Shown one piece after another: positions 1 through 64,000 of a stretch of 64,000 bases of DNA. The translations under genes and the position numbers were made by a program. The stretch lies in the NCBI RefSeq assembly GCF_029201445.1, contig NZ_CP102381.1, positions 248,001-312,000 on the forward strand, given 5' to 3'. The notes beneath the pieces are model-generated. The model saw only the letters and a program-made list of their open reading frames with translations, did not search any database and was not told where the DNA came from. This DNA comes from Thiomicrorhabdus lithotrophica (lineage in GTDB: Bacteria; Pseudomonadota; Gammaproteobacteria; Thiomicrospirales; Thiomicrospiraceae). Position 1 is the stretch's first letter. Each line of letters opens with the position of its first letter.

Positions 1-363
1 GTCTGATATTTGGATGGATTCTACCCAAATACGTTTTTGTAAAAGGTTTAAAACATTCAGGTTAACTTCAAGCAGGCCAATATTTGTAATGGGTTTTATG
101 GCAGTTACATTTTCTTGAGTGATTGATGGGGATAGTGACTGCTTAGTTTGGTATAGACTCAAGTTGTCTATACTGACAATACCTAGAAAAGGATTGATGT
201 CGATATCTTCTAATTCTACCTGCTGAATGCCATAAGGCTTGGTGTAATCTAGAATGATTTGTTTAACTAGCCCTTGCAGTAAATAAGGGGTAACAATAAG
301 TAATAGGGAAAACGTGATAACAATCAAAGTCTTCCACTTGTGGTTTTTTATCCAACTTATCAT
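1..363 (-). CDS. AsmA/DUF748-like membrane-anchored protein, N-terminal part
   Basis: A 121-codon open frame starts with ATG (complement of 361-363) and runs off the window, so only the N-terminus is visible. It opens with a short basic segment and one hydrophobic helix (about residues 10-29, rich in Leu/Ile/Val). The following region reads VELEDIDINPFLGIVSIDNL, which resembles the beginning of AsmA-like or DUF748 proteins, large periplasmic proteins anchored by one N-terminal helix. It lies 90 bp downstream of bioF on the same strand but has no evident link to biotin. The family assignment rests on this N-terminal pattern only and is tentative; that it is a real gene is likelier. Confidence 0.5.
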   Translation of the reverse strand, partial: MISWIKNHKWKTLIVITFSLLLIVTPYLLQGLVKQIILDYTKPYGIQQVELEDIDINPFLGIVSIDNLSLYQTKQSLSPSITQENVTAIKPITNIGLLEVNLNVLNLLQKRIWVESIQISD

Positions 364-453
364 TCTGATAATCCGTGCTTATAGTTTATAGATGTTTAAT
401 TAAGTATAACTCAAATGAACTGAATTAAATTCTGCGCTTTGCTTGTTAAAACT

Positions 454-1641
454 TTAACCGCCAATGCGGGTTTGAATGTTATGAAGGGCTTGAAGTAATT
501 GGTCAATTTGTTCAACGGTATGGCTTGCAGACAAAGTGACTCTTAAGCGTGCCTGGTTTTTTGGCACAGTAGGTGGGCGGATTGCTCCAACCCAAAAACC
601 CGCTTGTTTTAAGGCTTCACTCCAGGCGACGGCTGTTTCACTTTTACCCAACATAATCGGTTGAATAGCGGTTTCACTTGGCCAAAGGTTTAGCCCGATT
701 TTGAGTGCACCTTCTCTAAAGTGTTTGATGTTTTGTTGTAAAGCTTCACGTGAAGCTTCAGCGTTTTTAACTAATTTTAAGGCTTCTCGTATCGCCAGAG
801 CGTTAAGCTGTGGCATAGCGGTAGTGTAGATATAAGGTCGTGCAAACTGAATGAGTGTTTCGATTAAGGTTTCACTTCCTGCTACAAATGCGCCAGAAGT
901 GCCAAAAGCTTTGCCAAGTGTACCGACAATAATGGTGTTTTCATCAGGCTCTAAACCAAAGTGCTCAAAACAGCCCTTGCCTTGTTTGCCCAAAGTACCA
1001 ATGCCATGCGCATCATCCACAAATAACCAGGCCTGGTAGTTTTGTGCGAGTTGCTGAAGGGTTTTAAGTGGCGCAATATCACCATCCATACTGAATACGC
1101 CATCGGTCACAATCATCACTTGGCTATTTTGTGCTTGAGCTTGCTTGAGACGGCGTTCAAGAGCCTCCATGTCCAAATGGGGATAGCGTTTTACAGTTGC
1201 GGCAGAGAGTTGCGCGCCATCAATTAAAGAGGCGTGGTTTAACTTGTCTGCCAAAATGGTGTCACCTGCTTGCATAAGGGTTTGTTGCACGGCTAGATTA
1301 GCCATATAGCCTGTGGAAAACAATAGGGTACGTTCGACTCCAAGCCAGTCAGCGAGTTCATCTTCTAGTAGGTGATGATGAAGGTGGTGCCCTGTAACCA
1401 GATGCGCTGCGCCAGAACCATAGCTAATATCATCTTCTGTATTTAAGCTGTTTAACAAAGCTTGTTTGATATTAGGATGGTTAGCTAATCCAAGATAGTC
1501 ATTGGAGGAAAAATTAATGCACTCAATACCGTTTATTTGCATTATCGGTTGCTGAGGGGAAAACACTAAAGGACGACGGCGATAAAGATGCTCTTGCTCG
1601 CGTTGCTTAAGTAGAGGTTGAAAGCGGTTTTGAATAGACAT
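454..1641 (-). CDS. bioF: 8-amino-7-oxononanoate synthase
   Basis: This PLP enzyme condenses pimeloyl-ACP (or -CoA) with alanine in the first step of biotin ring assembly, in the cytoplasm. The 395-residue length is normal. Visible hallmarks are the DDAHGIG motif at about 209-215, which holds the PLP-pyridine aspartate, and TLGKAFG with the Schiff-base lysine near residue 244. It lies 43 bp downstream of bioB in the same direction, so the two are probably co-transcribed. One exact copy of the iterated palindrome ACCAGGCCTGGT falls at 1026-1037 and encodes Gln-Ala-Trp (residues about 203-205) just before the DDAHG motif. No bioA, bioC, bioD or bioH is in the window. Confidence 0.95.
   Translation of the reverse strand: MSIQNRFQPLLKQREQEHLYRRRPLVFSPQQPIMQINGIECINFSSNDYLGLANHPNIKQALLNSLNTEDDISYGSGAAHLVTGHHLHHHLLEDELADWLGVERTLLFSTGYMANLAVQQTLMQAGDTILADKLNHASLIDGAQLSAATVKRYPHLDMEALERRLKQAQAQNSQVMIVTDGVFSMDGDIAPLKTLQQLAQNYQAWLFVDDAHGIGTLGKQGKGCFEHFGLEPDENTIIVGTLGKAFGTSGAFVAGSETLIETLIQFARPYIYTTAMPQLNALAIREALKLVKNAEASREALQQNIKHFREGALKIGLNLWPSETAIQPIMLGKSETAVAWSEALKQAGFWVGAIRPPTVPKNQARLRVTLSASHTVEQIDQLLQALHNIQTRIGG
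1026..1037. repeat. Iterated palindrome ACCAGGCCTGGT, exact copy in bioF
   Basis: Exact 12-bp palindrome, read as part of Tyr-Gln-Ala-Trp-Leu in bioF. The flanks do not extend the symmetry. Confidence 0.85.
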
Positions 1642-1684
1642 GTTTGATGAAGTGTTTGGCCTAAAGAATTAGCCCAAAGCACTT

Positions 1685-2710
1685 TTATGCAGTAAGTTCA
1701 GTGACTTGTTCAGCCATTTTTTTAGCTTCCGCTTCCGCTTTAACATTCTGCTGCATTTCGATGCCGAGCTTTTTAAATAGTTGAATATCGTGATCAGATT
1801 CTGGGTTTTCAGTGGTGAGTAGTTTATCGCCATAGAAAATTGAATTTGCACCCGCTAAGAAACAAAGCGCTTGTGCTTCATCGGTTAGTGTCATACGGCC
1901 TGCTGATAAACGAACATAGGTTTGTGGCATAACAATACGTGCCGCGGCAATGACTCGTATAAATTCAAATGAATCTGTTTGATCTTTCATATGAGCTAAG
2001 GGTGTACCTTCAATTGGCACTAATAGGTTAATAGGCACGGAATTAGGGTGTACTCGCATAGTTGCGAAAGTTCTTAACAGTTCAGCACGGTCTTTATGCT
2101 GTTCACCCATGCCGATAATACCGCCAGAGCAAACATTGATGCCTGCTTCTTGTACTTTATCAATGGTATCTAAACGATCTTGGTAGCTACGAGTTGTGAT
2201 GATTTTTGGATAGAAAGCTTCAGAGGTATCTAGGTTATGGTTGTAATAATCTAGACCGGCTTCTTTAAGTTGTTTAACCTGGTCATCGTTCAGCATGCCT
2301 AAAGTCAGACAAGTTTCTAAACCTAAGTCTTTAACAACACGCACCATTTCTAAAACACGTGGAAAATCTTTTTTAGTTGGATTGCGCCAAGCAGCTCCCA
2401 TGCATAAACGCGTAGCGCCACGTTCTTTAGCCACTAAAGCTTGTTCGATGACCTCTTGTACTTCCATCATCTGTTCTTTTTCAATTTCAGTGTGATTACG
2501 AGCGCTTTGAGAGCAATATGAACAATCTTCTGCGCATCCGCCTGATTTGATATTAACCAAAGTACTTGTTTGTACTGTATTTGGATTAAAGTGTTGGCGG
2601 TGTGCAAGCTGGGCTTGAAACATTAAATCATTGAAAGGTTGGTCCATAATGGCGCGAATCTCTTCCAGTGTCCAGTCGTGTCTTACTTGGCCTACATTTT
2701 CCATATTCAT
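1685..2710 (-). CDS. bioB: Biotin synthase (radical SAM)
   Basis: BioB inserts sulfur into dethiobiotin. The radical-SAM cluster motif CAEDCSYC is at residues 59-66, with three cysteines spaced CxxxCxxC. The 341-residue length is typical and the C-terminus ends in an Ala/Glu/Lys-rich tail. Start choice: the ORF begins Met-Asn-Met, so two ATGs six bases apart are possible. It precedes bioF on the minus strand and is divergent from comF, with a 135-bp shared upstream region. I looked there for a BirA-type operator (TTGTAAACC inverted arms) and did not find a convincing one. Confidence 0.96.
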
Positions 2711-2845
2711 AATTTTGTTCCAATGTTGTTCTTTTCTTAAAACTTTGGTTTGTGCGTCGTTAATCTAGCTTAAGCAGTTTTAGGAATAAATTTTTTATTA
2801 CGTTATTATAGCCTATAACCTTCTTTATAAGAAAAGGAGTCTTAA

Positions 2846-3535
2846 TTGCATTGGCTAGAAAGTTGGCTGCTGCCTCCAAAATGTGTTTTAACGGGTGAGT
2901 TAACGGGTGAGTTAACGGGTGATAAAGATATTTCATCTAAGCTAGTTAACAGGTGGCCAGTACCTAAAAAAGTCTGCCTGCAGTGTTGTGAGCCTACTTC
3001 TGATAGCTTGTTGTGTGGTGTCTGTTTAGCCAATCCTCCCGCTTTTGAACGAACTCAAGTAGGATTTTACTTTGATGAAGAGTTGGTGGATTTAATTCAC
3101 GGCTTAAAATATCAGAGCAAACCTGCCTATGCACGAATTTTAGCTGAACTTTTGGCTGATAAATTAGACTTAGCGGGGGTGGAGGCAATAGTTGCTGTAC
3201 CTTTATATTTGACAAGGTTTCGGGACAGAGGCTTTAATCAAGCAGAATTGATAGCCGAATCACTTGCTAAGGTTTTAAATATTCCATTAATTAAACAAGC
3301 CGTTTCTCGTGTTAAAGATACGCCTTCTCAAACTCATCTTAATGCTAGACAGCGTAGAAGCAATCTTAAAAATGCATTTGAGGTAAGCGCGGATAGGTTC
3401 GCAGATTATAAGAATGTTGCTCTATTGGATGATGTCATCACCACAGGCGCGACCATGGAGTCATTAGCCCACAATATTAAGAAGCAAACTTCTGTTGAAA
3501 CTATCCAGGCTTGGGCCGTAGCTAAAACTAAATAG
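2846..3535 (+). CDS. comF: ComF-family phosphoribosyltransferase-like protein
   Basis: ComF/GntX family proteins carry an N-terminal zinc-binding lobe and a C-terminal phosphoribosyltransferase fold, and in several bacteria are needed for transformation. The start is a TTG at 2846, chosen because AAGGAGT lies five bases upstream. Cysteines 13, 44, 47, 48, 57 and 60 mark the zinc lobe, and VALLDDVITTGAT at about 191-203 is the PRPP-binding loop. RDRGFNQAELIA is the other conserved family block. The zinc lobe contains an internal 12-bp tandem repeat encoding Leu-Thr-Gly-Glu units that separates Cys13 from the remaining cysteines, which is unusual. The gene stands alone, divergent from bioB and upstream of a cation transporter. 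Confidence 0.9.
   Translation: MHWLESWLLPPKCVLTGELTGELTGDKDISSKLVNRWPVPKKVCLQCCEPTSDSLLCGVCLANPPAFERTQVGFYFDEELVDLIHGLKYQSKPAYARILAELLADKLDLAGVEAIVAVPLYLTRFRDRGFNQAELIAESLAKVLNIPLIKQAVSRVKDTPSQTHLNARQRRSNLKNAFEVSADRFADYKNVALLDDVITTGATMESLAHNIKKQTSVETIQAWAVAKTK
2888..2923 (+). repeat. 12-bp tandem repeat, three units, inside comF
   Basis: TTAACGGGTGAG is repeated three times head to tail, the last unit differing only in its final base. It encodes Leu-Thr-Gly-Glu units, so gain or loss of a unit keeps the reading frame and changes linker length in the zinc lobe of ComF. Confidence 0.9.
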
Positions 3536-3635
3536 TCGACTAAATTGACTTTTTATCAAAGCTATTAAGGCCTTGTTGCAAAGTGATACAATCAGATTAT
3601 CTTTTTTTGGAAAATGATTCTTTTTTGGAGAGAAT

Positions 3636-4538
3636 ATGGACGTTCAGCCAGTAGCGCATCATCATAACCATATAGCAAAAGCGGATAGTAAAAGTCAGCG
3701 CAAAATAATGATTGCCGGAATCATTACAGCCAGTTATATGTTGGTAGAAATCATTGGTGGCTTGTGGGTTAATTCGATTGCGTTAGTGGCCGACGGTGTG
3801 CATATGATGACCGATGCAATGGCTTTAGGGGTTGCTTGGTGGGGTTTTTATATGAGCCAAAAACCGGCAACTGAACGAATGACGTTTGGTTTTCAACGTT
3901 TTCAAATTTTGACCGCTTTTGTGAATGGCTTTACTTTACTGTTAATTGTTGGCGGTATTGTGTTTATGGCGATTCATCGAATACTTGAACCGCAGCAGGT
4001 TATGGGTAAAGAGATGTTTATTATTGCGGTGATTGGTTTATTAAATAATCTGTTTGTTTTCTGGTTATTGCACTCTGGTGATCAGAGTAATATGAACATG
4101 CGAGGTGCAACATTACACTTCTTGGGTGACACTTTAGGCTCGGTCGCTGTTATTCTTGGCGCGATTATTATTTTCTATACGGGTTGGATGTTAGTGGATC
4201 CTCTATTGTCTATATTAATGGCGGCAATTATTGGTGTTGGCGCTTATCGTTTAACCAAGGAATCAGGACATATATTGTTGGAAGGAGTTCCTGCAGGTTA
4301 TGAAATTCAATGTATTGCTGAAGACTTAGAAAAACATTTCGATTATTTAACGGCGGTACACCATATCCATCTTTGGGCGATTAGTGAAGATCAGGTCATG
4401 ATGACGTTGCATGCAAAGACGGATTTAGAACATATCAATGATGCTACTTTGTGTGAGATAAAACAGTACTTGTTAGATGTGCACAAAGTGCACCATGTCA
4501 CTTTGCAGCTGGAAACGGAGATTTTGATACAGTCTTAA
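3636..4538 (+). CDS. Cation diffusion facilitator (CDF) family metal transporter
   Basis: CDF proteins export divalent cations such as Zn(II), Co(II) or Fe(II) from the cytoplasm in exchange for protons. The 300-residue protein shows six hydrophobic segments. The metal site is formed by VADGVHMMTD (Asp53, His56, Asp60) in helix 2 and HFLGDTLGS (His161, Asp165) in helix 5. An N-terminal His cluster (HHHNH, residues 8-12) and a C-terminal cytoplasmic domain with HHIHLW are consistent with a ZitB/CzcD-like zinc exporter, but the substrate cannot be read from sequence. An AGAGA-type ribosome site precedes the ATG. It has no obvious operon partner. Confidence 0.88.
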   Translation: MDVQPVAHHHNHIAKADSKSQRKIMIAGIITASYMLVEIIGGLWVNSIALVADGVHMMTDAMALGVAWWGFYMSQKPATERMTFGFQRFQILTAFVNGFTLLLIVGGIVFMAIHRILEPQQVMGKEMFIIAVIGLLNNLFVFWLLHSGDQSNMNMRGATLHFLGDTLGSVAVILGAIIIFYTGWMLVDPLLSILMAAIIGVGAYRLTKESGHILLEGVPAGYEIQCIAEDLEKHFDYLTAVHHIHLWAISEDQVMMTLHAKTDLEHINDATLCEIKQYLLDVHKVHHVTLQLETEILIQS

Positions 4539-4580
4539 GCGCTTTAGCTAGCGAAATCATGCCTTTGTAGGGTGTCTATA

Positions 4581-4589
4581 AGGCCTGGT
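4581..4589. repeat. Partial copy of the iterated palindrome (AGGCCTGGT)
   Basis: Nine bases of the 12-bp palindrome, located between the convergent CDF and zinc-peptidase genes. The left arm is degenerate. Confidence 0.4.
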
Positions 4590-4592
4590 AAC

Positions 4593-5279
4593 TTAACGCT
4601 TTAACGCTTTAAGCCACTTCCAAAGATTGAATAGACTCGATAACGAGGCGGCTACATAGGTCATCGCACAGGCAAACAGAATTCGTTTGGCTGTTTTATG
4701 GTCGCGTTTGTTTAGGTATTCACCTTGTTCTAATAGCGGTAAAGCACGTTTAAAACTGGCATCAAACTCCACAGGTAAGGTGCTCAAGTGAATAATTACC
4801 GGCACTCCCATCGCAATAAACCCCGCTCCAAATGTTAGAAAAGCGACCATGGGTGTGTGTGCTAGGGGAATAAGTAGTGGTGTCACCATTAGAGCCATAC
4901 CTGCAAATTTTTGCATAACCGCAGCACGTTCAACTAAAGCAGTACGTTGCTTGAGTTCTGGGTAATCATTTTTGTCTTGTAAGGCATGGCCAATTTCATG
5001 GGCCACGGTGGTAATGGCAGTAAGTGAATTACTGTGGGCATTGGCGGTGGAAATCCGCACAACTTTCTCGATAGGGTCGTAGTGATCACCTTGATCCGTT
5101 TCTTCGACTTTAACACCAACCAGTTCGTGTTTTTGTATTAAGTGCTCTGCAAATTGTAAGCCAGTTCCTGGAATGTCTGGGTGAGGTTTACGGTGTTTGT
5201 TTAAGATTGCTTTAGTCCACAAACTCGGCAACGTTGTGAGAATAAACAGCAAAACAAATAAGATAATTAACGGGCCCAT
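4593..5279 (-). CDS. YugP-like membrane zinc metallopeptidase
   Basis: The zinc-binding HEIGH motif is at residues 94-98 in the context VAHEIGHALQDK, as in the YugP-type family (Zn_peptidase_2). An N-terminal transmembrane helix (about 3-20) and further hydrophobic stretches between about 125 and 165 and near the C-terminus put it in the inner membrane. The 228-residue length is usual. Substrates of this family are not known to me. It follows the DUF255 gene by 25 bp on the same strand, so read-through from that gene is likely. Confidence 0.85.
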   Translation of the reverse strand: MGPLIILFVLLFILTTLPSLWTKAILNKHRKPHPDIPGTGLQFAEHLIQKHELVGVKVEETDQGDHYDPIEKVVRISTANAHSNSLTAITTVAHEIGHALQDKNDYPELKQRTALVERAAVMQKFAGMALMVTPLLIPLAHTPMVAFLTFGAGFIAMGVPVIIHLSTLPVEFDASFKRALPLLEQGEYLNKRDHKTAKRILFACAMTYVAASLSSLFNLWKWLKALKR

Positions 5280-5304
5280 AAAACGCTTCTTTTGTTAGAT
5301 TGCA

Positions 5305-7140
5305 CTATTTTACGAGATTTGTTTGCTGTTGAATACACTCTAATGTATCTAAGTAGCTTGGGTAGTTGATGGCCTGAGCAAGAAGCTTATTTTGATCTTG
5401 AATGACACTGTTGGGTTTTAAGCAACTAACCAACGCTGCTGGGCTAGGTATGGGACCATCTTCCATTAGCCACTCCCCTTTTTGCTGAGGCAAAATCGGT
5501 GTCGCGCCATATTGCCAGCCAGTTGAGCTATAAAAATCTTGGACGAGCTTTTGTTTAATAAAAATAAGGCTTGTTTCAAACTGAGTATCTTTAGTGGCAT
5601 CTTGATAATCTCGAAGCCCTTTTTTAATAAAGGCATAGTCTTGAATATTCGCTTCTCCGATCAGTTGATTGTTTTCTACAATGGCTCTAGGTGCATTTTG
5701 TAGTTGAATGTTGGTACTCAATTTAGAAGCCAACTGTTTCGCCTGAGTTAGATAGTTTACAGTTTTAAAGGTTTGATAGGCTTGGCTTAGAGCACTTAAA
5801 ACTAAACCGTTCCAACCTAAAATACCCTTGGTATCCGTTGGAATCTCTGTAGGGGGTATTTGGAGTTTTTGACGAATTATTTGCCATGTGTTCTTTGACA
5901 GAATGGGAGAAGGGTGCCAGCCAAGTTCATAGGGTGGTGCGCTATCTAATAACCAGGCCTGTTGTATTAAATCGAATTCTGAATCAGTAAGCTTGGCCTG
6001 TAACTGGCGCTTGCTCCAAAGATAATCTCCGCCTTCCAGGCTATTTTTATCTATGGCAGATTGACTGCCAAGGTATAGCTGAGTTTGAGGGTTATATAAA
6101 TGGGTTTGTAAATAGTTGAGTGTCATTTTGGCGGTATCAAGATAGTCTTGGCGTTGCCATCTAGTTCCAGCGGAAAGGTAGGTTTGAATAAGTAAAGCAT
6201 TGTCGTAGGCCATTTTTTCAAAATGGGGGGTTTGCCAGTTAGGGTCAACGGTATAGCGGTAAAAACCGCCATGGATATGGTCAAAAAGGTGTTCTGATTG
6301 CATTTGGTCTAAAGTAAGAATCAGCCACTCCTCAATTTCTTCAGGCAACTTATCAATAGAAAGTAGCGTATTCAACAGTGGTGCCTTTGGAAACTTAGAG
6401 GTATTTTTAAGGCCGCCGCTTAAGTCATCTTTGGCTTGATTGACTTGATCTAGTAAGCGCTGTGTAAATTGTTGAGGGGTTAGTGTGAGTTCGGTGTACT
6501 TAACGTTCGGATTGGAAGCCTCTGGTTTTGCGAACTGTTGGGCTAGAGTTTCAATTTCAGTCGGGCGAGAAGTCCATAAACTTACAATGCGCTGCAAGGT
6601 TTTTTGTAGTTCTTTGTTTGGCAGGTAAATAAAAGAAGCAAATGGGTAACCTGAGGGTGTAAGAATGACATGCTGAGGCCAACCCGCTTGCCCTGTGCTT
6701 TTTTGTGCAAACTCAATCAAAGTTTTATCTAATTCAGGGTTTAGTTCACGATCTATTTTGACTGAGATAAAGTGTTTATTGATGTAGGTAGCCGTTTCTG
6801 GATTTTGATAGTTCTCATCTTGCATAACGTGGCACCAGTGGCATGAGAAGTAACCGCTGGATATGAACACCAGTTTATTTTCTTGTTGTGCGGTTTTAAG
6901 AATAGCCTTATTCCATAGTTGCCAGTCTACTGGGTCGTTACCATGCATCGCTAGATATGAGCTGTTATTGTTTTGCAGAATATTTGTAAAGTTCGTGGAG
7001 GCCGTATTTGAATTAGAAGCTTGAACGCTGGTAATCGGAACAAATAGGCTAAGGAAAATAATGGCTAAGATTTTAAAAGGATCTAAAGTTACCAGGCCTG
7101 GTAACTTTGTTTTAGGTTGTTTTATGACAGTAGATATCAT
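5305..7140 (-). CDS. DUF255 thioredoxin-like domain protein (YyaL/SSP411 type), exported
   Basis: The protein has an N-terminal thioredoxin-like domain with the characteristic CHWCH motif (residues about 100-104), then TGQAGWPQ and an all-helical region resembling (alpha/alpha)6 barrels. This matches DUF255/YyaL proteins, whose role is unclear. The open frame extends upstream to 7374, but its first 78 residues overlap tatC in another frame and are basic low-complexity. I therefore place the start at the ATG at 7138-7140, preceded by an AAAGG ribosome site and 22 bp after the tatC stop. From that start residues 20-41 form a signal peptide ending VQA, an export signal that fits its position behind tatABC. 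A 24-bp palindrome lies within the signal-peptide codons. Confidence 0.82.
   Translation of the reverse strand: MISTVIKQPKTKLPGLVTLDPFKILAIIFLSLFVPITSVQASNSNTASTNFTNILQNNNSSYLAMHGNDPVDWQLWNKAILKTAQQENKLVFISSGYFSCHWCHVMQDENYQNPETATYINKHFISVKIDRELNPELDKTLIEFAQKSTGQAGWPQHVILTPSGYPFASFIYLPNKELQKTLQRIVSLWTSRPTEIETLAQQFAKPEASNPNVKYTELTLTPQQFTQRLLDQVNQAKDDLSGGLKNTSKFPKAPLLNTLLSIDKLPEEIEEWLILTLDQMQSEHLFDHIHGGFYRYTVDPNWQTPHFEKMAYDNALLIQTYLSAGTRWQRQDYLDTAKMTLNYLQTHLYNPQTQLYLGSQSAIDKNSLEGGDYLWSKRQLQAKLTDSEFDLIQQAWLLDSAPPYELGWHPSPILSKNTWQIIRQKLQIPPTEIPTDTKGILGWNGLVLSALSQAYQTFKTVNYLTQAKQLASKLSTNIQLQNAPRAIVENNQLIGEANIQDYAFIKKGLRDYQDATKDTQFETSLIFIKQKLVQDFYSSTGWQYGATPILPQQKGEWLMEDGPIPSPAALVSCLKPNSVIQDQNKLLAQAINYPSYLDTLECIQQQTNLVK
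5952..5963. repeat. Iterated palindrome, one-mismatch copy (ACCAGGCCTGTT)
   Basis: Eleven of twelve bases match. It encodes Gln-Ala-Trp in the DUF255 protein, the same reading as most exact intragenic copies. Confidence 0.55.
7085..7108. repeat. 24-bp perfect palindrome centred on ACCAGGCCTGGT
   Basis: The exact 12-mer at 7091-7102 is extended on both sides by six complementary bases (AAAGTT on the left, AACTTT on the right), giving a perfect 24-bp palindrome. It is the longest dyad of the family in this window and encodes Leu-Pro-Gly-Leu-Val in the signal peptide of the DUF255 protein. Confidence 0.85.
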
Positions 7141-7162
7141 AGAAACAACCTTTAAAAAACGG

Positions 7163-8284
7163 CTATGAATTATCGCTAGATTTGTTTTTAGTGACTGAAC
7201 TATCTTGAGAAGATTTTTGAGTTGAATCATCTTCTGTTGAGTCTTTCTTAGATGTATCGTCGCTATTGTTATCATCATTGGCTTTATCTGATTTCTCTTT
7301 TTCAGCTTTTTGACGCGCTTCGTAGTCTCTCTCAAGTTGTAGCATTTCAGAATCAATATTATCAAATTCTGCATCCCAATCTAAGTCATCATCTACTTGA
7401 TCAGCGTAACGGTCATCAAAGTCATATTCAGGGGTTTCATTTACATGACCGTTATCAGTACTATTTTGTTTCGTTTCAGTTGTTTTTGTTTGCGTTGATG
7501 TATTTGTATCAGGCTCATCATCGTTACCGTCAATGCTGTTTATACCGCGACGTTTGATGATATAGGCACCAATAATTAAACCTAATTCAAATAATAGCCA
7601 CATTGGTACAGCTAGTAGTGTTTGAGAGATAATATCTGGTGGTGTTAATAGCATTCCGATAACGAATGCGCCAACCACGATGTATGGGCGTGCATGGCTT
7701 AGTTTTTCAGGTTTAGTCATGCCACTGACAATCAATAGTATGGTGACAATTGGAACTTCAAAGGCCATACCAAAGGCAAAAAACATCTTAATTACGAAGT
7801 CTAGGTAAAGAGAGATGTCTGTTGCAATGGTTACGCCGTCAGGAGCAGATTGAGATAAGAATCCGAATACCAGTGGAAAAACTACATAGTAGGCAAATAA
7901 TCCGCCAGCATAAAATAAGAATGAGCTAAAGAACAGAAGTGGAGCAACTAGCTGTCGTTCATGCTTGTATAAGGCCGGGGCAATAAAGCGCCATAGTTGA
8001 TATAGCAAATATGGCATGGCCAAATAAATGGCTAATACAAAACTTAATTTGAATGGCGTTAAAAACGGCGATGCTACTGCTGTAGCAATCATGCTTGTGC
8101 CTTCAGGCAAATAGCGTGTCAGTGGTTCTGAAATATAGGTATAGATTTCATTTGCGAAAGGAAACAGAATGATAAAAAAGACAATAATTGCCAAGATACT
8201 GCGAGTAAGACTCGTCTTTAAGTCCAATAAGTGTTGGACTAAAGTCATTTCTTGATCATTAGGAGGCAGCGCGGCGTTGCTCAT
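7163..8284 (-). CDS. tatC: Sec-independent protein translocase TatC with long acidic C-terminal tail
   Basis: TatC is the polytopic receptor of the twin-arginine export pathway for folded proteins. Residues 1-245 are a standard TatC core with six membrane helices and the family block FEVPIV at about 175-180. E. coli TatC ends at about 258 residues. Here a further stretch of about 122 residues (251-373) follows, rich in Asp, Glu, Ser, Asn, Lys and Thr, predicted disordered and cytoplasmic. The tail is in frame with the core and no stop separates them. It is third in a tatA-tatB-tatC operon, eight bases after tatB. Confidence 0.95.
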   Translation of the reverse strand: MSNAALPPNDQEMTLVQHLLDLKTSLTRSILAIIVFFIILFPFANEIYTYISEPLTRYLPEGTSMIATAVASPFLTPFKLSFVLAIYLAMPYLLYQLWRFIAPALYKHERQLVAPLLFFSSFLFYAGGLFAYYVVFPLVFGFLSQSAPDGVTIATDISLYLDFVIKMFFAFGMAFEVPIVTILLIVSGMTKPEKLSHARPYIVVGAFVIGMLLTPPDIISQTLLAVPMWLLFELGLIIGAYIIKRRGINSIDGNDDEPDTNTSTQTKTTETKQNSTDNGHVNETPEYDFDDRYADQVDDDLDWDAEFDNIDSEMLQLERDYEARQKAEKEKSDKANDDNNSDDTSKKDSTEDDSTQKSSQDSSVTKNKSSDNS

Positions 8285-8292
8285 AGAGGTAA

Positions 8293-8808
8293 TTAACTTT
8301 TTTGAGTGTCTTTTTCAGGAGTCGTTTCAGCAGGTTGAGTAGGTGCAGGAGTATCAATAGATTCAGGCGTCTCAGAGGAAACAGCTAAAGGTTCTATTGG
8401 TGTTTTATTTGTCGCTTGTTGTTCTGCTTGTTCAACTGGCTTTGTAGGAGAAGAGGGTTGAGATGGCGCTTTATTAAACTGACTACTACCACTCTCTGGC
8501 GGTGCTTCACCGCCGAAGGTTGGTCGCTGAAAGTCATCTAAATTGACATCACCAAAGTTGAGACCTTGCTCTAACTCTTTGCTGATGTTATCCATTTGCT
8601 TTTTCTCTTCTTCAATATCCATAGACTGCTTGATTTCACGTAAGGTATCTTGAACTTGTCCTTCCTCTTTAACAGAGTTAATGAAGCGGCGCATCTTACC
8701 CATGAATGTGCCGATTTTACGAGCGACTTCAGGCATGCGTTCAGGGCCAATAACTAGTAATGCAATTACCAGTATGACCATAAGTTCTAGAAAACCAATA
8801 TCAAACAT
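8293..8808 (-). CDS. tatB: Sec-independent protein translocase TatB
   Basis: TatB forms the receptor complex with TatC. The N-terminal helix contains FLELMVILVIALLVIGPERMP, whose conserved Glu8 and Gly-Pro hinge distinguish TatB, followed by the amphipathic helix ARKIGTFMGKM. The remaining 100 residues are a Pro/Ser/Glu/Thr-rich tail, longer than the folded part. It sits between tatA (28 bp upstream) and tatC (8 bp downstream). Confidence 0.95.
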   Translation of the reverse strand: MFDIGFLELMVILVIALLVIGPERMPEVARKIGTFMGKMRRFINSVKEEGQVQDTLREIKQSMDIEEEKKQMDNISKELEQGLNFGDVNLDDFQRPTFGGEAPPESGSSQFNKAPSQPSSPTKPVEQAEQQATNKTPIEPLAVSSETPESIDTPAPTQPAETTPEKDTQKS

Positions 8809-8836
8809 CTAGTTATATTCTCAGACTAAAGACAAA

Positions 8837-9082
8837 TTAAGCTTTGTCTTTTTTCTCTTCTGGTTTCTTTTCTTCAGCGGCAACATCAAATACGTTATCA
8901 CCGTCTTTCTGTTCCAGCTTCTTTTCATCTTCAGCTGTTTTGTTTTCTTCTTCTTTAACGGCTGACTTGAACCCTTTGATTGCGCCACCAAGGTCGCTAC
9001 CAACGTTCTTCAAACGTTTTGCTCCGAATAATACTAATACGATTGCAAGGATAATAAGTAATTGCCAAATGCTAATGCCCAT
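8837..9082 (-). CDS. tatA: Sec-independent protein translocase TatA
   Basis: TatA supplies the pore-forming subunit of the Tat system. The 81-residue protein begins [20 protein letters not shown], a single membrane helix, followed by [19 protein letters not shown], the typical FGxxxLP-type hinge and amphipathic helix, and a charged Lys/Glu tail. It is the first gene of tatABC. The 232 bp upstream hold no gene and are AT-rich. Confidence 0.95.
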
Positions 9083-9314
9083 GGTTTTGCTCCATTTTTA
9101 AATCTATTGTGTGGCTAAATTTTTCACTTAATAAAGGTTAATTTTATTAATTTTCTAAATTGAATTTTTTAATGACCGCCAATCATACCAAATTCAATGA
9201 TTTGTTGGCAGTAAATAATCTTTATTTAATGGTAAATAGTTGGAATTAAGGGGTAAAATCAGACCAGGTATCGGGTTGTTATGTAAATTACTAGTTTAAA
9301 GTAAAGCTAGAAAG

Positions 9315-9641
9315 TTATTTGTTACCCATTAAGTGAACATGAATATGAAAGACTTCTTGTCCGCCCGTTACACCAGTATTAATTTGGGTTTTGAACCCTT
9401 CTAAACCTTGAGATTGCGCTAGTTGAGGTAAAAGTAGCATCATGTGGCCCATACAATCTTTATCTTCGGGTGTTAAGTCGAAAAGTGTTGGAATCGGTTT
9501 TTTAGGGATTACGAGAAGGTGAACTTTTGCTTTTGGATTGATGTCGTTTATGACGATGCACTTTTCATCTTCATGTACGATTTCAGCAGGTATTTCACGG
9601 TCGATGATTTTACTAAATAGAGTTTTTTGTTCATTACTCAT
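9315..9641 (-). CDS. hinT: HIT-family nucleotide hydrolase (HinT-like)
   Basis: HinT-type proteins hydrolyse purine nucleoside phosphoramidates and acyl-adenylates. The histidine triad HIHVH is at residues 99-103, close to the C-terminus as expected for a 108-residue family member. The N-terminus LFSKIIDREIPAEIVHEDE is the standard opening. It is the last gene of the his cluster, 39 bp after hisE, which is a frequent arrangement and suggests co-transcription. Confidence 0.92.
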   Translation of the reverse strand: MSNEQKTLFSKIIDREIPAEIVHEDEKCIVINDINPKAKVHLLVIPKKPIPTLFDLTPEDKDCMGHMMLLLPQLAQSQGLEGFKTQINTGVTGGQEVFHIHVHLMGNK

Positions 9642-9680
9642 GGGTCTTATCCTTTATTTTGATTTAGACTAGAGTGGTAT

Positions 9681-10022
9681 TTATTCGCTACGACTGGCTT
9701 TCTCATCATGTCCTGATAGGCCAAATCTTCGTTGCAGTTCTGTAGTAACATCGTTGCTCGACAGGTTTTGAGATGCTAATAATACCATAGTGTGAAACCA
9801 CAAGTCTGCGATTTCATATACGAGGTGTTCTTGGTCTTTTTTTGCCCCATTGCTATGCTCAAGGTCTTTAGCTGCCATAACGGTTTCAGCTGATTCTTCA
9901 GCCACTTTTTTAAGGATTTTTTCGATGCCTTTGTCATATAAGCTTGCCACGTATGAGCTATCAGGCGAGTCAGATTTTCTGGCCTCAAGTACGTCATCGA
10001 TTTGTTTTAGAATGTCGCTCAT
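9681..10022 (-). CDS. hisE: Phosphoribosyl-ATP pyrophosphatase
   Basis: HisE removes pyrophosphate from phosphoribosyl-ATP, the second step of histidine synthesis. The block [15 protein letters not shown] with its metal-binding Glu residues, followed by [13 protein letters not shown], is the MazG-like HisE fold. It is a stand-alone HisE of 113 residues, not fused to HisI, and no hisI is seen here. Its start codon overlaps the hisF stop by four bases, indicating translational coupling. Confidence 0.94.
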
Positions 10023-10792
10023 AGTCGAACCTCAATACCTTCTTTTTGCATTGCTAGTTTAGCTTCTTCAACAGTGTGTTCACCGAAGTGAAAAATACTT
10101 GCGGCTAGAACAGCTTCGGCGTGGCCTTCAGTGATACCTTTGGCCAGATGGGAGAGTTCTCCAACACCGCCAGAGGCGATAACCGGAATGGAAACGCTAT
10201 CAGAAATAGCTCGAGTTAGCTCAAGGTCAAAACCGATTTTGGTGCCGTCACGATCCATGCTTGTCACTAAAAGCTCACCAGCACCTAAACATGCCATACG
10301 TCTAGCCCAGTCAACTGCATCAATTCCAGTTTCTTTTCGGCCACCGTGGGTAAAAATTTCCCACCTGTTGTCTTCGCCGTCTTCACTGACTTTTTTAGCA
10401 TCGATAGCGACCACAATGCATTGTGATCCAAAAGCGTCGCAGGCTTCTTTAACAAATGCAGGGTTAAAAATCGCCGCCGAGTTGATGGCGACTTTATCTG
10501 CACCTGCGTTAAGCATAGTACGAATATCTTCTACGCTTCGAATACCGCCACCAACAGTTAGTGGGATAAATACTTGGCTAGCAACTTCTTCAACCATGTG
10601 TACTGTCGTGTCACGTTCGTGAGCTGTGGCGGTTATGTCCAAAAAAGTTATTTCGTCTGCGCCTTGTTGATCATAACGTTTAGCGACTTCTACAGGATCT
10701 CCTGCATCTCGGATGTCTACAAACTGTACGCCTTTGACAACTCGTCCGTCGTCAACGTCTAAACAAGGAATAATGCGTTTTGCAAGACTCAT
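10019..10792 (-). CDS. hisF: Imidazole glycerol phosphate synthase cyclase subunit
   Basis: HisF forms imidazole glycerol phosphate and AICAR together with HisH. The TIM-barrel repeats are clear: [14 protein letters not shown] with catalytic Asp near residue 11 and [13 protein letters not shown] with the second catalytic Asp near 130. The 257-residue length is standard. It lies 31 bp after hisA, and that gap contains an exact copy of the iterated palindrome. Confidence 0.97.
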
Positions 10793-10812
10793 GAAATATT
10801 TCCTATTAAGTT

Positions 10813-10824
10813 ACCAGGCCTGGT
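10813..10824. repeat. Iterated palindrome ACCAGGCCTGGT, exact copy between hisA and hisF
   Basis: Exact copy whose last base overlaps the hisA stop region; it fills half of the 31-bp spacer between the two genes. The flanks do not extend the symmetry. Confidence 0.85.
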
Positions 10825-11567
10825 TATTTACGTGGCGCAAGTTGATCTGAAAGGTTTTGGCCTTCTTTAAAGTCTAGAGTGCCTTCGTAAATTGCACGGC
10901 CAGTTATTGCACCTGTTACACCATCAGCTTCAATTTCTGCAAGTTTGCGGATGTCATCTAGGTTGGTGATACCACCAGAAGCTATAATTGGAATGCTTAA
11001 CGCTTTTGCCAAAGCTTGAGTCGCTTCAATGTTGACACCTTGCATCATGCCATCTCGGCCAATGTCTGTATAGATGATGGCTTCAACCCCATCGTTTTCA
11101 AACTGTTGTCCTAGTTGAGTGACTTCATGGTCAGTGACTTCTGCCCAGCCGTTGATTGCAACCATGCCGTCTTTAGCATCTAAGCCAACCATGATGTGTC
11201 CTGGGAATGCTTTACAAGCTTCGGCAACAAATTCAGGATTATGAACGGCTTTAGTACCTATGATGCAGTAGCTAACACCTGCATTTAAATAGGCTTCGAT
11301 GGTTTGTAAATCACGAATACCGCCACCAATCTGAATTGGCAGGTCAGGAAATGCTTGGCGAACTTGGTAGACGGCTTCACCATTAACGGGTTTGCCATCA
11401 AATGCGCCATTTAGGTCGACCATATGTAGGCGGCGTGCATCTTGATTGACCCATCTTTCGGCCATGGCAACGATGTCGCCAGAAAAAACTGTAGCGTCTT
11501 CCATAATACCTTGACGAAGGCGGACGCATTCACCATCTTTTAAATCGATAGCTGGAATTAATAACAT
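10824..11567 (-). CDS. hisA: ProFAR isomerase
   Basis: HisA isomerises ProFAR to PRFAR in histidine synthesis. It is a 247-residue TIM barrel with [14 protein letters not shown] at the N-terminus (catalytic Asp8) and [12 protein letters not shown] in the second half (second catalytic Asp). Phosphate-binding GGGIR (about 80-84) and ASGGI (about 196-200) are present. It is the third gene of hisBHAFE-hinT, 18 bp after hisH. Confidence 0.97.
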
Positions 11568-11585
11568 GATTGAACCTTTAAACGA

Positions 11586-12224
11586 TTATTGACCGTTCCA
11601 CTGTAAAAAGTTTTTAAATAGTTGTAGACCGTGATCAGCACTTTTTTCAGGGTGGGCTTGAATTGCAAATAAATTTTTATGGCTTAAAACTGATGGAAAG
11701 GTTGTTCCGTGAGTTGTCAGGCCTGTAATGATGTCTTGGTTATCAGGTTGCACATAATAACTGTGTACAAAATAAAAACGACTGTCCTGTGGGATGTTGT
11801 GCCATAGAGCGTGTTCTTGGGTTTGGTTGATTTGATTCCAACCCATGTGAGGTGTTTTGAGTATGGTGTTATCTTCAAACTCAAAGTGTTTAACGTTTCC
11901 AGGGATAATGTTTAGGCAGTTTACCCCGTCATTTTCATCACTGTGCTGCATAAGGACTTGAAGTCCCATGCAAATGCCTAGAAAAGGTTTTTCTTTAGCT
12001 GCTGCTTGAACTGGATGAATCATGCCTGTTTCTTGTAAAGCTGCCATGCAAGCTTTTGCTGCCCCTTGTCCTGGAAAAATTACTGCATCGGCTGCTGCAA
12101 TATCATCAGGGTTGTGGGTCACTAAAATACGGGTGTTATCAGGCGCAACATGTTCGGCGGCCTTGGAAACAGAGCGTAAATTTCCCATGCCGTAATCAAT
12201 AACAGCAACTAACTTCTGATCCAT
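11586..12224 (-). CDS. hisH: Imidazole glycerol phosphate synthase glutaminase subunit
   Basis: HisH hydrolyses glutamine and channels ammonia to HisF. The class-I amidotransferase nucleophile is Cys85 in GICMGLQ, and the His/Glu pair is His191/Glu193 in QAHPEKS. The oxyanion strand PGQGA is at about 51-55. The 212-residue length is normal. It abuts hisB with no spacer. Confidence 0.96.
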   Translation of the reverse strand: MDQKLVAVIDYGMGNLRSVSKAAEHVAPDNTRILVTHNPDDIAAADAVIFPGQGAAKACMAALQETGMIHPVQAAAKEKPFLGICMGLQVLMQHSDENDGVNCLNIIPGNVKHFEFEDNTILKTPHMGWNQINQTQEHALWHNIPQDSRFYFVHSYYVQPDNQDIITGLTTHGTTFPSVLSHKNLFAIQAHPEKSADHGLQLFKNFLQWNGQ

Positions 12225-12812
12225 TTACAAGCTTCCTTTGGTAGAGGGCATTTTGCCAGCCATGCGCTCATCTTGACTAAGAGCCATGCGGAGTGCGCGA
12301 CCAAAAGCTTTGAAAATAGTTTCTGCTTGGTGGTGAGAGTTATGGCCTCTTAGGCAGTCGATATGTAAAGTTGCGTTAGCGTGATTTACAAATCCCTGAA
12401 AGAATTCAAAAACGAGCTCTGTCTCAAAATTACCAATTTTTTCACGAGTGAAATCAGCGTTAAAAACCAGGCCTGGTCGACCTGATAAATCGATAACAAC
12501 ACGCGATAATGCCTCATCTAAAGGTACATACGCATGCCCGTAACGAGTAATGCCTTTTTTGTCGCCAACCGCTTTATTAATTGCTTGCCCAAGCGTGATA
12601 CCGATATCTTCAACAGTATGGTGGTCATCAATGTGAGTGTCGCCATTGGCTTTAATATCAAGGTCAATCATGCCATGACGTGCTATTTGGTCAAGCATAT
12701 GTTCAAAGAATGGCACTCCCGTATCCAGTTTGGCTGTTCCTTCGCCATCTAGGTTTACGGAAATGGTAATTTGAGTTTCTAGCGTATCGCGTTCAACGTT
12801 TGCAGTGCGCAT
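12225..12812 (-). CDS. hisB: Imidazoleglycerol-phosphate dehydratase
   Basis: HisB dehydrates imidazole glycerol phosphate. At 195 residues this is the monofunctional form without the HisN phosphatase domain of enteric HisB. Metal-binding motifs [10 protein letters not shown] and [10 protein letters not shown] are intact. It is the first gene of the his operon. An exact iterated palindrome at 12466-12477 encodes Pro-Gly-Leu-Val within the conserved SGRPGLVF block, so here the palindrome is compatible with the family consensus. Confidence 0.97.
12466..12477. repeat. Iterated palindrome ACCAGGCCTGGT, exact copy in hisB
   Basis: Exact copy, read as Pro-Gly-Leu-Val in hisB. The flanks are not complementary. 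Confidence 0.85.
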
Positions 12813-13274
12813 AACATGATTCCTGTATTTATGATGCTAATATAATAACTGAAAATTAAGTTATTGCATACGGTTCAGCTATGTTTCCGTATAAAATTGC
12901 TAGATGTTGTGCCCTAAATGATGTTGAACACATTTTATATCTGTTAAGCCATTATTTGTATGAGGTACAAAAAATATTGATACGGGTTATAAATTTTTTT
13001 TGGTATGCATAAGCGGGGCTTTTCGTGGATAATACTGGAGATTTTTTAAGGATGTCTATGTCTGTAAACTGGCCATTTGAACTTAAATCCATCAAATTTC
13101 TTGATGTGAGTTAAGTTTTTTGGGGCTTTTGACCGAGATACGCTTCTCTAACTAGGTATAATGCACGTTGAGGAGTCTGTATCTAATATGGTCCATTTTC
13201 TATTGTTAAGCAGTTAACCGTATTAAATGATAGGTAAAGACAAAACATTAAGACTATAAAGGGGAATCCGACTG
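12813..13274. other. 462-bp divergent intergenic region, hisB / ccoN
   Basis: No gene of convincing size is present. It must contain the his promoter (minus) and the cco promoter (plus). A TATAAT at 13157-13162 and a possible FNR-type half site at 13101-13114 are annotated separately. A 20-codon reading frame from the ATG at 13058 (or 13052) to the TAA at 13112-13114 has an AAGG upstream, but it overlaps the regulatory motif and I do not regard it as a gene. No histidine-rich leader peptide for his attenuation was seen. Confidence 0.6.
13101..13162 (+). promoter_or_regulatory. Possible FNR/ANR-type site and -10 box for the cco operon
   Basis: TTGATGTGAGTTAA at 13101-13114 has a perfect left FNR half (TTGAT) and a 3/5 right half. 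A perfect -10 box TATAAT follows at 13157-13162. If transcription starts about seven bases later, the site is centred near -61.5, a known class I FNR position. FNR/ANR control of ccoNOQP is established in other proteobacteria. Here it is an inference from one and a half matching half-sites. Confidence 0.35.
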
Positions 13275-14705
13275 ATGGATACTACAGCAAAACCACAATA
13301 TGATAATGGCGTGGTTAAGTATTTAACGGTAGGTGCAGTTGTGTTTTTGGTGCTAGGTACTTTGATGGGTACTTATGCTGCTGCACAGCTTGCTTGGCCT
13401 GCGTTAAATTTTGATATCGCTGAAATCACCTTCGCACGTTTACGTGTAATGCATACGAATACAGTTATCTTTGCATTTGGTGGAATGACGCTAATGGCGA
13501 CAGCGTTTTATACGGTTCAACGAACGAATGGTGTAAAACTTTGGAGTAACGGTCTAGCTTGGACAACAGCTATTTTATTTACAATTGGTCTATTAGCGGT
13601 AGTGGTAACACTAGCATTAGGTATGACTACTGGTAAAGAGTATCACGAGCAAGAGTGGCCTTTAGCAATTGCTATCGCACTTGTTTGGACGTTGTATACA
13701 TTCAACTTCGTAATGACAATCGCTTCACGTAACAAGGACACTCACCCGAGTGTGTATGTTTCTAACTGGTTCTTCATGGGTATGATGATTGCAATCACAT
13801 ATCTATATGTTGTAAACGGTTTAGCTATTCCAGTTTCATTGTTCCGTTCTTACTCGCTATTTGCTGGTGTACAAGATGCAATGATTCAATGGTGGTGGGG
13901 TCATAACGCTGTAGGTTTCTTCTTAACAGCTGGATTCCTTGCAATTATGTATTACTTTGTACCTAAGCAAGCACAACGTCCGATTTATTCGTACCGTTTA
14001 TCTGTAATTCACTTCTGGGCATTAATGTTCGGTTATGTATGGTTAGGTGCTCACCACCTTCAGTACACAGCACTTCCAGATTGGACAGGTTCTTTAGGTG
14101 CGGTAATTTCTTTAGCGATGATCATTCCTTCATGGGGTGGAGCGTTAAACGGAATGCTAACGCTTTCAGGTGCATGGGATAGACTTCGTACAGATTACAT
14201 CTTACGTTTCTTGATTATCTCTTTAGCGTTCTATGCAATGTCTACATTCGAAGGGCCTGTAATGGCTGCTAAAACTGTAAATGCTTTATCTCACTATACT
14301 GACTGGACGGTTGGTCACGTTCACTCTGGTGCGTTAGGTTGGGTAGCTATGGTTTCGATTGGAGCGATTTACCATATGGTAATGAAACTATGGAATACTG
14401 AGATGTACTCAATGCAGTTGATTAACTTCCATTTCTGGTTAGCAACTATTGGTACAGTATTCTACATCGTAGCAATGTGGGTATCAGGTATCATGCAAGG
14501 TCTAATGTGGCGTGCTTATGATGAGTACGGTACGCTTGCATATACTTTTGCTGAATCAGTTTCAGCTATGCACCCTTACTATGCTATGCGTGCATTCGGT
14601 GGACTATTATTCTTCACTGGTGCAGCTATTATGCTTTACAACATTGTTATGACAATTCGTATGGCAAATGCTAAAGCAACAACATCTGTTGAAGCTCACG
14701 CGTAA
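13275..14705 (+). CDS. ccoN: Cytochrome c oxidase cbb3-type subunit I
   Basis: CcoN is the catalytic haem-copper subunit of the high-affinity cbb3 oxidase in the inner membrane. The 476-residue protein has about 12 hydrophobic helices. WWWGHNAVGF carries a CuB histidine, YVWLGAHHLQYT further haem/copper ligands and the region around VGHVHSGALGW the haem histidines. A GGGGAA ribosome site precedes the ATG. Codon use is visibly more biased than in neighbouring genes, as expected for strong expression. It is first in ccoNOQP. Confidence 0.97.
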   Translation: MDTTAKPQYDNGVVKYLTVGAVVFLVLGTLMGTYAAAQLAWPALNFDIAEITFARLRVMHTNTVIFAFGGMTLMATAFYTVQRTNGVKLWSNGLAWTTAILFTIGLLAVVVTLALGMTTGKEYHEQEWPLAIAIALVWTLYTFNFVMTIASRNKDTHPSVYVSNWFFMGMMIAITYLYVVNGLAIPVSLFRSYSLFAGVQDAMIQWWWGHNAVGFFLTAGFLAIMYYFVPKQAQRPIYSYRLSVIHFWALMFGYVWLGAHHLQYTALPDWTGSLGAVISLAMIIPSWGGALNGMLTLSGAWDRLRTDYILRFLIISLAFYAMSTFEGPVMAAKTVNALSHYTDWTVGHVHSGALGWVAMVSIGAIYHMVMKLWNTEMYSMQLINFHFWLATIGTVFYIVAMWVSGIMQGLMWRAYDEYGTLAYTFAESVSAMHPYYAMRAFGGLLFFTGAAIMLYNIVMTIRMANAKATTSVEAHA

Positions 14706-14781
14706 GCAGTAAGTCAGATTAGGTGGCTGTTAATAGCAGCTATCTAAATTGAAAAATTTATGAGTTGAGGAGCACAAACTC

Positions 14782-15612
14782 ATGTCAGATAATCAAGAAC
14801 CAAAAAATTTGCAGGAAAAGTTAGAAAAGAATATTTTCGCTCTATTCCTCGCAACAGCACTAGCAGTTTCTATTGCTGGTATTGTTGAAATCATTCCACT
14901 GTTTTATCTCAAATCTGCTGTTGATTACACAGAACAAACAGATAAATACGGCAATGTTAAGAATGAAAAGTTTCCAGAGTTAGTTTGGGAACGTACATTT
15001 ACAGAAGACGCTAATGGTAAGTTAGTTTCTGACAAAGCACTTTATAAGCAAGATAAGAATGGTAAGTGGGTTTTAGCAGACTGGAAAGCGGGCGACGGTG
15101 TTCGTCCTTATACTCCGCTAGAACTAGCAGGTCGTGATTTATATCTTCGCGAAGGTTGCTATATTTGTCACTCTCAAATGATTCGTCCATTCCGTGATGA
15201 ACGTGAACGTTATGGTCACTTCTCGTTAGCGACTGAATCTATGTATGATCACCCAATGCAATGGGGTTCAAAACGTACAGGTCCTGATCTAGCTCGTCTA
15301 GGTGGTAAGTATTCTGATGAATGGCAAGTTCTTCACTTGTTACGTCCACAGGATATGGTTCCAGAATCAGTTATGCCAGCATACCCTTGGTTAGCTGAGA
15401 ACCCTGTATCTAAAGATTTCTTTGGAACTAAGCGTGATATGTCTAAACGTTTATCAGTTATGCGTACTTTAGGCGTTCCATATACAGACGAAGAAATTGA
15501 AAATGCTAATGCGGCTATTGAGGGTTATACCGAGATGGATGCAATGGTTGCTTACTTACAAGTTTTAGGAACGATGGTTAAGCTGGATGACAGCAAAGTA
15601 TACCGTCGCTAA
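14782..15612 (+). CDS. ccoO: Cytochrome c oxidase cbb3-type subunit II, monohaem, with insertion
   Basis: CcoO is the membrane-anchored monohaem cytochrome c that passes electrons to CcoN. An N-terminal helix (about 20-43) anchors it. The haem site is CYICH (Cys126, Cys129, His130) followed by SQMIRPF, and MPAYPW supplies the methionine region. Family members I remember are about 200-210 residues. This one has 276 because about 55-60 mostly charged residues (about 50-107) are inserted between the membrane helix and the [10 protein letters not shown] block. A GAGGAG ribosome site precedes the ATG. Confidence 0.96.
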
Positions 15613-15617
15613 TTACT

Positions 15618-15803
15618 GTGAGTACTTTAGAGAGTTATTTTACTACTGACTGGGCGTCATTGACGACCCAGGATTGGGCAGGTCTAATCATTACTGTTTT
15701 GGTATTTCTTGGTATGCTCATTACTTTTGCTATGGCATTACGTCCTAGTAAGCGTAAAGAGATGGAAGAGCAGAAATACAAAATATTAAATGATGATGAC
15801 TAG
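15618..15803 (+). CDS. ccoQ: CcoQ/FixQ-type small subunit of cbb3 oxidase
   Basis: This 61-residue protein starts with GTG five bases after ccoO. It has one membrane helix (LIITVLVFLGMLITFAMALR) followed by a short basic and then acidic tail, the pattern of CcoQ, which stabilises the cbb3 complex. Position between ccoO and ccoP supports the call more than sequence similarity does. Confidence 0.85.
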   Translation: MSTLESYFTTDWASLTTQDWAGLIITVLVFLGMLITFAMALRPSKRKEMEEQKYKILNDDD

Positions 15804-15824
15804 TCATTTTGAGGAGATTTAAAT

Positions 15825-16733
15825 ATGGCACATCATAATCCATGGCCAGATGAAGGTAACACTGGTCATATTTGGGATGAAGATATCCGCGAACTAGATA
15901 ACCCACCGCCGCTTTGGTGGATGCTATCTTTCTATGCTGGTTTTATCATGATTGTTTTCTACACGCTTTACTACCCAACCATTCCATTAACGGATGAGTT
16001 AGGTGGGCACACAGAAGGTATGGCTGGTTGGACTCAGGTTAATGAATACCACGAAGATTACACTGTACTTAAGAACTGGCGTGTTGCGAAGTTTGCAGAT
16101 AAAGAAGAGAAGCTAGCTTCTATGTCTGTAACAGAAATTATGGCTGATGAAGAGCTTAAATCATACGCTGTTGCTACATCAAAAGTTTTATATGGTGATT
16201 ATTGTGCAGCATGTCACGCTACTGGTGGTGCTGGTAACCCTAACTTCCCAGTTCTAGCGGATGATGATTGGCTTTGGGGTGGTTCAGTTAAGCAAATTGA
16301 AGCGTCTTTGATTCAAGGTCGAATTGGTAACATGCCTGCTAAAGGTATGATGGGTAACTTAACAGATCAAGAAATTGAAGATGTAACTGATTATGTAATC
16401 GCTCTATCAGAAGGTAAAGGTGGTGATGCTGCTTATGCTGCAGGTAAAGCTGTTTACACTAAAGGTATGTGTCTTGCATGTCACGGTCCAGCTGGTAAGC
16501 CTTTGGCGCCTGCAGGTGCAGCAAATTTAACTGACCAGGTATGGCGTTTCTCATCTGACCGTGACACGGTTAAGAATGTGATTGCATACGGTGTTAATGT
16601 TAAGAAAAATGGTGAGTATATTAAAGGTACTCAGAAAGCTGTAATGCCTTCATTTAAAGAACGTTTGCCTAATGCAGACGTAAATATTAAGCGATTAGCT
16701 GTATATGTGCACTCTTTAGGTGGTGGTCAGTAA
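15825..16733 (+). CDS. ccoP: Cytochrome c oxidase cbb3-type subunit III, dihaem
   Basis: CcoP is the dihaem cytochrome c that accepts electrons from soluble carriers. The N-terminus HNPWPDEGNTGHIWDED and the helix at about 32-53 are typical. Haem motifs are CAACH (127-131) and CLACH (216-220). The 302-residue length is normal. It closes the ccoNOQP block and is followed by an intrinsic terminator. Confidence 0.97.
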   Translation: MAHHNPWPDEGNTGHIWDEDIRELDNPPPLWWMLSFYAGFIMIVFYTLYYPTIPLTDELGGHTEGMAGWTQVNEYHEDYTVLKNWRVAKFADKEEKLASMSVTEIMADEELKSYAVATSKVLYGDYCAACHATGGAGNPNFPVLADDDWLWGGSVKQIEASLIQGRIGNMPAKGMMGNLTDQEIEDVTDYVIALSEGKGGDAAYAAGKAVYTKGMCLACHGPAGKPLAPAGAANLTDQVWRFSSDRDTVKNVIAYGVNVKKNGEYIKGTQKAVMPSFKERLPNADVNIKRLAVYVHSLGGGQ

Positions 16734-16763
16734 GTTGAGTGCTAATGCACTTGATTAACTAGT

Positions 16764-16796
16764 AAAAAGGAGAGCATTTGTTCTCCTTTTTCATTT
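16764..16796 (+). terminator. Intrinsic terminator after ccoP
   Basis: A ten-bp perfect stem AAAAAGGAGA/TCTCCTTTTT with an eight-base loop ends in a T-run, 30 bp after the ccoP stop. Confidence 0.85.
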
Positions 16797-16842
16797 AGTA
16801 GGCTGGATTAAACTTGATTTAAATCAACTTTGGAGAAAAGTT

Positions 16843-16983
16843 ATGAATGAATTAAACAGTGATTTTGTACTTTGGATTTCTATTGGTGCACTTGTATTAA
16901 GTATTGTGGCACTTATTGGATTTGGTTGGAAAGCAACACGTGGTATGGAAGGTCTAGAAAAAGACGAACATAAAAACGATTAA
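16843..16983 (+). CDS. 46-residue single-helix membrane protein between ccoP and ccoG
   Basis: An ATG at 16843 follows TGGAGAAAAG and opens a 46-codon frame ending in TAA at 16981-16983. The peptide starts MNELNSDFVLW, continues with a strongly hydrophobic helix (about residues 9-28, SIGALVLSIVALIGFGW) and ends with a charged tail EGLEKDEHKND. It lies between two strong terminators, so it is probably an independent transcript or receives read-through from ccoP. Its size and topology resemble the small cbb3 subunit CcoM of Pseudomonas, but I see no clear sequence similarity. I name it only as a probable cbb3-associated small membrane protein. Confidence 0.65.
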   Translation: MNELNSDFVLWISIGALVLSIVALIGFGWKATRGMEGLEKDEHKND

Positions 16984-16987
16984 ACGT

Positions 16988-17040
16988 TTTCCATAAACAA
17001 AAATAGGCCTGTTATATAGGCCTATTTTTGTTTATGGAAA
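16988..17040. terminator. 23-bp perfect inverted repeat, strong (bidirectional-type) terminator
   Basis: The left arm 16988-17010 and right arm 17018-17040 are perfectly complementary over 23 bp with a seven-base loop GTTATAT. Each arm holds A5/T5 next to AGGCCT, so it could terminate in both directions. It begins four bases after the stop of the 46-codon gene and precedes ccoG by 85 bp. Confidence 0.85.
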
Positions 17041-17125
17041 GGGATAGAAAATACTGCTTATGCTAGCCAATATATTTCTAATAGAATGGCTTTTTTAAAT
17101 TTGAATTGGTTGCAAGGATAGCCCT

Positions 17126-18592
17126 ATGTCAGATAATAAAGATTTATACCGAGATAATGGACAAACAGGTTCATTGCTGGATGAAATGTCGTTAGATAAC
17201 AAGAATCTACAAAATATTGGTGTGGAGATATTACCCGTACATACCGGGGGTACTGTTCATGCTAAGCGCATGCCAGGTAAGTTTCGCACTATTAAATGGA
17301 TTACTGCTTCATTTTGGATTGCTTTATTTGTTTTTCCATACCTTCGTTGGGATGGTCATCAAGCGTTATTATTTGATCTAGCTAATCGTCAATTTCATAT
17401 CTTTGGTATTACAATTCTTCCGCAAGACATTTGGATGCTTGCAATGATTCTTCTATTCTTCTCTTTGTTGTTAGCAGCTTCTACTGCTGTAGCTGGAAGA
17501 ATGTGGTGTGGTTACTTCTGTTTTCATACAGTATGGACAGATGTCTTTACTTGGATAGAGGAAAAGCTTGAAGGGCAGCCTAACAAGAGAATCAAGTTAG
17601 ATGAATCAAAAATGAGTCTAGGTAAGCTGAAAATAAAGCTGCCTAAATTTATAGCTTGGGGTTTAATTGGATTTTTGACTGCATTTAGTTTTGTTGCTTA
17701 TTTTACTGATGCTTTTGATTTATGGGCACGTCTATTCAGTTTTGAATGGGGTAGTACTGAAACCACAGTAATATTAGTGCTAACAGCTTCTACATTTTTC
17801 TTTGCTGGTATTTTGCGTGAACAAACATGTATTGGTTTTTGTCCTTATGCTCGTATTCAGGGCGCAATGATTGATACTCAAACTGTGGTACCAACTTATG
17901 ATAATGATCGTGGTGAACCCCGTGGACGAATGAAACGTGCTAAACCTGGTGAAGAAGCTCCAGATTTGGGTGACTGTATTGATTGTAACTTGTGTGTTGC
18001 GGTTTGTCCTACAGGGGTAGATATTCGTAGAGGACAGCAGTTTGGTTGTATCACTTGTGGATTGTGTATTGATGCTTGTGACTCGGTTATGGATAAAATC
18101 AAAAAACCGCGTGGTTTGATACGATATGCATCTTTAGCAGAATTTGCTGGTCAAAAGTTGCCTCCGTTATTCAAGCGCCCTCGTGTAATTGTCTACACTG
18201 CAATTATGAGTTTTGCAGCAATAATGATGGTTTATGGCTTATTGACTATGTCACCAATTGACTTAAAAGCACTTCACGAGCGTTCTCCATTATTTGTACA
18301 AATGAGTGATGGGAATATTCAGAACAAGTGGACAGTGAAGGTAGTTAATAAATCAAATGAAGTTATGTTAGCGAATGTGACAGTTACTGGACCAGAAGGT
18401 TTAACGTTTGTTGCAGATAAACAAATTACTATTCAACCTGGGAACGTAGGAGCAACGACTTTGTTTGTTAGAATTCCTAAAAAGAATTTAACGGACACAA
18501 GTACTCCTGTCGTTATTCATGTTCAAGATATTAACAACGAGCAAATTTCAGCTTCTTATGAAACTGCATTTTTAAGTCCTAAAAAACGTTAA
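17126..18592 (+). CDS. ccoG: Cytochrome c oxidase accessory protein CcoG (FixG/RdxA)
   Basis: CcoG is a membrane iron-sulfur protein involved in cbb3 assembly and copper handling. Helices lie at about 57-72, 101-122, 176-194, 213-229 and 352-370. Conserved cysteine patches AGRMWCGYFCFHTVW and CIGFCPYARIQG are present. Two ferredoxin-type motifs follow, CIDCNLCVAVCP (284, 287, 290, 294) and CITCGLCIDACD (308, 311, 314, 318). An Ig-like C-terminal domain ends the 488-residue protein. It opens the ccoGHIS assembly block. Confidence 0.96.
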   Translation: MSDNKDLYRDNGQTGSLLDEMSLDNKNLQNIGVEILPVHTGGTVHAKRMPGKFRTIKWITASFWIALFVFPYLRWDGHQALLFDLANRQFHIFGITILPQDIWMLAMILLFFSLLLAASTAVAGRMWCGYFCFHTVWTDVFTWIEEKLEGQPNKRIKLDESKMSLGKLKIKLPKFIAWGLIGFLTAFSFVAYFTDAFDLWARLFSFEWGSTETTVILVLTASTFFFAGILREQTCIGFCPYARIQGAMIDTQTVVPTYDNDRGEPRGRMKRAKPGEEAPDLGDCIDCNLCVAVCPTGVDIRRGQQFGCITCGLCIDACDSVMDKIKKPRGLIRYASLAEFAGQKLPPLFKRPRVIVYTAIMSFAAIMMVYGLLTMSPIDLKALHERSPLFVQMSDGNIQNKWTVKVVNKSNEVMLANVTVTGPEGLTFVADKQITIQPGNVGATTLFVRIPKKNLTDTSTPVVIHVQDINNEQISASYETAFLSPKKR

Positions 18593-18652
18593 TATGATCA
18601 TCAAAATGTAGTTATATATAAAATAATATTTATGGCTATAATAGCCCTACTT

Positions 18653-18686
18653 AGAAAGTCTAAGTAGGGCTTTTTTATTACTCAGG
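18653..18686 (+). terminator. Intrinsic terminator between ccoG and ccoH
   Basis: A 13-bp perfect stem AGCCCTACTTAGA/TCTAAGTAGGGCT with a three-base loop is followed by TTTTTT. It ends only ten bases before the ccoH ATG, so it either separates ccoG from ccoHIS or acts as an attenuator. A TATAAT at 18647-18652 directly precedes it. Confidence 0.85.
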
Positions 18687-18695
18687 AGAACAACA

Positions 18696-19217
18696 ATGAC
18701 CGATACTAAGCAAGATACGCGTGACTGGAGCGTCGCTTGGAAAAACCCATTTGTAATTGGTTGGGTGGTTATTCTATTTATTGTATTATCTGTGAATTTT
18801 TTCATGGTGAGTATGGCTATTGTGACTAATCCAGGCCTGGTTGTTGATGATTACTATGATCAAGGTAAGCGCATGGATGTCATTCTTGCTGAACAGAAAA
18901 AAATGGAACAAATTGGATGGCAATTAGAAGTTGATATGCCAATTTTATCTGAAGGTAAGAAGGATCTAGTTAAATTATCTGTTAAAGATAAAGAAGGCAA
19001 ACCTTTAGACGTTGAAACAGCTATCCTTTACTTCTATCGCCCATCAGATAGAAATCTAGATGGTCAGCTTGTAATGAATAAGATTGATGGCACTGGTATG
19101 TATGAACAAAGTTTTTCTTTACCTCTTAAAGGTAAGTGGGATCTTATTATGGAAGTGACTAAAGGTGATCTTAGATTTAATATCGGTCGCTCAATTATGG
19201 TTCAAGATCCAGAGTAA
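18696..19217 (+). CDS. ccoH: CcoH/FixH family cbb3 assembly protein
   Basis: FixH/CcoH is a membrane-anchored periplasmic protein required for cbb3 assembly. The start is supported by CAGGAGAA. Residues 17-43 contain [20 protein letters not shown], a single helix followed by the family block [16 protein letters not shown]. The rest is a beta-rich domain ending [13 protein letters not shown], and the 173-residue length is typical. The iterated palindrome (one mismatch) at 18830-18841 encodes Pro-Gly-Leu-Val in the conserved block. Confidence 0.93.
18830..18841. repeat. Iterated palindrome, one-mismatch copy (TCCAGGCCTGGT)
   Basis: The 10-bp core CCAGGCCTGG is intact. This is the only copy within the cco genes and codes Pro-Gly-Leu-Val in ccoH. 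Confidence 0.55.
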
Positions 19218-19219
19218 TT

Positions 19220-21709
19220 ATGCCTAATACTTGTTTTCATTGTGGCCAAGCAATACCCGAAGCAGATTTAATACTAAAACCAATTAGGGGGGTTGCCCAA
19301 AAATTCTGTTGTAATGGTTGTGCCTCAGTGTGTGAGGTTATTCATGAAGCAGGCATGGAAAGTTTCTACAAAAGAACGCCTGATGGCGAGTTACTTTCAC
19401 CTCCGCCACCTCCTAATAAAGATATTGAATTTTATGATTATGATGAAGTTCAATCACAGTTTGTTGGGGATCTTGTTGATAAACGCGAGATTACCTTGAT
19501 GTCTGAAGCAATTCACTGTGCCGCTTGTGTTTGGTTAATAGAGCATACATTAGCCAAAAAAGAAGGTCTTTTACTGGCACGTGTTAACTTTACAAATAAG
19601 CAAATAAAGATTCGTTGGGATAATAGCAAGATAAAACTTTCCGAGATAATCAAAGCATTGAATGCGATTGGTTATGATGCAACACCTTATGATCCATCTG
19701 CTAGTGAAGAAGCCTATAGAAAAGCTAATCGTGATTTATTGTACCGACTAGGGTTTGCCGGCTTTGCAATGATGAATGTGATGTGGTTTGCAGTTGCACT
19801 TTATTCTGGTGCTGCTGAGGATGCGGAATACCGAAACTACTTCCATTGGCTACTGTTTGTTATCGCCACAATCACACTTGGTTATTCAGGGCAGCCATTC
19901 TTAAAGGGTGCGTGGACATCTATACGTTCTAGGACAGTAGGTATGGATGTTTCTATTAGTCTAGGGATGCTGACTACTTACTTCTACTCTTTGTGGGTCA
20001 CTCTAGATCCTACGCATTCTGGTGATGTCTATTATGACACGCTGATTGATTTCATGTTCTTACTCCTTATTGGTCGCTATCTAGAGGCTATTTCTAAGAA
20101 TAAAGCGATTGACGCTTCTCGCCGTTTAATGGATTTACAGCCAAAAGTTGCCAGGAAGGTAATAGATGGTGTTGAGTCAGTCGTACCCGTTAGAACATTA
20201 TTAAAAGGTGACTTAATTGTAGTCAAACCTGGTGAGCAAGTACCTGTAGATGGAGTTGTTGCTCAAGGCCAAAGTATGGTTAATGAATCTATGCTAAGTG
20301 GCGAGTCCAAAGAAATTAATAAAAAGACAAATGATCAAGTTGTAGCAGGAACATTGAATGTTGATGGCCATTTAACGATTACTGTTGAAAAGATTTTACA
20401 GGATACCCAGCTAGGAAAAATTGTTCATATGGTGGAGGAGGCTCAAGGTTCCAAAGCCCCTATCCAGTGTACCGCAGATAAAATCATGCCATTGTTTGTC
20501 TCTACTACTATTTCGTTAGCATTAGCAAGCTTTGTCTTCTGGTTATTTATGGAAGATTTAGAGTTTGCAGTCATTACTGCAACGGCCGTTCTAATTATTA
20601 CTTGTCCATGTGCATTTGGCCTAGCAACACCAATGGCGATAGCCGTAGCATCTGGCGTGTCTGCTCGTAATGGTATTTTGGTTAAAAATGGAACCGTTTT
20701 AGAAATTCTACATTCCATTGATCACTTTGTGTTTGATAAGACAGGAACCCTAACAAAAGGACAAATGAAAGTTGTCGGTGAAGCTTACGTTGATCCAGTA
20801 AGCAGAGAATCAATTTTAAAAGCCGTTGCATCCATAGAAAACCTTTCAGAACATAGCTTGGGGAATGGTATTGTTGATTCCGTTAAAGAAGAATTTGATT
20901 GGGGAACTAACAGTTGGTCATCTGTGGATGGATTTAAAATAATCCCTGGAAAGGGAGTAGAAGGAACGATAGATAATGCTTATTATCAAATAGGTACTGC
21001 AAGCTGGTTACTTTCATTAAAAATGAGCTTGCCTAAAGAATTAAGGCTTACAGCGGAGCAGAAAGCCAAATCAGCACAGACTGCTGTATGGGTCGCAAAA
21101 GATTCCGTTGTTTTAGGTGTTTTGTTCTTAGAAGATGAAATTAGACCAGAAGCGATTGAACTGATTGAACGACTTAAAGCTAAAGGTAAAGAAGTTACGC
21201 TACTAAGCGGTGATTTAGAAGTTGTTGCAAAGAGAGTTGCAGAGCAGCTTGGTGGTATGAATGTGATAGCAGAAGTGCTTCCACAGGATAAAAATGAAGT
21301 GATTAAAAAGCTTCAAGCAACTGGTCAATCAGTAGCGATGGTTGGAGATGGTGTGAATGATGCACCTGCTTTAGTCAGAGCTGACGTAGGGATTGCTTTA
21401 GGTTCGGGAACTGATGTTTCTATGGAAAGTGCAGATATCGTTCTAATGAATAATGAACTCTTGGCTGTAAACACGGCTATTGAACTTTCGGCAAGAACTT
21501 TAAGAACGATTAAACAAAATATTGCTAGTTCAATCACCTACAATTTAATTATGGTTCCGTTGGCTATGTCGGGTGTTTTGACACCATTAATAGCTGCGAT
21601 TACTATGCCATTAAGTAGTTTGGTTGTTGTAGGTAACGCTGCTAGGATACGTAGCTTTTTTAATAAAAAAGCTCGAGTAGCGACCAACTCAGCTATTGAT
21701 GATGTTTAG
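19220..21709 (+). CDS. ccoI: Cation-transporting P-type ATPase CcoI (copper) for cbb3 assembly
   Basis: CcoI/FixI is a P1B-type ATPase that moves copper across the inner membrane for the oxidase. An N-terminal cysteine-rich domain (CFHCGQ, KFCCNGCASVC) is followed by a degenerate HMA domain with HCAACVWL (Cys100, Cys103). The membrane motif CPCAFGLATP is near residue 462 and the phosphorylation motif DKTGTLT near 506. GDGVNDAPAL completes the ATPase. The 829-residue length fits. It starts two bases after ccoH, so the two are translationally coupled. Confidence 0.97.
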   Translation: MPNTCFHCGQAIPEADLILKPIRGVAQKFCCNGCASVCEVIHEAGMESFYKRTPDGELLSPPPPPNKDIEFYDYDEVQSQFVGDLVDKREITLMSEAIHCAACVWLIEHTLAKKEGLLLARVNFTNKQIKIRWDNSKIKLSEIIKALNAIGYDATPYDPSASEEAYRKANRDLLYRLGFAGFAMMNVMWFAVALYSGAAEDAEYRNYFHWLLFVIATITLGYSGQPFLKGAWTSIRSRTVGMDVSISLGMLTTYFYSLWVTLDPTHSGDVYYDTLIDFMFLLLIGRYLEAISKNKAIDASRRLMDLQPKVARKVIDGVESVVPVRTLLKGDLIVVKPGEQVPVDGVVAQGQSMVNESMLSGESKEINKKTNDQVVAGTLNVDGHLTITVEKILQDTQLGKIVHMVEEAQGSKAPIQCTADKIMPLFVSTTISLALASFVFWLFMEDLEFAVITATAVLIITCPCAFGLATPMAIAVASGVSARNGILVKNGTVLEILHSIDHFVFDKTGTLTKGQMKVVGEAYVDPVSRESILKAVASIENLSEHSLGNGIVDSVKEEFDWGTNSWSSVDGFKIIPGKGVEGTIDNAYYQIGTASWLLSLKMSLPKELRLTAEQKAKSAQTAVWVAKDSVVLGVLFLEDEIRPEAIELIERLKAKGKEVTLLSGDLEVVAKRVAEQLGGMNVIAEVLPQDKNEVIKKLQATGQSVAMVGDGVNDAPALVRADVGIALGSGTDVSMESADIVLMNNELLAVNTAIELSARTLRTIKQNIASSITYNLIMVPLAMSGVLTPLIAAITMPLSSLVVVGNAARIRSFFNKKARVATNSAIDDV

Positions 21710-21720
21710 AGGCTAGAGAA

Positions 21721-21954
21721 GTGGATGTAATTTATGGGTTGATCCCAATGATGTTGATTTTTGGTTTTCTAGTGGTGGTCGTTTTTATTTGGATGGCAAA
21801 AACTGGCCATTTTGATGATATGGACGGACAGGCAAATAGAATCTTTATGGATGACGAATATCCTGAAGAGGTAGATGTAAGTAATCAAGACAAAAAATCG
21901 GACGTAGATAGCCAAGAATCGGTTAAAGAAGAAGAAAAAGAAATAGTTAAATAA
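21721..21954 (+). CDS. ccoS: cbb3-type cytochrome oxidase assembly protein CcoS
   Basis: CcoS is a short membrane protein needed for cofactor insertion into cbb3 oxidase. It starts with GTG 11 bases after ccoI. One helix (IYGLIPMMLIFGFLVVVVFIW) is followed by KTGHFDDMDGQANRIFMDDE, the typical CcoS consensus, and an acidic tail bringing the length to 77 residues. It is the last gene of the plus-strand cco cluster. Confidence 0.95.
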   Translation: MDVIYGLIPMMLIFGFLVVVVFIWMAKTGHFDDMDGQANRIFMDDEYPEEVDVSNQDKKSDVDSQESVKEEEKEIVK

Positions 21955-22005
21955 ACTATTAAGTTTTATTAATTCACCTTATTTCAACAAATTACTTTAA
22001 TGAAG

Positions 22006-22023
22006 CCTACCAGGCCTGGTAGG
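22006..22023. repeat. 18-bp perfect palindrome centred on ACCAGGCCTGGT, after ccoS
   Basis: Exact 12-mer at 22009-22020 extended by CCT on the left and AGG on the right to an 18-bp perfect palindrome. It lies in the gap between the convergent ccoS gene and a minus-strand membrane gene. It could form a hairpin at the 3' end of the cco transcript, but the following T-run is short. Confidence 0.85.
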
Positions 22024-22117
22024 TTTAGAATGATCCAGTATTGATTTTGCCAAACAATTTAACGATTATTTAGTAATAAAACTGGAATATAAGACTTATC
22101 AGCAGTAAATGTATACT

Positions 22118-22792
22118 TTACGGACTTAATTTAGGTGCCGTATATTGAAGGGCTTCTGGACCTTCGTCATCCAATATCAATTCCAAGCCTAAACGATCAA
22201 AAAACCAGTGAGGCAAAGTGTCTGACTGAATCTCTTTTCTATCGGGAGCACCAAAACGCTTATCAATTGCGCGTTCCGTTAAGTTATTTCTTGGGATTAA
22301 AGCTAAGCTCGAGATAGGTGTGTTAAAGAAGCTTGCGATGTCTGAGGTATAAAGCTCAACCTCAAGCTCTCCAGTGGTCGTTGGAGTGACTTTCTTACCG
22401 TTACTGTATACTTGTTTTAAATGTTCTTCTGAAGCATCTAATCTAAGTGTTAAAGCGGCCTTAATCGAACCTATGTAAATTACAGGGAAATAAGCTTCTA
22501 AAGATTTGTTAGATTCATCCTTGTTCGAAAAAAGTTTCACTTCAACATCCTTGCCATAAAGGCTCATGGCATCAGCTAAAGTTGACTCATGTATGGTTAA
22601 ACCTAAAGCATGTAAATTTCCTTGCTCATCAAAGTGAGCGTTCCAAGGTAAGTGCTTTTGATCAATGGGTTCTCTTTCAGGTTGAATAAATAGTATCAGT
22701 GAAAAACCGATAATACTCGTTAAGAAAAGTATCCAGAATACAGGTAATTTTTTTGATTGTTTTTTGTTAGCAGCCGGGTTTGAACTAACCAT
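22118..22792 (-). CDS. Unrecognised membrane-anchored periplasmic protein
   Basis: I do not recognise this 224-residue protein. It has a basic N-terminus, one helix at about 16-36 (LPVFWILFLTSIIGFSLILF) and a mixed alpha/beta domain that would face the periplasm, with LGLTIHESTLADAM and a LERFGAPD-like block (DKRFGAPDRKE). It has no cysteine or haem motif. Its start overlaps the stop of the upstream membrane gene by one base, so the two are translationally coupled. Position next to the cbb3 cluster, though convergent with it, makes a respiratory link possible but unproven. Confidence 0.75.
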   Translation of the reverse strand: MVSSNPAANKKQSKKLPVFWILFLTSIIGFSLILFIQPEREPIDQKHLPWNAHFDEQGNLHALGLTIHESTLADAMSLYGKDVEVKLFSNKDESNKSLEAYFPVIYIGSIKAALTLRLDASEEHLKQVYSNGKKVTPTTTGELEVELYTSDIASFFNTPISSLALIPRNNLTERAIDKRFGAPDRKEIQSDTLPHWFFDRLGLELILDDEGPEALQYTAPKLSP

Positions 22793-23388
22793 TATTTTAC
22801 GTCCGTTTTTTCTGTATCAGTATGATGAATTTCATCATCACCTGTACCTAACTCTTCATTAGAACTTTCATTACGAGGTAAGAACTTTTCAATAGCTGGG
22901 TTTGATATTCCATTACCTGCATCGTAGACCGCAATACCTGTTTGCATGAAAGTAATAAGCACGGCTACAAAGATAATAACAGCGGCAAAGCGCAAGGTGA
23001 TTACTTCACCTAAGCTAGTTTGGGTGCCTTCAGTAGAAAAATCATTCATACTAAACCCACCAGGAAAAACCATATCGATTAATAAATAAAGCAGTACCAT
23101 CGCTATCGCTATTGCATAACTAATGAGCAGTATTCGACCTCTACGCCAAGCCATCATCCAGTGAGATGCAACAAACCATGTGTTTGTCTGAGTCATTTTT
23201 TTACTCGTTAGGTATAGATAACCAATAACCAAACTTGAGATAAGAGGAATTAATAATAGTTCTAAAGAGTCACCAATCTCTAAAATGATCATCGACATAA
23301 ACAAGTGAGTGATAATGATGTTGATATTAAAAATATGATGCGGAGTTTTAGCCTGGCGTTTTTCGTCTTCAGTTACTCGGTAATGCAT
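22792..23388 (-). CDS. Unrecognised polytopic membrane protein
   Basis: This 198-residue protein has about four hydrophobic helices (roughly 27-40, 44-60, 88-106 and 130-150) and a charged, disordered C-terminal tail rich in Glu and Asp. No family was recognised. It begins MHYRVTEDEKRQAKTPHHIFN and overlaps the following gene by one base, which suggests the pair makes a two-component membrane unit. Confidence 0.75.
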   Translation of the reverse strand: MHYRVTEDEKRQAKTPHHIFNINIIITHLFMSMIILEIGDSLELLLIPLISSLVIGYLYLTSKKMTQTNTWFVASHWMMAWRRGRILLISYAIAIAMVLLYLLIDMVFPGGFSMNDFSTEGTQTSLGEVITLRFAAVIIFVAVLITFMQTGIAVYDAGNGISNPAIEKFLPRNESSNEELGTGDDEIHHTDTEKTDVK

Positions 23389-23468
23389 GTTGAATAATTC
23401 CTTATGATCACTTTATTTTTTACACAATGAATAAAATGATGGAGCTCTGTTTTTCAGAACCTCAATAA

Positions 23469-23816
23469 TTAAAATGTTTTGATATAGTCAGCTAAAGCAA
23501 GTTCTACAGCTTTGCTTTCGGTTTCAATTTTAGATAAAAGTCCAGGCAGGCTATCCATGTCACTGTGTTTGGCTTTTTGCTCTAGTTCGGCACTAATCAT
23601 TGATAGTTGATTTGCACCAATATTGGCTGCACTCCCTTTCAGAGTGTGAGCTTGCGATTCTACCGTAGAAACGGATTGAGTTGCGACGGCTTCTTGTAAT
23701 TTCAAGATAATGTCAGGGGTAGTTTCCATATAGATATTAAGAACATCTGTTAATTCTTCGCCAATAATATCTTTAAGCATATCAAGATTGTCGATATCTA
23801 CGTGCATAGAGCTCAT
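23469..23816 (-). CDS. Hpt (histidine phosphotransfer) domain protein
   Basis: A single Hpt domain of 115 residues with the phospho-accepting His57 in AHTLKGSAANIGA. Hpt proteins relay phosphate between hybrid kinases and response regulators. It lies 23 bp downstream of the REC-GGDEF-EAL protein and about 3.9 kb downstream of a hybrid kinase on the same strand that lacks its own Hpt domain, so the three could form one phosphorelay. That link is inference. Confidence 0.88.
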   Translation of the reverse strand: MSSMHVDIDNLDMLKDIIGEELTDVLNIYMETTPDIILKLQEAVATQSVSTVESQAHTLKGSAANIGANQLSMISAELEQKAKHSDMDSLPGLLSKIETESKAVELALADYIKTF

Positions 23817-23839
23817 ATTCCCTTATTAATAGTGTAACT

Positions 23840-25930
23840 TCAGTTTAGTTTTACGGACTTATTATATTCTTTAAGCCATTCCAAAAATTCATTTTTAGGC
23901 ATGGGTTTACCAAATTTATATCCCTGAAATATATCGCAGTGGTTACCCTTAAAGAAATCAACCTGTGCCTCTAGCTCGATACCTTCAGCAACAACTTCCA
24001 ATTTAAGACTATCAGCCATAGCTAAAATGGTTTGAGCAATCGCTCGACCTTCTTTAGTATCTAAGTTGAGCACAAAAGAGCGATCAATTTTAATGGTATC
24101 TATCGGAAAGCTATGTAAGTAAGCAAGAGAGGAGTAACCGGTGCCAAAATCATCAATAGAAAGAGAAACACCAATGGCTTTTAGCCCCTTGAGAATGTTA
24201 ATGTTTGTTTCAGCGTTACTCATAGCTAAACTTTCAGTGATTTCTAAATCAATGAATTTAGGCGGGAGCTTAGATCGTGAGGTTACATTTTGCACAAGTT
24301 CCATAAGATTAGACTGAGTAAATTGGCGGCTGGATAAGTTGATACCTATGTGCATCTGATTATAACCAAGAGCGTGCCACTGTTCGGCATCTTTAACGGC
24401 TGTTTCAAGTACATATTGCCCAATTTCGATAATCATTCCAGTACTTTCTGCCAAAGGAATAAAGACAACCGGAGATATAATGCCTCTTGTAGGATGTCGC
24501 CAACGTACTAAAGCCTCAGCACCTGTTGAAACTAAGGTTTGAGCGTTTACTTGAGGTTGGTAAAAGACTTCAATTTCATTATTTGTTAGAGCGCGCCGTA
24601 AGTCATTTTCAAGTGAAAGCATGTCTTGAGCATTTTCATTCATTTCTGGACGGTAAAAAATAAACTGATTACCACCAAGGGACTTTGCTTTAGAACGAGC
24701 AATGTTGGCATGTTGAATGAGTTTTTCTGTCGTTTTCGCATCATTAGGGTGTACAGATATTCCGATGCTGTAGCTGATAAATAACTCTTTGTTGTTAATC
24801 ATGAATGGGGCATTGAGATCATGCGTAAAACGGTTTAGTAATAAGTTCAGTTCATGTTGGTTTTGAACGTTTCTTACCAGAACGGCAAATTCATCACTTC
24901 CTAAACGAGCGCAATTATCTTCTTCACGAGTAATTCGATTGAGTCTTTGAGCTAAAGAAGTTAATAAATTGTCACCCTGTTCTTGTCCAAGGTTTTCATT
25001 GATTTGTTTAAACCTGTCGATATCAAAGATGATAACAGCACTTAAACGTTTAGAAGATTGGCTGAGTAGAAAGTCATTAAGAGTTGTTGTAAAGCTTGCG
25101 CGATTAGGAAGTTCAGTCAAACTATCATGTTGTGTTTGATATTGAATCAGCAATTCAGCTTTGTGCAAACGGCTGATATCTTGTGCCGAACCTGTGATTT
25201 TAATGAGCTGATTATCTCTATCAAAAGAGACTTCACCTAAACATTCTATGTGCGTTAAATTACCATCGTGTTGAAGGACTCTAAAGCTTATTTGAATGTG
25301 GGATTGTCCTTGGTTCGCTTCAGATATGGCTTGCTGAATGATTGGAAGGTCTTTTGGTAATATATTGCTTAGGAACTGCTCTAAACTGATTCCCTTTTGT
25401 TTAGGTATGCCAAACAATAGAAATACTGATTCAGATCCCGTCACTTCGTCTTTATTTGCATCCCATTCCCAATAACCTAATTTAGCTAGTTTCTGTGCAA
25501 AAACTAGCTGGGACTGGCTACTTCTTAACTTGTCTTCAATTTTCGACGTACGTAAAGCATATTTAACTCTTTGTGCTAGAAGTTCCCAGTTAATTGGCTT
25601 GGTAATGAAATCTGTTGCTCCGGCCTCAAAAGCTTGTTCAATTGATTCACTGTCTTCCAAAGCCGTTAGCATGAGAACAGGGATAGCTCGTTCTTGTTCG
25701 TAATTTCGAATAGCTTGAATAGCTTCATAGCCATTCATTTCAGGCATCATTGCATCGATTAAAATTAAACTAGGTTTATGCTTAATGAAACTTGAAAAAC
25801 CTTCACGCCCATTGGCAGCATGGATGACTTCATACCCAGAATTGCTTAACACTTTAACTAACGTTAAACGCGTTACAGGGTCATCTTCTACAACAAGAAT
25901 AAGGGGGCTGAGATTAGATTGAGGCAACAT
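23840..25930 (-). CDS. Response regulator with PAS, GGDEF and EAL domains (c-di-GMP signalling)
   Basis: The order is receiver (about 8-125, phospho-acceptor Asp59 in LILIDAMMPEMNG), PAS (about 145-255), GGDEF (about 265-420) and EAL (about 440-690). The diguanylate cyclase signature reads LGSDEF near residue 343 instead of GGDEF, while the phosphodiesterase signature AEALVRW near 475 and DFGTGYSSL are intact. The protein may therefore act mainly as a c-di-GMP phosphodiesterase, with its GGDEF domain weakened or regulatory. The 696-residue protein is followed by an Hpt gene. Confidence 0.93.
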   Translation of the reverse strand: MLPQSNLSPLILVVEDDPVTRLTLVKVLSNSGYEVIHAANGREGFSSFIKHKPSLILIDAMMPEMNGYEAIQAIRNYEQERAIPVLMLTALEDSESIEQAFEAGATDFITKPINWELLAQRVKYALRTSKIEDKLRSSQSQLVFAQKLAKLGYWEWDANKDEVTGSESVFLLFGIPKQKGISLEQFLSNILPKDLPIIQQAISEANQGQSHIQISFRVLQHDGNLTHIECLGEVSFDRDNQLIKITGSAQDISRLHKAELLIQYQTQHDSLTELPNRASFTTTLNDFLLSQSSKRLSAVIIFDIDRFKQINENLGQEQGDNLLTSLAQRLNRITREEDNCARLGSDEFAVLVRNVQNQHELNLLLNRFTHDLNAPFMINNKELFISYSIGISVHPNDAKTTEKLIQHANIARSKAKSLGGNQFIFYRPEMNENAQDMLSLENDLRRALTNNEIEVFYQPQVNAQTLVSTGAEALVRWRHPTRGIISPVVFIPLAESTGMIIEIGQYVLETAVKDAEQWHALGYNQMHIGINLSSRQFTQSNLMELVQNVTSRSKLPPKFIDLEITESLAMSNAETNINILKGLKAIGVSLSIDDFGTGYSSLAYLHSFPIDTIKIDRSFVLNLDTKEGRAIAQTILAMADSLKLEVVAEGIELEAQVDFFKGNHCDIFQGYKFGKPMPKNEFLEWLKEYNKSVKLN

Positions 25931-26056
25931 AAAAATTTATGATATCCGAATTACATAGCATAAGGCTAGTTTAGCGATTTATGAGTTGGATTAGAACAAA
26001 TATTAGAAAAAATAAGGTTTTTTATCAGCATGTACCTTGCAGATAAATAACAGGAG

Positions 26057-26494
26057 CTAAACTTCTAGCCAAAAAGTAACTGGGCCATCATTGGTAAGGG
26101 ATACTTGCATATCAGCGCCAAACTGTCCAGTCTGAATTAAAGGGTAAGCTTGTTTAGTATGTTTAATAAAGTCATTAAATAATGTATGAGCGATATCTGG
26201 CGCTGCTGATGTAGAAAAACTTGGTCTTAATCCTTTTTGAGTGTCTGCAGCTAAGGTAAATTGTGGTACTAGTAGTAAACTCCCTTCAACCTGTTGAATA
26301 TTTAAATTCATCTTGTCATTATCATCAGCAAAGATTCGGTAATGGAGTAGCTTGTGAACCATTTTATGAATGGTTTCCATATTGTCATTAGGTTGAAAGC
26401 CCGTTAAAACTACCAGGCCTGCTCCTATCTTCCCAATTATTTTCTGACCAACCTCAACCCTGCCTTGTGTCACTCTTTGAATTAAACAAATCAT
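26057..26494 (-). CDS. dtd: D-aminoacyl-tRNA deacylase
   Basis: DTD hydrolyses D-aminoacyl-tRNAs and glycyl-tRNA-Ala. The open frame begins at 26530, but family members start at the equivalent of MICLIQRV. The ATG at 26492-26494 is therefore chosen, giving 145 residues and removing the overlap with pip, whose stop is at 26496. The motif PQFTLAADTQKG stands where SQFTL is usual, and NDGPVTFWLE carries the Gly-cisPro loop. A one-mismatch iterated palindrome at 26412 encodes part of AGLVVLTG. Confidence 0.93.
   Translation of the reverse strand: MICLIQRVTQGRVEVGQKIIGKIGAGLVVLTGFQPNDNMETIHKMVHKLLHYRIFADDNDKMNLNIQQVEGSLLLVPQFTLAADTQKGLRPSFSTSAAPDIAHTLFNDFIKHTKQAYPLIQTGQFGADMQVSLTNDGPVTFWLEV
26412..26423. 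repeat. Iterated palindrome, one-mismatch copy (ACCAGGCCTGCT)
   Basis: Eleven of twelve bases match; it lies in dtd in the frame that elsewhere yields Pro-Gly-Leu-Val (here Ala-Gly-Leu-Val). Confidence 0.5.
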
Positions 26495-26495
26495 T

Positions 26496-27452
26496 TTAGC
26501 TAAGTTGCTCTGCAAATAAGTCAGTGGCATCCACTAATGCTTTAGCTATTTCAGCTTCCATTGCTGAATGACCTGAGTTGTTACAGATAATCAGTTTAGA
26601 ATTAGGTAGAGCCTCATGTAGTTCAAACGCCTGATTAACCGGGCAAACCAAGTCATAACGACCATGAACGATGCTAACCGGTAAATCAGCTATTGCAGGC
26701 GTGTTGTTTAGGATTTGATTGGTTTCAATAAAGGCTTCATGCTGGAAATAGTGGCACTCTATTCTAGCCATGGCCAAAGCATGAAATGGTTCGCCAAAAT
26801 GATTAACTGTATCGGGATCTGTCTTCAAATTAGAGGTTCTACCTTCCCAAACTGACCAGGCCTCAGCAGCACGCATACGTGCTACTTCATTATCGCTGGT
26901 AAGTAATTCATGGTAAGCCGCAATCATATTACTACGTTTTTTAGGTTCTACTGGAGCAATAAAATCTGCCCAATATTCCGGGTAAAACTGATTAGCACCA
27001 TTTTGATAGAACCAATTTACATCTTGCTTACGGCATAAAAATATTCCGCGCAAAATAAGTCCAGTTGCTCTTTCTGGATAGGTTTGGGCATAGAGCAGTG
27101 AAAGTGTTGAACCCCAAGAACCACCAAAAAGTAGCCACTTATCCACTTCTAAATGACGGCGTATTTTTTCAATATCTTCGATCAGGTGAGCGGTAGTATT
27201 GTTAGTTAAACATGCGTGAGGTCTTGATTTACCACAGCCTCTTTGATCAAAAAGAATAATACGATAATCAGAAGGGTTAAAAAATTGTCTGTGAACAGGG
27301 CTGTAGCCGCCGCCTGGCCCGCCATGGATAAAAAGAACAGGAATGCCTAAAGGATTACCACACTCTTCGATGTGTAGAGTGTGCGTGCTATCTACTTGTA
27401 GGCTGTGTTGAACGTAAGGTTCAATAGGAGCATATAGGTATTGCTTGTGCAT
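26496..27452 (-). CDS. pip: Proline iminopeptidase (alpha/beta hydrolase)
   Basis: This peptidase releases N-terminal proline. The oxyanion motif HGGPGGG is at 43-49, the nucleophile Ser112 is in GGSWGS, and the acid and base lie in HGRYDLVCP and NNSGHSAM. The 318-residue length and the start MHKQYLYAPIEPY match the family. It is directly followed by dtd, with which it is probably co-transcribed. Confidence 0.94.
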   Translation of the reverse strand: MHKQYLYAPIEPYVQHSLQVDSTHTLHIEECGNPLGIPVLFIHGGPGGGYSPVHRQFFNPSDYRIILFDQRGCGKSRPHACLTNNTTAHLIEDIEKIRRHLEVDKWLLFGGSWGSTLSLLYAQTYPERATGLILRGIFLCRKQDVNWFYQNGANQFYPEYWADFIAPVEPKKRSNMIAAYHELLTSDNEVARMRAAEAWSVWEGRTSNLKTDPDTVNHFGEPFHALAMARIECHYFQHEAFIETNQILNNTPAIADLPVSIVHGRYDLVCPVNQAFELHEALPNSKLIICNNSGHSAMEAEIAKALVDATDLFAEQLS

Positions 27453-27683
27453 GAAAATGACTATGATCCGAGTGATTATTATTTATCAGTTTACTTGAAA
27501 ATTTCTTTTTTAAAAGAAAAAATGCTTCCCCCATTTCTTATAAAAGGCGATTGAAAGTTGATTTGAATAGGGCTCATTTTGAGAAATGGTAAATCATCAA
27601 ATCTATGTCTGATTAGCCAGGGATTAGATTAATGAAGGCACTGGCGATTACAGCCAGAGCACAAGAGAAAACTGTTTTTATGA

Positions 27684-30005
27684 CTAAGCTTTACTCTGTT
27701 TTGTAGATAAAAATTCGCCAAATACAGCTATCAATTTTGGGATGTTAACTGGTTTTGTTAAATATTCATTCATACCTGCTGAAATAAAACGTTCTCTATC
27801 TCCTGTCATCGCGTTTGCAGTTAAGGCAATAATGGGGAGGGGGCTTTCTTTGATTGGCTTCTCTTTTTCCCATAAACGAATTGTTTTTGTCGCTTCAATT
27901 CCATTTAAGTTTGGCATGTTTTCATCCATTAAAACAAGGTCATAACGCTTAGCTTTAACAGCTTCAATCGCCTCTAAGCCATCTTGTGCGATATCAAATG
28001 TTAACCCTTGTTTTTTAAGTATTGCACTCATCAATAGCTGATTAGTTTTATTGTCTTCAACTAAAAGAATATGACCGCTGAAATGAACGGTTTGATTTTC
28101 TTCGCTAGGAAGCTTGTCTGAAACTTCAACTGGCTCGGCTGGAATAGAGAAATAAAAACGGCTTCCTTTACCTAAGGTTGATTCAACTTTGAGTTCTCCG
28201 CCCAACATGTTTATAAGCTTGGAGCTGATGGCAAGTCCCAAGCCTGTGCCACCATATTTTCGGGTTGTAGACACTTCGGCTTGCGAGAACGCATCAAAAA
28301 TATTTTCTATCGCCTCTGGCGAAATGCCAATGCCTTGATCCTCTATACAACAATATAAAAGTCCATCCTGGTAATCTATTTTCAGCGTAATTGTTTTATG
28401 AGATTCAGTAAATTTAATCGCATTGGAGATTAGGTTAGAAAGTACCTGCTTAATTCTTAAAATATCACTCTTTAAGCCTTTCGGTAGGTTTTCAGATAAT
28501 TCAATTGTAAATGACAGTTTTTTTTCACTACAACGCGCTCTAAACAAATCAGCTGTGGTAGAAAATTCTTTATGCGGTTCAAACTCTACAGGGTCAGTAT
28601 CAAGCTTGCCGCTTTCTATTTTACTGAAGTCTAAAATGTCATTAATAATACCAAGTAAAGAGTGGCTAGAGTGATCTATAGTGTTTAGATATTTGGTACT
28701 TTCTTCATCATTATATTTGTCTTTTAGTAGTCCAATGAAACCTAATATGGCATTAAGTGGTGTACGAATCTCATGTGACATATTTGCTAAGAATGCACCT
28801 TTGGCATTTGTTGCTTCTAGCGCACGATTTTTTTGCTCTTGTAAGTCAGCATTGATTTTTTCATTCTCGGATATATCAAACATTGAAATAATATAACGAT
28901 GATATTTATCAGATTTAACGGCATTGATTTGGAATGTGGTTATTTTGTCTTTGTATAAAACTTTACATTTATGAATCTCTTCAGGGTTGTTGATTAAAAA
29001 ATCAATCCAGTTTTGATCTTCAAATCGGTATATCAGGCCTGGTTCTTTAATAAACAAATTGCATATACAGTCATAGTCTTGTGAAAATGCATGCAGGGTT
29101 GGATAACCAGAAAAGAATTTAAAAAAACCACCACTTGCATCAATAATGTTAAAACCGTCGTTAACAATAATAATATTTGTTTGAGAGTCTAAGATATCTT
29201 GTGTGTAATCTTGGTTTTTCTGGATTTGTTGTGTGGTATTTTTTATGTTTCTACTTAAAGTATAGAATGCCATTAGCCCAAGAATAAGAACACTCATGGT
29301 AAGCGATAGCTGTATATTTCTATAGTGTGTTTTCTTTTGAGCTACTTCAACTCGTGTTTGTTGAAAGTCGAGTTTATTTCTATAAAAGATATGGTTAGCA
29401 TCTTCTTTTAGACGGTGAAATAACGGTTGAAAAAATTTAACCTGAAGTTTGAGATCGGTTATCGCTTTAGATAATTCAGGAGATTGATCCTTTCTTAAAC
29501 CGTCGATGTGAATGAGTCGTTGGGTTAATTCGCCAATTTTTTGATTGATAATCTTAAATTTTGGCAGAATATCCGCGCGAGAAAAAGAAAAGTTATCTAA
29601 TTTTTTTGGTTGGTAATGCAGGATTTCAAACTGTTCTTCAGTATTAGGTAAGTTCAAATCAATACGGTGTTTATAAGTTCCACCTTTGTTTAAAATTTCA
29701 AGAGCATGTTCAATTTCTTCTTGTTGTTCAAGAATGTCTTCAATCAAAATCTTTCTTAAGTGCCTATTTGGAAAAGCAGCCATTTGAAAGAAGTCAGATT
29801 CTATCTTATATATTTCAAGTGTGATTTCCTGGCCAATTAAATTCTCAACCTCAGAATTACGGACTTGTAGATCTAGGTCAGATATAAAATTTGAAATACT
29901 TAAATTGAGTATCGCTTGAGAGCCAATTCCGATAATAAAAATAAGCAGTAATAGAAATAAGTTTCGAGGTGTTTGACTGAAAATTTTTTTGTTAGTTGTT
30001 TTCAT
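27684..30005 (-). CDS. Hybrid sensor histidine kinase with C-terminal receiver
   Basis: Two helices (about 13-33 and 235-253) enclose a periplasmic helical domain of about 200 residues. A PAS-like region follows (about 265-385), then HisKA with NMSHEIRTPLNAI (His near 410) and an ATPase domain with GGTGLGLAIS. The receiver has its acceptor Asp in LVLMDENMP near residue 693. There is no Hpt domain in the 773 residues. It starts two bases after a substrate-binding lipoprotein gene, which suggests that the lipoprotein provides the signal input. A one-mismatch palindrome lies at 29032-29043. Confidence 0.92.
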   Translation of the reverse strand: MKTTNKKIFSQTPRNLFLLLLIFIIGIGSQAILNLSISNFISDLDLQVRNSEVENLIGQEITLEIYKIESDFFQMAAFPNRHLRKILIEDILEQQEEIEHALEILNKGGTYKHRIDLNLPNTEEQFEILHYQPKKLDNFSFSRADILPKFKIINQKIGELTQRLIHIDGLRKDQSPELSKAITDLKLQVKFFQPLFHRLKEDANHIFYRNKLDFQQTRVEVAQKKTHYRNIQLSLTMSVLILGLMAFYTLSRNIKNTTQQIQKNQDYTQDILDSQTNIIIVNDGFNIIDASGGFFKFFSGYPTLHAFSQDYDCICNLFIKEPGLIYRFEDQNWIDFLINNPEEIHKCKVLYKDKITTFQINAVKSDKYHRYIISMFDISENEKINADLQEQKNRALEATNAKGAFLANMSHEIRTPLNAILGFIGLLKDKYNDEESTKYLNTIDHSSHSLLGIINDILDFSKIESGKLDTDPVEFEPHKEFSTTADLFRARCSEKKLSFTIELSENLPKGLKSDILRIKQVLSNLISNAIKFTESHKTITLKIDYQDGLLYCCIEDQGIGISPEAIENIFDAFSQAEVSTTRKYGGTGLGLAISSKLINMLGGELKVESTLGKGSRFYFSIPAEPVEVSDKLPSEENQTVHFSGHILLVEDNKTNQLLMSAILKKQGLTFDIAQDGLEAIEAVKAKRYDLVLMDENMPNLNGIEATKTIRLWEKEKPIKESPLPIIALTANAMTGDRERFISAGMNEYLTKPVNIPKLIAVFGEFLSTKQSKA
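29032..29043. repeat. Iterated palindrome, one-mismatch copy (ATCAGGCCTGGT)
   Basis: Eleven of twelve bases match, within the PAS-like region of the hybrid kinase, read as Pro-Gly-Leu-Ile. Confidence 0.5.
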
Positions 30006-30007
30006 TT

Positions 30008-30844
30008 CTATTTAATCCTCTTTGAAAGAGGTTTTATATTAGATATGGCTGTTGCTAGTTCTTGTTCAGTTAAAAAGCCATAATCGGCAAAGGTTTCTAA
30101 GCCATGTTTGCTGCTGGCATAATTCATAAACTCAATCGCTAAATTAGGATTTTTAGAAAAGGAGAGTAGGTTAATCTCAAGTCTTTTAGAGGGAGCAATC
30201 TCTTTTGGTAAAAGAATGGCGTCCATTACATCTTCTGTTTCGGGCCATTTGGTTGTGGCATACCAATTTAAAGCGATATCTGCGTGTTTTAGTTCAATAG
30301 CACGAAAAATACGATGTGAATCCGTTGTAAAGTAAGTTGCGTTGTCGTAGACAGCCTCTGTTAAACCTGCTTTATCTAAAACGGCTTTGGCATTTCTTCC
30401 TATAGCGCTCGATTCAGGAGCAGCTAGCACGACTGAATATTTGGGATCGGTAAGTTGAGCTATATCATTGGTTAGATTTTTTGGGTTGTCTTTTGCTACA
30501 ACGATAGCAATACGATTGAACCCTACAAAAACATTCTCAAGTAAGAGTTTTTCGCCTGCATTTTGGCTTTTAATGCGATAAGAGTCCGAGCCCGGAAAAA
30601 ATAAATCACCTTTTTGTTCGGTTTTAATCGCTTCATAAAGATAACCAGATGCCCCTTGTTTGATTGCAATTTTGATATCATGCTTATCTTCAAATTCTCG
30701 TACCAAAACACTGAGTGGCCGTATCATTGTTATACCACTGTAAATGGTTAAATCAGTCTCTGTTGTAGAGTTTTCAGGTTCTGAAGAACTACAGCCTGTT
30801 ACAAATAGAATGGATAAGTAAACAAGAATAAGAGCCTTACGCAT
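30008..30844 (-). CDS. ModA-like substrate-binding lipoprotein, probable kinase partner
   Basis: Residues 1-18 form a lipoprotein signal with lipobox VTGC (Cys18). The mature part resembles type-2 periplasmic binding proteins of the molybdate/ModA group: YSGITMIRPLSVLVREFE, GDLFFPGSDS and YATTKWPE are recognisable blocks. No permease or ATPase gene is adjacent, and the hybrid histidine kinase gene begins two bases downstream. This suggests a sensory rather than a transport role. The ligand cannot be read from sequence. It lies downstream of typA, separated by a terminator. Confidence 0.85.
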   Translation of the reverse strand: MRKALILVYLSILFVTGCSSSEPENSTTETDLTIYSGITMIRPLSVLVREFEDKHDIKIAIKQGASGYLYEAIKTEQKGDLFFPGSDSYRIKSQNAGEKLLLENVFVGFNRIAIVVAKDNPKNLTNDIAQLTDPKYSVVLAAPESSAIGRNAKAVLDKAGLTEAVYDNATYFTTDSHRIFRAIELKHADIALNWYATTKWPETEDVMDAILLPKEIAPSKRLEINLLSFSKNPNLAIEFMNYASSKHGLETFADYGFLTEQELATAISNIKPLSKRIK

Positions 30845-30965
30845 CAGATGAGAAGCCTTGGTAAATTATCGTAAATTTTAATTTTATCATTGTATTTATA
30901 CTTAGAGGTTGTTTCGTTAAGGTTTAAACAGACTAATTTTGAAAATAAGCCAAAACTTAGGCATA

Positions 30966-30991
30966 AAAAAACCGGCATAAGCCGGTTTTTT
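30966..30991 (-). terminator. Intrinsic terminator downstream of typA
   Basis: An 11-bp perfect stem AAAAAACCGGC/GCCGGTTTTTT closes over ATAA, 31 bp past the typA stop on the minus strand. Both arms end in runs suitable for termination on either strand. Confidence 0.9.
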
Positions 30992-31021
30992 ATCGCTTTA
31001 AAACGAGTGAATAAACTCCAC

Positions 31022-32842
31022 TTATTTTTTAGAACGTGAGGCCTGCTTACGTTCGTTTTCTGTAAGTAATTTCTTACGGATACGAACACTTTCAGGTGTT
31101 ACTTCAACTAGCTCATCGTCATCGATGAATTCTAACGCTTGCTCAAGAGAGAATCGAATAGGTGGTGTTAAGGTTAATGCTTCATCCGTACCAGATGCAC
31201 GCATGTTTGTTAGCTGCTTACCTTTAAGCGGGTTAACGGTTAAGTCATTTGCACGGCTATGAAGACCGATAATCATTCCTTCATAAACTTCTTCACCGTG
31301 ACCAATATATAAACGACCACGCTCTTGAAGGTTAAATAAACCAAACGCTAATGATTTACCTTGGCCAATAGAGATAAGTACACCGTTGTTACGCTCACCT
31401 AAAGTACCTGCAAACTTAGGACCGTAGTGAGAGAAGCTTGAGAAGATAAGTCCGTTACCTTGAGTCGCGGTCATGAACTCAGTACGGAAGCCAATTAATC
31501 CACGCGAAGGGATTACAAAATCGATACGTACTCGACCATGCCCATCAGGAATCATGTCTTGCATTTCAGCTTTACGCTCACCTAGTTTTTCCATGATGGC
31601 GCCCTGAGAATCTTCAGGAACATCAACCGTTAGGTTTTCATATGGCTCTTGCATTTCACCATCAACTTCTTTGAAGATAACTTCTGGACGAGAAATCCCC
31701 ATCTCAAAACCTTCACGACGCATTGTTTCGATTAATACAGAAAGATGAAGTTCACCACGACCAGAAACGCGGAACTTGTTTGCATCATCTGTATCTTCAA
31801 CGCGTAAAGCAACGTTAGTTAATAGCTCTTTATCTAAACGCTCTCGGATTTGACGTGAAGTTAATAACTTACCTTCTTTACCAACAAACGGAGAGTTGTT
31901 AACTTGGAACGTCATGCTTACAGTAGGCTCATCGATTGTTAGAGCAGGTAAAGCTTCTGGGTGGTTAGGATCACAGATTGTTTCAGAGATCTTTAATGGA
32001 TCGAAACCAGCAAATGCAATGATGTCACCCGCGTGCGCTTCTTCAACGTTAATACGTTCAAGACCGTGGTAACCGAATATTTCACCCATCTTACCGTTAC
32101 GAATGTTTCCTTCATTATCAACGATACGAACCGGCATACCTACCTGACAAGAACCACGCTTAATACGTCCTGTTCCGATTACACCTTTATAAGTGTCATA
32201 ATCAAGAGAGATACACTGAATCTGGAAAGGTCCACCTAAATCTACATCTGGCGGAGAAACTTTATCTACGATAGTTTGGAATACAGGTTGCATGTCACCT
32301 TCACGAACCGTTTCTTCAAAACCAGAGAAACCATTTAAACCAGATGCATAGATTACTTCAAAATCCATCTGCTCATCAGTCGCACCTAAACGATCGAAAA
32401 GATCGAAAGTTTGGTCAAGTACCCAGTCAGGACGCGCACCAGGACGGTCGATTTTGTTAATAACAACAATCGGTTTTAAACCTTGAGCAAGTGCTTTTTC
32501 TGTTACAAAGCGTGTTTGTGGCATTGGGCCTTCAACTGAGTCAACCAATAGTAAAACTGAGTCAACCATGGAAAGGATACGCTCTACTTCACCACCAAAA
32601 TCGGCGTGACCTGGAGTATCAACGATGTTGATGCGGTAGTCATTCCACTTAACAGCCGTGTTTTTAGATAGGATTGTGATTCCACGCTCTTTTTCAAGAT
32701 CGTTAGAATCCATCATGCGCTCACCCATATCTTTACGTTCATCCAACGTACCAGATTGTTTTAATAGTTGGTCTACCAGGGTTGTTTTACCGTGGTCAAC
32801 GTGGGCAATAATTGCGATATTGCGAATATGTTGAGTTGTCAT
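31022..32842 (-). CDS. typA: Ribosome-associated GTPase TypA/BipA
   Basis: TypA is a translational GTPase that acts on the ribosome in stress and cold adaptation. The G1 motif [11 protein letters not shown]3 [12 protein letters not shown] and G4 NKIDRPGA are intact, followed by EF-G-like domains and the BipA-specific C-terminal domain. An upstream TTG in frame adds one residue; I choose the ATG at 32840-32842, giving 606 residues. It is a single-gene unit with its own terminator. Confidence 0.97.
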
Positions 32843-33061
32843 CAAGTGGCTCTCTATTTTACGAGTGGTTTCTTAGACTTAGTTAATCCAGATAAGTTTT
32901 TAGAGGATTCAGTAGGCGTTAAGAATTTTAAAAAGAAGGTATTATAATGAAATTAAACGGAATTTATAGGAAATTGATGATTTTTATCACTTAATTTTGC
33001 ATTAAGTTTGTCCAAAAGGGCGTAGAGAGAGACTGAGAATAAAAATAATAAACATTAATTA

Positions 33062-33083
33062 GGGCTTAAACAATTGTAAGCCC
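33062..33083 (-). terminator. Weak hairpin after the YeeE-type genes
   Basis: A seven-bp stem GGGCTTA/TAAGCCC with an eight-base loop begins nine bases after the minus-strand YeeE gene. The T-run on that strand is poor, so termination is only possible. Confidence 0.35.
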
Positions 33084-33091
33084 AAAGCTGT

Positions 33092-33610
33092 TTAATCTTT
33101 AAAGGCATCAGCATAACTACCATTATTTGCAATAAAACTTTGTAAAACGCCATAGGCCATTGTGCCCAACAGTAAGCCTGTTAATGTAAATATAGCGCTG
33201 ATTTTACCTTCACCTAGCATGGCTGGTACGGTTCCAGGGCACGACGCTGTCATAGCCCAGCCAATCCCAAATAAAAATGCACCTGCAATTAAACCTTGCT
33301 GATAAGGTTTTTTAACAAAATCGACTTCCATACCAGTTGTTACCGCTTGAACGTGATATTTTTTCATTAAAAATACACCAATCATGGCAATAACAACCGC
33401 AGTACCTATCACTTTCATTAACTGCATATCAATGAATAAGAACATTTCAGCGTGGTAGTCAAAAGTAGTTGCGCCTGCTCGGCTCATTAAGAAACCAAAC
33501 GTAGCACCCATGATTAAGCCAAGAATGTTTGATCTGTAAGCATATATAAAAGAGATAGTTGTCAGTTTTACGCTTTCAAATAGAGGTTTGTTATGTGATT
33601 CTTTTTTCAT
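33092..33610 (-). CDS. YeeE/YedE-family (sulfur-type) membrane protein, half B
   Basis: The 172-residue protein has about four to five helices and the family signature FGIGWAMTASCPGTVPAMLGEG with a conserved cysteine. YeeE/YedE (TsuA) proteins import thiosulfate or related sulfur compounds through cysteine-lined channels. Here the channel is split into two adjacent short genes, this one and the one 43 bp upstream. The context fits sulfur metabolism; the substrate is inferred. Confidence 0.88.
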   Translation of the reverse strand: MKKESHNKPLFESVKLTTISFIYAYRSNILGLIMGATFGFLMSRAGATTFDYHAEMFLFIDMQLMKVIGTAVVIAMIGVFLMKKYHVQAVTTGMEVDFVKKPYQQGLIAGAFLFGIGWAMTASCPGTVPAMLGEGKISAIFTLTGLLLGTMAYGVLQSFIANNGSYADAFKD

Positions 33611-33653
33611 TTGTTCTTCTTTCTAAAGTGAAACTAATAGTGAAATAATGCGG

Positions 33654-34142
33654 CTACAAATCAAACAAAAGATGGGTAGTTATAAATGCACTCATAAAAA
33701 ACACGGCACCTGCCAATAGGCTAGGAGGGTTCATCATTGCACCACCGACTAAAGCATGTCCTGTAGTACAAGCTCCTGCTAAACGTGCACCAAAGCCCAA
33801 TAACATTCCACCAAAAATCAACCAAATAGCTTTAGCGGCTGAAGATTGCGGTAGTATTTCGTCATACATGCCCATATCAAAACTCCAATGCCAAGGCTCT
33901 GGTGAGCCAAGTGCGCTTAAAAGACCACCAAGAGGGATACCAATTAAAAACCACAGTTTACTATTATTGCGCTGACTGTATTCCCCTGTATGGTAATAAC
34001 TCATTTTTTTACATAAATAGCCACAAACATTACCATAGCCTGTTGAGCAACCTGCTGGTTTACCAATTAACCAAAAATGTAAAATTACAAATAAACCAAT
34101 CGCTAATCCAGCTAACCAGCCACTCCAAACTGTAATTTCCAT
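33654..34142 (-). CDS. YeeE/YedE-family (sulfur-type) membrane protein, half A
   Basis: The reading frame opens with TTG at 34166, but ATG at 34140-34142 is preceded by AGGG at good spacing, so 162 residues are chosen. The C-terminal signature FGARLAGACTTGHALVGGAM with its cysteine is the partner motif of the SCPGT signature in the next gene. Together they resemble the two halves of a full-length YeeE transporter. A further CSTGYGNVCGYLC cluster near the N-terminus adds cysteines that could bind thiols or metal. Confidence 0.87.
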   Translation of the reverse strand: MEITVWSGWLAGLAIGLFVILHFWLIGKPAGCSTGYGNVCGYLCKKMSYYHTGEYSQRNNSKLWFLIGIPLGGLLSALGSPEPWHWSFDMGMYDEILPQSSAAKAIWLIFGGMLLGFGARLAGACTTGHALVGGAMMNPPSLLAGAVFFMSAFITTHLLFDL

Positions 34143-34404
34143 AAAATAAGCCCTAAATAAATTCAATAATACGGCGTATTGTTATGTTTTTTATTTCTAT
34201 AGTCAAAACAGGGTTTTTATTAGGTGGATAAGTAAGTCTTATTTAGGGAAAGGGTGATATTTAATAGGGATAAGCTAATTTTGTGATAACAGTTTGATAA
34301 TGATGAAGTATTTTTTAATCCACCCAAAAAGGTGATGCTTAATATGCAATGTTTCGAATGATTAAAATTCAGATTTGAAAATAAAACACCTTTATAGTCA
34401 ACGT

Positions 34405-35301
34405 TTAGCTAATTCCATGCCTTTTTGGTCTTTTAGTGAGGAGGATGATTCCTACTGCGATAAATCCAATCGTGAGTCCTGCTATAAGGTCGCTTAGTAA
34501 GCCAGGCATGAATGCTAATAAATCATGCACTATTTCAATATTATGAACAAACATTCCTCCACCCACGAGTAACATTGCTATTGTTCCAACTATCGTAAGC
34601 AAACGGATTAATTTTGGTAAGGCAGCAATTAGAAGAGTTCCGGTTAGATACATTGTTTTAGAAAAGGAGGTATTTGAATCTTGAGACTTCTTTTGTAAAT
34701 CAAAACCTACATCATCCATTCGAACCATTAATGCGACTAGGCCATAAACAGCGACAGTAGCAATTAGAGCTATTAGGCTTACCACTAATATTTGCGTTAA
34801 AAACGGTTGTTGAATAACAGATTCTAATGCGATAACTATGATTTCCACCGAAAGAATAAAGTCAGTACGTATTGCATCTTTAATTTTTTTAGCTTCATGC
34901 GCTACTAAGGTTTCAGAGTTGCTTACTTCAGCTGCGACAGGCTTACGTTTTACTTTTTTATGCTTAATGTTATGAAACCATTCCAAAACCTTTTCTGCGC
35001 CTTCATAGCTTAGATAAACTCCTCCAAGCAATAAAATGGGAATAATTAACCACGCAGCATAAGCGCTTAAAACAAATGCTAGAGGTAAGATAATAATTTT
35101 ATTTAGAAAAGAACCTTTAGTAATCGCCCAGATGACAGGTAGTTCGCGTGATGCATGGAAGCCAGTCGCTTTTTCAGCATTAACCGCTAAATCGTCGCCT
35201 AGTAGCCCGGCTGTTTTTTTTGCAGCTATCTTGCTCATAGCAGCGGTATCATCCATTAATAGGGCGATGTCATCTAAAATTACTAATAGTCCACTGGCCA
35301 C
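34405..35301 (-). CDS. DUF808 family membrane protein (YedI-like)
   Basis: The start is GTG, supported by AGGAG seven bases upstream. The N-terminus ASGLLVILDDIALLMDDTAAMSK is diagnostic for DUF808. Several helices follow, including FVLSAYAAWLIIPILLLGGVYLSYEGAEKV, and a C-terminal membrane bundle; total length is 298 residues. Its function is unknown. It lies five to ten bases after the CPXCG gene, suggesting co-transcription. Confidence 0.9.
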   Translation of the reverse strand: MASGLLVILDDIALLMDDTAAMSKIAAKKTAGLLGDDLAVNAEKATGFHASRELPVIWAITKGSFLNKIIILPLAFVLSAYAAWLIIPILLLGGVYLSYEGAEKVLEWFHNIKHKKVKRKPVAAEVSNSETLVAHEAKKIKDAIRTDFILSVEIIVIALESVIQQPFLTQILVVSLIALIATVAVYGLVALMVRMDDVGFDLQKKSQDSNTSFSKTMYLTGTLLIAALPKLIRLLTIVGTIAMLLVGGGMFVHNIEIVHDLLAFMPGLLSDLIAGLTIGFIAVGIILLTKRPKRHGIS

Positions 35302-35310
35302 TCATTTCTC

Positions 35311-35505
35311 CTAATAAATATCGTCATCTTCACTGAGCGCTTGAATATTCATGCCTCCTGTATTATCTATATCGACCACTAAGTGAATAGGACGACAACA
35401 AACAAAACAATCTTCTATATACTCTTGATGCGGTTCGCTGGGATCAATAACCAGCTCAAAAGTTTCCCAGCAATAGGGGCATTGTATTTTTTCTGTATCT
35501 AGCAT
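35311..35505 (-). CDS. CPXCG-motif cysteine-rich small protein
   Basis: The 64-residue protein has two CxxC pairs, CPYC and CFVC followed by CRPI, that probably bind zinc or another metal. The spacing and the VDPSEPHQEYIEDC-like block match the CPXCG small protein family, of unknown role. It precedes the DUF808 gene. Confidence 0.88.
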   Translation of the reverse strand: MLDTEKIQCPYCWETFELVIDPSEPHQEYIEDCFVCCRPIHLVVDIDNTGGMNIQALSEDDDIY

Positions 35506-35656
35506 AGTTTTAGCTTAAAAGATTTAGATGGTTTTATTTTATATAAATGCCAGGCATTACGAATGAATTGTTTCGAAGTGTTTCGTTTTTCACTAAAGAT
35601 ATAGAAAAATAGTCGATACCTTATTTAGATAGGTTTAATGTCGAGGGTAGGTAACT

Positions 35657-35872
35657 ATGGATATTTCAGGCGTTTCAGCAAATGGTGCGGTAAGTGCCGC
35701 ATTAGCACAACAGCAAGTCTACTCTCAAGGGCAGGCAAGTGTCAGTATGTTTAAAAAAGCCTTAGACACACAATCACAAAATGCAATGGCCTTAATCGAG
35801 TCCCTCCCACAGCTACCTAGCACTCAAGGATTACCAGCCAATTTAGGTAATAATATTAATACTACTGCTTAA
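35657..35872 (+). CDS. YjfB-like putative motility protein
   Basis: A 71-residue soluble protein, MDISGVSANGAVSAALAQQQ at the start, matching the small YjfB family that is often called a putative motility protein. The middle QGQASVSMFKKALDTQSQNA is the conserved helix. It is alone, in divergent orientation to the CPXCG gene, with no flagellar genes nearby. Confidence 0.75.
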   Translation: MDISGVSANGAVSAALAQQQVYSQGQASVSMFKKALDTQSQNAMALIESLPQLPSTQGLPANLGNNINTTA

Positions 35873-35896
35873 ATGTTGATGGAGCTTTAGTGTTCT

Positions 35897-35908
35897 ACCA
35901 GGCCTGGT
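35897..35908. repeat. Iterated palindrome ACCAGGCCTGGT, exact intergenic copy
   Basis: Exact copy 25 bp after the YjfB-like stop codon. Confidence 0.85.
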
Positions 35909-35931
35909 TAATTGGATAGCTTTCTGTTTTG

Positions 35932-36480
35932 TTGAGAAGCCTTTTTTAAATTTATAAACCTTTTAATTTTATCTATCAGGCTTCCCTTTCCTTTCTTTGC
36001 TTGCCCAAACGCAGAACTCGCTTCGCTCTAACAGCGGGAATTTTTAACCGCACCTTCACTAAGTAAAAGGACGATTTTTTATAGAGGGAAGGTTTTTTCT
36101 ATGTTAATTCCTATTTCTTTTTCAGCATAATCTTGTGCTGTAGCTTTTTACCAGGCTTAGTTTGCACTGTGGTCATCATTATTTATATTGTGAGTGTAGG
36201 GTAAATTCAGCTATTATTCTGATGAGCTAGGCACAAACGCCAAAACTCCCCTTGTAATAAATTGTGCAGAGTTCTTAATGAAATGAACGGTTAAAAAACG
36301 CTGCTGTTAGAGCGTAGCTTGCGGAGCGAGTTCAGCGTTTTCAGTGAATGAGTTTTAGAACTTGCCAATTTATGGAGTGGGGTTCATTTTTTTGGTTACT
36401 CTTTTGTTGAACGACAAAAAAGTAACGGGAAGCCTTGAGTTAAAAATTTAAAGGTGTATAGGTATTAAAAAGGCTTCTCA
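35932..36480. repeat. Pair of inverted, unequal copies of a dispersed intergenic repeat
   Basis: The left arm begins TGAGAAGCC at 35932, continues through AGGCTTCCC (about 35978) and AACTCGCTTCGCTCTAACAG (36015-36034) and ends TTTTTAACCG (36050). The right arm, read in reverse complement from 36480, follows the same order: TGAGAAGCC, AAGGCTTCCC, GAACTCGCT with GCTCTAACAG, TTTTTTAACCG (36289). The right arm carries about 75 extra bases, including a hairpin formed by GGTTACT and AAGTAAC (36393-36425). The central 230 bp are not repeated. No transposase is present. I believe similar repeats are common between genes in gammaproteobacteria, but cannot verify it here. Confidence 0.65.
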
Positions 36481-36535
36481 GTTACATAGAAAATAAAAGA
36501 GGTGAATCCCCTGTTTTAGAAACTTTATTCACAAT

Positions 36536-36554
36536 AAAGGGCTCTGACCCCTTT
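36536..36554. repeat. Short inverted repeat AAAGGG-N7-CCCTTT
   Basis: A six-bp perfect stem with a seven-base loop (CTCTGAC), 40 bp after the minus-strand lipoprotein gene. It could act as its terminator or be a REP-like motif; the T-run is weak. Confidence 0.35.
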
Positions 36555-36593
36555 TATACTTAGTATCAAGCAAAAAAACAGTGGTTAATGTAG

Positions 36594-38010
36594 CTAGTAA
36601 AGATACACCGCACCGCTATCCCCGGCTGAGTTGTCGGCCTGATCGCCATTAATGCCAGTGGCATTGCTGTCCTCTTGGGAAGCGCCCACCGCCAGGGTAT
36701 TGCCATCGCTGGACAGCGCAACACTGTTACCAAAGTTATCGATTGCTTCTGTATTGGAAGCTTTGACATACGCCTGTTGGCTCCAAGTGCTACCACTGCG
36801 GCTAAACACATACACCGCACCGCTATCCAGGGCTGAGTTCTCGGTTTGAGTGCCGTTAATGCCCGTGGCATTGCTGTCGTCATTAAAAGCCCCTACCGCC
36901 AAAGTATTGCCATCACTAGACAGTACAACGCTATAACCAAATAGATCGTCTGCTTCTGTATTGGAAGCTTTGACATACGCCTGTTGGCTCCAAGTGCTAC
37001 CACTGCGGCTAAACACATACACCGCACCGCTACTGGTGGCTGAGTTGTCAGTTTGAGTGCCGTTAATGCCCGTGGCATTGCTGTCCTCGGTATAAGTGCC
37101 CACTGCCAGGGTATTGCCATCACTAGACAGCGCAACGCTATAACCAAATAGATCGTGTGCTTCTGTATTGGAAGCTTTGACATACGCCTGTTGGCTCCAA
37201 GTGCTACCACTACGGCTAAACACATACACCGCACCGCTATTGGTGGCTGTATTGTCGGTTTGAGTGCCGTTAATGCCCGTGGCATTGCTGTCTTCAGCAT
37301 AAGCGCCCGCCGCCAGAGTATTGCTATCGCTGGACAACGAAACGCGATAACCAAATTCATCGCCTGCTTCTGTATTGGAAGCTTTGACATACGCCTGTTG
37401 GCTCCAAGTGCTACCACTACGACTAAACACATACACCGCACCGCTATTGGTGGCTGTATTGTCGGTTTGAGTGCCGTTAATGCCCGTGGCATTGCTGGCC
37501 TCTAGATAAGCGCCCACCGCCAGGGTATTACCATCGCGGGATAGCGCAACGCTATAACCAAAGCGATCGTCTGCTTCTGTATTGGAAGCTTTGATATACG
37601 CCTGTTGGCTCCAAGTGCTAGCACTACGACTAAATACATACACTGCACCGCTATTCGCGGCTGAGTTGTCGGCCTGATCGCCATTAATGCCCGTGGCATT
37701 GCTGGCCTCTAGATAAGCGCCCACCGCCAGGGTATTACCATCGCTGGACAGCGCAACGCTATAACCAAAGCTATCGCCTGCTTCTGTATTGGAAGCTTTG
37801 ACATACGCCTGTTCGCTCCAAGTGCTACCACTGCGACTAAATACATACGCTGCACCACTAGTAACGGCTGTATTGTCGGCGTCATTACCATTTATGCCAG
37901 TGGCAATGCTGTCTTCTTGCAGAGCACCCACCGCTAGGGTATTGCCATCGCTGGACAGAGCTACGCTATAACCAAAGTTATCGCCTGTTCCTGTATTGGA
38001 AGCTTTGACA
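36594..38010 (-). repeat. Tandem array of seven 207-bp repeats coding the propeller blades
   Basis: The marker GAAGCTTTGA(C/T)ATA recurs at 36757, 36964, 37171, 37378, 37585, 37792 and 37999, exactly 207 bp apart. Units are almost identical in DNA, including synonymous sites, which points to recent duplication or gene conversion. Confidence 0.95.
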
Positions 38011-38396
38011 TAACCGATGGCCGAAGTGAGCGTGCCGGTGACACTGGCTTGCGAAGAGTCGGTACACCCCCCGCTGTTACAAGCCTGAAGAATGTAGCTG
38101 GCATTAATGCGTTTAGGCAGGGAAGTCACCAAATCATAGCTCGTAGCACTGGCGTCAATGGTGGCGATGGTTGTAAAACCAGATGAACCATCTGCATTCT
38201 CTTGCAACCTATACTCAGTAACACCAGGCACGGCAGCCCAAGAAAAATTAAAGGTTTTGATACTTTGTGGAGTCAAGCTGAGGGTAGGGGCTGCAGGTTT
38301 AATTGTTGTACCGCTGCTTGTTGAATCTTCACAACCTGTTAACGCCAAAACCAAGCTTAGTGCAAATACTCTAAATAAAACAATTAACCTTCTCAT
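36594..38396 (-). CDS. Lipoprotein with Fn3-like domain and seven FG-GAP-type propeller repeats
   Basis: The frame is open from 38465, but the ATG at 38394-38396 gives a lipoprotein signal (LFRVFALSLVLALTGC), so I start there (600 residues). Neither start has a clear ribosome site. Residues after the lipobox are low-complexity, then an Fn3-like domain (about 33-120) and seven tandem 69-residue units, the last one incomplete. Each unit contains FGYSVALSSDGNTLAVGA and SGAVYVFSRSGSTW, as in FG-GAP/integrin-alpha repeats, so a seven-bladed propeller on the cell surface is likely. No Ca-binding or catalytic role can be read. It sits in an accessory-looking region. Confidence 0.88.
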   Translation of the reverse strand: MRRLIVLFRVFALSLVLALTGCEDSTSSGTTIKPAAPTLSLTPQSIKTFNFSWAAVPGVTEYRLQENADGSSGFTTIATIDASATSYDLVTSLPKRINASYILQACNSGGCTDSSQASVTGTLTSAIGYVKASNTGTGDNFGYSVALSSDGNTLAVGALQEDSIATGINGNDADNTAVTSGAAYVFSRSGSTWSEQAYVKASNTEAGDSFGYSVALSSDGNTLAVGAYLEASNATGINGDQADNSAANSGAVYVFSRSASTWSQQAYIKASNTEADDRFGYSVALSRDGNTLAVGAYLEASNATGINGTQTDNTATNSGAVYVFSRSGSTWSQQAYVKASNTEAGDEFGYRVSLSSDSNTLAAGAYAEDSNATGINGTQTDNTATNSGAVYVFSRSGSTWSQQAYVKASNTEAHDLFGYSVALSSDGNTLAVGTYTEDSNATGINGTQTDNSATSSGAVYVFSRSGSTWSQQAYVKASNTEADDLFGYSVVLSSDGNTLAVGAFNDDSNATGINGTQTENSALDSGAVYVFSRSGSTWSQQAYVKASNTEAIDNFGNSVALSSDGNTLAVGASQEDSNATGINGDQADNSAGDSGAVYLY

Positions 38397-38535
38397 AAAG
38401 ATATCGATTGGTTCAGGCTCGGTGGATTTATATTTTTTTGGGTAAGGGATAAAAACAAAGGACATATATTTGTAATATAGCGTAAAACATCAGACTAAGT
38501 AAATACTCTTGTTCATATAACGTTTTTTTTCTTTT

Positions 38536-38570
38536 ACCACACCCCGTAATGGGGATAAAGGCCTCGTAAA
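38536..38570. repeat. Dispersed intergenic repeat, copy 1
   Basis: ACCACACCCCGTAATGGGG followed by ATAAAGGCCTCGTAA. About 29 of 37 aligned positions match the copy at 49551. The CCCC/GGGG arms form a small hairpin, and the 3' end resembles the right half of the iterated palindrome. Confidence 0.55.
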
Positions 38571-38577
38571 TCCAGGT

Positions 38578-38790
38578 TTAAGTCAACTGTCTCAAAAAAT
38601 GAATGATTTTAATAAGCTTATTTTTAATTTGTTGTTTAACTTCTTGGATTAGTCTATACCAGTCTTGAATGTCGACTCTAAAAGGCAGGTCAGAAAGCTC
38701 TCTGGCATGCTGTTTAGTTCTTGAGCCATAGGTAAAGACTTCGGTAGATTGATCGAGCCAGCTTTTAATAATGGCTTGTCTACACAACAA
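38578..38790 (-). pseudogene. Remnant of a minimal nucleotidyltransferase (MntA-like) gene
   Basis: The 70-codon frame has no ATG and no ribosome site; it opens with TTG. It reads EVFTYGSRTKQHAREL and then directly SDLPFRVDIQDWYRLIQEVKQQI. In minimal nucleotidyltransferases the GSRxxG block is followed by the catalytic SDxDLA motif and about 30 more residues before the SDLPxxVDxxDW block. That whole stretch, with the catalytic aspartates, is missing here without a frameshift. The gene is therefore a decayed, inactive remnant, probably of a HepT-MntA-type toxin-antitoxin pair. No HepT-like gene is beside it. Confidence 0.75.
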
Positions 38791-38806
38791 AATATACTAA
38801 CTTATT

Positions 38807-41800
38807 TTAGTTCGCAAAATCTTCTGGATCATAGCCTAAGTTAGGCGCTAACCATTTTTCAGTTTCTTCGATTGACCAACCTTTACGTTCGGCATAGTCT
38901 TCTACTTGGTCACGACCGACTGACCCCACACCAAAGTAGCGAGAGTCAGGGTGTGCAAAGTAAGTCCCTGATACCGCGGCGGTTGGGTACATCGCAAAAC
39001 TGCTGGTAATTTCTAAACCAATTTTTTCATCTGGTTTAATTAACTCCCAAAGCGTACCTTTCTCAGTGTGGTCAGGGCAAGCAGGGTAACCCGCCGCAGG
39101 GCGAATACCTTGATAACGTTCTCGAATCAAATCGTCATTTTCCAGATTTTCTTCTGGCGCATAACCCCAGTCGAATTTACGTACGATCTCATGTAACGTT
39201 TCGGCAAACGCTTCGGCAAAACGGTCAGCTAGCGCTTTCAACATGATAGATTGGTAGTCATCGTGGTTGGCTTCAAAACGTTCGATGTGTTCATCGATGC
39301 CGATACCTGCGGTGACCGCAAAGACACCAATGTAGTCAGCGATGCCAGATTCTTTAGATGCGACAAAGTCAGATAAACAGTTGTTGGCTCCACCACGTTT
39401 TTTCTCCGCTTGTTGGCGAATATGGTGGAAGGTGTGAATGACTTCTGAGCGCGTTTCATCAGCATAGACTTCAATATCATCACCAACACGGTTAGCTGGA
39501 TAGAAACCATAGACCGCTTTAGCCGTTAACCATTTTTCATCGATAATCTGTTTAAGCATCACCTGCGCATCAGCAAAGACTTTTTTGGCTTCTTCTCCCA
39601 CGACCTTATCATTTAAAATGCGCGGATATAGGCCATGCAGTTCCCAGGATTGGAAGAACGGCGACCAGTCAAAACGTTCCACTAACACTTGTAAGGGGAA
39701 GTCTTCAAGCACTTTGGTGCCTAAGAAAGTCGGTTTAACTGGCGTGTAATCTGACCAGGCCTGGTCAGTTAACGATGGATTTTCACGCGCTTTATTAATT
39801 GGAATACGTCTGACTTCTTTTGCACGCGCTTTACGCTCTTCACGAACCGTTTCATACTCGGCACGAATCTTAGCGGCAAAGTCGCCTTTTAAGTCGGCTG
39901 AAATTAAACTTTGCGCGACACCTACAGCACGTGATGCATCTTTAACGTAAACCACAGGGTTGTCATATTGTGGTTCAATCTTAACAGCGGTATGCGCTTT
40001 AGAGGTTGTCGCTCCACCAATTAACAGTGGTAGATCCATATTGCGTTCTTTCATTAGCTTGGCAACATTCACCATCTCTTCAAGAGACGGAGTAATAAGG
40101 CCTGATAGACCAATCACGTTAGCACCTTGTTCAATCGCAGTGTCTAAGATTTTCTCGGCGGGTACCATCACACCAAGGTCAATCACCTCAAAGTTATTAC
40201 ATTGCAGAACTACGCCCACAATGTTCTTACCGATATCGTGAACATCGCCTTTTACGGTGGCCATGACAATTTTACCCTGCACTCGACTAGAGTCTTTTTC
40301 CGCGAGTAAGAAAGGGTCAAGATAAGCCACCGCACGTTTCATTACACGAGCCGATTTCACCACTTGCGGTAGGAACATTTTTCCTGAACCGAATAAATCA
40401 CCGACCACGTTCATACCGTCCATCAGAGGGCCTTCAATTACGTTGATAGGCGCACCCAATTTCACACGAGCTTCTTCGGTATCTTCTTCAATGAAGTCGG
40501 TAATGCCTTTTACAAGCGAGTGTTCTAAACGTTTTTCTACCGACGTTTCACGCCAAGATAAATCCGCTTCTTTAGACGCGGCAGAACCATCACCTAAGAA
40601 TTCAGCGGCAATCTCTAATAAACGTTCACCGGCTTCTTCGTCTTTGTTCAAGATAACGTCTTCAACCGCTAAGCGAAGCTTCTCAGGCAGGTCGTCGTAA
40701 ATCGCCATTTGTCCGGCGTTTACGATACCCATATCCATCCCTTCTTTAATGGCGTAGTACAAGAATACCGAGTGAATCGCTTCACGAACGGGGTTGTTTC
40801 CACGGAAAGAGAAAGAGACGTTAGACACGCCCCCCGAAATTTTAGCGTGCGGCAGGTTGGCTTTAATCCAAGTGACGGCGTTGATAAAGTCTAGACCGTA
40901 GTTATTGTGTTCTTCAATACCAGTAGCAACCGCGAAGATGTTCGGATCAAAAATAATGTCTTGTGGTAAAAAACCAACTTTTTCGGTTAATACTTCATAA
41001 GAACGTTTACAAATTTCAATTTTACGCTCTAAGGTATCGGCCTGACCCTCTTCATCAAACGCCATAACAATGGCTGCAGCACCGTATTTTTTGACCAGTG
41101 TTGCGTGTTTAATAAAGGCTTCTTCTCCCTCTTTAAGAGAGATTGAGTTAACCACGCCTTTACCTTGAATGCATTTCAAGCCCGCTTCAATGACGTCAAA
41201 TTTAGAGGAGTCAATCATGATTGGCACACGAGAAGCTTCTGGTTCAGAGGCTAACAGGTTTAAGAAACGTACCATGCATGCTTTCGCATCCAGCATGCCT
41301 TCGTCCATGTTGACATCGATAATTTGCGCACCGTCTTCAACCTGTTTAACCGCAATATTGATTGCATCATCGTAGTTTTCTTCAATGATTAAACGTTTGA
41401 AAAGGGCAGAACCGGTTACGTTATTACGTTCGCCAACGTTAACAAAGAGTGAGCTTTCGTCAATGTTTAATGGCTCTAAACCTGATAGACGACAAGCTGG
41501 AGTGACTTCTGGAATGGTTCTAGCAGGTTGTGCTTGAGCAGCATCAGCCATTGCCTGAACATGGTCAGGCGTGGTTCCACAACAACCGCCAATAATATTA
41601 ATCCAACCACGTTTAGCCCACACAGCAATCTCTTCAGCCATCTGTTCAGGCGTTTCATCGTATTCACCAAACTCATTAGGCAGACCTGCATTTGGGTGGA
41701 TAGAAACGTAGGTTTCACAGACACGGCTCAACTCTTCAACATAAGGGCGTAATTCATGTGGCCCTAATGCGCAGTTTAATCCGACAGATAAAGGCTCTGC

Positions 41801-42517
41801 ATGCGCAACGGCATTGTAAAACGCTTCAGTTGTTTGACCCGAAAGGGTACGACCAGATGCATCGGTAATGGTTCCTGAAAGTTGAATTGGAACTTCATAA
41901 CCGACTTCGTCTTCCACCTCTTTTACCGCAAAAATAGCGGCTTTCGCGTTTAGCGTATCAAAGATGGTTTCAATCAGAATGGTATCAACACCACCCTCTA
42001 ATAAGGCATGAGTCGCTTGTTTGTATGTTTGAACGAGTTCATCAAAAGAGGTATTGCGGTAACCAGGATCATTCACGTCAGGTGAAATAGAAGCCGTGCG
42101 GTTTGTTGGCCCTAAAACACCCGTCACAAAACGCGGTTTGCCATCTTCTTGTTCAGCAATTTCACAGGCTTCTCGCGCTACTTTTGCGGCTGCAAGGTTT
42201 ATCTCGGTAACATACTCTTGCATGTCGTAATCGGCTTGTGCAATCGTGGTGGCGTTAAACGAATTGGTCTCAAGAATATCCGCACCCTTACGCAAAAACT
42301 CAAGGTGAATATCACGGATGACTTCTGGTTTGGTGATAACAAGAATGTCATTGTTGCCTTTGATATCCATGTGATACTCGGCAAAACGCTCACCTCTAAA
42401 ATCTTCTTCAGTCAGATTTAGGTTCTGAATCATCGTTCCCATTGCACCATCAAGAACGACAACGCGTTCTTTCAATAAGCTGCGAAGAGTTTGGATTCTT
42501 TGTGTGCGATTTGTCAT
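38807..42517 (-). CDS. metH: Cobalamin-dependent methionine synthase
   Basis: MetH transfers a methyl group from methyltetrahydrofolate to homocysteine through cobalamin. Domains in order are the homocysteine domain (about 10-325, zinc ligands in NCALG and [10 protein letters not shown]), the folate domain (about 350-620), the B12 domain (about 650-890, DVHDIGKN near 760 with the cobalt-binding His) and the AdoMet activation domain (about 920-1236, [15 protein letters not shown]). The 1236-residue length is normal. No cobalamin riboswitch was recognised upstream. An exact 18-bp palindrome lies between the B12 and activation domains. Confidence 0.98.
39751..39768. repeat. 18-bp perfect palindrome centred on ACCAGGCCTGGT, in metH
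   Basis: The exact 12-mer (39754-39765) is extended by CTG on the left and CAG on the right. It encodes Thr-Asp-Gln-Ala-Trp in the linker before the AdoMet domain. Confidence 0.85.
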
Positions 42518-42780
42518 GAGTTTGCCCGATATTGCCGTTTATGCTGTAGGTAAATCGTTATTTACGATTACGTGAATTTCTTTGAACCGCACATTTTACC
42601 CGATTTGTAAGCTAATCACTAATTTTGCGCGATGGAATTTTTGAAATAAAAAGTGCTAAGAATTATTTGTGAAAGCGGTGTAATTTCATTGAATTAGTAG
42701 GGTTTTAAATCGCTAAGGATAACAGCGTACCTAGTTGAATCTGAATCAAGTATAATTGTCACTCTTTTATCAATCTCAAT

Positions 42781-43893
42781 ATGAAGTTTTCTCTTATGCT
42801 TTGCCAAGTTTTTCCTGAACAATATGATTCGCAATTAGCCGATAAAGTGGCTCGATTAAATGACTTATTACCTGAGTCGGCTGCAAACTTACCACAATCG
42901 GTTTTTGCTTCTGCTCCTGAGCACTATCGCGCTAGAGCGGAGTTTAGAATTTGGCATGATGGTGATGAATCCGATTACATTATGTTTAATCAAGAAACCA
43001 AAGAGAAGGTGAAGATTAAAGCATGCCCAATGGCAATAAAATCCATTGCGGACTTAATGCCAAAGATGATGGCGAAAATTGTTCAGCAGCCTGTATTGAG
43101 AGAGCGTCTGTTTCAGATAGATTTTTTAGCCACATTAAGTGGGCAAATGTTGATCACGTTGATTTACCGCAAGTCTATTGCCGAAGACCAGGCCTGGTTA
43201 GATGCGGCACAAGCATTAAAAGCGAGCTTGCCTATTACTCATATTATTGGTCGTGCGCGTAAACAGAAAATTTTATTAGATGAAGACTTTGTTGTTGAAG
43301 AACTCAATGTGGATGGTAAGCCATTTATCTATCAACAAATAGAAAATAGCTTTACACAGCCCAATGCAGAGATGGCGCAAAACATGTTGTCTTGGGCACG
43401 CAGAATGTCACAAGATGCCAATGGAGATTTAATTGAACTGTACTGTGGAAATGGTAATTTTTCAATTGCTCTAGCCGAGCATTACAACCGTGTATTGGCA
43501 ACAGAGATTTCAAAAACATCCGTGGCCTCTGCGCAATATAATATTGCCGCAAATAAGATTGAAAATGTCACGGTTATTAAGATGGCCGCAGAAGAAATTA
43601 GCGCGGCTTTGCAAGGCCAAGAATTTTTTAGATTAAAAGATATAGACTTAAAAGGTTATGACTTTCAGACCATTTTTGTCGATCCACCCCGTTCTGGTTT
43701 AGATGATTTAACTCGTCAAATGGTCATGGAATTTGATCGAATTATTTATATCTCTTGTAACCCCGAAACATTAGCCATAGATTTAGCGTCTATTCAAAAA
43801 ACCCACGATATTGTTGAGACAGCGCTGTTTGATCAATTTCCTTATACACACCATATTGAATCGGGTGTATTTTTAAAGAAGAAGGAAAAGTAA
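42781..43893 (+). CDS. trmA: tRNA (uracil-5-)-methyltransferase
   Basis: TrmA makes m5U54 in tRNA using SAM. Colinear E. coli-like blocks are evident: [50 protein letters not shown] and the catalytic cysteine in YISCNPETL. The 370-residue length is standard. A TATAAT at 42751-42756 is 25 bp before the ATG. An exact palindrome at 43187 gives Asp-Gln-Ala-Trp at a spot where E. coli has a shorter DDEW, a tolerated variable helix. Confidence 0.96.
43187..43198. repeat. Iterated palindrome ACCAGGCCTGGT, exact copy in trmA
   Basis: Exact copy, read as Asp-Gln-Ala-Trp-Leu. Confidence 0.85.
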
Positions 43894-44661
43894 ATGATTT
43901 TGGCCTGGATTGGAGCCCTTTTTATTGGTGTGACTTTAGGACTACTAGGTTCTGGTGGCTCAATTTTAACCGTACCCGTTCTGACTTATCTTGTCGGCCA
44001 AGAAACCAAAGTAGCAATTGCAGGATCTTTGATGATTGTCGGGATTATCAGCCTGTTTTCGGTGATACCTTACGCACGACAAAAGTTAGTTAAATGGCGA
44101 ACCGTGGTTATTTTTGGTGTTCCAGGTATGGCGGGCGCGGTTTTAGGAGCTTGGTTAGCTCACTTTGTGAGTGATGCTTTGCAGATGCTGATATTTTCAG
44201 CGCTTCTACTGGTGGCCTCATATTTGATGTTTAAGCCTGTAAAACTCGGTGACTCAGAAGAAGAACACCAGGAAAGAGCCGTGAGCAAAATTGCGTTAGA
44301 TGGTTTGTTGGTGGGTGCTGTAACAGGCCTGGTAGGTGTAGGCGGCGGATTCTTAATTATACCGGCACTGGTTTTGTTGGGTGGTTTGTCCATGCGTTTA
44401 GCAGTGGGTACCAGTTTAGTCATTATTGCGATTAAATCCTTTGCTGGTTTTATTGGTTATTTAAGTGTTTTAGAAGCACTAAACCTCACGGTAGACTGGT
44501 ACATTATTTGGATGTTTTCAATTATTGGGATTGTCGGTGGCTGGCTAGGTCATAAAATTAGCAGTAAGGTTAACCAAGAACAACTTAAGCGTGGTTTTGC
44601 CGTGTTTTTAGTGCTTATGGGGGCGTTCATTCTCTATAAAAACCTACCAAGTTTGTTTTAG
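43894..44661 (+). CDS. TauE/SafE family sulfite/anion exporter
   Basis: Two copies of the family repeat are visible: GVTLGLLGSGGSILTVPVLTYL at the N-terminus and GAVTGLVGVGGGFLIIPALVLL in the middle, with eight or so helices in 255 residues. TauE/SafE proteins export sulfite, sulfoacetate or other organic anions. It begins at the trmA stop (no spacer). The sulfur context is suggestive but the substrate is unknown. A one-mismatch palindrome at 44322 falls in the second repeat motif (Gly-Leu-Val). Confidence 0.88.
   Translation: MILAWIGALFIGVTLGLLGSGGSILTVPVLTYLVGQETKVAIAGSLMIVGIISLFSVIPYARQKLVKWRTVVIFGVPGMAGAVLGAWLAHFVSDALQMLIFSALLLVASYLMFKPVKLGDSEEEHQERAVSKIALDGLLVGAVTGLVGVGGGFLIIPALVLLGGLSMRLAVGTSLVIIAIKSFAGFIGYLSVLEALNLTVDWYIIWMFSIIGIVGGWLGHKISSKVNQEQLKRGFAVFLVLMGAFILYKNLPSLF
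44322..44333. repeat. Iterated palindrome, one-mismatch copy (AACAGGCCTGGT)
   Basis: Eleven of twelve bases match, in the TauE/SafE gene, read as Thr-Gly-Leu-Val. Confidence 0.5.
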
Positions 44662-44698
44662 GTCTGACTGCTATATAAGCCTGATTAAAGGAGTTACG

Positions 44699-45379
44699 AT
44701 GAAAATTGTTTCACTGAATATAGGTAAACGCAAAGAGCAGCCCTGGCGTGATGGCACTTTAACGGCTATTCACAAAGAGGCGGTTAATGAAAAAGTATGG
44801 TTGAGTAAAACGGGTTTAGAAGGTGATGAGCAAGCCGACTTAAAAAATCATGGGGGGTTGGATAAAGCGATTTTAGTTTTACCAAGCAATGCATATATGC
44901 GTTTTGAAATTGAACACCCGTATGGATTTTTAGGTGAAAATTTAACTATTGATGATATTGATGAAGCAGAAATATGTATTGGTGACCGATTGCAAATTGG
45001 CTCTGTTTTATTAGAAGTGACTCAACCACGTTCTCCATGCTGGAAATTAGATGCACAAGTGTCCGAGGATTCAAAATGGCAAGCAAGGGGGTTTTTAAAA
45101 GCCTATAGCAATAGTGGTCGTGTTGGTTTTTATTGTCGAGTACTTGCTGAGGGTTGGCTAGAAAAGGGATTGTCTGTTAGATGGCTAACTCGTAATGAAG
45201 AAGATAAAACCTATCCAAAAATATCGGTGCAATCATTGTTTTTATCGAAACTTAATCACTCAGATAACCAGGCCTGGCAGGTTTTACAAAGTGCAGTACA
45301 GCATCCCGCGCTTTCAACCGCTTGGATAGACGAACTACAAACTTTACTAGACAGGCATTCAAGCCAAATCAGAAAGTAA
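44699..45379 (+). CDS. MOSC domain protein (YiiM-like)
   Basis: MOSC proteins carry sulfur or molybdenum cofactor sulfide. The blocks KTGLEGDEQADLKNHGGLDKAI, YGFLGENLTI and VTQPRSPCWKL (with the conserved cysteine) match the YiiM-type group, which includes N-hydroxylated-base reductases. The start has a perfect AAAGGAG upstream. It follows the TauE-like gene by 37 bp. A palindrome with one mismatch (45267-45278) encodes Asn-Gln-Ala-Trp. Confidence 0.9.
   Translation: MKIVSLNIGKRKEQPWRDGTLTAIHKEAVNEKVWLSKTGLEGDEQADLKNHGGLDKAILVLPSNAYMRFEIEHPYGFLGENLTIDDIDEAEICIGDRLQIGSVLLEVTQPRSPCWKLDAQVSEDSKWQARGFLKAYSNSGRVGFYCRVLAEGWLEKGLSVRWLTRNEEDKTYPKISVQSLFLSKLNHSDNQAWQVLQSAVQHPALSTAWIDELQTLLDRHSSQIRK
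45267..45278. repeat. Iterated palindrome, one-mismatch copy (ACCAGGCCTGGC)
   Basis: The 10-bp core CCAGGCCTGG is intact; read as Asn-Gln-Ala-Trp in the MOSC gene. Confidence 0.55.
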
Positions 45380-45406
45380 TGAGTACCAACTTTTGCTAGA
45401 CTTGAT

Positions 45407-46798
45407 TTAAGAATTTTCTAATCGTGTTGGAAAATTTATAATGAAACTTGTGCCATGGTTTAGCTCGCTTTCAATGACAATATTCCCTTTAAACTTTTGC
45501 GTTACAAGGTTATAAACAAGATGTAATCCTAATCCACTTCCCCCTTGTCCACGTTTGGTTGTAAAGAATGGTTCAAAAGCTTTCTTCATAATATCTTCAC
45601 TCATTCCTTTGCCGTTATCACTGAAGCGAATTTCTAGCTCATTGTGGGAAGGTTCAGTAACATTAATTTCAATCGATGGGTCTACGCTGTTTTCATTAAA
45701 GGCATGTATTGAAGCATTTAAAATTAAGTTGGTTGCTATTTGGCTAAGTTCGCCTGCATTACTCGTGATTTTCAAAGCTTTATCACAGTTCAGTTTGCTT
45801 TTAATATGACCTTTTTTCAAAATGTGATTCAGACTAACGAGACTGGCATGTAGAGTTTCGTAAACGTTAAATGTGAATATTTGGTCAGATGATTGGTTGA
45901 CGGCTAGTTGTTTAAAGTTAGTGATAAGGTTGGCGGCTTTGTGAAGATTGTTTTCAAGTATGTCACAAGTTTCACGTGCATCTTTTAAGAAATCAGTTAA
46001 AGCAGATTGAGAAAGTTTTTGGCTATCAAAAAGCGTATTGAGGTGCTGTACCTTCTCTTTTAATAGCGTGCTACTCGTTAGGCCAACACCTAAAGGCGTG
46101 TTGACTTCATGGGATACTCCTGCAACTAAACTACCTAAAGAGGCAAGCTTCTCTGATTCAACAAGTTGCTTTTGAGTATTTTGAAGTTCTTCAATGGTTT
46201 CTTCTAGGTTTTTGGTTCGCTCAGCAATGCGTTGTTCAAGCTCTTCATTAAGTTGTTTTAATTCCTTTTCCGCCTTTCTATGGTCAACGGCGATTAGAGA
46301 TCTTCCGGCAATATCAGTTAGCGCGCCTACAAATGATTCATCTTCAACAGTCCACTCTTTAATTTCTTTGGTTTGCTCACAGCAGATAATACCAACTGCT
46401 TTTCCTTCTTTGCGAATGGGAGCATCTAACATTGAGTAAATGTTTAATGGTTGGAGGTAGCTTTCGGTAAATTCAGCAGTGTCTTTATGGGTTCGTGCAT
46501 CTGAAGCCAAGATTGTGCGTTGTTCAGCAAGTGCTTTGAAATATTTTGGAAAGTCATCTTCTGATAAGCGATAGCCAACAAAATCTTCTTGAAATGAGCC
46601 ATTGTCGTATAGACATATACAAACCATTTCATGGAATCCTGGATCAAGGCTCCATATACTGGTACGCGTTACATTTAAACCAACGGTTGCTGATTTAGCA
46701 ATTAATTCAGCGGCTTTTTGATAGTCTCCTCCCTCTATCGTGGGTGACAAAGAAAGTTGTAATAAGGCTTTGTTGTATAGACTATGGATACTTGACAT
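45407..46798 (-). CDS. GAF-domain sensor histidine kinase, cytoplasmic
   Basis: The order is GAF (about 20-165), a coiled coil with RTKNLEETIEELQNTQKQL (about 195-215), a HisKA-like region with GVSHEVNTPLGVGL (about 228-241) and an ATPase domain with GKGMS and GGSGLGLHLVYNL. No membrane helix is present, so it senses a cytoplasmic signal. The 463-residue protein is encoded 30 bp downstream of the HD-GYP response regulator and is its likely kinase partner. Confidence 0.92.
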   Translation of the reverse strand: MSSIHSLYNKALLQLSLSPTIEGGDYQKAAELIAKSATVGLNVTRTSIWSLDPGFHEMVCICLYDNGSFQEDFVGYRLSEDDFPKYFKALAEQRTILASDARTHKDTAEFTESYLQPLNIYSMLDAPIRKEGKAVGIICCEQTKEIKEWTVEDESFVGALTDIAGRSLIAVDHRKAEKELKQLNEELEQRIAERTKNLEETIEELQNTQKQLVESEKLASLGSLVAGVSHEVNTPLGVGLTSSTLLKEKVQHLNTLFDSQKLSQSALTDFLKDARETCDILENNLHKAANLITNFKQLAVNQSSDQIFTFNVYETLHASLVSLNHILKKGHIKSKLNCDKALKITSNAGELSQIATNLILNASIHAFNENSVDPSIEINVTEPSHNELEIRFSDNGKGMSEDIMKKAFEPFFTTKRGQGGSGLGLHLVYNLVTQKFKGNIVIESELNHGTSFIINFPTRLENS

Positions 46799-46828
46799 AT
46801 TGACGTTGCCTAATGAGTTTGAATTGTT

Positions 46829-48391
46829 TTAGTAGTTATCAGGATACTTATTACGAAGTTCCGTAATTTGCTCTAGATTTTCATTTAGTAAATCAACCAG
46901 TTTTGGTTCAAACTGTTTACCTTTTAATGAGTTAATAAGTTCTAAAATTTTTTCAATTGGCCAAGGGTCTTTGTAGCAACGTTTGCTGCCTAGAGCATCA
47001 AAGACATCAGCTAAACCCGCTATGCGGGCCATAATATTTATTTCTTCACCTTTTTTGCCTGAAGGATAACCTTTGCCGTCCCAATGTTCATGATGTTGTA
47101 AAGAGATAATTGCTGCGGCTTGTAGTGACTCAGTTTTAGATTGTTTGAGCATATGATAACCAGCTTCTGAATGAGTCTGCATGATGGCTTGTTCTTCGGG
47201 AGTGTGCTTGCCTGGTTTGTTAAGAATAGCATCTGGAATACTTACCTTACCAACATCGTGAAGAGGAGATGCAAGCTTGATTAGGTCACAACTAGCTTGA
47301 TTCAGTCCATAAGCTTTGGCAAGGATGTAGCTTATTTCACCCACACGTTTAACATGACTACCGGTCTCTTTGGAGCGTAATTCAACAGCTTCGCCTAACA
47401 CATACACTAGTTCACGTTGACTTTGTTCAACCTCATCTTTTAGTGCGAGTGCTGTGTAGGCTTTAGAGAAGTTATCGATGAATATATCGAGTAAATGTAC
47501 ATTTAACTCAGAAAGAGGAGGGTTTTTACGCACATAAAGTAAATTCTCTTCTCCTGTATCAGTAGCAATATAGGCTACATAATCAATACCTTTTTGAATA
47601 GAGTGTTTTTTTGAGTAAGCTTCGTGTAATAAGTTATCTATTTCTTTAGGCATTATGCAAGGCTGATCTTCTTTGAAATCTGCGAACAGCTGTCCAGCTT
47701 TTGCTAATACTTTAAAGCGTTGGCCTTCTGTGTCGCCATTATTTGGGGTTGAAAGCACAGAACAATACATAGCGTCTTCTTCTAAATCGAGAACGTTAGC
47801 AATTTGAGAAAGTATCTGCGATGTCATTGAGCGTAAATTGGTCTCTGCACTGGTATTGGCAATTGCTTTTAGAACTTTTTGCAATCCTTGTCTGTGATGT
47901 TCAATAGCAATAATGTCGCGATAAGAGCGTAATGAGGCATACAGTGAGGTTTTAAGCTTGCTAGAAGTTAGCTCAGTTTTGGATTTATAGTCATTGATAT
48001 CGTAATCTTTAATAACCGATTCTTCAGGTGCTTGCCCAGGTTGACCGGTACGAAGAATAATACGAGTGATATGGTTTTGTTGATGTTCTCGTATGTGTTT
48101 GACCAAATCTAGGCCAGCAGTTTCAGTCTCCATGACAACATCAATAAATGCGATTGCAATCGAATTATTACCTTGTTGCTCTAGGATGGCTTTGGCTTCG
48201 GCTGCACTATAGGCATGAATCAGTTCTATGGGTTCGCCTTCAAAGCTGATGGACTCAAAAACCAGTTTGGTGATTTTATGAACTTCAGGTTCATCATCAA
48301 CAATTAAGACTTTCCAATATTTATTCTTATGAGAAATATTGGCTAAACCTTCATCCTGAGAATCAGGGGCAAATACAAATAAATCATCCAT
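46829..48391 (-). CDS. Response regulator with DUF3369 and HD-GYP domains
   Basis: The receiver domain (about 27-150) has its acceptor Asp near 81 in AFIDVVME. DUF3369, a GAF-like module, follows (about 165-335). The C-terminal HD-GYP phosphodiesterase (about 340-515) has PLHDVGKVSIPD near 375 and HHEHWDGKGYPSG near 442, both intact, so hydrolysis of c-di-GMP is expected. The downstream kinase gene probably controls it. Total length is 520 residues. Confidence 0.94.
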   Translation of the reverse strand: MDDLFVFAPDSQDEGLANISHKNKYWKVLIVDDEPEVHKITKLVFESISFEGEPIELIHAYSAAEAKAILEQQGNNSIAIAFIDVVMETETAGLDLVKHIREHQQNHITRIILRTGQPGQAPEESVIKDYDINDYKSKTELTSSKLKTSLYASLRSYRDIIAIEHHRQGLQKVLKAIANTSAETNLRSMTSQILSQIANVLDLEEDAMYCSVLSTPNNGDTEGQRFKVLAKAGQLFADFKEDQPCIMPKEIDNLLHEAYSKKHSIQKGIDYVAYIATDTGEENLLYVRKNPPLSELNVHLLDIFIDNFSKAYTALALKDEVEQSQRELVYVLGEAVELRSKETGSHVKRVGEISYILAKAYGLNQASCDLIKLASPLHDVGKVSIPDAILNKPGKHTPEEQAIMQTHSEAGYHMLKQSKTESLQAAAIISLQHHEHWDGKGYPSGKKGEEINIMARIAGLADVFDALGSKRCYKDPWPIEKILELINSLKGKQFEPKLVDLLNENLEQITELRNKYPDNY

Positions 48392-48511
48392 TCTAATAAT
48401 CCGGATAGCATGAATTTAAAGAGAATTTCATAGTACCATAGAGGTTCACAAGAGAAATAAAAATTGCTAAGTGGGTGTATAAAATGGGTTTATTTAAGAG
48501 ATTAATGAAAT

Positions 48512-49528
48512 TTATTTTTTAGAGCAATGGTACGAAGTGGGCTGGCCATTTTGAAGACCGTCTTCGACGATAGTGAATTCAATTAATTCTTGTTGCGCTT
48601 GTAGAAACTGAATACCTTCAGGTTTTCCATTAGATGAAGGCAGTTCACAAAGCAATTTTAGGCTACTTGGTTCTTGATTTGAGCCTAATAACTGATTTTT
48701 TCCATTCCATATATAAACATTGTAAGGCAGAGGTTGGTCGCCAACTGCGCCAGACAGCACAAGATAGCCATTCGGCATTGCACTTATTCCTCTAATACCT
48801 GAACCATTTAGATGTAAGTACAGGGTTTTGGTGGACTTAATTTTAAAGTCGTTTTTAGCCAGTTTGATTTTCAGAACAGGGGTAGCATTACCTCTCAGTA
48901 CAGGGCCTCTAAACCCAAGCAGTAAACTACCTTTTGAATCTACCGCGAGCCCTTCAATATCAATGCCATTTTCTTTACTCGGAATACCAATAAAAGATTT
49001 AAGTACTGGGTGACTTGCTAGTTCATTAGAGAGAGAAAGTGACTGTATATTGACCGCTTTGGTATTGTTGTTTAATTCAATACGAAAAAGTTGTTGTCTA
49101 GCGGGTTCAAAATAAATTTTTTCAAGCCGCTTAATATTCTCTTTTTGACTGAGTGAAGATTTAACTTTTTTACGTTTAGCGCTATGAGAGCCTAATGCAT
49201 AGAGATAGGGTTTTTGCCAAGCTAAGGCTTCAAGGTCAATCTCATCCGTGTTATTAGATAGGGTGACCAAATGATGTTTTTGCCATAACCCTTTAGAATC
49301 TGGTTTAAAAATTTCAATCTGATTACCTTCGTCACTCGCTAACGCCATAAAATCATCGGTTTGAACGATTCCGCTAATATTTAAATTATCAATTTTTAGC
49401 GGTTCTGCAAACGACCAGGTTGGATTGCTTATTGGTTGAGCGATGGTTTTAGCAATTGGATTTGCTATGCCCACATTGGAGAATGAGAGTGCTGAAAATA
49501 ACACGATAATGGAATGAATAAAGCGCAT
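48512..49528 (-). CDS. DUF3616 domain exported protein
   Basis: A signal peptide (residues 1-22, ending GIAN) leads a 338-residue beta-rich protein with DEIDLEALAW and GIDIEGLAVDSKGSLLLGFRGP, hallmarks of the DUF3616 family, which probably folds as a propeller. Function unknown. It is isolated, with a dispersed repeat 23 bp upstream of its start. Confidence 0.82.
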   Translation of the reverse strand: MRFIHSIIVLFSALSFSNVGIANPIAKTIAQPISNPTWSFAEPLKIDNLNISGIVQTDDFMALASDEGNQIEIFKPDSKGLWQKHHLVTLSNNTDEIDLEALAWQKPYLYALGSHSAKRKKVKSSLSQKENIKRLEKIYFEPARQQLFRIELNNNTKAVNIQSLSLSNELASHPVLKSFIGIPSKENGIDIEGLAVDSKGSLLLGFRGPVLRGNATPVLKIKLAKNDFKIKSTKTLYLHLNGSGIRGISAMPNGYLVLSGAVGDQPLPYNVYIWNGKNQLLGSNQEPSSLKLLCELPSSNGKPEGIQFLQAQQELIEFTIVEDGLQNGQPTSYHCSKK

Positions 49529-49550
49529 AGAATCTCACTGAAAATTACTG

Positions 49551-49588
49551 ACCACAACCCGAAATGGGGTGCAAAAGCCTGGTAATAA
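49551..49588. repeat. Dispersed intergenic repeat, copy 2
   Basis: ACCACAACCCGAAATGGGG followed by TGCAAAAGCCTGGTAATAA. Similar to the copy at 38536-38570 in sequence and order; it lies between two divergent genes. Confidence 0.55.
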
Positions 49589-49694
49589 TTAAAATTGGTT
49601 AAAGAATTTTACCGTAAAGGTCTGTGAATAATAACTTCTTTTGGGGATAGGGCATTGCCAGTGTAGAATAACGCCATTATTAAAGGTTCGAGTT

Positions 49695-50522
49695 ATGACA
49701 GACGTTACAGAAAATAAATTAACTAAAAAAGAACGCACGAAAGATTGGATAAAACCACCTAAAGCGATAATGAAACCAGTTGGTAGAGCGATGGCGCAAT
49801 ACAAAATGTTGCGAGATGGCGACCGAGTTTTATTAGGTTTATCCGGCGGTAAAGATTCGATGGCATTGCTTGTGATTTTAAAGCACTTACAACGTCATGC
49901 CCCTATTCACTTTGAACTAGCCGCTTGTACCATTGATCCTGAAATTCCAGGGTTTGATCCTTCGCCACTTAAAGAGTGGTGCGCTAAGATGGATGTTCCG
50001 TATTTTTATGAAAGTGAAGATATGGTTGGACTCGCTGAAGAGCGCATGAAAGGGGATTCTTTTTGTAGTTTTTGCGCCCGCCAAAAACGTGGAATCTTAT
50101 ACGCGACTTGCCGACGTGAAGGTTATAACGTTTTAGCGCTGGCTCAGCATTTAGATGATTTGGCTGAAAGTTTTATTATGTCGGCTTTTAATGCAGGGCA
50201 GTTAAGAACCATGAAAGCGCACTACTTAAATGATGACGAAGACGTTCGAATCATTCGCCCGTTGGTCAGAGTGAGAGAGAATCAAACACGTGATTTTGCA
50301 ATAGAAGCTAAGCTACCCGTAATTGAAGATAATTGCCCGGCTTGCTATGCTAAACCACAAGCACGAGCAGAGACCAAAGCGTTATTGTTGGAGCAAGAGA
50401 AAAAGAACAAGCATCTTTACTCTAACCTGTGGCGCGCTATGCAACCGCTGATTGCTGACGATAATCATGATGGTAATGCGGCACTTGATGTAAAAAATGA
50501 TACGGACGAAATCGATTTATAA
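49695..50522 (+). CDS. ttcA: tRNA-cytidine(32) 2-sulfurtransferase
   Basis: TtcA thiolates C32 of some tRNAs with an iron-sulfur cluster. The frame is open from 49641, but MTDVTENK at 49695 is the usual start region, giving 275 residues. PP-loop SGGKDSMALL, the CxxC motif SFCARQKRG and a second CPAC near residue 215 are all present. Its TAA overlaps the ATG of the acyltransferase gene (TAATG), so translation is coupled. Confidence 0.93.
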   Translation: MTDVTENKLTKKERTKDWIKPPKAIMKPVGRAMAQYKMLRDGDRVLLGLSGGKDSMALLVILKHLQRHAPIHFELAACTIDPEIPGFDPSPLKEWCAKMDVPYFYESEDMVGLAEERMKGDSFCSFCARQKRGILYATCRREGYNVLALAQHLDDLAESFIMSAFNAGQLRTMKAHYLNDDEDVRIIRPLVRVRENQTRDFAIEAKLPVIEDNCPACYAKPQARAETKALLLEQEKKNKHLYSNLWRAMQPLIADDNHDGNAALDVKNDTDEIDL

Positions 50523-51451
50523 TGCGTGCAGAATCTAAAAAAACTATGAACGACCAGGCCTGGTTAGGTTCCGTTTTAAAGGGATTAATTGTTCTGTTTA
50601 GTTGGATGCCACTTCGTCTTAATCAAATGCTAGGCAGTGCGATTGGTCATTTGTTGTATTGGATTCCGAATAGTAATCGTCGTGTTGCAAAAATTAATCT
50701 ACAACAGGTTTACCCAAATTTAAGTGCAAAAGAACAATCGACATTACTCAAAGCCAATTTAATCGAAACCGCCAAAGCCACCACGGAGCTTGGTCCTGTT
50801 TGGTGCTGGGACAGTGACAAGTTGCTGAGTTTGATTAAAGAAGTACAAGGTCAGGCATTAATTGAAGAAGCGATTAATAAGGGTAAGGGTGTTATTTTTT
50901 TGGCTCCGCATCAGGGTTCATGGGAGTTAATAGGGACTTATCTTTCTGCGCTTTACCCATCCACTTTTCTATATCGTCCACCGAATGTACCTTCGATTGA
51001 AAAATTTATGGTGAGCTCCCGTGGACGTTTTGGCGCCAAGCTGGCACCCACTGACGCACGTGGCGTGAGACAATTGATGAAAGCGTTAAAGAGTAATGAA
51101 GTTACCGCTATTTTGCCTGATCAAGATCCTGGAGCGTCTGGCGGAATCTATGCGCCATTTTTTAATCGCCCTGCCAGAACCATGACTTTAGTCAGTAAGC
51201 TGGTACAGAAAACCGATTGTGTTTGCTTGTTTGTGGTGATGCAACGTATACCTAAGGCGCAAGGCTATGTATTACATGTAATGCCTGCAGATGAAAAAGT
51301 GGCCAGTGAAAATGTGGATGAAGCGACGGAGGCTTTAAACGTTGGGGTGGAAGCATGCATTGCAATAGCACCAGAACAGTATTTATGGAGCTACAAACGT
51401 TACCGAAAACCGCCACCAGGCGTGAAAGATATCTACAAGAAAGCCCGATAA
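50522..51451 (+). CDS. LpxL/HtrB-type lipid A acyltransferase
   Basis: The protein has one N-terminal helix and the acyltransferase motif APHQGSWELIG with the H-x4-E pair. PPNVPSIEKFMVSSRGRFGAK, ILPDQDPG and IYAPFFNRPA are family blocks, and 309 residues is typical. It acts at the inner membrane in lipid A maturation. Whether it is the lauroyl (LpxL) or the late acyltransferase (LpxM/LpxP) is not clear. A palindrome near the N-terminus encodes Asp-Gln-Ala-Trp. Confidence 0.9.
   Translation: MRAESKKTMNDQAWLGSVLKGLIVLFSWMPLRLNQMLGSAIGHLLYWIPNSNRRVAKINLQQVYPNLSAKEQSTLLKANLIETAKATTELGPVWCWDSDKLLSLIKEVQGQALIEEAINKGKGVIFLAPHQGSWELIGTYLSALYPSTFLYRPPNVPSIEKFMVSSRGRFGAKLAPTDARGVRQLMKALKSNEVTAILPDQDPGASGGIYAPFFNRPARTMTLVSKLVQKTDCVCLFVVMQRIPKAQGYVLHVMPADEKVASENVDEATEALNVGVEACIAIAPEQYLWSYKRYRKPPPGVKDIYKKAR
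50553..50564. repeat. Iterated palindrome ACCAGGCCTGGT, exact copy in the acyltransferase gene
   Basis: Exact copy, read as Asp-Gln-Ala-Trp-Leu ten residues from the N-terminus. Confidence 0.85.
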
Positions 51452-51506
51452 CAAGATGTTAAACCTACCAGGCCTCTATGGTTTTTCTTTGCTGAAAGGG
51501 GTTAGC

Positions 51507-52415
51507 TTAATTCTTTTTGTAGCTTAGCAACGAAACCCCACCAATCACAAACACCATGCCTGCTGCATGCCAAATGGTAAAAGGCTCGCTTAGAATCCAT
51601 ATCGCCAACCCCATAGTCATAATCGGGCCTAAAGAACCAATAATACCAGTTTGAGTTGGTCCGATTCGATGAATCGCCTCGCTAATCATAAAGCTTGGAA
51701 TGACTGTGCTAAAGATAGCCAGCAATATTAACCATAGCCAGGCCATATTGCTCACTTCTAATGAGGAATAATCATTAAAGACCGCAAAGTGTATCAGCAC
51801 AAATAGACTGGATACACTCATGGCTAACCCAGTAAACCAAATACTGCCCATCGCTTTGATTTCTTGCTTACCAAATAGTACGTAAAATGAAAATGATAGG
51901 GCGGCTAGGGCGACTAAAAGTGTGCCTAAAGGTACGTTTTCTCCTGTTAAAGAGAGTTCTTTGTAAAAGACAATCCACAACCCTAAGTAAGTGATAAAAA
52001 GTGAAATAACGATTTTGCGAGTCAGCGGTGTTTTAAAAAATAGTGCACCAAGTAGGGCGACCATAATTGGGTAAGTAAATAGGGTCAAACGCTCTAATTG
52101 GGCGCTAATCATCTCTAAACCTTTTAAGTCAAACCAGGATGATAAGTAGTAGCCAATAAAGCCAAGAAAGGTAATTTTTAACCATTTTTGCGATAAGTTT
52201 TGTGGCAGGGGCTGTTTTTGTGCAAGCCAATAAAGCACACCTAAATATATCGGTAAGGCAATGGCCATACGTAGCATTAAAACACTATCGGTGTTTAGGC
52301 CTTCAGCATAGGCGAGCTTGATAAATATCGATTTTAGGGAGAATAACCCAGTACCAATGATAGCGAGTAAAAAACCTAGATTGATAATGGATAACGGTTG
52401 AGTGAGTCTATTCAC
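51507..52415 (-). CDS. EamA/DMT-family transporter
   Basis: Ten hydrophobic helices in two EamA repeats over 302 residues; LRMAIALPIYLGVLYWL and LERLTLFTYPIMVALLGALFF are typical segments. Substrate unknown. The start is GTG, overlapping the methyltransferase stop by four bases (GTGA), so the two genes are coupled. Confidence 0.87.
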   Translation of the reverse strand: MNRLTQPLSIINLGFLLAIIGTGLFSLKSIFIKLAYAEGLNTDSVLMLRMAIALPIYLGVLYWLAQKQPLPQNLSQKWLKITFLGFIGYYLSSWFDLKGLEMISAQLERLTLFTYPIMVALLGALFFKTPLTRKIVISLFITYLGLWIVFYKELSLTGENVPLGTLLVALAALSFSFYVLFGKQEIKAMGSIWFTGLAMSVSSLFVLIHFAVFNDYSSLEVSNMAWLWLILLAIFSTVIPSFMISEAIHRIGPTQTGIIGSLGPIMTMGLAIWILSEPFTIWHAAGMVFVIGGVSLLSYKKN

Positions 52416-53014
52416 TTCTTACGGCCGACATACCAAGCGTAACGATGTTTGCTATTGTTTTCATCTTGGGTTGATGGTGTTGCATTTTCACTGCTTAGCC
52501 AGCCTTCACCGTAAACCAAGGTCTCTAGGTTTAACCAGGCCTGGTTAAGTTCATTGGTTTGTAAATAAAAGTCAGGGTTACTGGGGGCATTGTCTTGTAT
52601 TGGCGCTAAAAAGGTTTGATAAAACAGTAAACCACCTGGTTTGAGCGCATCTTCTATGGCTTTAAACTGCTTTCTGTCTAAGTAACGACTAACCACAATA
52701 ACGTCAAACTGCTGGTAAGGCAAAATCATCTGCTCTAAATTCGTGACTAGAGGCATAATTGGTAATTGATTCAAGCTTGCCCAATTGTTTAATACGGTCA
52801 ATGCACTGTCTGATATATCCCAAGCATGAGTTTTTAGGCCGCACTGAGCTAAGAAGCGTGCATTGCCACCTAAGCCACAAGCGAGTTCTAAAGCTTGGCC
52901 TTTAAATGGCAGTAAACGGCTGTGTTGTTTTACTACAAAGCAAGGGTTAGCAGGTGTTTGCAAAGTCGATTTAGAATATTTTGCATCCCACTTTTCGGCA
53001 AGTTTATCTGTCAT
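52412..53014 (-). CDS. Class I SAM-dependent methyltransferase (TehB-like)
   Basis: The SAM motif ALELACGLGGNARFLA is at about 37-52, and CGLKTHAWDISDSAL is the following acidic loop. The region DVIVVSRYLDRKQFKAIEDALKPGGLLFYQTF matches the TehB/tellurite-type methyltransferases. It is 200 residues long. The substrate is unknown. A copy of the palindrome with 18-bp symmetry encodes Leu-Asn-Gln-Ala-Trp-Leu. Confidence 0.87.
   Translation of the reverse strand: MTDKLAEKWDAKYSKSTLQTPANPCFVVKQHSRLLPFKGQALELACGLGGNARFLAQCGLKTHAWDISDSALTVLNNWASLNQLPIMPLVTNLEQMILPYQQFDVIVVSRYLDRKQFKAIEDALKPGGLLFYQTFLAPIQDNAPSNPDFYLQTNELNQAWLNLETLVYGEGWLSSENATPSTQDENNSKHRYAWYVGRKK
52531..52548. repeat. 18-bp perfect palindrome centred on ACCAGGCCTGGT, in the methyltransferase gene
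   Basis: The exact 12-mer at 52534-52545 is extended by TTA on the left and TAA on the right. Confidence 0.85.
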
Positions 53015-53025
53015 TGTTTAATCAC

Positions 53026-54477
53026 TTATTTGCGCCAGAAAGCAGCCGTAAAGAGTACAAGAAGGGTAAAGATTTCAAGTCGTCCCAACAACATGGCAAA
53101 AGTTAATACCCACTTTACTGGATCACTCATAGATTGGTAGTTGGCAGCAACGTCGGCTAACCCTGGTCCTAGATTGTTCATCATGGCGGCAATGGCAGAG
53201 AAAGCGGTAACTTGGTCAACGCCTAAAGCCATAATGATGAGCATAAGCACAGCAAAGGTAAAGACATAAACTGAGAAAAATCCCCATACGGCCGTCATAA
53301 CTTTTTCTGGGATACTTTTGCCACTGAGCTTAACTGGCATAATGGCATTTGGGTGAAGTAGGCCGGTGATTTCACGCATACCTTGTTTAAACAGTAGAAC
53401 AAAACGAATGACTTTCATACCACCCGCAGTAGAGCCAGCGCTGCCGCCAATAAAACTCATGAGTATTAGCATAACAGGTAAGAATCCTGGCCAAACTGAG
53501 AAATCCGCATTGGAATAGCCAGTAGTCGTTGCTATAGAAATGGCTTGAAAAACACCATATCGAATGGCTTCTTCCCAGGTTGGGTAAACTGACTGAAAAT
53601 AGAGGTAGGATGTTGCAATCGCAGCTGTTGCGATTAGCAGGCCTGCATAGGCTTTGAATTCAGGATCATAAAAGTAGGCGTAGCCGCTAAGGTGCCTAAA
53701 AGCGGTAAAGTGTAGGGCGAAGTTAATCCCTGATAAAAACATGAAGATAATCGCGACTATCTCAATATGGATACTGTTGAAGTAACCGATACTGTCATCG
53801 TGAGTAGAAAAGCCACCAATTGCAACAGTAGAAAAACTATGTGTAACCGCATCAAACCAATTCATGCCTGCAAGCCAATAGCTGATAGCACAGGTTATTG
53901 TTAGCCCTAGATAGATGTACCAAAGGGCTTTAGCGGTTTCAGAAATACGGGGGGCAATTTTAGAGTCTTTAATAGGGCCAGGTGTTTCTGCACGATAGAG
54001 CTGCATGCCACCGATGCCTAACATCGGTAAGATGGCAACCGCTAAAACGATAATCCCCATTCCGCCCATCCATTGGAGTTGCTGACGATACCAAAGTATT
54101 GCGTGAGGAAGTTCGTCTAAGCCAATAATGACGGTAGCACCAGTAGTTGTTAAGCCAGAGAAGGATTCAAAAATAGAATCCGTTAAGCTAAGTGGAACAT
54201 CCTCATCTATAAAGAATGGCAAGGCTCCTGCTAAACCGAGAACGGTCCAGAACATGACCACGACTATAAAACCATCACGAATTTTGAGCTCACGGGAGTG
54301 ATTTCTAACTGGGTACCAAATGATCAAACCTGTTAACAAAACTCCGATTAGCACACTGCTAAAAGCGGTGAACCCACCATCTTTGTAGTAGAGGGCGACC
54401 ATAATAGGGGGCAGCAAGCTGATGCTGTAAACCATCAGCAGTAAGCCAAAGACTTTTAATATGATTTTTGAATGCAT
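53026..54477 (-). CDS. trkH: Trk potassium uptake membrane subunit
   Basis: TrkH forms the K+ channel-like transporter. About ten to twelve helices and four P-loop filter motifs are visible, such as GLTTTGATV, THSFSTVAIGGFSTHD, ATTTGYSNADF and AMMNNLGPGL. The 483-residue length is typical. It is 27 bp downstream of trkA, whose product binds it. Confidence 0.95.
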   Translation of the reverse strand: MHSKIILKVFGLLLMVYSISLLPPIMVALYYKDGGFTAFSSVLIGVLLTGLIIWYPVRNHSRELKIRDGFIVVVMFWTVLGLAGALPFFIDEDVPLSLTDSIFESFSGLTTTGATVIIGLDELPHAILWYRQQLQWMGGMGIIVLAVAILPMLGIGGMQLYRAETPGPIKDSKIAPRISETAKALWYIYLGLTITCAISYWLAGMNWFDAVTHSFSTVAIGGFSTHDDSIGYFNSIHIEIVAIIFMFLSGINFALHFTAFRHLSGYAYFYDPEFKAYAGLLIATAAIATSYLYFQSVYPTWEEAIRYGVFQAISIATTTGYSNADFSVWPGFLPVMLILMSFIGGSAGSTAGGMKVIRFVLLFKQGMREITGLLHPNAIMPVKLSGKSIPEKVMTAVWGFFSVYVFTFAVLMLIIMALGVDQVTAFSAIAAMMNNLGPGLADVAANYQSMSDPVKWVLTFAMLLGRLEIFTLLVLFTAAFWRK

Positions 54478-54504
54478 ATGTTCTAGAGTTCTTAAGAGAG
54501 TGGT

Positions 54505-55905
54505 TTAGCTAAACCAGCTACGTTTTGTTTCTGGTGAGAATAAATTTGCAATTTCAACGGCATTTTCAGAGTTGCTTAAGAATAGAATCGCGTGATCTTC
54601 TGCTTCAATCGTTAACTCTCTGTGGGCGATAATAACTTTATCGTCTCGAATAATACAGCCAACGGTAATATCACTAGGCCATTCAATATCACCGATTTTT
54701 TTACCGATAATCTGTGAGGTGTTTTCACTACCGTGCGCAATTACCTCCATTGCTTCAGCAGCCCCTTTACGCAAAGTGGCTACCTTAACCGTATCCCCTT
54801 TGCGTGTGTAGTGAAGCAGGTGGCTAGTCGTGATGCTATCAGCAGAGAGAGCCACATCAATACTGTTGCGCTGAATAAGTTCAACGTAAGATTGATTGTT
54901 TACTAAAGCAATAACACGGCGAACCCCCAATTTTTTAGCAAGCATTCCTGAGATGATATTTGCTTCATCGTTGTTGGTTACAGCGACATATAAATCAATT
55001 TCATCGATATTTTCTTCTAACAACAAATCTTTATCTGAGACATCACCATGAATAATGATAGTGTTGTCTAAAGATTCGGCAATTTCGCGAGACTGTTGCA
55101 TATTACGATCAATTAATTTAACTTGGTGCGCTTTTTCCAAAGCTTGTGCCAGGTTGAAACCGATATTGCCACCGCCACCAATCATGATGCGGCGTGATGG
55201 GCGTTCTTTGCTTCGACGCAGTTCGTTAACGATAATCGAAATATGCTCTGCTTCCGCTAAGAAAAAGACCTCATCTCCCGCCTTAATCTTAGTACTGCCG
55301 GTTGGCATAACCACTTGATTTCGACGGTACACAGCAACAATTCGAGTTTTGATATTACTTGGCAAATGGTCACTGAGAGAGTTAATTTGTTTACCAACTA
55401 AGGTTCCATCTGCATAGGCGCGCATGGCGACCAATCGAACTTTACCCTCGGCAAAGTCAATGACTTGAAGTGATCCTGGGTAGTCGATAAGTTGTAATAT
55501 ATAATCAGTTACCAGTGATTCTGGGCTGATTAGAACGTCAATAGGGATTGCCGAGGTGTTTTCTGAGCGGTCAAAAAGTTCAGGATGGTCAAGATAAGAA
55601 CGACTACGCACTCGGGCAATCTTTTTACCTGTCTTGTAAAGGCTGTGAGCTAAATGACAGGCCAAAATATTGGTTTCATCATTTTGGGTGGCTGCAATCA
55701 GCATGTCAGCGTCTTCTAATCCAGCTTGTGCCAAAATATCAGGATGAGAACCGTGACCTACAACGGTTCGTATATCAAGTCTATCCTGCAATCTTTGCAG
55801 TTGAAGTCTGTCTAAGTCAACGACGGTCACATCATTGCTTTCTTGAGCAAGTAACTCAGCTAAAGAAGAGCCTACTTGTCCAGCCCCTAATATAACGATA
55901 TTCAT
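54505..55905 (-). CDS. trkA: Trk system regulatory NAD-binding protein
   Basis: TrkA is the peripheral cytosolic regulator of TrkH with two RCK units. MNIVILGAGQVGSSLAELLA and RRIMIGGGGNIGFNLAQAL are the two Rossmann motifs, each followed by a C-terminal RCK lobe. The 466-residue length is normal. It lies downstream of the ntrX-like gene, 57 bp away, within the common gammaproteobacterial rsmB...trkA order. Confidence 0.96.
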   Translation of the reverse strand: MNIVILGAGQVGSSLAELLAQESNDVTVVDLDRLQLQRLQDRLDIRTVVGHGSHPDILAQAGLEDADMLIAATQNDETNILACHLAHSLYKTGKKIARVRSRSYLDHPELFDRSENTSAIPIDVLISPESLVTDYILQLIDYPGSLQVIDFAEGKVRLVAMRAYADGTLVGKQINSLSDHLPSNIKTRIVAVYRRNQVVMPTGSTKIKAGDEVFFLAEAEHISIIVNELRRSKERPSRRIMIGGGGNIGFNLAQALEKAHQVKLIDRNMQQSREIAESLDNTIIIHGDVSDKDLLLEENIDEIDLYVAVTNNDEANIISGMLAKKLGVRRVIALVNNQSYVELIQRNSIDVALSADSITTSHLLHYTRKGDTVKVATLRKGAAEAMEVIAHGSENTSQIIGKKIGDIEWPSDITVGCIIRDDKVIIAHRELTIEAEDHAILFLSNSENAVEIANLFSPETKRSWFS

Positions 55906-55962
55906 TGTGGTAATTTCATCTCAGTTAAACCATTAAATGGCATATATTGTTATTCTACACCT

Positions 55963-57303
55963 CTACTGAGGGTTTTTTGGATTGATTCCTAGCGCTTTTA
56001 ATTTACGGTATAAATTAGTTCTATCTACGCCAGATCGTTTGGCTGTTTCTGAAACGTTTCCACTTGTTTCACGTAAAAGCTGACTAAGATAGCGGGCTTC
56101 AAACTGCTCCTTACCTTCTTTTAAAGGTAGGCTTGTATCAACGACATGATTCAATGCATTGCTAGCTTGCGAATTTAGTAGTAGCTCTCTAACTTCTTCA
56201 TCACTCACATCGCCGCTGCCTAAAATGAGTAGGCGTTGAATTAAGTTCTTTAATTCTTTTAAATTACCAGGCCAGGTATGTTGGCGCAAAATATTTTGGG
56301 CAGAAACACTAAAGTGGCGGTATTCTAAACCTTCAAACGATACAAAGTGGTCAACAAAATAATCTACTAGCTCGGGAATATCTTCGGTGTGTTGACGAAG
56401 AGCAGGAATATGAATAGGCATGACTTTAAGTCTTTGATACAGGTCTTCTCTAAAAGTTTGGTTAGCGACCGCGCCTTCTAAGTCCCCTTTGGTTAAGGCG
56501 ATGACTCTAATATCAATACAAACGGCATCACTGGTGTTGTCTAATTTGTAGCATTGTTTTAAAACAATGTTTGAAAGGAGTGTTTGTGCATCTTCTGACA
56601 GTTCTTCAATATTCGCAATAATAAGCGTGCCCTGATGTACCTCTCTAAGGGATTTTTTGAGTTTGTCGAGGTTTTCAGGTAGACAGAGCTGGTTAAAATC
56701 TAAAGCATGAAAAGGCGTGCAAGAGGAAGGGTGGCGTTGACTTGTTTTATGAATAGCCTCTGCAAAATGGTGTTTACCTGTGCCGCTTTCACCCGTAACC
56801 AAAATTGGCATAGTAAATTTAGACAGACGATCCAAAGTTTCCCTTAACTGAATCACAGATTTACTTTTACCAATAGGTAAAAACTGCTCAGGTTGTTTCT
56901 GTTTAAGTTGACGGTTTTCTTGGTTAAGCTGATTGTGTTCAATCGCACGTTCTGCAGTGACAATTAATTTGGCCAAAGAGAGTGGTTTTTCTAAAAAGTC
57001 ATAAGCGCCTAATCGGGTTGCTTCAATAGCCGTTTCGATGGTTCCGTGTCCAGACATCATAATGACTTTGGTGTTTTCTAAAACACCTTCATCCTGCATC
57101 TGCTTGAGTAAAGAAATTCCATCAATGTCGGGCATCCAAACATCAAGAAAAATCAAATCAGGTAAAAAACTACGCCATGCATTTTGAGCTTGAACACCAT
57201 TTGCGGCTGTTTCTACCTGGTAGCCTTCTTCAATAAAAATTTCTTCCATTAAACTGCGAATATCTTTTTCATCATCCACAATTAATAATTTAACTGGTTT
57301 CAT
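55963..57303 (-). CDS. NtrX-like response regulator with degenerate AAA+ domain
   Basis: The receiver is intact (Asp54 in LIFLDVWMPDIDG). Walker A (GESGTGK, 171-177) is present. The stretch that in NtrC-type activators holds ELFGHEKGAFTGA is missing, and the Walker B region reads GTLIIANIEEL without the usual Asp-Glu. The Fis-type HTH (LYRKLKALGI region) at the C-terminus is intact. The 446-residue regulator can probably bind DNA but not activate sigma-54 RNA polymerase. It overlaps the kinase gene stop by four bases (ATGA). A one-mismatch palindrome at 56266 is noted separately. Confidence 0.9.
   Translation of the reverse strand: MKPVKLLIVDDEKDIRSLMEEIFIEEGYQVETAANGVQAQNAWRSFLPDLIFLDVWMPDIDGISLLKQMQDEGVLENTKVIMMSGHGTIETAIEATRLGAYDFLEKPLSLAKLIVTAERAIEHNQLNQENRQLKQKQPEQFLPIGKSKSVIQLRETLDRLSKFTMPILVTGESGTGKHHFAEAIHKTSQRHPSSCTPFHALDFNQLCLPENLDKLKKSLREVHQGTLIIANIEELSEDAQTLLSNIVLKQCYKLDNTSDAVCIDIRVIALTKGDLEGAVANQTFREDLYQRLKVMPIHIPALRQHTEDIPELVDYFVDHFVSFEGLEYRHFSVSAQNILRQHTWPGNLKELKNLIQRLLILGSGDVSDEEVRELLLNSQASNALNHVVDTSLPLKEGKEQFEARYLSQLLRETSGNVSETAKRSGVDRTNLYRKLKALGINPKNPQ
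56266..56277. repeat. Iterated palindrome, one-mismatch copy (ACCAGGCCAGGT)
   Basis: The mismatch turns CCAGG-CCTGG into CCAGG-CCAGG, so two abutting CCWGG sites are kept although the dyad is lost. Confidence 0.45.
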
Positions 57304-59480
57304 GCATTCTCACTTGAGATTATAGGTAGTTTTATTATAAAACAGGTTCCATTATCGCGGGAAGATGTCAGGGTTATTTTACCGTGATGTTCTTCAACAA
57401 TTTTGCGTACAACTGCCAAACCTAGACCTGTGCCTTTAGGTTTGTCAGTAGCGTAAGGTTCAAAAATCCAGTTTTGGGCTTCTTCTGGAATCCCTGGGCC
57501 GTTATCACAAATTGATAAGGTCAACCAATCATTCTCTGTACATAGGGTTTTTACAATGATTTTAGGCAAAATAGTATTTTCGGTCGCCTCAATCGCATTT
57601 TTGATTAAATTGTGTAAAAGTTGCCTTAGGCGTGAACTGTCAATTAAAGCAGGCGGGCAGTTGTCATCGAGTTCCGCCATGACTTTCCATAACGCTTCAG
57701 GATCTCGGTACATTTCTGCAATATTAGAAATCAGTTTATTAATTTTGGTTGGCACAAGTTGCACTTCGGGGGTGTTGGCATAGTCACTAAAGGCTTGTAC
57801 CAGTTTTTGCATGGTAGACACTTGCTCGATAATCGTTTCTGTCATGCGGCTAAGTAAGGCCTGGTCAGTGTCATCCAGTTTATTATGCAGTTTGAACTTT
57901 AAACGCTCGGCTGAGAGTTGAATCGGGGTCAGAGGGTTTTTAATTTCATGCGCAAGGCGACGAGCAACGTCACTCCAGGCTGCATGAAGCTGAGCTTGCA
58001 CTAGTTCAGTAATATCATCAATCACAATAACGTAACCACCTATTTTCTGGTCGATACTAGGCAGAGTTGATCCATGAACCATTAATATTTTTTGACCTTT
58101 TTTACAGGCAAAATCTAACTGTACTGTCCAGGGTTTAGAACTTTTCTCAAACTTAGGTGCGATTTTATTTACTAAATCCATGAGATGAGCGGTGTCTTCT
58201 CTGTCTGTAATGTCGGTAATTTTTTTACCAATATGTCGTCTTAAATCGGTATTTAATATTACTTGCACCGTATCGTTGATAGTACGAATACGGTAGTGCA
58301 TGTCCAGAGTTACGACGCCACTAGAGAGGTTTTTGATAATCGCCTGTAAATAGAGTTTTTGTACCTCTGTTTGCTGGTGTCCGAGTTTAATCTCGTTACG
58401 TGCTTTAGAAATACGTTGAATCATGTCGTTAAAGGATTGGATTAAGTCACCAAATTCATCGTTTTGTGGCACGTGCATTTTGACGCTATAGTCACCTTTA
58501 GAAACCGCTCGGGTTCCTTTTGCCAATGTTCTGATTGGGCGTGTAAAGTTTTGAACCGCTTGAATGGTAAAAAGTACGGCGGTAACCAAAGTAAGCAATA
58601 ACACCATTGAGAGAATCAAAATAAAACTCGCGGTTAGCGGTCCTTTTAAATAGGACAGTTCTTTATATTGACCTGAGGCGGTACCAACCGATTGGGAGAG
58701 CAACGTGATATCGGCAGGAATGGGAAAGATGACCTGCAAAGCGTGTTGTGTATTAAGGTTAGTATCTGAAAAAGGGATCACAACTCGAATGAAATCTTCC
58801 TGAATGGTGGCACCAGGTCTATTTTCTAGAGCAGCGTAAGTTTTGTCATTACGTATTTGTTGAAATAGGTTGGCACCAGGGGTTTCAGGCAAAATGGCCG
58901 TGGCGTATTCACTACTGAAGGCAATGAGTTGTTGGTTAATACTGTAAAGTGCGACTTCTTGAGCGTTAAGTTGTTGGCGTAAAGTGTTGACTGCAATGCC
59001 TGGAGAGGTGCTTAATAATTCGCGATTGGCATCAGTAATGGACTGCGTAAGTTTTAAGCTGTCACGTGTTTTGTTATCTAAGCTAATACGCACTAAAGAA
59101 GTGGCATTGTCCAAAGCGATTTCTGTTTTAACATCAAACCATTGGTTGATACCTTGTTGAATAAAGTTTAAGGAAAAATAGAAAATAATGGCCGTTGGGA
59201 TTCCAAGTACCAAGCTAGCAATAACGGTTAGACGAACGGTAACTTTTGAGCCTGGTACTTTTTTACGAAACTGTATATAGAGTTTGAAAATAGTTCGCAG
59301 AAGCAGAACCAGAAGTACGGCTGTGCCGGCAACCGTGAAAAAAAGTAGAGCAGAATAACTGTCAGCAAAACTTGAAGCGTTTTGTAAGGTTTGACTCATG
59401 ACCACCAAAGCCATAAGCAACAAACTCGAAAGTAGGGTTAACCACCCATATTGTTTTATATAGCGCCAGTATGAATTCAT
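57300..59480 (-). CDS. NtrY-like membrane sensor histidine kinase
   Basis: ATG at 59478-59480 is chosen over a TTG six bases upstream, because it overlaps the DUF4390 stop in an ATGA (726 residues). Helices at about 11-30, 44-65, 82-107 and 282-306 enclose a periplasmic sensor region. HAMP, PAS and HisKA with RRLAHEIKNPLTPIQLSAERL follow, then the ATPase with NLIKNAIEA and GTGLGLAVV. The NPLTPIQLSAERL block is typical of the NtrY family. Downstream it overlaps the NtrX-like regulator gene by four bases. Confidence 0.93.
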   Translation of the reverse strand: MNSYWRYIKQYGWLTLLSSLLLMALVVMSQTLQNASSFADSYSALLFFTVAGTAVLLVLLLRTIFKLYIQFRKKVPGSKVTVRLTVIASLVLGIPTAIIFYFSLNFIQQGINQWFDVKTEIALDNATSLVRISLDNKTRDSLKLTQSITDANRELLSTSPGIAVNTLRQQLNAQEVALYSINQQLIAFSSEYATAILPETPGANLFQQIRNDKTYAALENRPGATIQEDFIRVVIPFSDTNLNTQHALQVIFPIPADITLLSQSVGTASGQYKELSYLKGPLTASFILILSMVLLLTLVTAVLFTIQAVQNFTRPIRTLAKGTRAVSKGDYSVKMHVPQNDEFGDLIQSFNDMIQRISKARNEIKLGHQQTEVQKLYLQAIIKNLSSGVVTLDMHYRIRTINDTVQVILNTDLRRHIGKKITDITDREDTAHLMDLVNKIAPKFEKSSKPWTVQLDFACKKGQKILMVHGSTLPSIDQKIGGYVIVIDDITELVQAQLHAAWSDVARRLAHEIKNPLTPIQLSAERLKFKLHNKLDDTDQALLSRMTETIIEQVSTMQKLVQAFSDYANTPEVQLVPTKINKLISNIAEMYRDPEALWKVMAELDDNCPPALIDSSRLRQLLHNLIKNAIEATENTILPKIIVKTLCTENDWLTLSICDNGPGIPEEAQNWIFEPYATDKPKGTGLGLAVVRKIVEEHHGKITLTSSRDNGTCFIIKLPIISSENA

Positions 59481-60151
59481 TGCCAACTCAACGGTGTTTG
59501 TAAAGATGTTTCAAACCATTGGCTTTCTAGTCGCCAAGTTGAAGTGGTTAAGGCTTCTAAAATCAATGGTGTCGGTAACTTCCAAAAATCTAGGGAAATT
59601 CTCATTCGTAAAGTATACCGCTGTTCTGGGTGTAATTCAGAAAGAGATGCAACAGGAAAGGCCTGCAGTGTGGCTAAGGTTTGCAAAGCTTCGTCTATGG
59701 TAATAAAGGTTTGTGTTTTTTTGTTGCGATGATTGTAGAGCGCATACAAACGGTTTACCCCATAAGCGTATAAATCTGTACGGTATTCAATGATATTTCT
59801 GGAACGTTCATACCCAAACCCCAATAGGCTTTTACGCTCAGTTAATTCTATACGTGTATTAAAGCTTAAAGGGATTTCATGATGTACGGCGTCAATGACT
59901 TCTTGGGGAAGATTAAAGCGGCTTTCTGAGTCGATTAGGAGTTGTTTATTCTGCTGATAATCACGCACTTTAAGGATTTCGATTTCATAATCTGCTAGAC
60001 CAGGTGTGGCTATTACCAGGCCTGGTAGAATCATGAATAAGGTTTTTATTAATGATTTTTTAAGGCCTTTAAGCTTGAATGAAAGAGGTGCGCGATGAAA
60101 TGCATAAATGATTTGCGAGATTAGAACGGCAAATGCATTTGCTGAATTCAT
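59477..60151 (-). CDS. DUF4390 domain exported protein
   Basis: The 224-residue protein has a signal region with LFMILPGLVIATPGLADYE and a beta-rich domain ending LRMRISLDFWKLPTPLILEAL, the DUF4390 pattern. The ATG at 60149-60151 is chosen; an upstream GTG at 60161-60163 would add four residues. DUF4390 is often found between rsmB and ntrY in gammaproteobacteria, and its function is unknown. The signal sequence is encoded partly by an exact palindrome (60015). Confidence 0.87.
   Translation of the reverse strand: MNSANAFAVLISQIIYAFHRAPLSFKLKGLKKSLIKTLFMILPGLVIATPGLADYEIEILKVRDYQQNKQLLIDSESRFNLPQEVIDAVHHEIPLSFNTRIELTERKSLLGFGYERSRNIIEYRTDLYAYGVNRLYALYNHRNKKTQTFITIDEALQTLATLQAFPVASLSELHPEQRYTLRMRISLDFWKLPTPLILEALTTSTWRLESQWFETSLQTPLSWQ
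60015..60026. repeat. Iterated palindrome ACCAGGCCTGGT, exact copy in DUF4390 gene
   Basis: Exact copy, symmetric over 14 bp, read as Leu-Pro-Gly-Leu-Val in the signal peptide, like the 7085 copy. Confidence 0.85.
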
Positions 60152-60155
60152 TGCG

Positions 60156-61499
60156 CTACTCACTCTTCTCTAGTAAGCAGTAAAAGAAACCATCCATCCC
60201 TAAACGACCTGGCAGGTATTGATTGCCAGGTGTGTCAAAAGTAAGTGTCGCTTCCAAATCTAAAGGGATGATTTTGGCGGTAGCTTCTGACTCAATAAAG
60301 CTTTGCATCTGTAACGTATTCTCTTGCGGTAGAACCGAACAGGTTGCGTAGAGTAGTTGGCCACCTGGTTTTAAGGTTGGCCATAATGCTTTTAAGATAC
60401 TCGCTTGAATCTCAACTAACGCTTCGATGTCTTCTTCAGTTCTGTGCCATTTGATATCCGGATGACGTCGGATAATTCCCGTTGCTGAACAAGGCGCATC
60501 CAAAAGAATTTTGTCAAACAATTGCTTATCCCACCACTCTTCAGGACAAGAAGCATCGCCAACCGTATATTCGGCATCAAGCTCTAAGCGATATAAGTTC
60601 TCGGCTAAACGATCCATGCGTTCAGGCATTTTTTCTAATGCAAAAACGCTTGCCTGGTTATTAGATAATTCTAAAAGGTGAGTGGTTTTTCCACCAGGCG
60701 CCGCGCAAGCATCTAATATGCGTTCATTGGCTTGCGGTTTTAAGATGTTGGCGGCTTGTTGAGCGGCACCATCTTGCACGCTAAAACCGCCATCTTCATA
60801 GCTTGGCAGTTGTGAAATATCGGTACTGGTTTCTAAAATAACGCCTTGTGGAGCGGTTGGGTGAGGGGTGGCAACCATATCAACCGTTTTCAATAGCGCT
60901 AAAAACTCATCGCGCGTTTGCTTCATGGTATTCACGCGCAAGGTCAGCGGAGCAATGGCATTATTCGCTTCCATAATGGATTCCCAGTCATTGGGATAGC
61001 CCTTGCGTAATGCTTTAAAGAGCCATTGCGGGTGAGAATATTTATTGGCTGGCTTTAGATCTGCTTGTGCACAAATGGCATCCTGTTCGCGCAAGAAGGT
61101 ACGTAGAACCCCGTTAACTAATGCTTTGGCCCAAGGCTTTTTAAGCTTTTGAACGACTGCGACAGTTTCAGAAACCGCTGCGTGTTCCGGCGTTTCCATA
61201 TAGAGAATTTGGTACAGACCGATCAGAATCAATTGGTTAATGTCTTCGTCTTTCTCTTTTAATTTCTTTTTGAGTAGTTGAGCGCGAATGGCCTCTAAAC
61301 GCGCTTGCCAGCGAAGCGTACCTATCACCATGTTTTGAGTGAAGTTGCGTTCTCTACGGTCTTGAAACTGCGCCAGACCTTCTGGCAAGGTTTGGCTTAA
61401 TGAGCGACCGCTTTCAATGACGGTTAAACAAATTTTAAGGGCAATAAAACGACTGTTTAAACCTGAGTTGGGCGTGTTGTTAGCTGCTTGCTTACTCAT
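60156..61499 (-). CDS. rsmB: 16S rRNA (cytosine(967)-C(5))-methyltransferase
   Basis: RsmB methylates C967 of 16S rRNA. An N-terminal NusB-like RNA-binding domain (about 15-150) precedes the Rossmann methyltransferase with LDACAAPGGKTTHLLE, DAPCSATGIIRRHPDIKW and YATCSVLPQEN, the last holding the catalytic cysteine. The 447-residue length is normal. Its start codon overlaps the fmt stop by one base. Gene order def-fmt-rsmB is the widespread one. Confidence 0.97.
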   Translation of the reverse strand: MSKQAANNTPNSGLNSRFIALKICLTVIESGRSLSQTLPEGLAQFQDRRERNFTQNMVIGTLRWQARLEAIRAQLLKKKLKEKDEDINQLILIGLYQILYMETPEHAAVSETVAVVQKLKKPWAKALVNGVLRTFLREQDAICAQADLKPANKYSHPQWLFKALRKGYPNDWESIMEANNAIAPLTLRVNTMKQTRDEFLALLKTVDMVATPHPTAPQGVILETSTDISQLPSYEDGGFSVQDGAAQQAANILKPQANERILDACAAPGGKTTHLLELSNNQASVFALEKMPERMDRLAENLYRLELDAEYTVGDASCPEEWWDKQLFDKILLDAPCSATGIIRRHPDIKWHRTEEDIEALVEIQASILKALWPTLKPGGQLLYATCSVLPQENTLQMQSFIESEATAKIIPLDLEATLTFDTPGNQYLPGRLGMDGFFYCLLEKSE

Positions 61500-62455
61500 T
61501 AGAACTGGTAGCCATCTAACTTTCTAGACTGTGCAAAATCATAAGCACTCATGGCTTTTTTGCCCGCAGGCTGAACTTGTTGCACACAGATTGGTTCATC
61601 GCCAGTGGCAATAATTAATCCATTTTTATTTAACGAAAGCACCAGGCCTGGTAACTTGGTCATATCTGCAAATTCTTGTTGTTCTTCAGCGGTTAATTGA
61701 CGTGCCTGCCAGATACGTAATGGTTTGTCCTGAAAAAGAGTATAAGCCACTGGCCAAGGGTTAAACGCTTGGATTTTACGAACAATCTTCAGCGCAGGTT
61801 GGTTCCATTGCACTTCAGCTTCTTCTTTATGCATTTTTTCAGCATAGGTCACCAAAGATTCATCTTGGACTTCAGGCGTAATTGTTTGTTTTTGTAGGCC
61901 ATCAAGGGTAGCAATTAATGCTTCACAACCTAATACACTCAAACGATCATGTAGGGTTTGTGCCGTGTCATCAGGCGTAATGTCGGTCGTCAGCTTATAA
62001 AGCATATCGCCGGTATCTAAGCCGGCATTCATCTGCATAATCGTCACGCCACTTTCTTTGTCACCGGATTCAATCGCACGTTGAATTGGCGCCGCACCAC
62101 GCCAGCGCGGAAGTAGCGAAGCATGAATGTTCAAGCACCCCATCTTTGGCATATCCAGCACAACCTGAGGCAGAATGAGTCCATAGGCAACCACAATCAT
62201 AATATCTGCATTCAGGCTATTAAGTGTTTGTTGAGCCTCTACGTCTTTTAAAGATTCAGGTTGGTAAACTGCGATGCCATTTTCTTCTGCAACCTGCTTA
62301 ACCGGGCTTGCGGTGAGCTTGCGTCCACGTCCAGCAGGTCGGTCAGGTTGAGTGTAAACGGCAATAACATCGTGTTGAGAGTTTAGTAGGGCTTGAAGTG
62401 GCGCAACTGAAAAATCAGGTGTACCCGCAAAAATAATGCGTAATGCTTGGCTCAT
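61499..62455 (-). CDS. fmt: Methionyl-tRNA formyltransferase
   Basis: Fmt formylates initiator Met-tRNA. HASLLPRWRGAAPIQRAI contains the active-site region and MNAGLDTGDMLYK is the following signature; 318 residues is standard. It lies six bases after def. An exact palindrome at 61641 encodes Lys-Leu-Pro-Gly-Leu-Val in the C-terminal domain. Confidence 0.97.
   Translation of the reverse strand: MSQALRIIFAGTPDFSVAPLQALLNSQHDVIAVYTQPDRPAGRGRKLTASPVKQVAEENGIAVYQPESLKDVEAQQTLNSLNADIMIVVAYGLILPQVVLDMPKMGCLNIHASLLPRWRGAAPIQRAIESGDKESGVTIMQMNAGLDTGDMLYKLTTDITPDDTAQTLHDRLSVLGCEALIATLDGLQKQTITPEVQDESLVTYAEKMHKEEAEVQWNQPALKIVRKIQAFNPWPVAYTLFQDKPLRIWQARQLTAEEQQEFADMTKLPGLVLSLNKNGLIIATGDEPICVQQVQPAGKKAMSAYDFAQSRKLDGYQF
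61641..61652. repeat. Iterated palindrome ACCAGGCCTGGT, exact copy in fmt
   Basis: Exact copy, read as Pro-Gly-Leu-Val. Confidence 0.85.
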
Positions 62456-62461
62456 ATTGGA

Positions 62462-62968
62462 TTATTGCTCTTTTTCTTCAAGTGATTTACGGAACTTCTG
62501 CAAAGCGCGACTGCGTTTCAATCCGGATAAATGGTCAATAAACAAAGTTCCATTCAGATGATCAATTTCATGCTGAATACAAACGGCTAATAATTCATCG
62601 GCCTCAAGCTCTATGATTTTGCCGTCACGGTTCATGCCGCGAACAATAATATCGCTTGGTCTTTTTACGGTTGCGTAAATACCTGGAATAGACAGGCAAC
62701 CTTCTTCCCATGAAATTTGTCCTGCCGAACGAATTATTTCAGGATTGATTAAGGCAATCGGTTGGTCTTTAGTTTCAGAAACGTCCACCACAATAATTCG
62801 CTCTTGAACCGCAATTTGCGGTGCGGCCAAGCCAATTCCTGGCGCATCATACATGGTGTAAAACATGTCGTCGATGAGCTTATCAATCTCATCATTCATT
62901 TCTGGAACAGGGGCGCAGACTTCACGAAGTCCAGCTTCAGGGTAGAGAACAATATCGAGTTTTTCCAT
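62462..62968 (-). CDS. def: Peptide deformylase
   Basis: Def removes the formyl group from nascent proteins. The three family motifs are present: GIGLAAPQ, EEGCLSIPG (metal-binding Cys) and QHEIDHLNG (metal-binding histidines). The 168-residue length is normal. It is first in def-fmt-rsmB and divergent from dprA across only 48 bp. Confidence 0.97.
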   Translation of the reverse strand: MEKLDIVLYPEAGLREVCAPVPEMNDEIDKLIDDMFYTMYDAPGIGLAAPQIAVQERIIVVDVSETKDQPIALINPEIIRSAGQISWEEGCLSIPGIYATVKRPSDIIVRGMNRDGKIIELEADELLAVCIQHEIDHLNGTLFIDHLSGLKRSRALQKFRKSLEEKEQ

Positions 62969-63016
62969 AGCGTCGTATATACTTCAATAAATAATTGCGA
63001 TCTATTATAGCTGACT

Positions 63017-64000
63017 ATGTCAAATTTTGCCGATTTACCCACAATCTTACGCCTACATAATTGCCATGTAACTTTTAAACAGTTAGAGGCCATTCAGCAG
63101 CACTTTGGCAGCTTAAATGTTGCGCTTGATTCTAATGAATCGGATTGGAAGCATGCCGAACTTTTAAAAGAAAATCAGTTGGCAATGTTATTTTCTGACG
63201 ACTCAAAACAAAGATTAGAGCAGGCTTTAGATTGGGGACAACAAACTAACCAGGCCTGGTTAATGTTGGGCGAAATGGTATATCCTAAACAGCTTACTGA
63301 AATCAGTGATCCACCTATTTTGCTGGGTGTACGTGGTAATGCGGGGTTATTGAACGACCCGCAAATTGCGATTGTGGGCAGTCGACATGCATCCAAACAA
63401 GGTGCTGAAACGGCAAAGGATTTTGCTCATTATCTTTCACAGCAAGGTTTAGGTATTACGAGTGGGCTAGCATTGGGCATTGATACTGCAGCACATCAAG
63501 GCGCTTTGTTAGGTATAGGCAAAACCGTAGCGGTGGTGGCAACAGGGCTCGATCGGATTTATCCAGCCTCTAACCAAAAACTTGGGCACCAAATAGTAGA
63601 AGAGGGGGTGATGATTTCTGAATTCCCTCTAGGTACAAAACCTCTAAATTTCAATTTTCCAAGACGTAACCGTATCATTAGTGGTTTAAGTGTCGGTACT
63701 TTGGTAGTTGAAGCGGCTTTAAAAAGCGGATCCTTAATCACTGCCAGAACAGCTTTAGAACAAGGTCGAGAAGTGTTTGCGGTACCCGGTTCTATTCATA
63801 ATCCTCAAGCAAAAGGTTGTCATCAGTTAATCAAGCAAGGTGCAAAGCTGGTTGAATCAGGTCAAGATGTTTTAGAAGAGCTAGCGAGCAATTTACAGTA
63901 CGCTTTAGATCTCGATAGCCACGAGCCCCAAGCGGCTAAAACTGCATCGACTAATCACGAAAGAAACACAAGCCGTTTGTTAGAGTGGATTGGTTATGAT
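63017..64000 (+). CDS. dprA: DNA processing protein DprA (Smf), truncated at the window edge
   Basis: DprA loads RecA on incoming single-stranded DNA during transformation. The ATG at 63017 opens 328 codons without a stop before the window ends. The Rossmann-like core has IAIVGSRHASKQGAETAKDF, LGITSGLALGIDTAAHQGAL, FPRRNRIISGLSVGTLVVEA and SGSLITARTALEQGREVFAVPG, all diagnostic. The C-terminal winged-helix domain is starting at the edge (SRLLEWIGYD). Together with comF it suggests natural competence. An exact palindrome at 63249 encodes Asn-Gln-Ala-Trp. Confidence 0.96.
   Translation, partial: MSNFADLPTILRLHNCHVTFKQLEAIQQHFGSLNVALDSNESDWKHAELLKENQLAMLFSDDSKQRLEQALDWGQQTNQAWLMLGEMVYPKQLTEISDPPILLGVRGNAGLLNDPQIAIVGSRHASKQGAETAKDFAHYLSQQGLGITSGLALGIDTAAHQGALLGIGKTVAVVATGLDRIYPASNQKLGHQIVEEGVMISEFPLGTKPLNFNFPRRNRIISGLSVGTLVVEAALKSGSLITARTALEQGREVFAVPGSIHNPQAKGCHQLIKQGAKLVESGQDVLEELASNLQYALDLDSHEPQAAKTASTNHERNTSRLLEWIGYD
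63247..63262. repeat. 16-bp palindrome centred on ACCAGGCCTGGT, in dprA
   Basis: Exact 12-mer at 63249-63260, extended by TA on the left and TA on the right to 16 bp. Confidence 0.85.

Follow-up and report, generated by a model that had tools for sequence, protein, structure and literature searches.

Dialects of a highly iterated palindrome in the Thiomicrorhabdus/Hydrogenovibrio family, a possible DNA self-recognition signal

The window analysed here, a 64,000-nucleotide stretch of Thiomicrorhabdus lithotrophica DNA, includes metH, an ORF for a hybrid histidine kinase-like protein and other ORFs within and between which a 12-bp palindrome recurs (Table 1). The original prediction had listed 13 exact and seven one-mismatch copies of this palindrome, located in genes as well as between them, and all of them were found; 16 of the 20 fall within ORFs of 100 amino acids or more and four (10813, 22009, 35897 and 63249) outside. 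An order-2 Markov model gives an expectation of 0.006 exact copies for the window, and 100 dinucleotide shuffles yielded on average 0 exact copies and 0.05 copies with up to one mismatch. Because the flanks differ, segmental duplication was ruled out as the cause of the copies, and a repeat or duplication origin was likewise rejected for the sites in general. Two further copies of the 8-bp core, CAGGCCTG, at 11718 and 53638, had been overlooked because their outer bases differ, and the copy at 56266 (ACCAGGCCAGGT) is the only one of the seven near copies in which the core is broken.

Table 1. Location of the palindrome and of its core in the window; strands are those of the ORFs.
Feature	Coordinates	Location and reading
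Exact site	1026..1037	In ORF 454..1641 (-); reads QAW
One-mismatch site, intact core	5952..5963	In ORF 5305..7374 (-)
Exact site	7091..7102	In ORF 5305..7374 (-); reads PGL
Exact site	10813..10824	Between ORFs
Core alone (CAGGCCTG)	11718..11725	By coordinates inside ORF 11586..12224; overlooked in the original prediction
Exact site	12466..12477	In ORF 12225..12812 (-); reads PGL
One-mismatch site, intact core	18830..18841	In ORF 18696..19217 (+)
Exact site	22009..22020	Between two convergent ORFs
One-mismatch site, intact core	26412..26423	In ORF 26057..26530 (-)
One-mismatch site, intact core	29032..29043	In ORF 27684..30005 (-), hybrid histidine kinase-like
Exact site	35897..35908	Between ORFs
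Exact site	39754..39765	Inside metH (38807..42517, -); reads QAW
Exact site	43187..43198	In ORF 42781..43893 (+); reads QAW
One-mismatch site, intact core	44322..44333	In ORF 43894..44661 (+)
One-mismatch site, intact core	45267..45278	In ORF 44699..45379 (+)
Exact site	50553..50564	In ORF 50522..51451 (+); reads QAW
Exact site	52534..52545	In ORF 52412..53014 (-); reads QAW
Core alone (CAGGCCTG)	53638..53645	By coordinates inside ORF 53026..54477; overlooked in the original prediction
One-mismatch copy (ACCAGGCCAGGT), broken core	56266..56277	May be chance
Exact site	60015..60026	In ORF 59477..60163 (-); reads PGL
Exact site	61641..61652	In ORF 61499..62455 (-); reads PGL
Exact site	63249..63260	Outside listed ORFs of at least 100 amino acids

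Over the complete 2.516-Mb genome of the window (G000) the exact 12-mer occurs 454 times and its reversed control 0 times, and the core is present in 881 copies, with two of its control. The unit is the 8-bp core within a dyad footprint of about 24 bp, whose A/T tracts lie 10-12 bp away from the centre, at coding sites too. The A-tract, which occupies positions -6 to -8 relative to the core, is mirrored on the other side and is missing in G035, G042 and G054; the outer bases vary by clade, and the flanks are about background farther than about 8 bp from the core. The spacing of the sites matches random placement (CV 0.92 vs 0.93), and nucleoid-type even spacing was therefore rejected. The view of the sequence as a highly iterated genome-wide palindrome rather than a gene-family motif was thus borne out, and literature searches found no earlier description of it; the kinship with cyanobacterial HIP1 that had been proposed along with it was not supported, as discussed below.

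Among 60 genomes of the Thiomicrorhabdus/Hydrogenovibrio family 31 are core-rich, with 236-1173 copies of CAGGCCTG, and 29 are core-poor, with 0-74. Along the tree of 40 genomes the core-rich label, which refers to the core only, changes 7 times vs 13.4 times when shuffled. The idea that all core-poor genomes have lost the signal was rejected, as at least five of the 29 (G020, G023 and G053/55/57) carry other dialects. Dialect D2, ACCGGCCGGT, is present in 1025 copies in G023 and in 0-15 copies in 61 other genomes, and two further dialects, CCCARCCTGGCAGATTTT and ACCCGGCCTGTTGAGTTTTT, are asymmetric: 200 kb of G053/55/57 hold 17 copies of the D3 form CCTGGCAGA, 15 of which follow CCCAR, and 69 kb of G020 hold 17 copies of the D4 form ACCCGGCCTGTT. 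A T-tract is found equally far from the core in the profiles of most dialects and in most of the D3 and D4 sites listed, where it follows the core. Judging from these relatives, palindromy is not essential to the signal. No dialect was detected in seven groups (G003, G013/31, G012/24, G010/19/26, G016/22/28, G037 and G045), within 18-140 kb per group and with weak or gapped forms possibly missed; the sample comprised these groups and the dialect-bearing genomes, the remaining core-poor genomes lying outside it. The congeners G003, G019 and G024, which belong to these groups, are closed genomes. Three properties of the uptake sequences of Neisseriaceae (DUS) and Pasteurellaceae (USS) are found here as well: a 9-12-mer overrepresented genome-wide, dialects that follow lineages and, as in USS, an AT-rich segment by the core.

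The positions of the sites are conserved: they were shared in 220 of 867 comparisons vs 43 of 1592 for 40 letter-shuffled 8-mers, a ninefold difference. Dialects share positions in part. In the dcw cluster two of six D4 sites and one of six D2 sites fall on palindrome positions (0.15 expected in each case), the other four and five, respectively, lying off them, and the only D3 site of the cluster coincides with the murF palindrome position in all three genomes. At this one gene, murF, both asymmetric forms, D3 and D4, occupy codons where other species have the palindrome.

Sites are enriched between genes: 57 of 173 lie between ORFs, where 20 were expected from the 11.5% of the DNA that is intergenic, and site density is highest between convergent genes in five of seven genome groups, the other two having less than 400 bp of DNA of this type. 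Inverted pairs, one of D3 and two of D4, have their 5' ends facing and their T-tracts outward, and the one pair of each dialect that was folded forms a strong stem; intergenic bias together with inverted pairs is also characteristic of DUS and USS. Another reading takes the sites as transcription terminators or REP-like mobile repeats. As RNA, exact site 22009 folds into a stem of 10 bp closed by a GGCC loop (z -2.3), and self-complementarity is raised among the 86 intergenic sites at -3, -4 and -5 from the core (0.73 vs 0.46, 0.71 vs 0.55 and 0.45 vs 0.25). However, this excess is not seen at -4 and -5 in the 203 of 289 sites that lie within ORFs, the flanks approach background within a short distance of the core, intergenic site 10813 folds no better than shuffles, and the fold of the metH site, a coding one, is as good as that of 22009. 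As sole explanation, terminators or REP elements are refuted by the coding majority, and we regard this as the least probable account of the signal as a whole; terminator use is probably secondary and limited to a subset of sites.

On the conjugative plasmid of G018 the 40 kb examined are poor in cores, with 3 against an expectation of 17.7. Two second replicons were left out of the assessment: in G015:C2 one 20-kb stretch, which carries chromosomal-type genes, contains 10 cores and another contains 2, while 16 kb of G052:C2 contain 2. A lambdoid prophage-like contig (L291, L377) has a host-like density (6 cores in 11.6 kb), and a second G000 stretch, which includes a C5-methyltransferase gene, is normal (6 cores in 20 kb). 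A virus-borne origin was rejected, as among the 182 viral stretches tallied one contig is host-like and most are chance-like. Viral matches to TACCAGGCCTGGTA were found in 36 stretches and to a D4 14-mer in 97, at one place each, and those to ACCAGGCCTGGTAA and AACCAGGCCTGGTT in 46 and 35 stretches. Cores number 2-3 in each of L390, L396 and L421, whereas L275 and L300, both GC-rich, contain 7 and 4, respectively, and a single 12-mer apiece. The rest of the tallied viral stretches look like chance. Iteration, scarcity on one conjugative plasmid and lineage dialects would also be compatible with a Chi-like recombination or repair signal for a nuclease-helicase. Chi is read on one strand and in one direction, unlike the present signal, a dyad flanked by AT tracts on either side and biased towards intergenic DNA, and we consider this explanation highly improbable.

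The HIP1-type explanation supposes that the GGCC-centred core is methylated and that methyl-directed mismatch repair ratchets the sites up (Elhai model). The signal is indeed a short GC-rich palindrome at very high frequency, with hundreds of copies per genome and another palindrome in one relative, much like the alternate HIPs that replace HIP1 in some cyanobacterial relatives; HIP sequences accompany a methyltransferase for the sequence (PMC4390886). Searches with three methyltransferase families (E up to 0.001) revealed no clear excess in core-rich genomes: PF00145 was found in 11 of 31 core-rich (one below cut-off) vs 12 of 29 core-poor genomes, PF01555 in 13 of 31 vs 11 of 29 (three below cut-off), and PF02086 in 6 of 31 vs 3 of 29. 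All three were absent from 10 of the 31 core-rich genomes, and a methyltransferase link through these families was rejected. In addition, the usual type II methyltransferase site is shorter than the footprint of about 24 bp, and asymmetric dialects exist. Kinship with HIP1 thus appears quite improbable.

The components of known DNA uptake machines are unevenly represented. PilQ was above cut-off in none of the 60 family genomes and in 27 of 35 outside the family, and ComP_DUS in none of 39 and in 14 of 21, respectively, while GspH/FimT was found in 3 of 60, all core-poor, and in 26 of 35 outside. The type IV pilus machine that goes with DUS and USS, comprising PilQ and a receptor of the ComP type, was thus not detected in these genomes, and because of this we claim likeness to DUS and USS and not membership. 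An MSHA-type pilus cluster was found in G000; we know of no role of this pilus as an uptake machine. ComEC, the inner-membrane channel, is present as in DUS and USS systems, above the family cut-off in all 26 core-rich genomes with completeness of at least 95% and in all four D2 and D3 genomes. Of the 14 genomes equally complete but without detected signal, 9 have it intact, a contrast uncorrected for relatedness; three of the five exceptions belong to one genus, and another, G044, has only a short fragment. In the D4 genome G020 ComEC is split by about 37 kb. Literature searches found no uptake-preference experiment for this family.

The undetected pilus parts, the dyad footprint with its tracts at coding sites too and the sites in the prophage-like contig could all be accommodated if the palindrome were the operator of a cytoplasmic dimeric protein that organises or segregates the chromosome, such as a nucleoid protein or a condensin loader, and were selected site by site. 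Random spacing and two asymmetric dialects speak against such a protein, the closed congeners without a detected dialect would make its function dispensable, and without drive it is difficult to see how hundreds of sites could change dialect. We consider this alternative unlikely.

The palindrome is best read, with a probability of roughly 0.58, as one of the dialects of a DUS/USS-like DNA self-recognition signal shared across the family, with uptake as the presumed function. A sequence-specific DNA receptor of a natural-transformation machine would prefer fragments that bear the site, and as imported kin DNA recombined, sites would be restored and spread by molecular drive; under such drive sites would become dense, keep old positions and prefer the least constrained sequence. 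Loss or change of the receptor would lead to loss of the sites or to a switch of dialect. The putative receptor would bind double-stranded DNA two-fold for the palindromic dialects and one-sidedly for the asymmetric ones. The uptake reading draws on the genome-wide excess, the lineage dialects, the shared positions, the T-tract distance common to most dialects, the intergenic bias, the inverted pairs with stems, the poverty of the plasmid, the ComEC contrast and the comparable dyad arrangement of DUS in Simonsiella. It is weakened by the results for PilQ, ComP_DUS and GspH/FimT, by ComEC being intact in 9 of the 14 genomes without a detected signal and split in G020, by the D2 and D4 sites of dcw that mostly lie off palindrome positions, and by the ordinary densities of the prophage-like contig and the C5-methyltransferase stretch. 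Known uptake sequences are, moreover, mostly not palindromic.

To our knowledge, uptake sequences are known only from Neisseriaceae and Pasteurellaceae. Tentatively, and against somewhat adverse odds, the family studied here could be a third, independent one with a self-DNA signal, having at least four dialects that change partly in place at ancestral sites, a palindrome readable in either orientation, and a machine without canonical PilQ/ComP, perhaps based on an MSHA-type pilus whose receptor is dimeric. The uptake reading predicts an undescribed receptor and a machine without canonical PilQ. A comparable signal in sulfur oxidisers, with its perfect palindrome, dyad, several losses and several dialect changes, would provide an independent test of how uptake signals arise and change and, if true, in-place dialect change would allow the evolution of uptake specificity to be followed directly.

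Compared with known systems, the signal resembles cyanobacterial HIP1 and the alternate HIPs in being a short GC-rich iterated palindrome swapped for another in some relatives (PMC4390886), and differs in its longer footprint, its asymmetric relatives and the lack of methyltransferase association in three families. The Pasteurellaceae USS, described as a core with AT-rich segments 3' of it, ancestral to the family and with clade-specific types (PMC1626085), is asymmetric and has an unrelated core and a measured uptake preference; its layout is reminiscent of the T-tract after the D3 and D4 cores. The DUS of Neisseriaceae have another sequence and occur in another bacterial order; they differ from a signal with A/T tracts, a perfect palindrome as main dialect and a D2 without CTG, found in genomes where PilQ and ComP_DUS were not detected. 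In PMC3630211 the uptake-sequence requirement is called unique to Neisseriaceae and Pasteurellaceae, CTG is present in every DUS dialect, as it is in D1, D3 and D4 here, and inverted DUS pairs form stems at terminators. The same account describes in Simonsiella muelleri overlapping simDUS/kingDUS dyads, with 1294 copies in dyad symmetry (PMC3630211). DUS and the signal described here also have in common a large number of copies in each genome, dialects that differ by species, frequent copies inside genes and inverted pairs.

A motif scan of the window recovered 13 exact and seven one-mismatch copies of the 12-bp palindrome, each where the original prediction had placed it. Shuffled sequences contained none, and an order-2 Markov model gives a chance expectation of 0.006. 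The genome of Thiomicrorhabdus lithotrophica (G000; one contig of 2,516,205 bases, of which the window is 248,001-312,000) has 454 exact copies, compared to 0 for the reversed control, and 881 copies of the central 8-bp core, CAGGCCTG. The counts of nested words in 464 kb of G000 (AGGCCT, 237 versus 79 expected; CAGGCCTG, 165 versus 4.5 expected; CCAGGCCTGG, 106; the 12-mer, 91) indicate that the excess starts at the core, the outer AC..GT being a preference. Neither ACCAGGCCTGGT nor, as a whole word, CAGGCCTG was found in the literature searched, which left out most subscription papers. No description of a Thiomicrospira palindrome was among the matches listed, nor did the same literature yield one under competence and methylome for these genera or under uptake signal sequence for Thiotrichales, absences that are no proof.

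Cores number 236-1173 in 31 of the 60 genomes of the Thiomicrorhabdus/Hydrogenovibrio family (core-rich) and 0-74 in the other 29 (core-poor); 35 genomes outside the family have 0-222, as raw counts without correction for base composition. On a tree of 40 genomes based on ten dcw-cluster genes, with two long, unsure branches (G037 and G045), the core-rich label changes 7 times, compared to 13.4 when shuffled. Since four of the seven genera include core-rich genomes, an ancestral signal that was lost or switched several times is probable. Many isolated poly-G tracts are present in three related genomes (G022, G028, and G016; loci L185, L186, and L187), where GGGGGGGGA occurs 15 times in 46.6 kb versus 0.54 expected. 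The word GAGACCTTTGCA, with nine copies in 40 kb of G015 (L112, L113), and a similar inverted repeat between mraY and murD in G018 (L153) are perhaps a REP-like element.

The outer bases of the palindrome vary by clade, being A/G/C then A/G in G005, G017, and G025, and G or C in G035, G042, and G054. Replacement words are found in some core-poor relatives. G023 has only 12 cores and 1025 copies of ACCGGCCGGT (dialect D2), which has 0-15 copies in the other 61 family genomes; the 15 copies in each of its relatives G012 and G024 (controls, 3 and 2) are possible remains of this dialect. D3, CCCARCCTGGCAGATTTT, is found in G053, G055, and G057, in which CCTGGCAGA occurs 17 times in 200 kb, 15 of them preceded by CCCAR; G000 has five copies in 484 kb. 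The first 12 bases of D4, ACCCGGCCTGTTGAGTTTTT, occur 17 times in 69 kb of G020, and CCCGGCCTG is found 0 times in 484 kb of G000 and twice in 79 kb of G013 and G031. D3 and D4 are both asymmetric; one close inverted pair of D3 and two of D4 were found, and the D3 pair and the one D4 pair folded gave a strong stem. The same murF codons hold the palindrome in 12 genomes, D3 in its three genomes, and D4 in G020. Within the dcw cluster, two of six D4 copies lie on palindrome positions (0.15 expected) and four off them, while for D2 the figures are one (0.15 expected) and five. We regard D3 and D4 as variants of the same signal as the palindrome. Site positions make a weaker case for including D2, in whose favor are A/T tracts lying equally far from the core.

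Comparison of 22 core-rich genomes in every pairing (231 in total) showed a common position in 220 of 867 site comparisons, versus 43 of 1592 for 40 letter-shuffled 8-mers. One murD position is common to 14 of the 22 genomes, from three genera, and encodes QAW in 14 of 14; where the site is missing, the most frequent residues listed are different. Sites therefore outlast the expectation from surrounding sequence identity, and they seem to constrain the encoded protein.

In 484 kb, ORFs (assigned by length tiling rather than gene curation) hold 116 of 173 cores, and the DNA between ORFs holds 57 versus 20 expected. Each Mb of G000 has 270 cores in ORFs and 837, 1020, and 2037 between divergent, tandem, and convergent genes, respectively. 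The 116 cores are read as x-G-L (74), Q-A-W/C (38), or in the third frame (4), and the cores are spaced as if placed at random. One core, versus 7 expected, lies in a 20-kb stretch that carries a C5-methyltransferase gene, a shortfall spotted post hoc; another stretch with such a gene has six. The 97-kb contig of G018 that includes Rep3, ParA/ParB-like, and TraN genes has three cores in the 40 kb examined versus 17.7 expected. A lambdoid prophage-like contig with replication O- and P-like genes (IMGVR_UViG_3300005470_000015; L291, L377) has six cores in 11.6 kb and is thus as dense in them as a core-rich host. A window ORF presumably encodes 69-residue tandem repeats (Table).

In G000 and six close relatives, positions -3 and -6 beside the core favor A/T, position -4 a pyrimidine, and position -7 A; with both strands pooled, the opposite flank shows the mirror image. 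Because 203 coding sites show these preferences like 86 intergenic ones, they are not hairpin effects alone. Self-complementarity at -3 to -5 is markedly raised in intergenic sites, which suggests that part of these double as RNA hairpins.

Table. Coordinates of individual sites, repeats, and genes
Feature	Sequence	Position	Observation
Palindrome site	Window	22009	RNA hairpin on folding
Intergenic palindrome site	Window	10813	No such folding
Coding site in metH			Folding equal to that of 22009
ORF, 623 aa	Window	36594..38465 (-)	No NCBIfam match
18-mer, seven copies	Window	36749-38008	Exact 207-bp spacing, inside the ORF
comEC half (L343, L344)	G020:C1	50689-51309	Collinear with the other half, ~37 kb apart
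comEC half (L343, L344)	G020:C1	88072-89325
D12 methyltransferase gene	G020	87209-87769	Adjoins one comEC half

The original prediction likened the palindrome to HIP1, a kinship that was not borne out when probed via methyltransferases: three families (profile matches at E up to 0.001) show no clear enrichment in core-rich over core-poor genomes, with PF00145 in 11 of 31, including one match below cut-off, versus 12 of 29, PF01555 in 13 versus 11, and PF02086 in six versus three. Ten of the 31 core-rich genomes match none of these families. Preferential uptake of kin DNA followed by recombination would leave a trace such as that described here, and selection for binding of a protein inside the cell would leave a similar one. 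The uptake drive is favored by the dialects, by the existence of asymmetric forms, by random spacing, by the bias toward unconstrained DNA, by the scarcity of cores on one conjugative plasmid (G018), and by the retention of ComEC, the inner-membrane DNA channel. All 26 core-rich genomes that are at least 95% complete retain ComEC, versus nine of 14 without detected signal (Fisher, 0.003, kinship ignored). The G000 ComEC has the usual domains, and an MSHA-type pilus cluster adjoins rmuC in this genome. The strongest objection to uptake is the want of PilQ, over cut-off in 0 of 60 family genomes versus 27 of 35 outside, and of the ComP_DUS pilin, over cut-off in 0 of 39 family genomes. GspH/FimT pilins are nearly absent from the family, unlike most other gammaproteobacteria searched, GspH being found only in G010, G019, and G026. 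In G020 comEC is split (Table) by what looks like a mobile element; a recent insertion would fit a dialect-bearing genome with this gene in halves, and is no test of the uptake idea.

The dyad footprint is no objection to uptake, because 1294 uptake sequences of Simonsiella overlap in dyad symmetry, which the authors of that report say may indicate dimer-based recognition (PMC3630211). In this symmetry the Simonsiella DUS, as there described, resembles the footprint of the palindrome.
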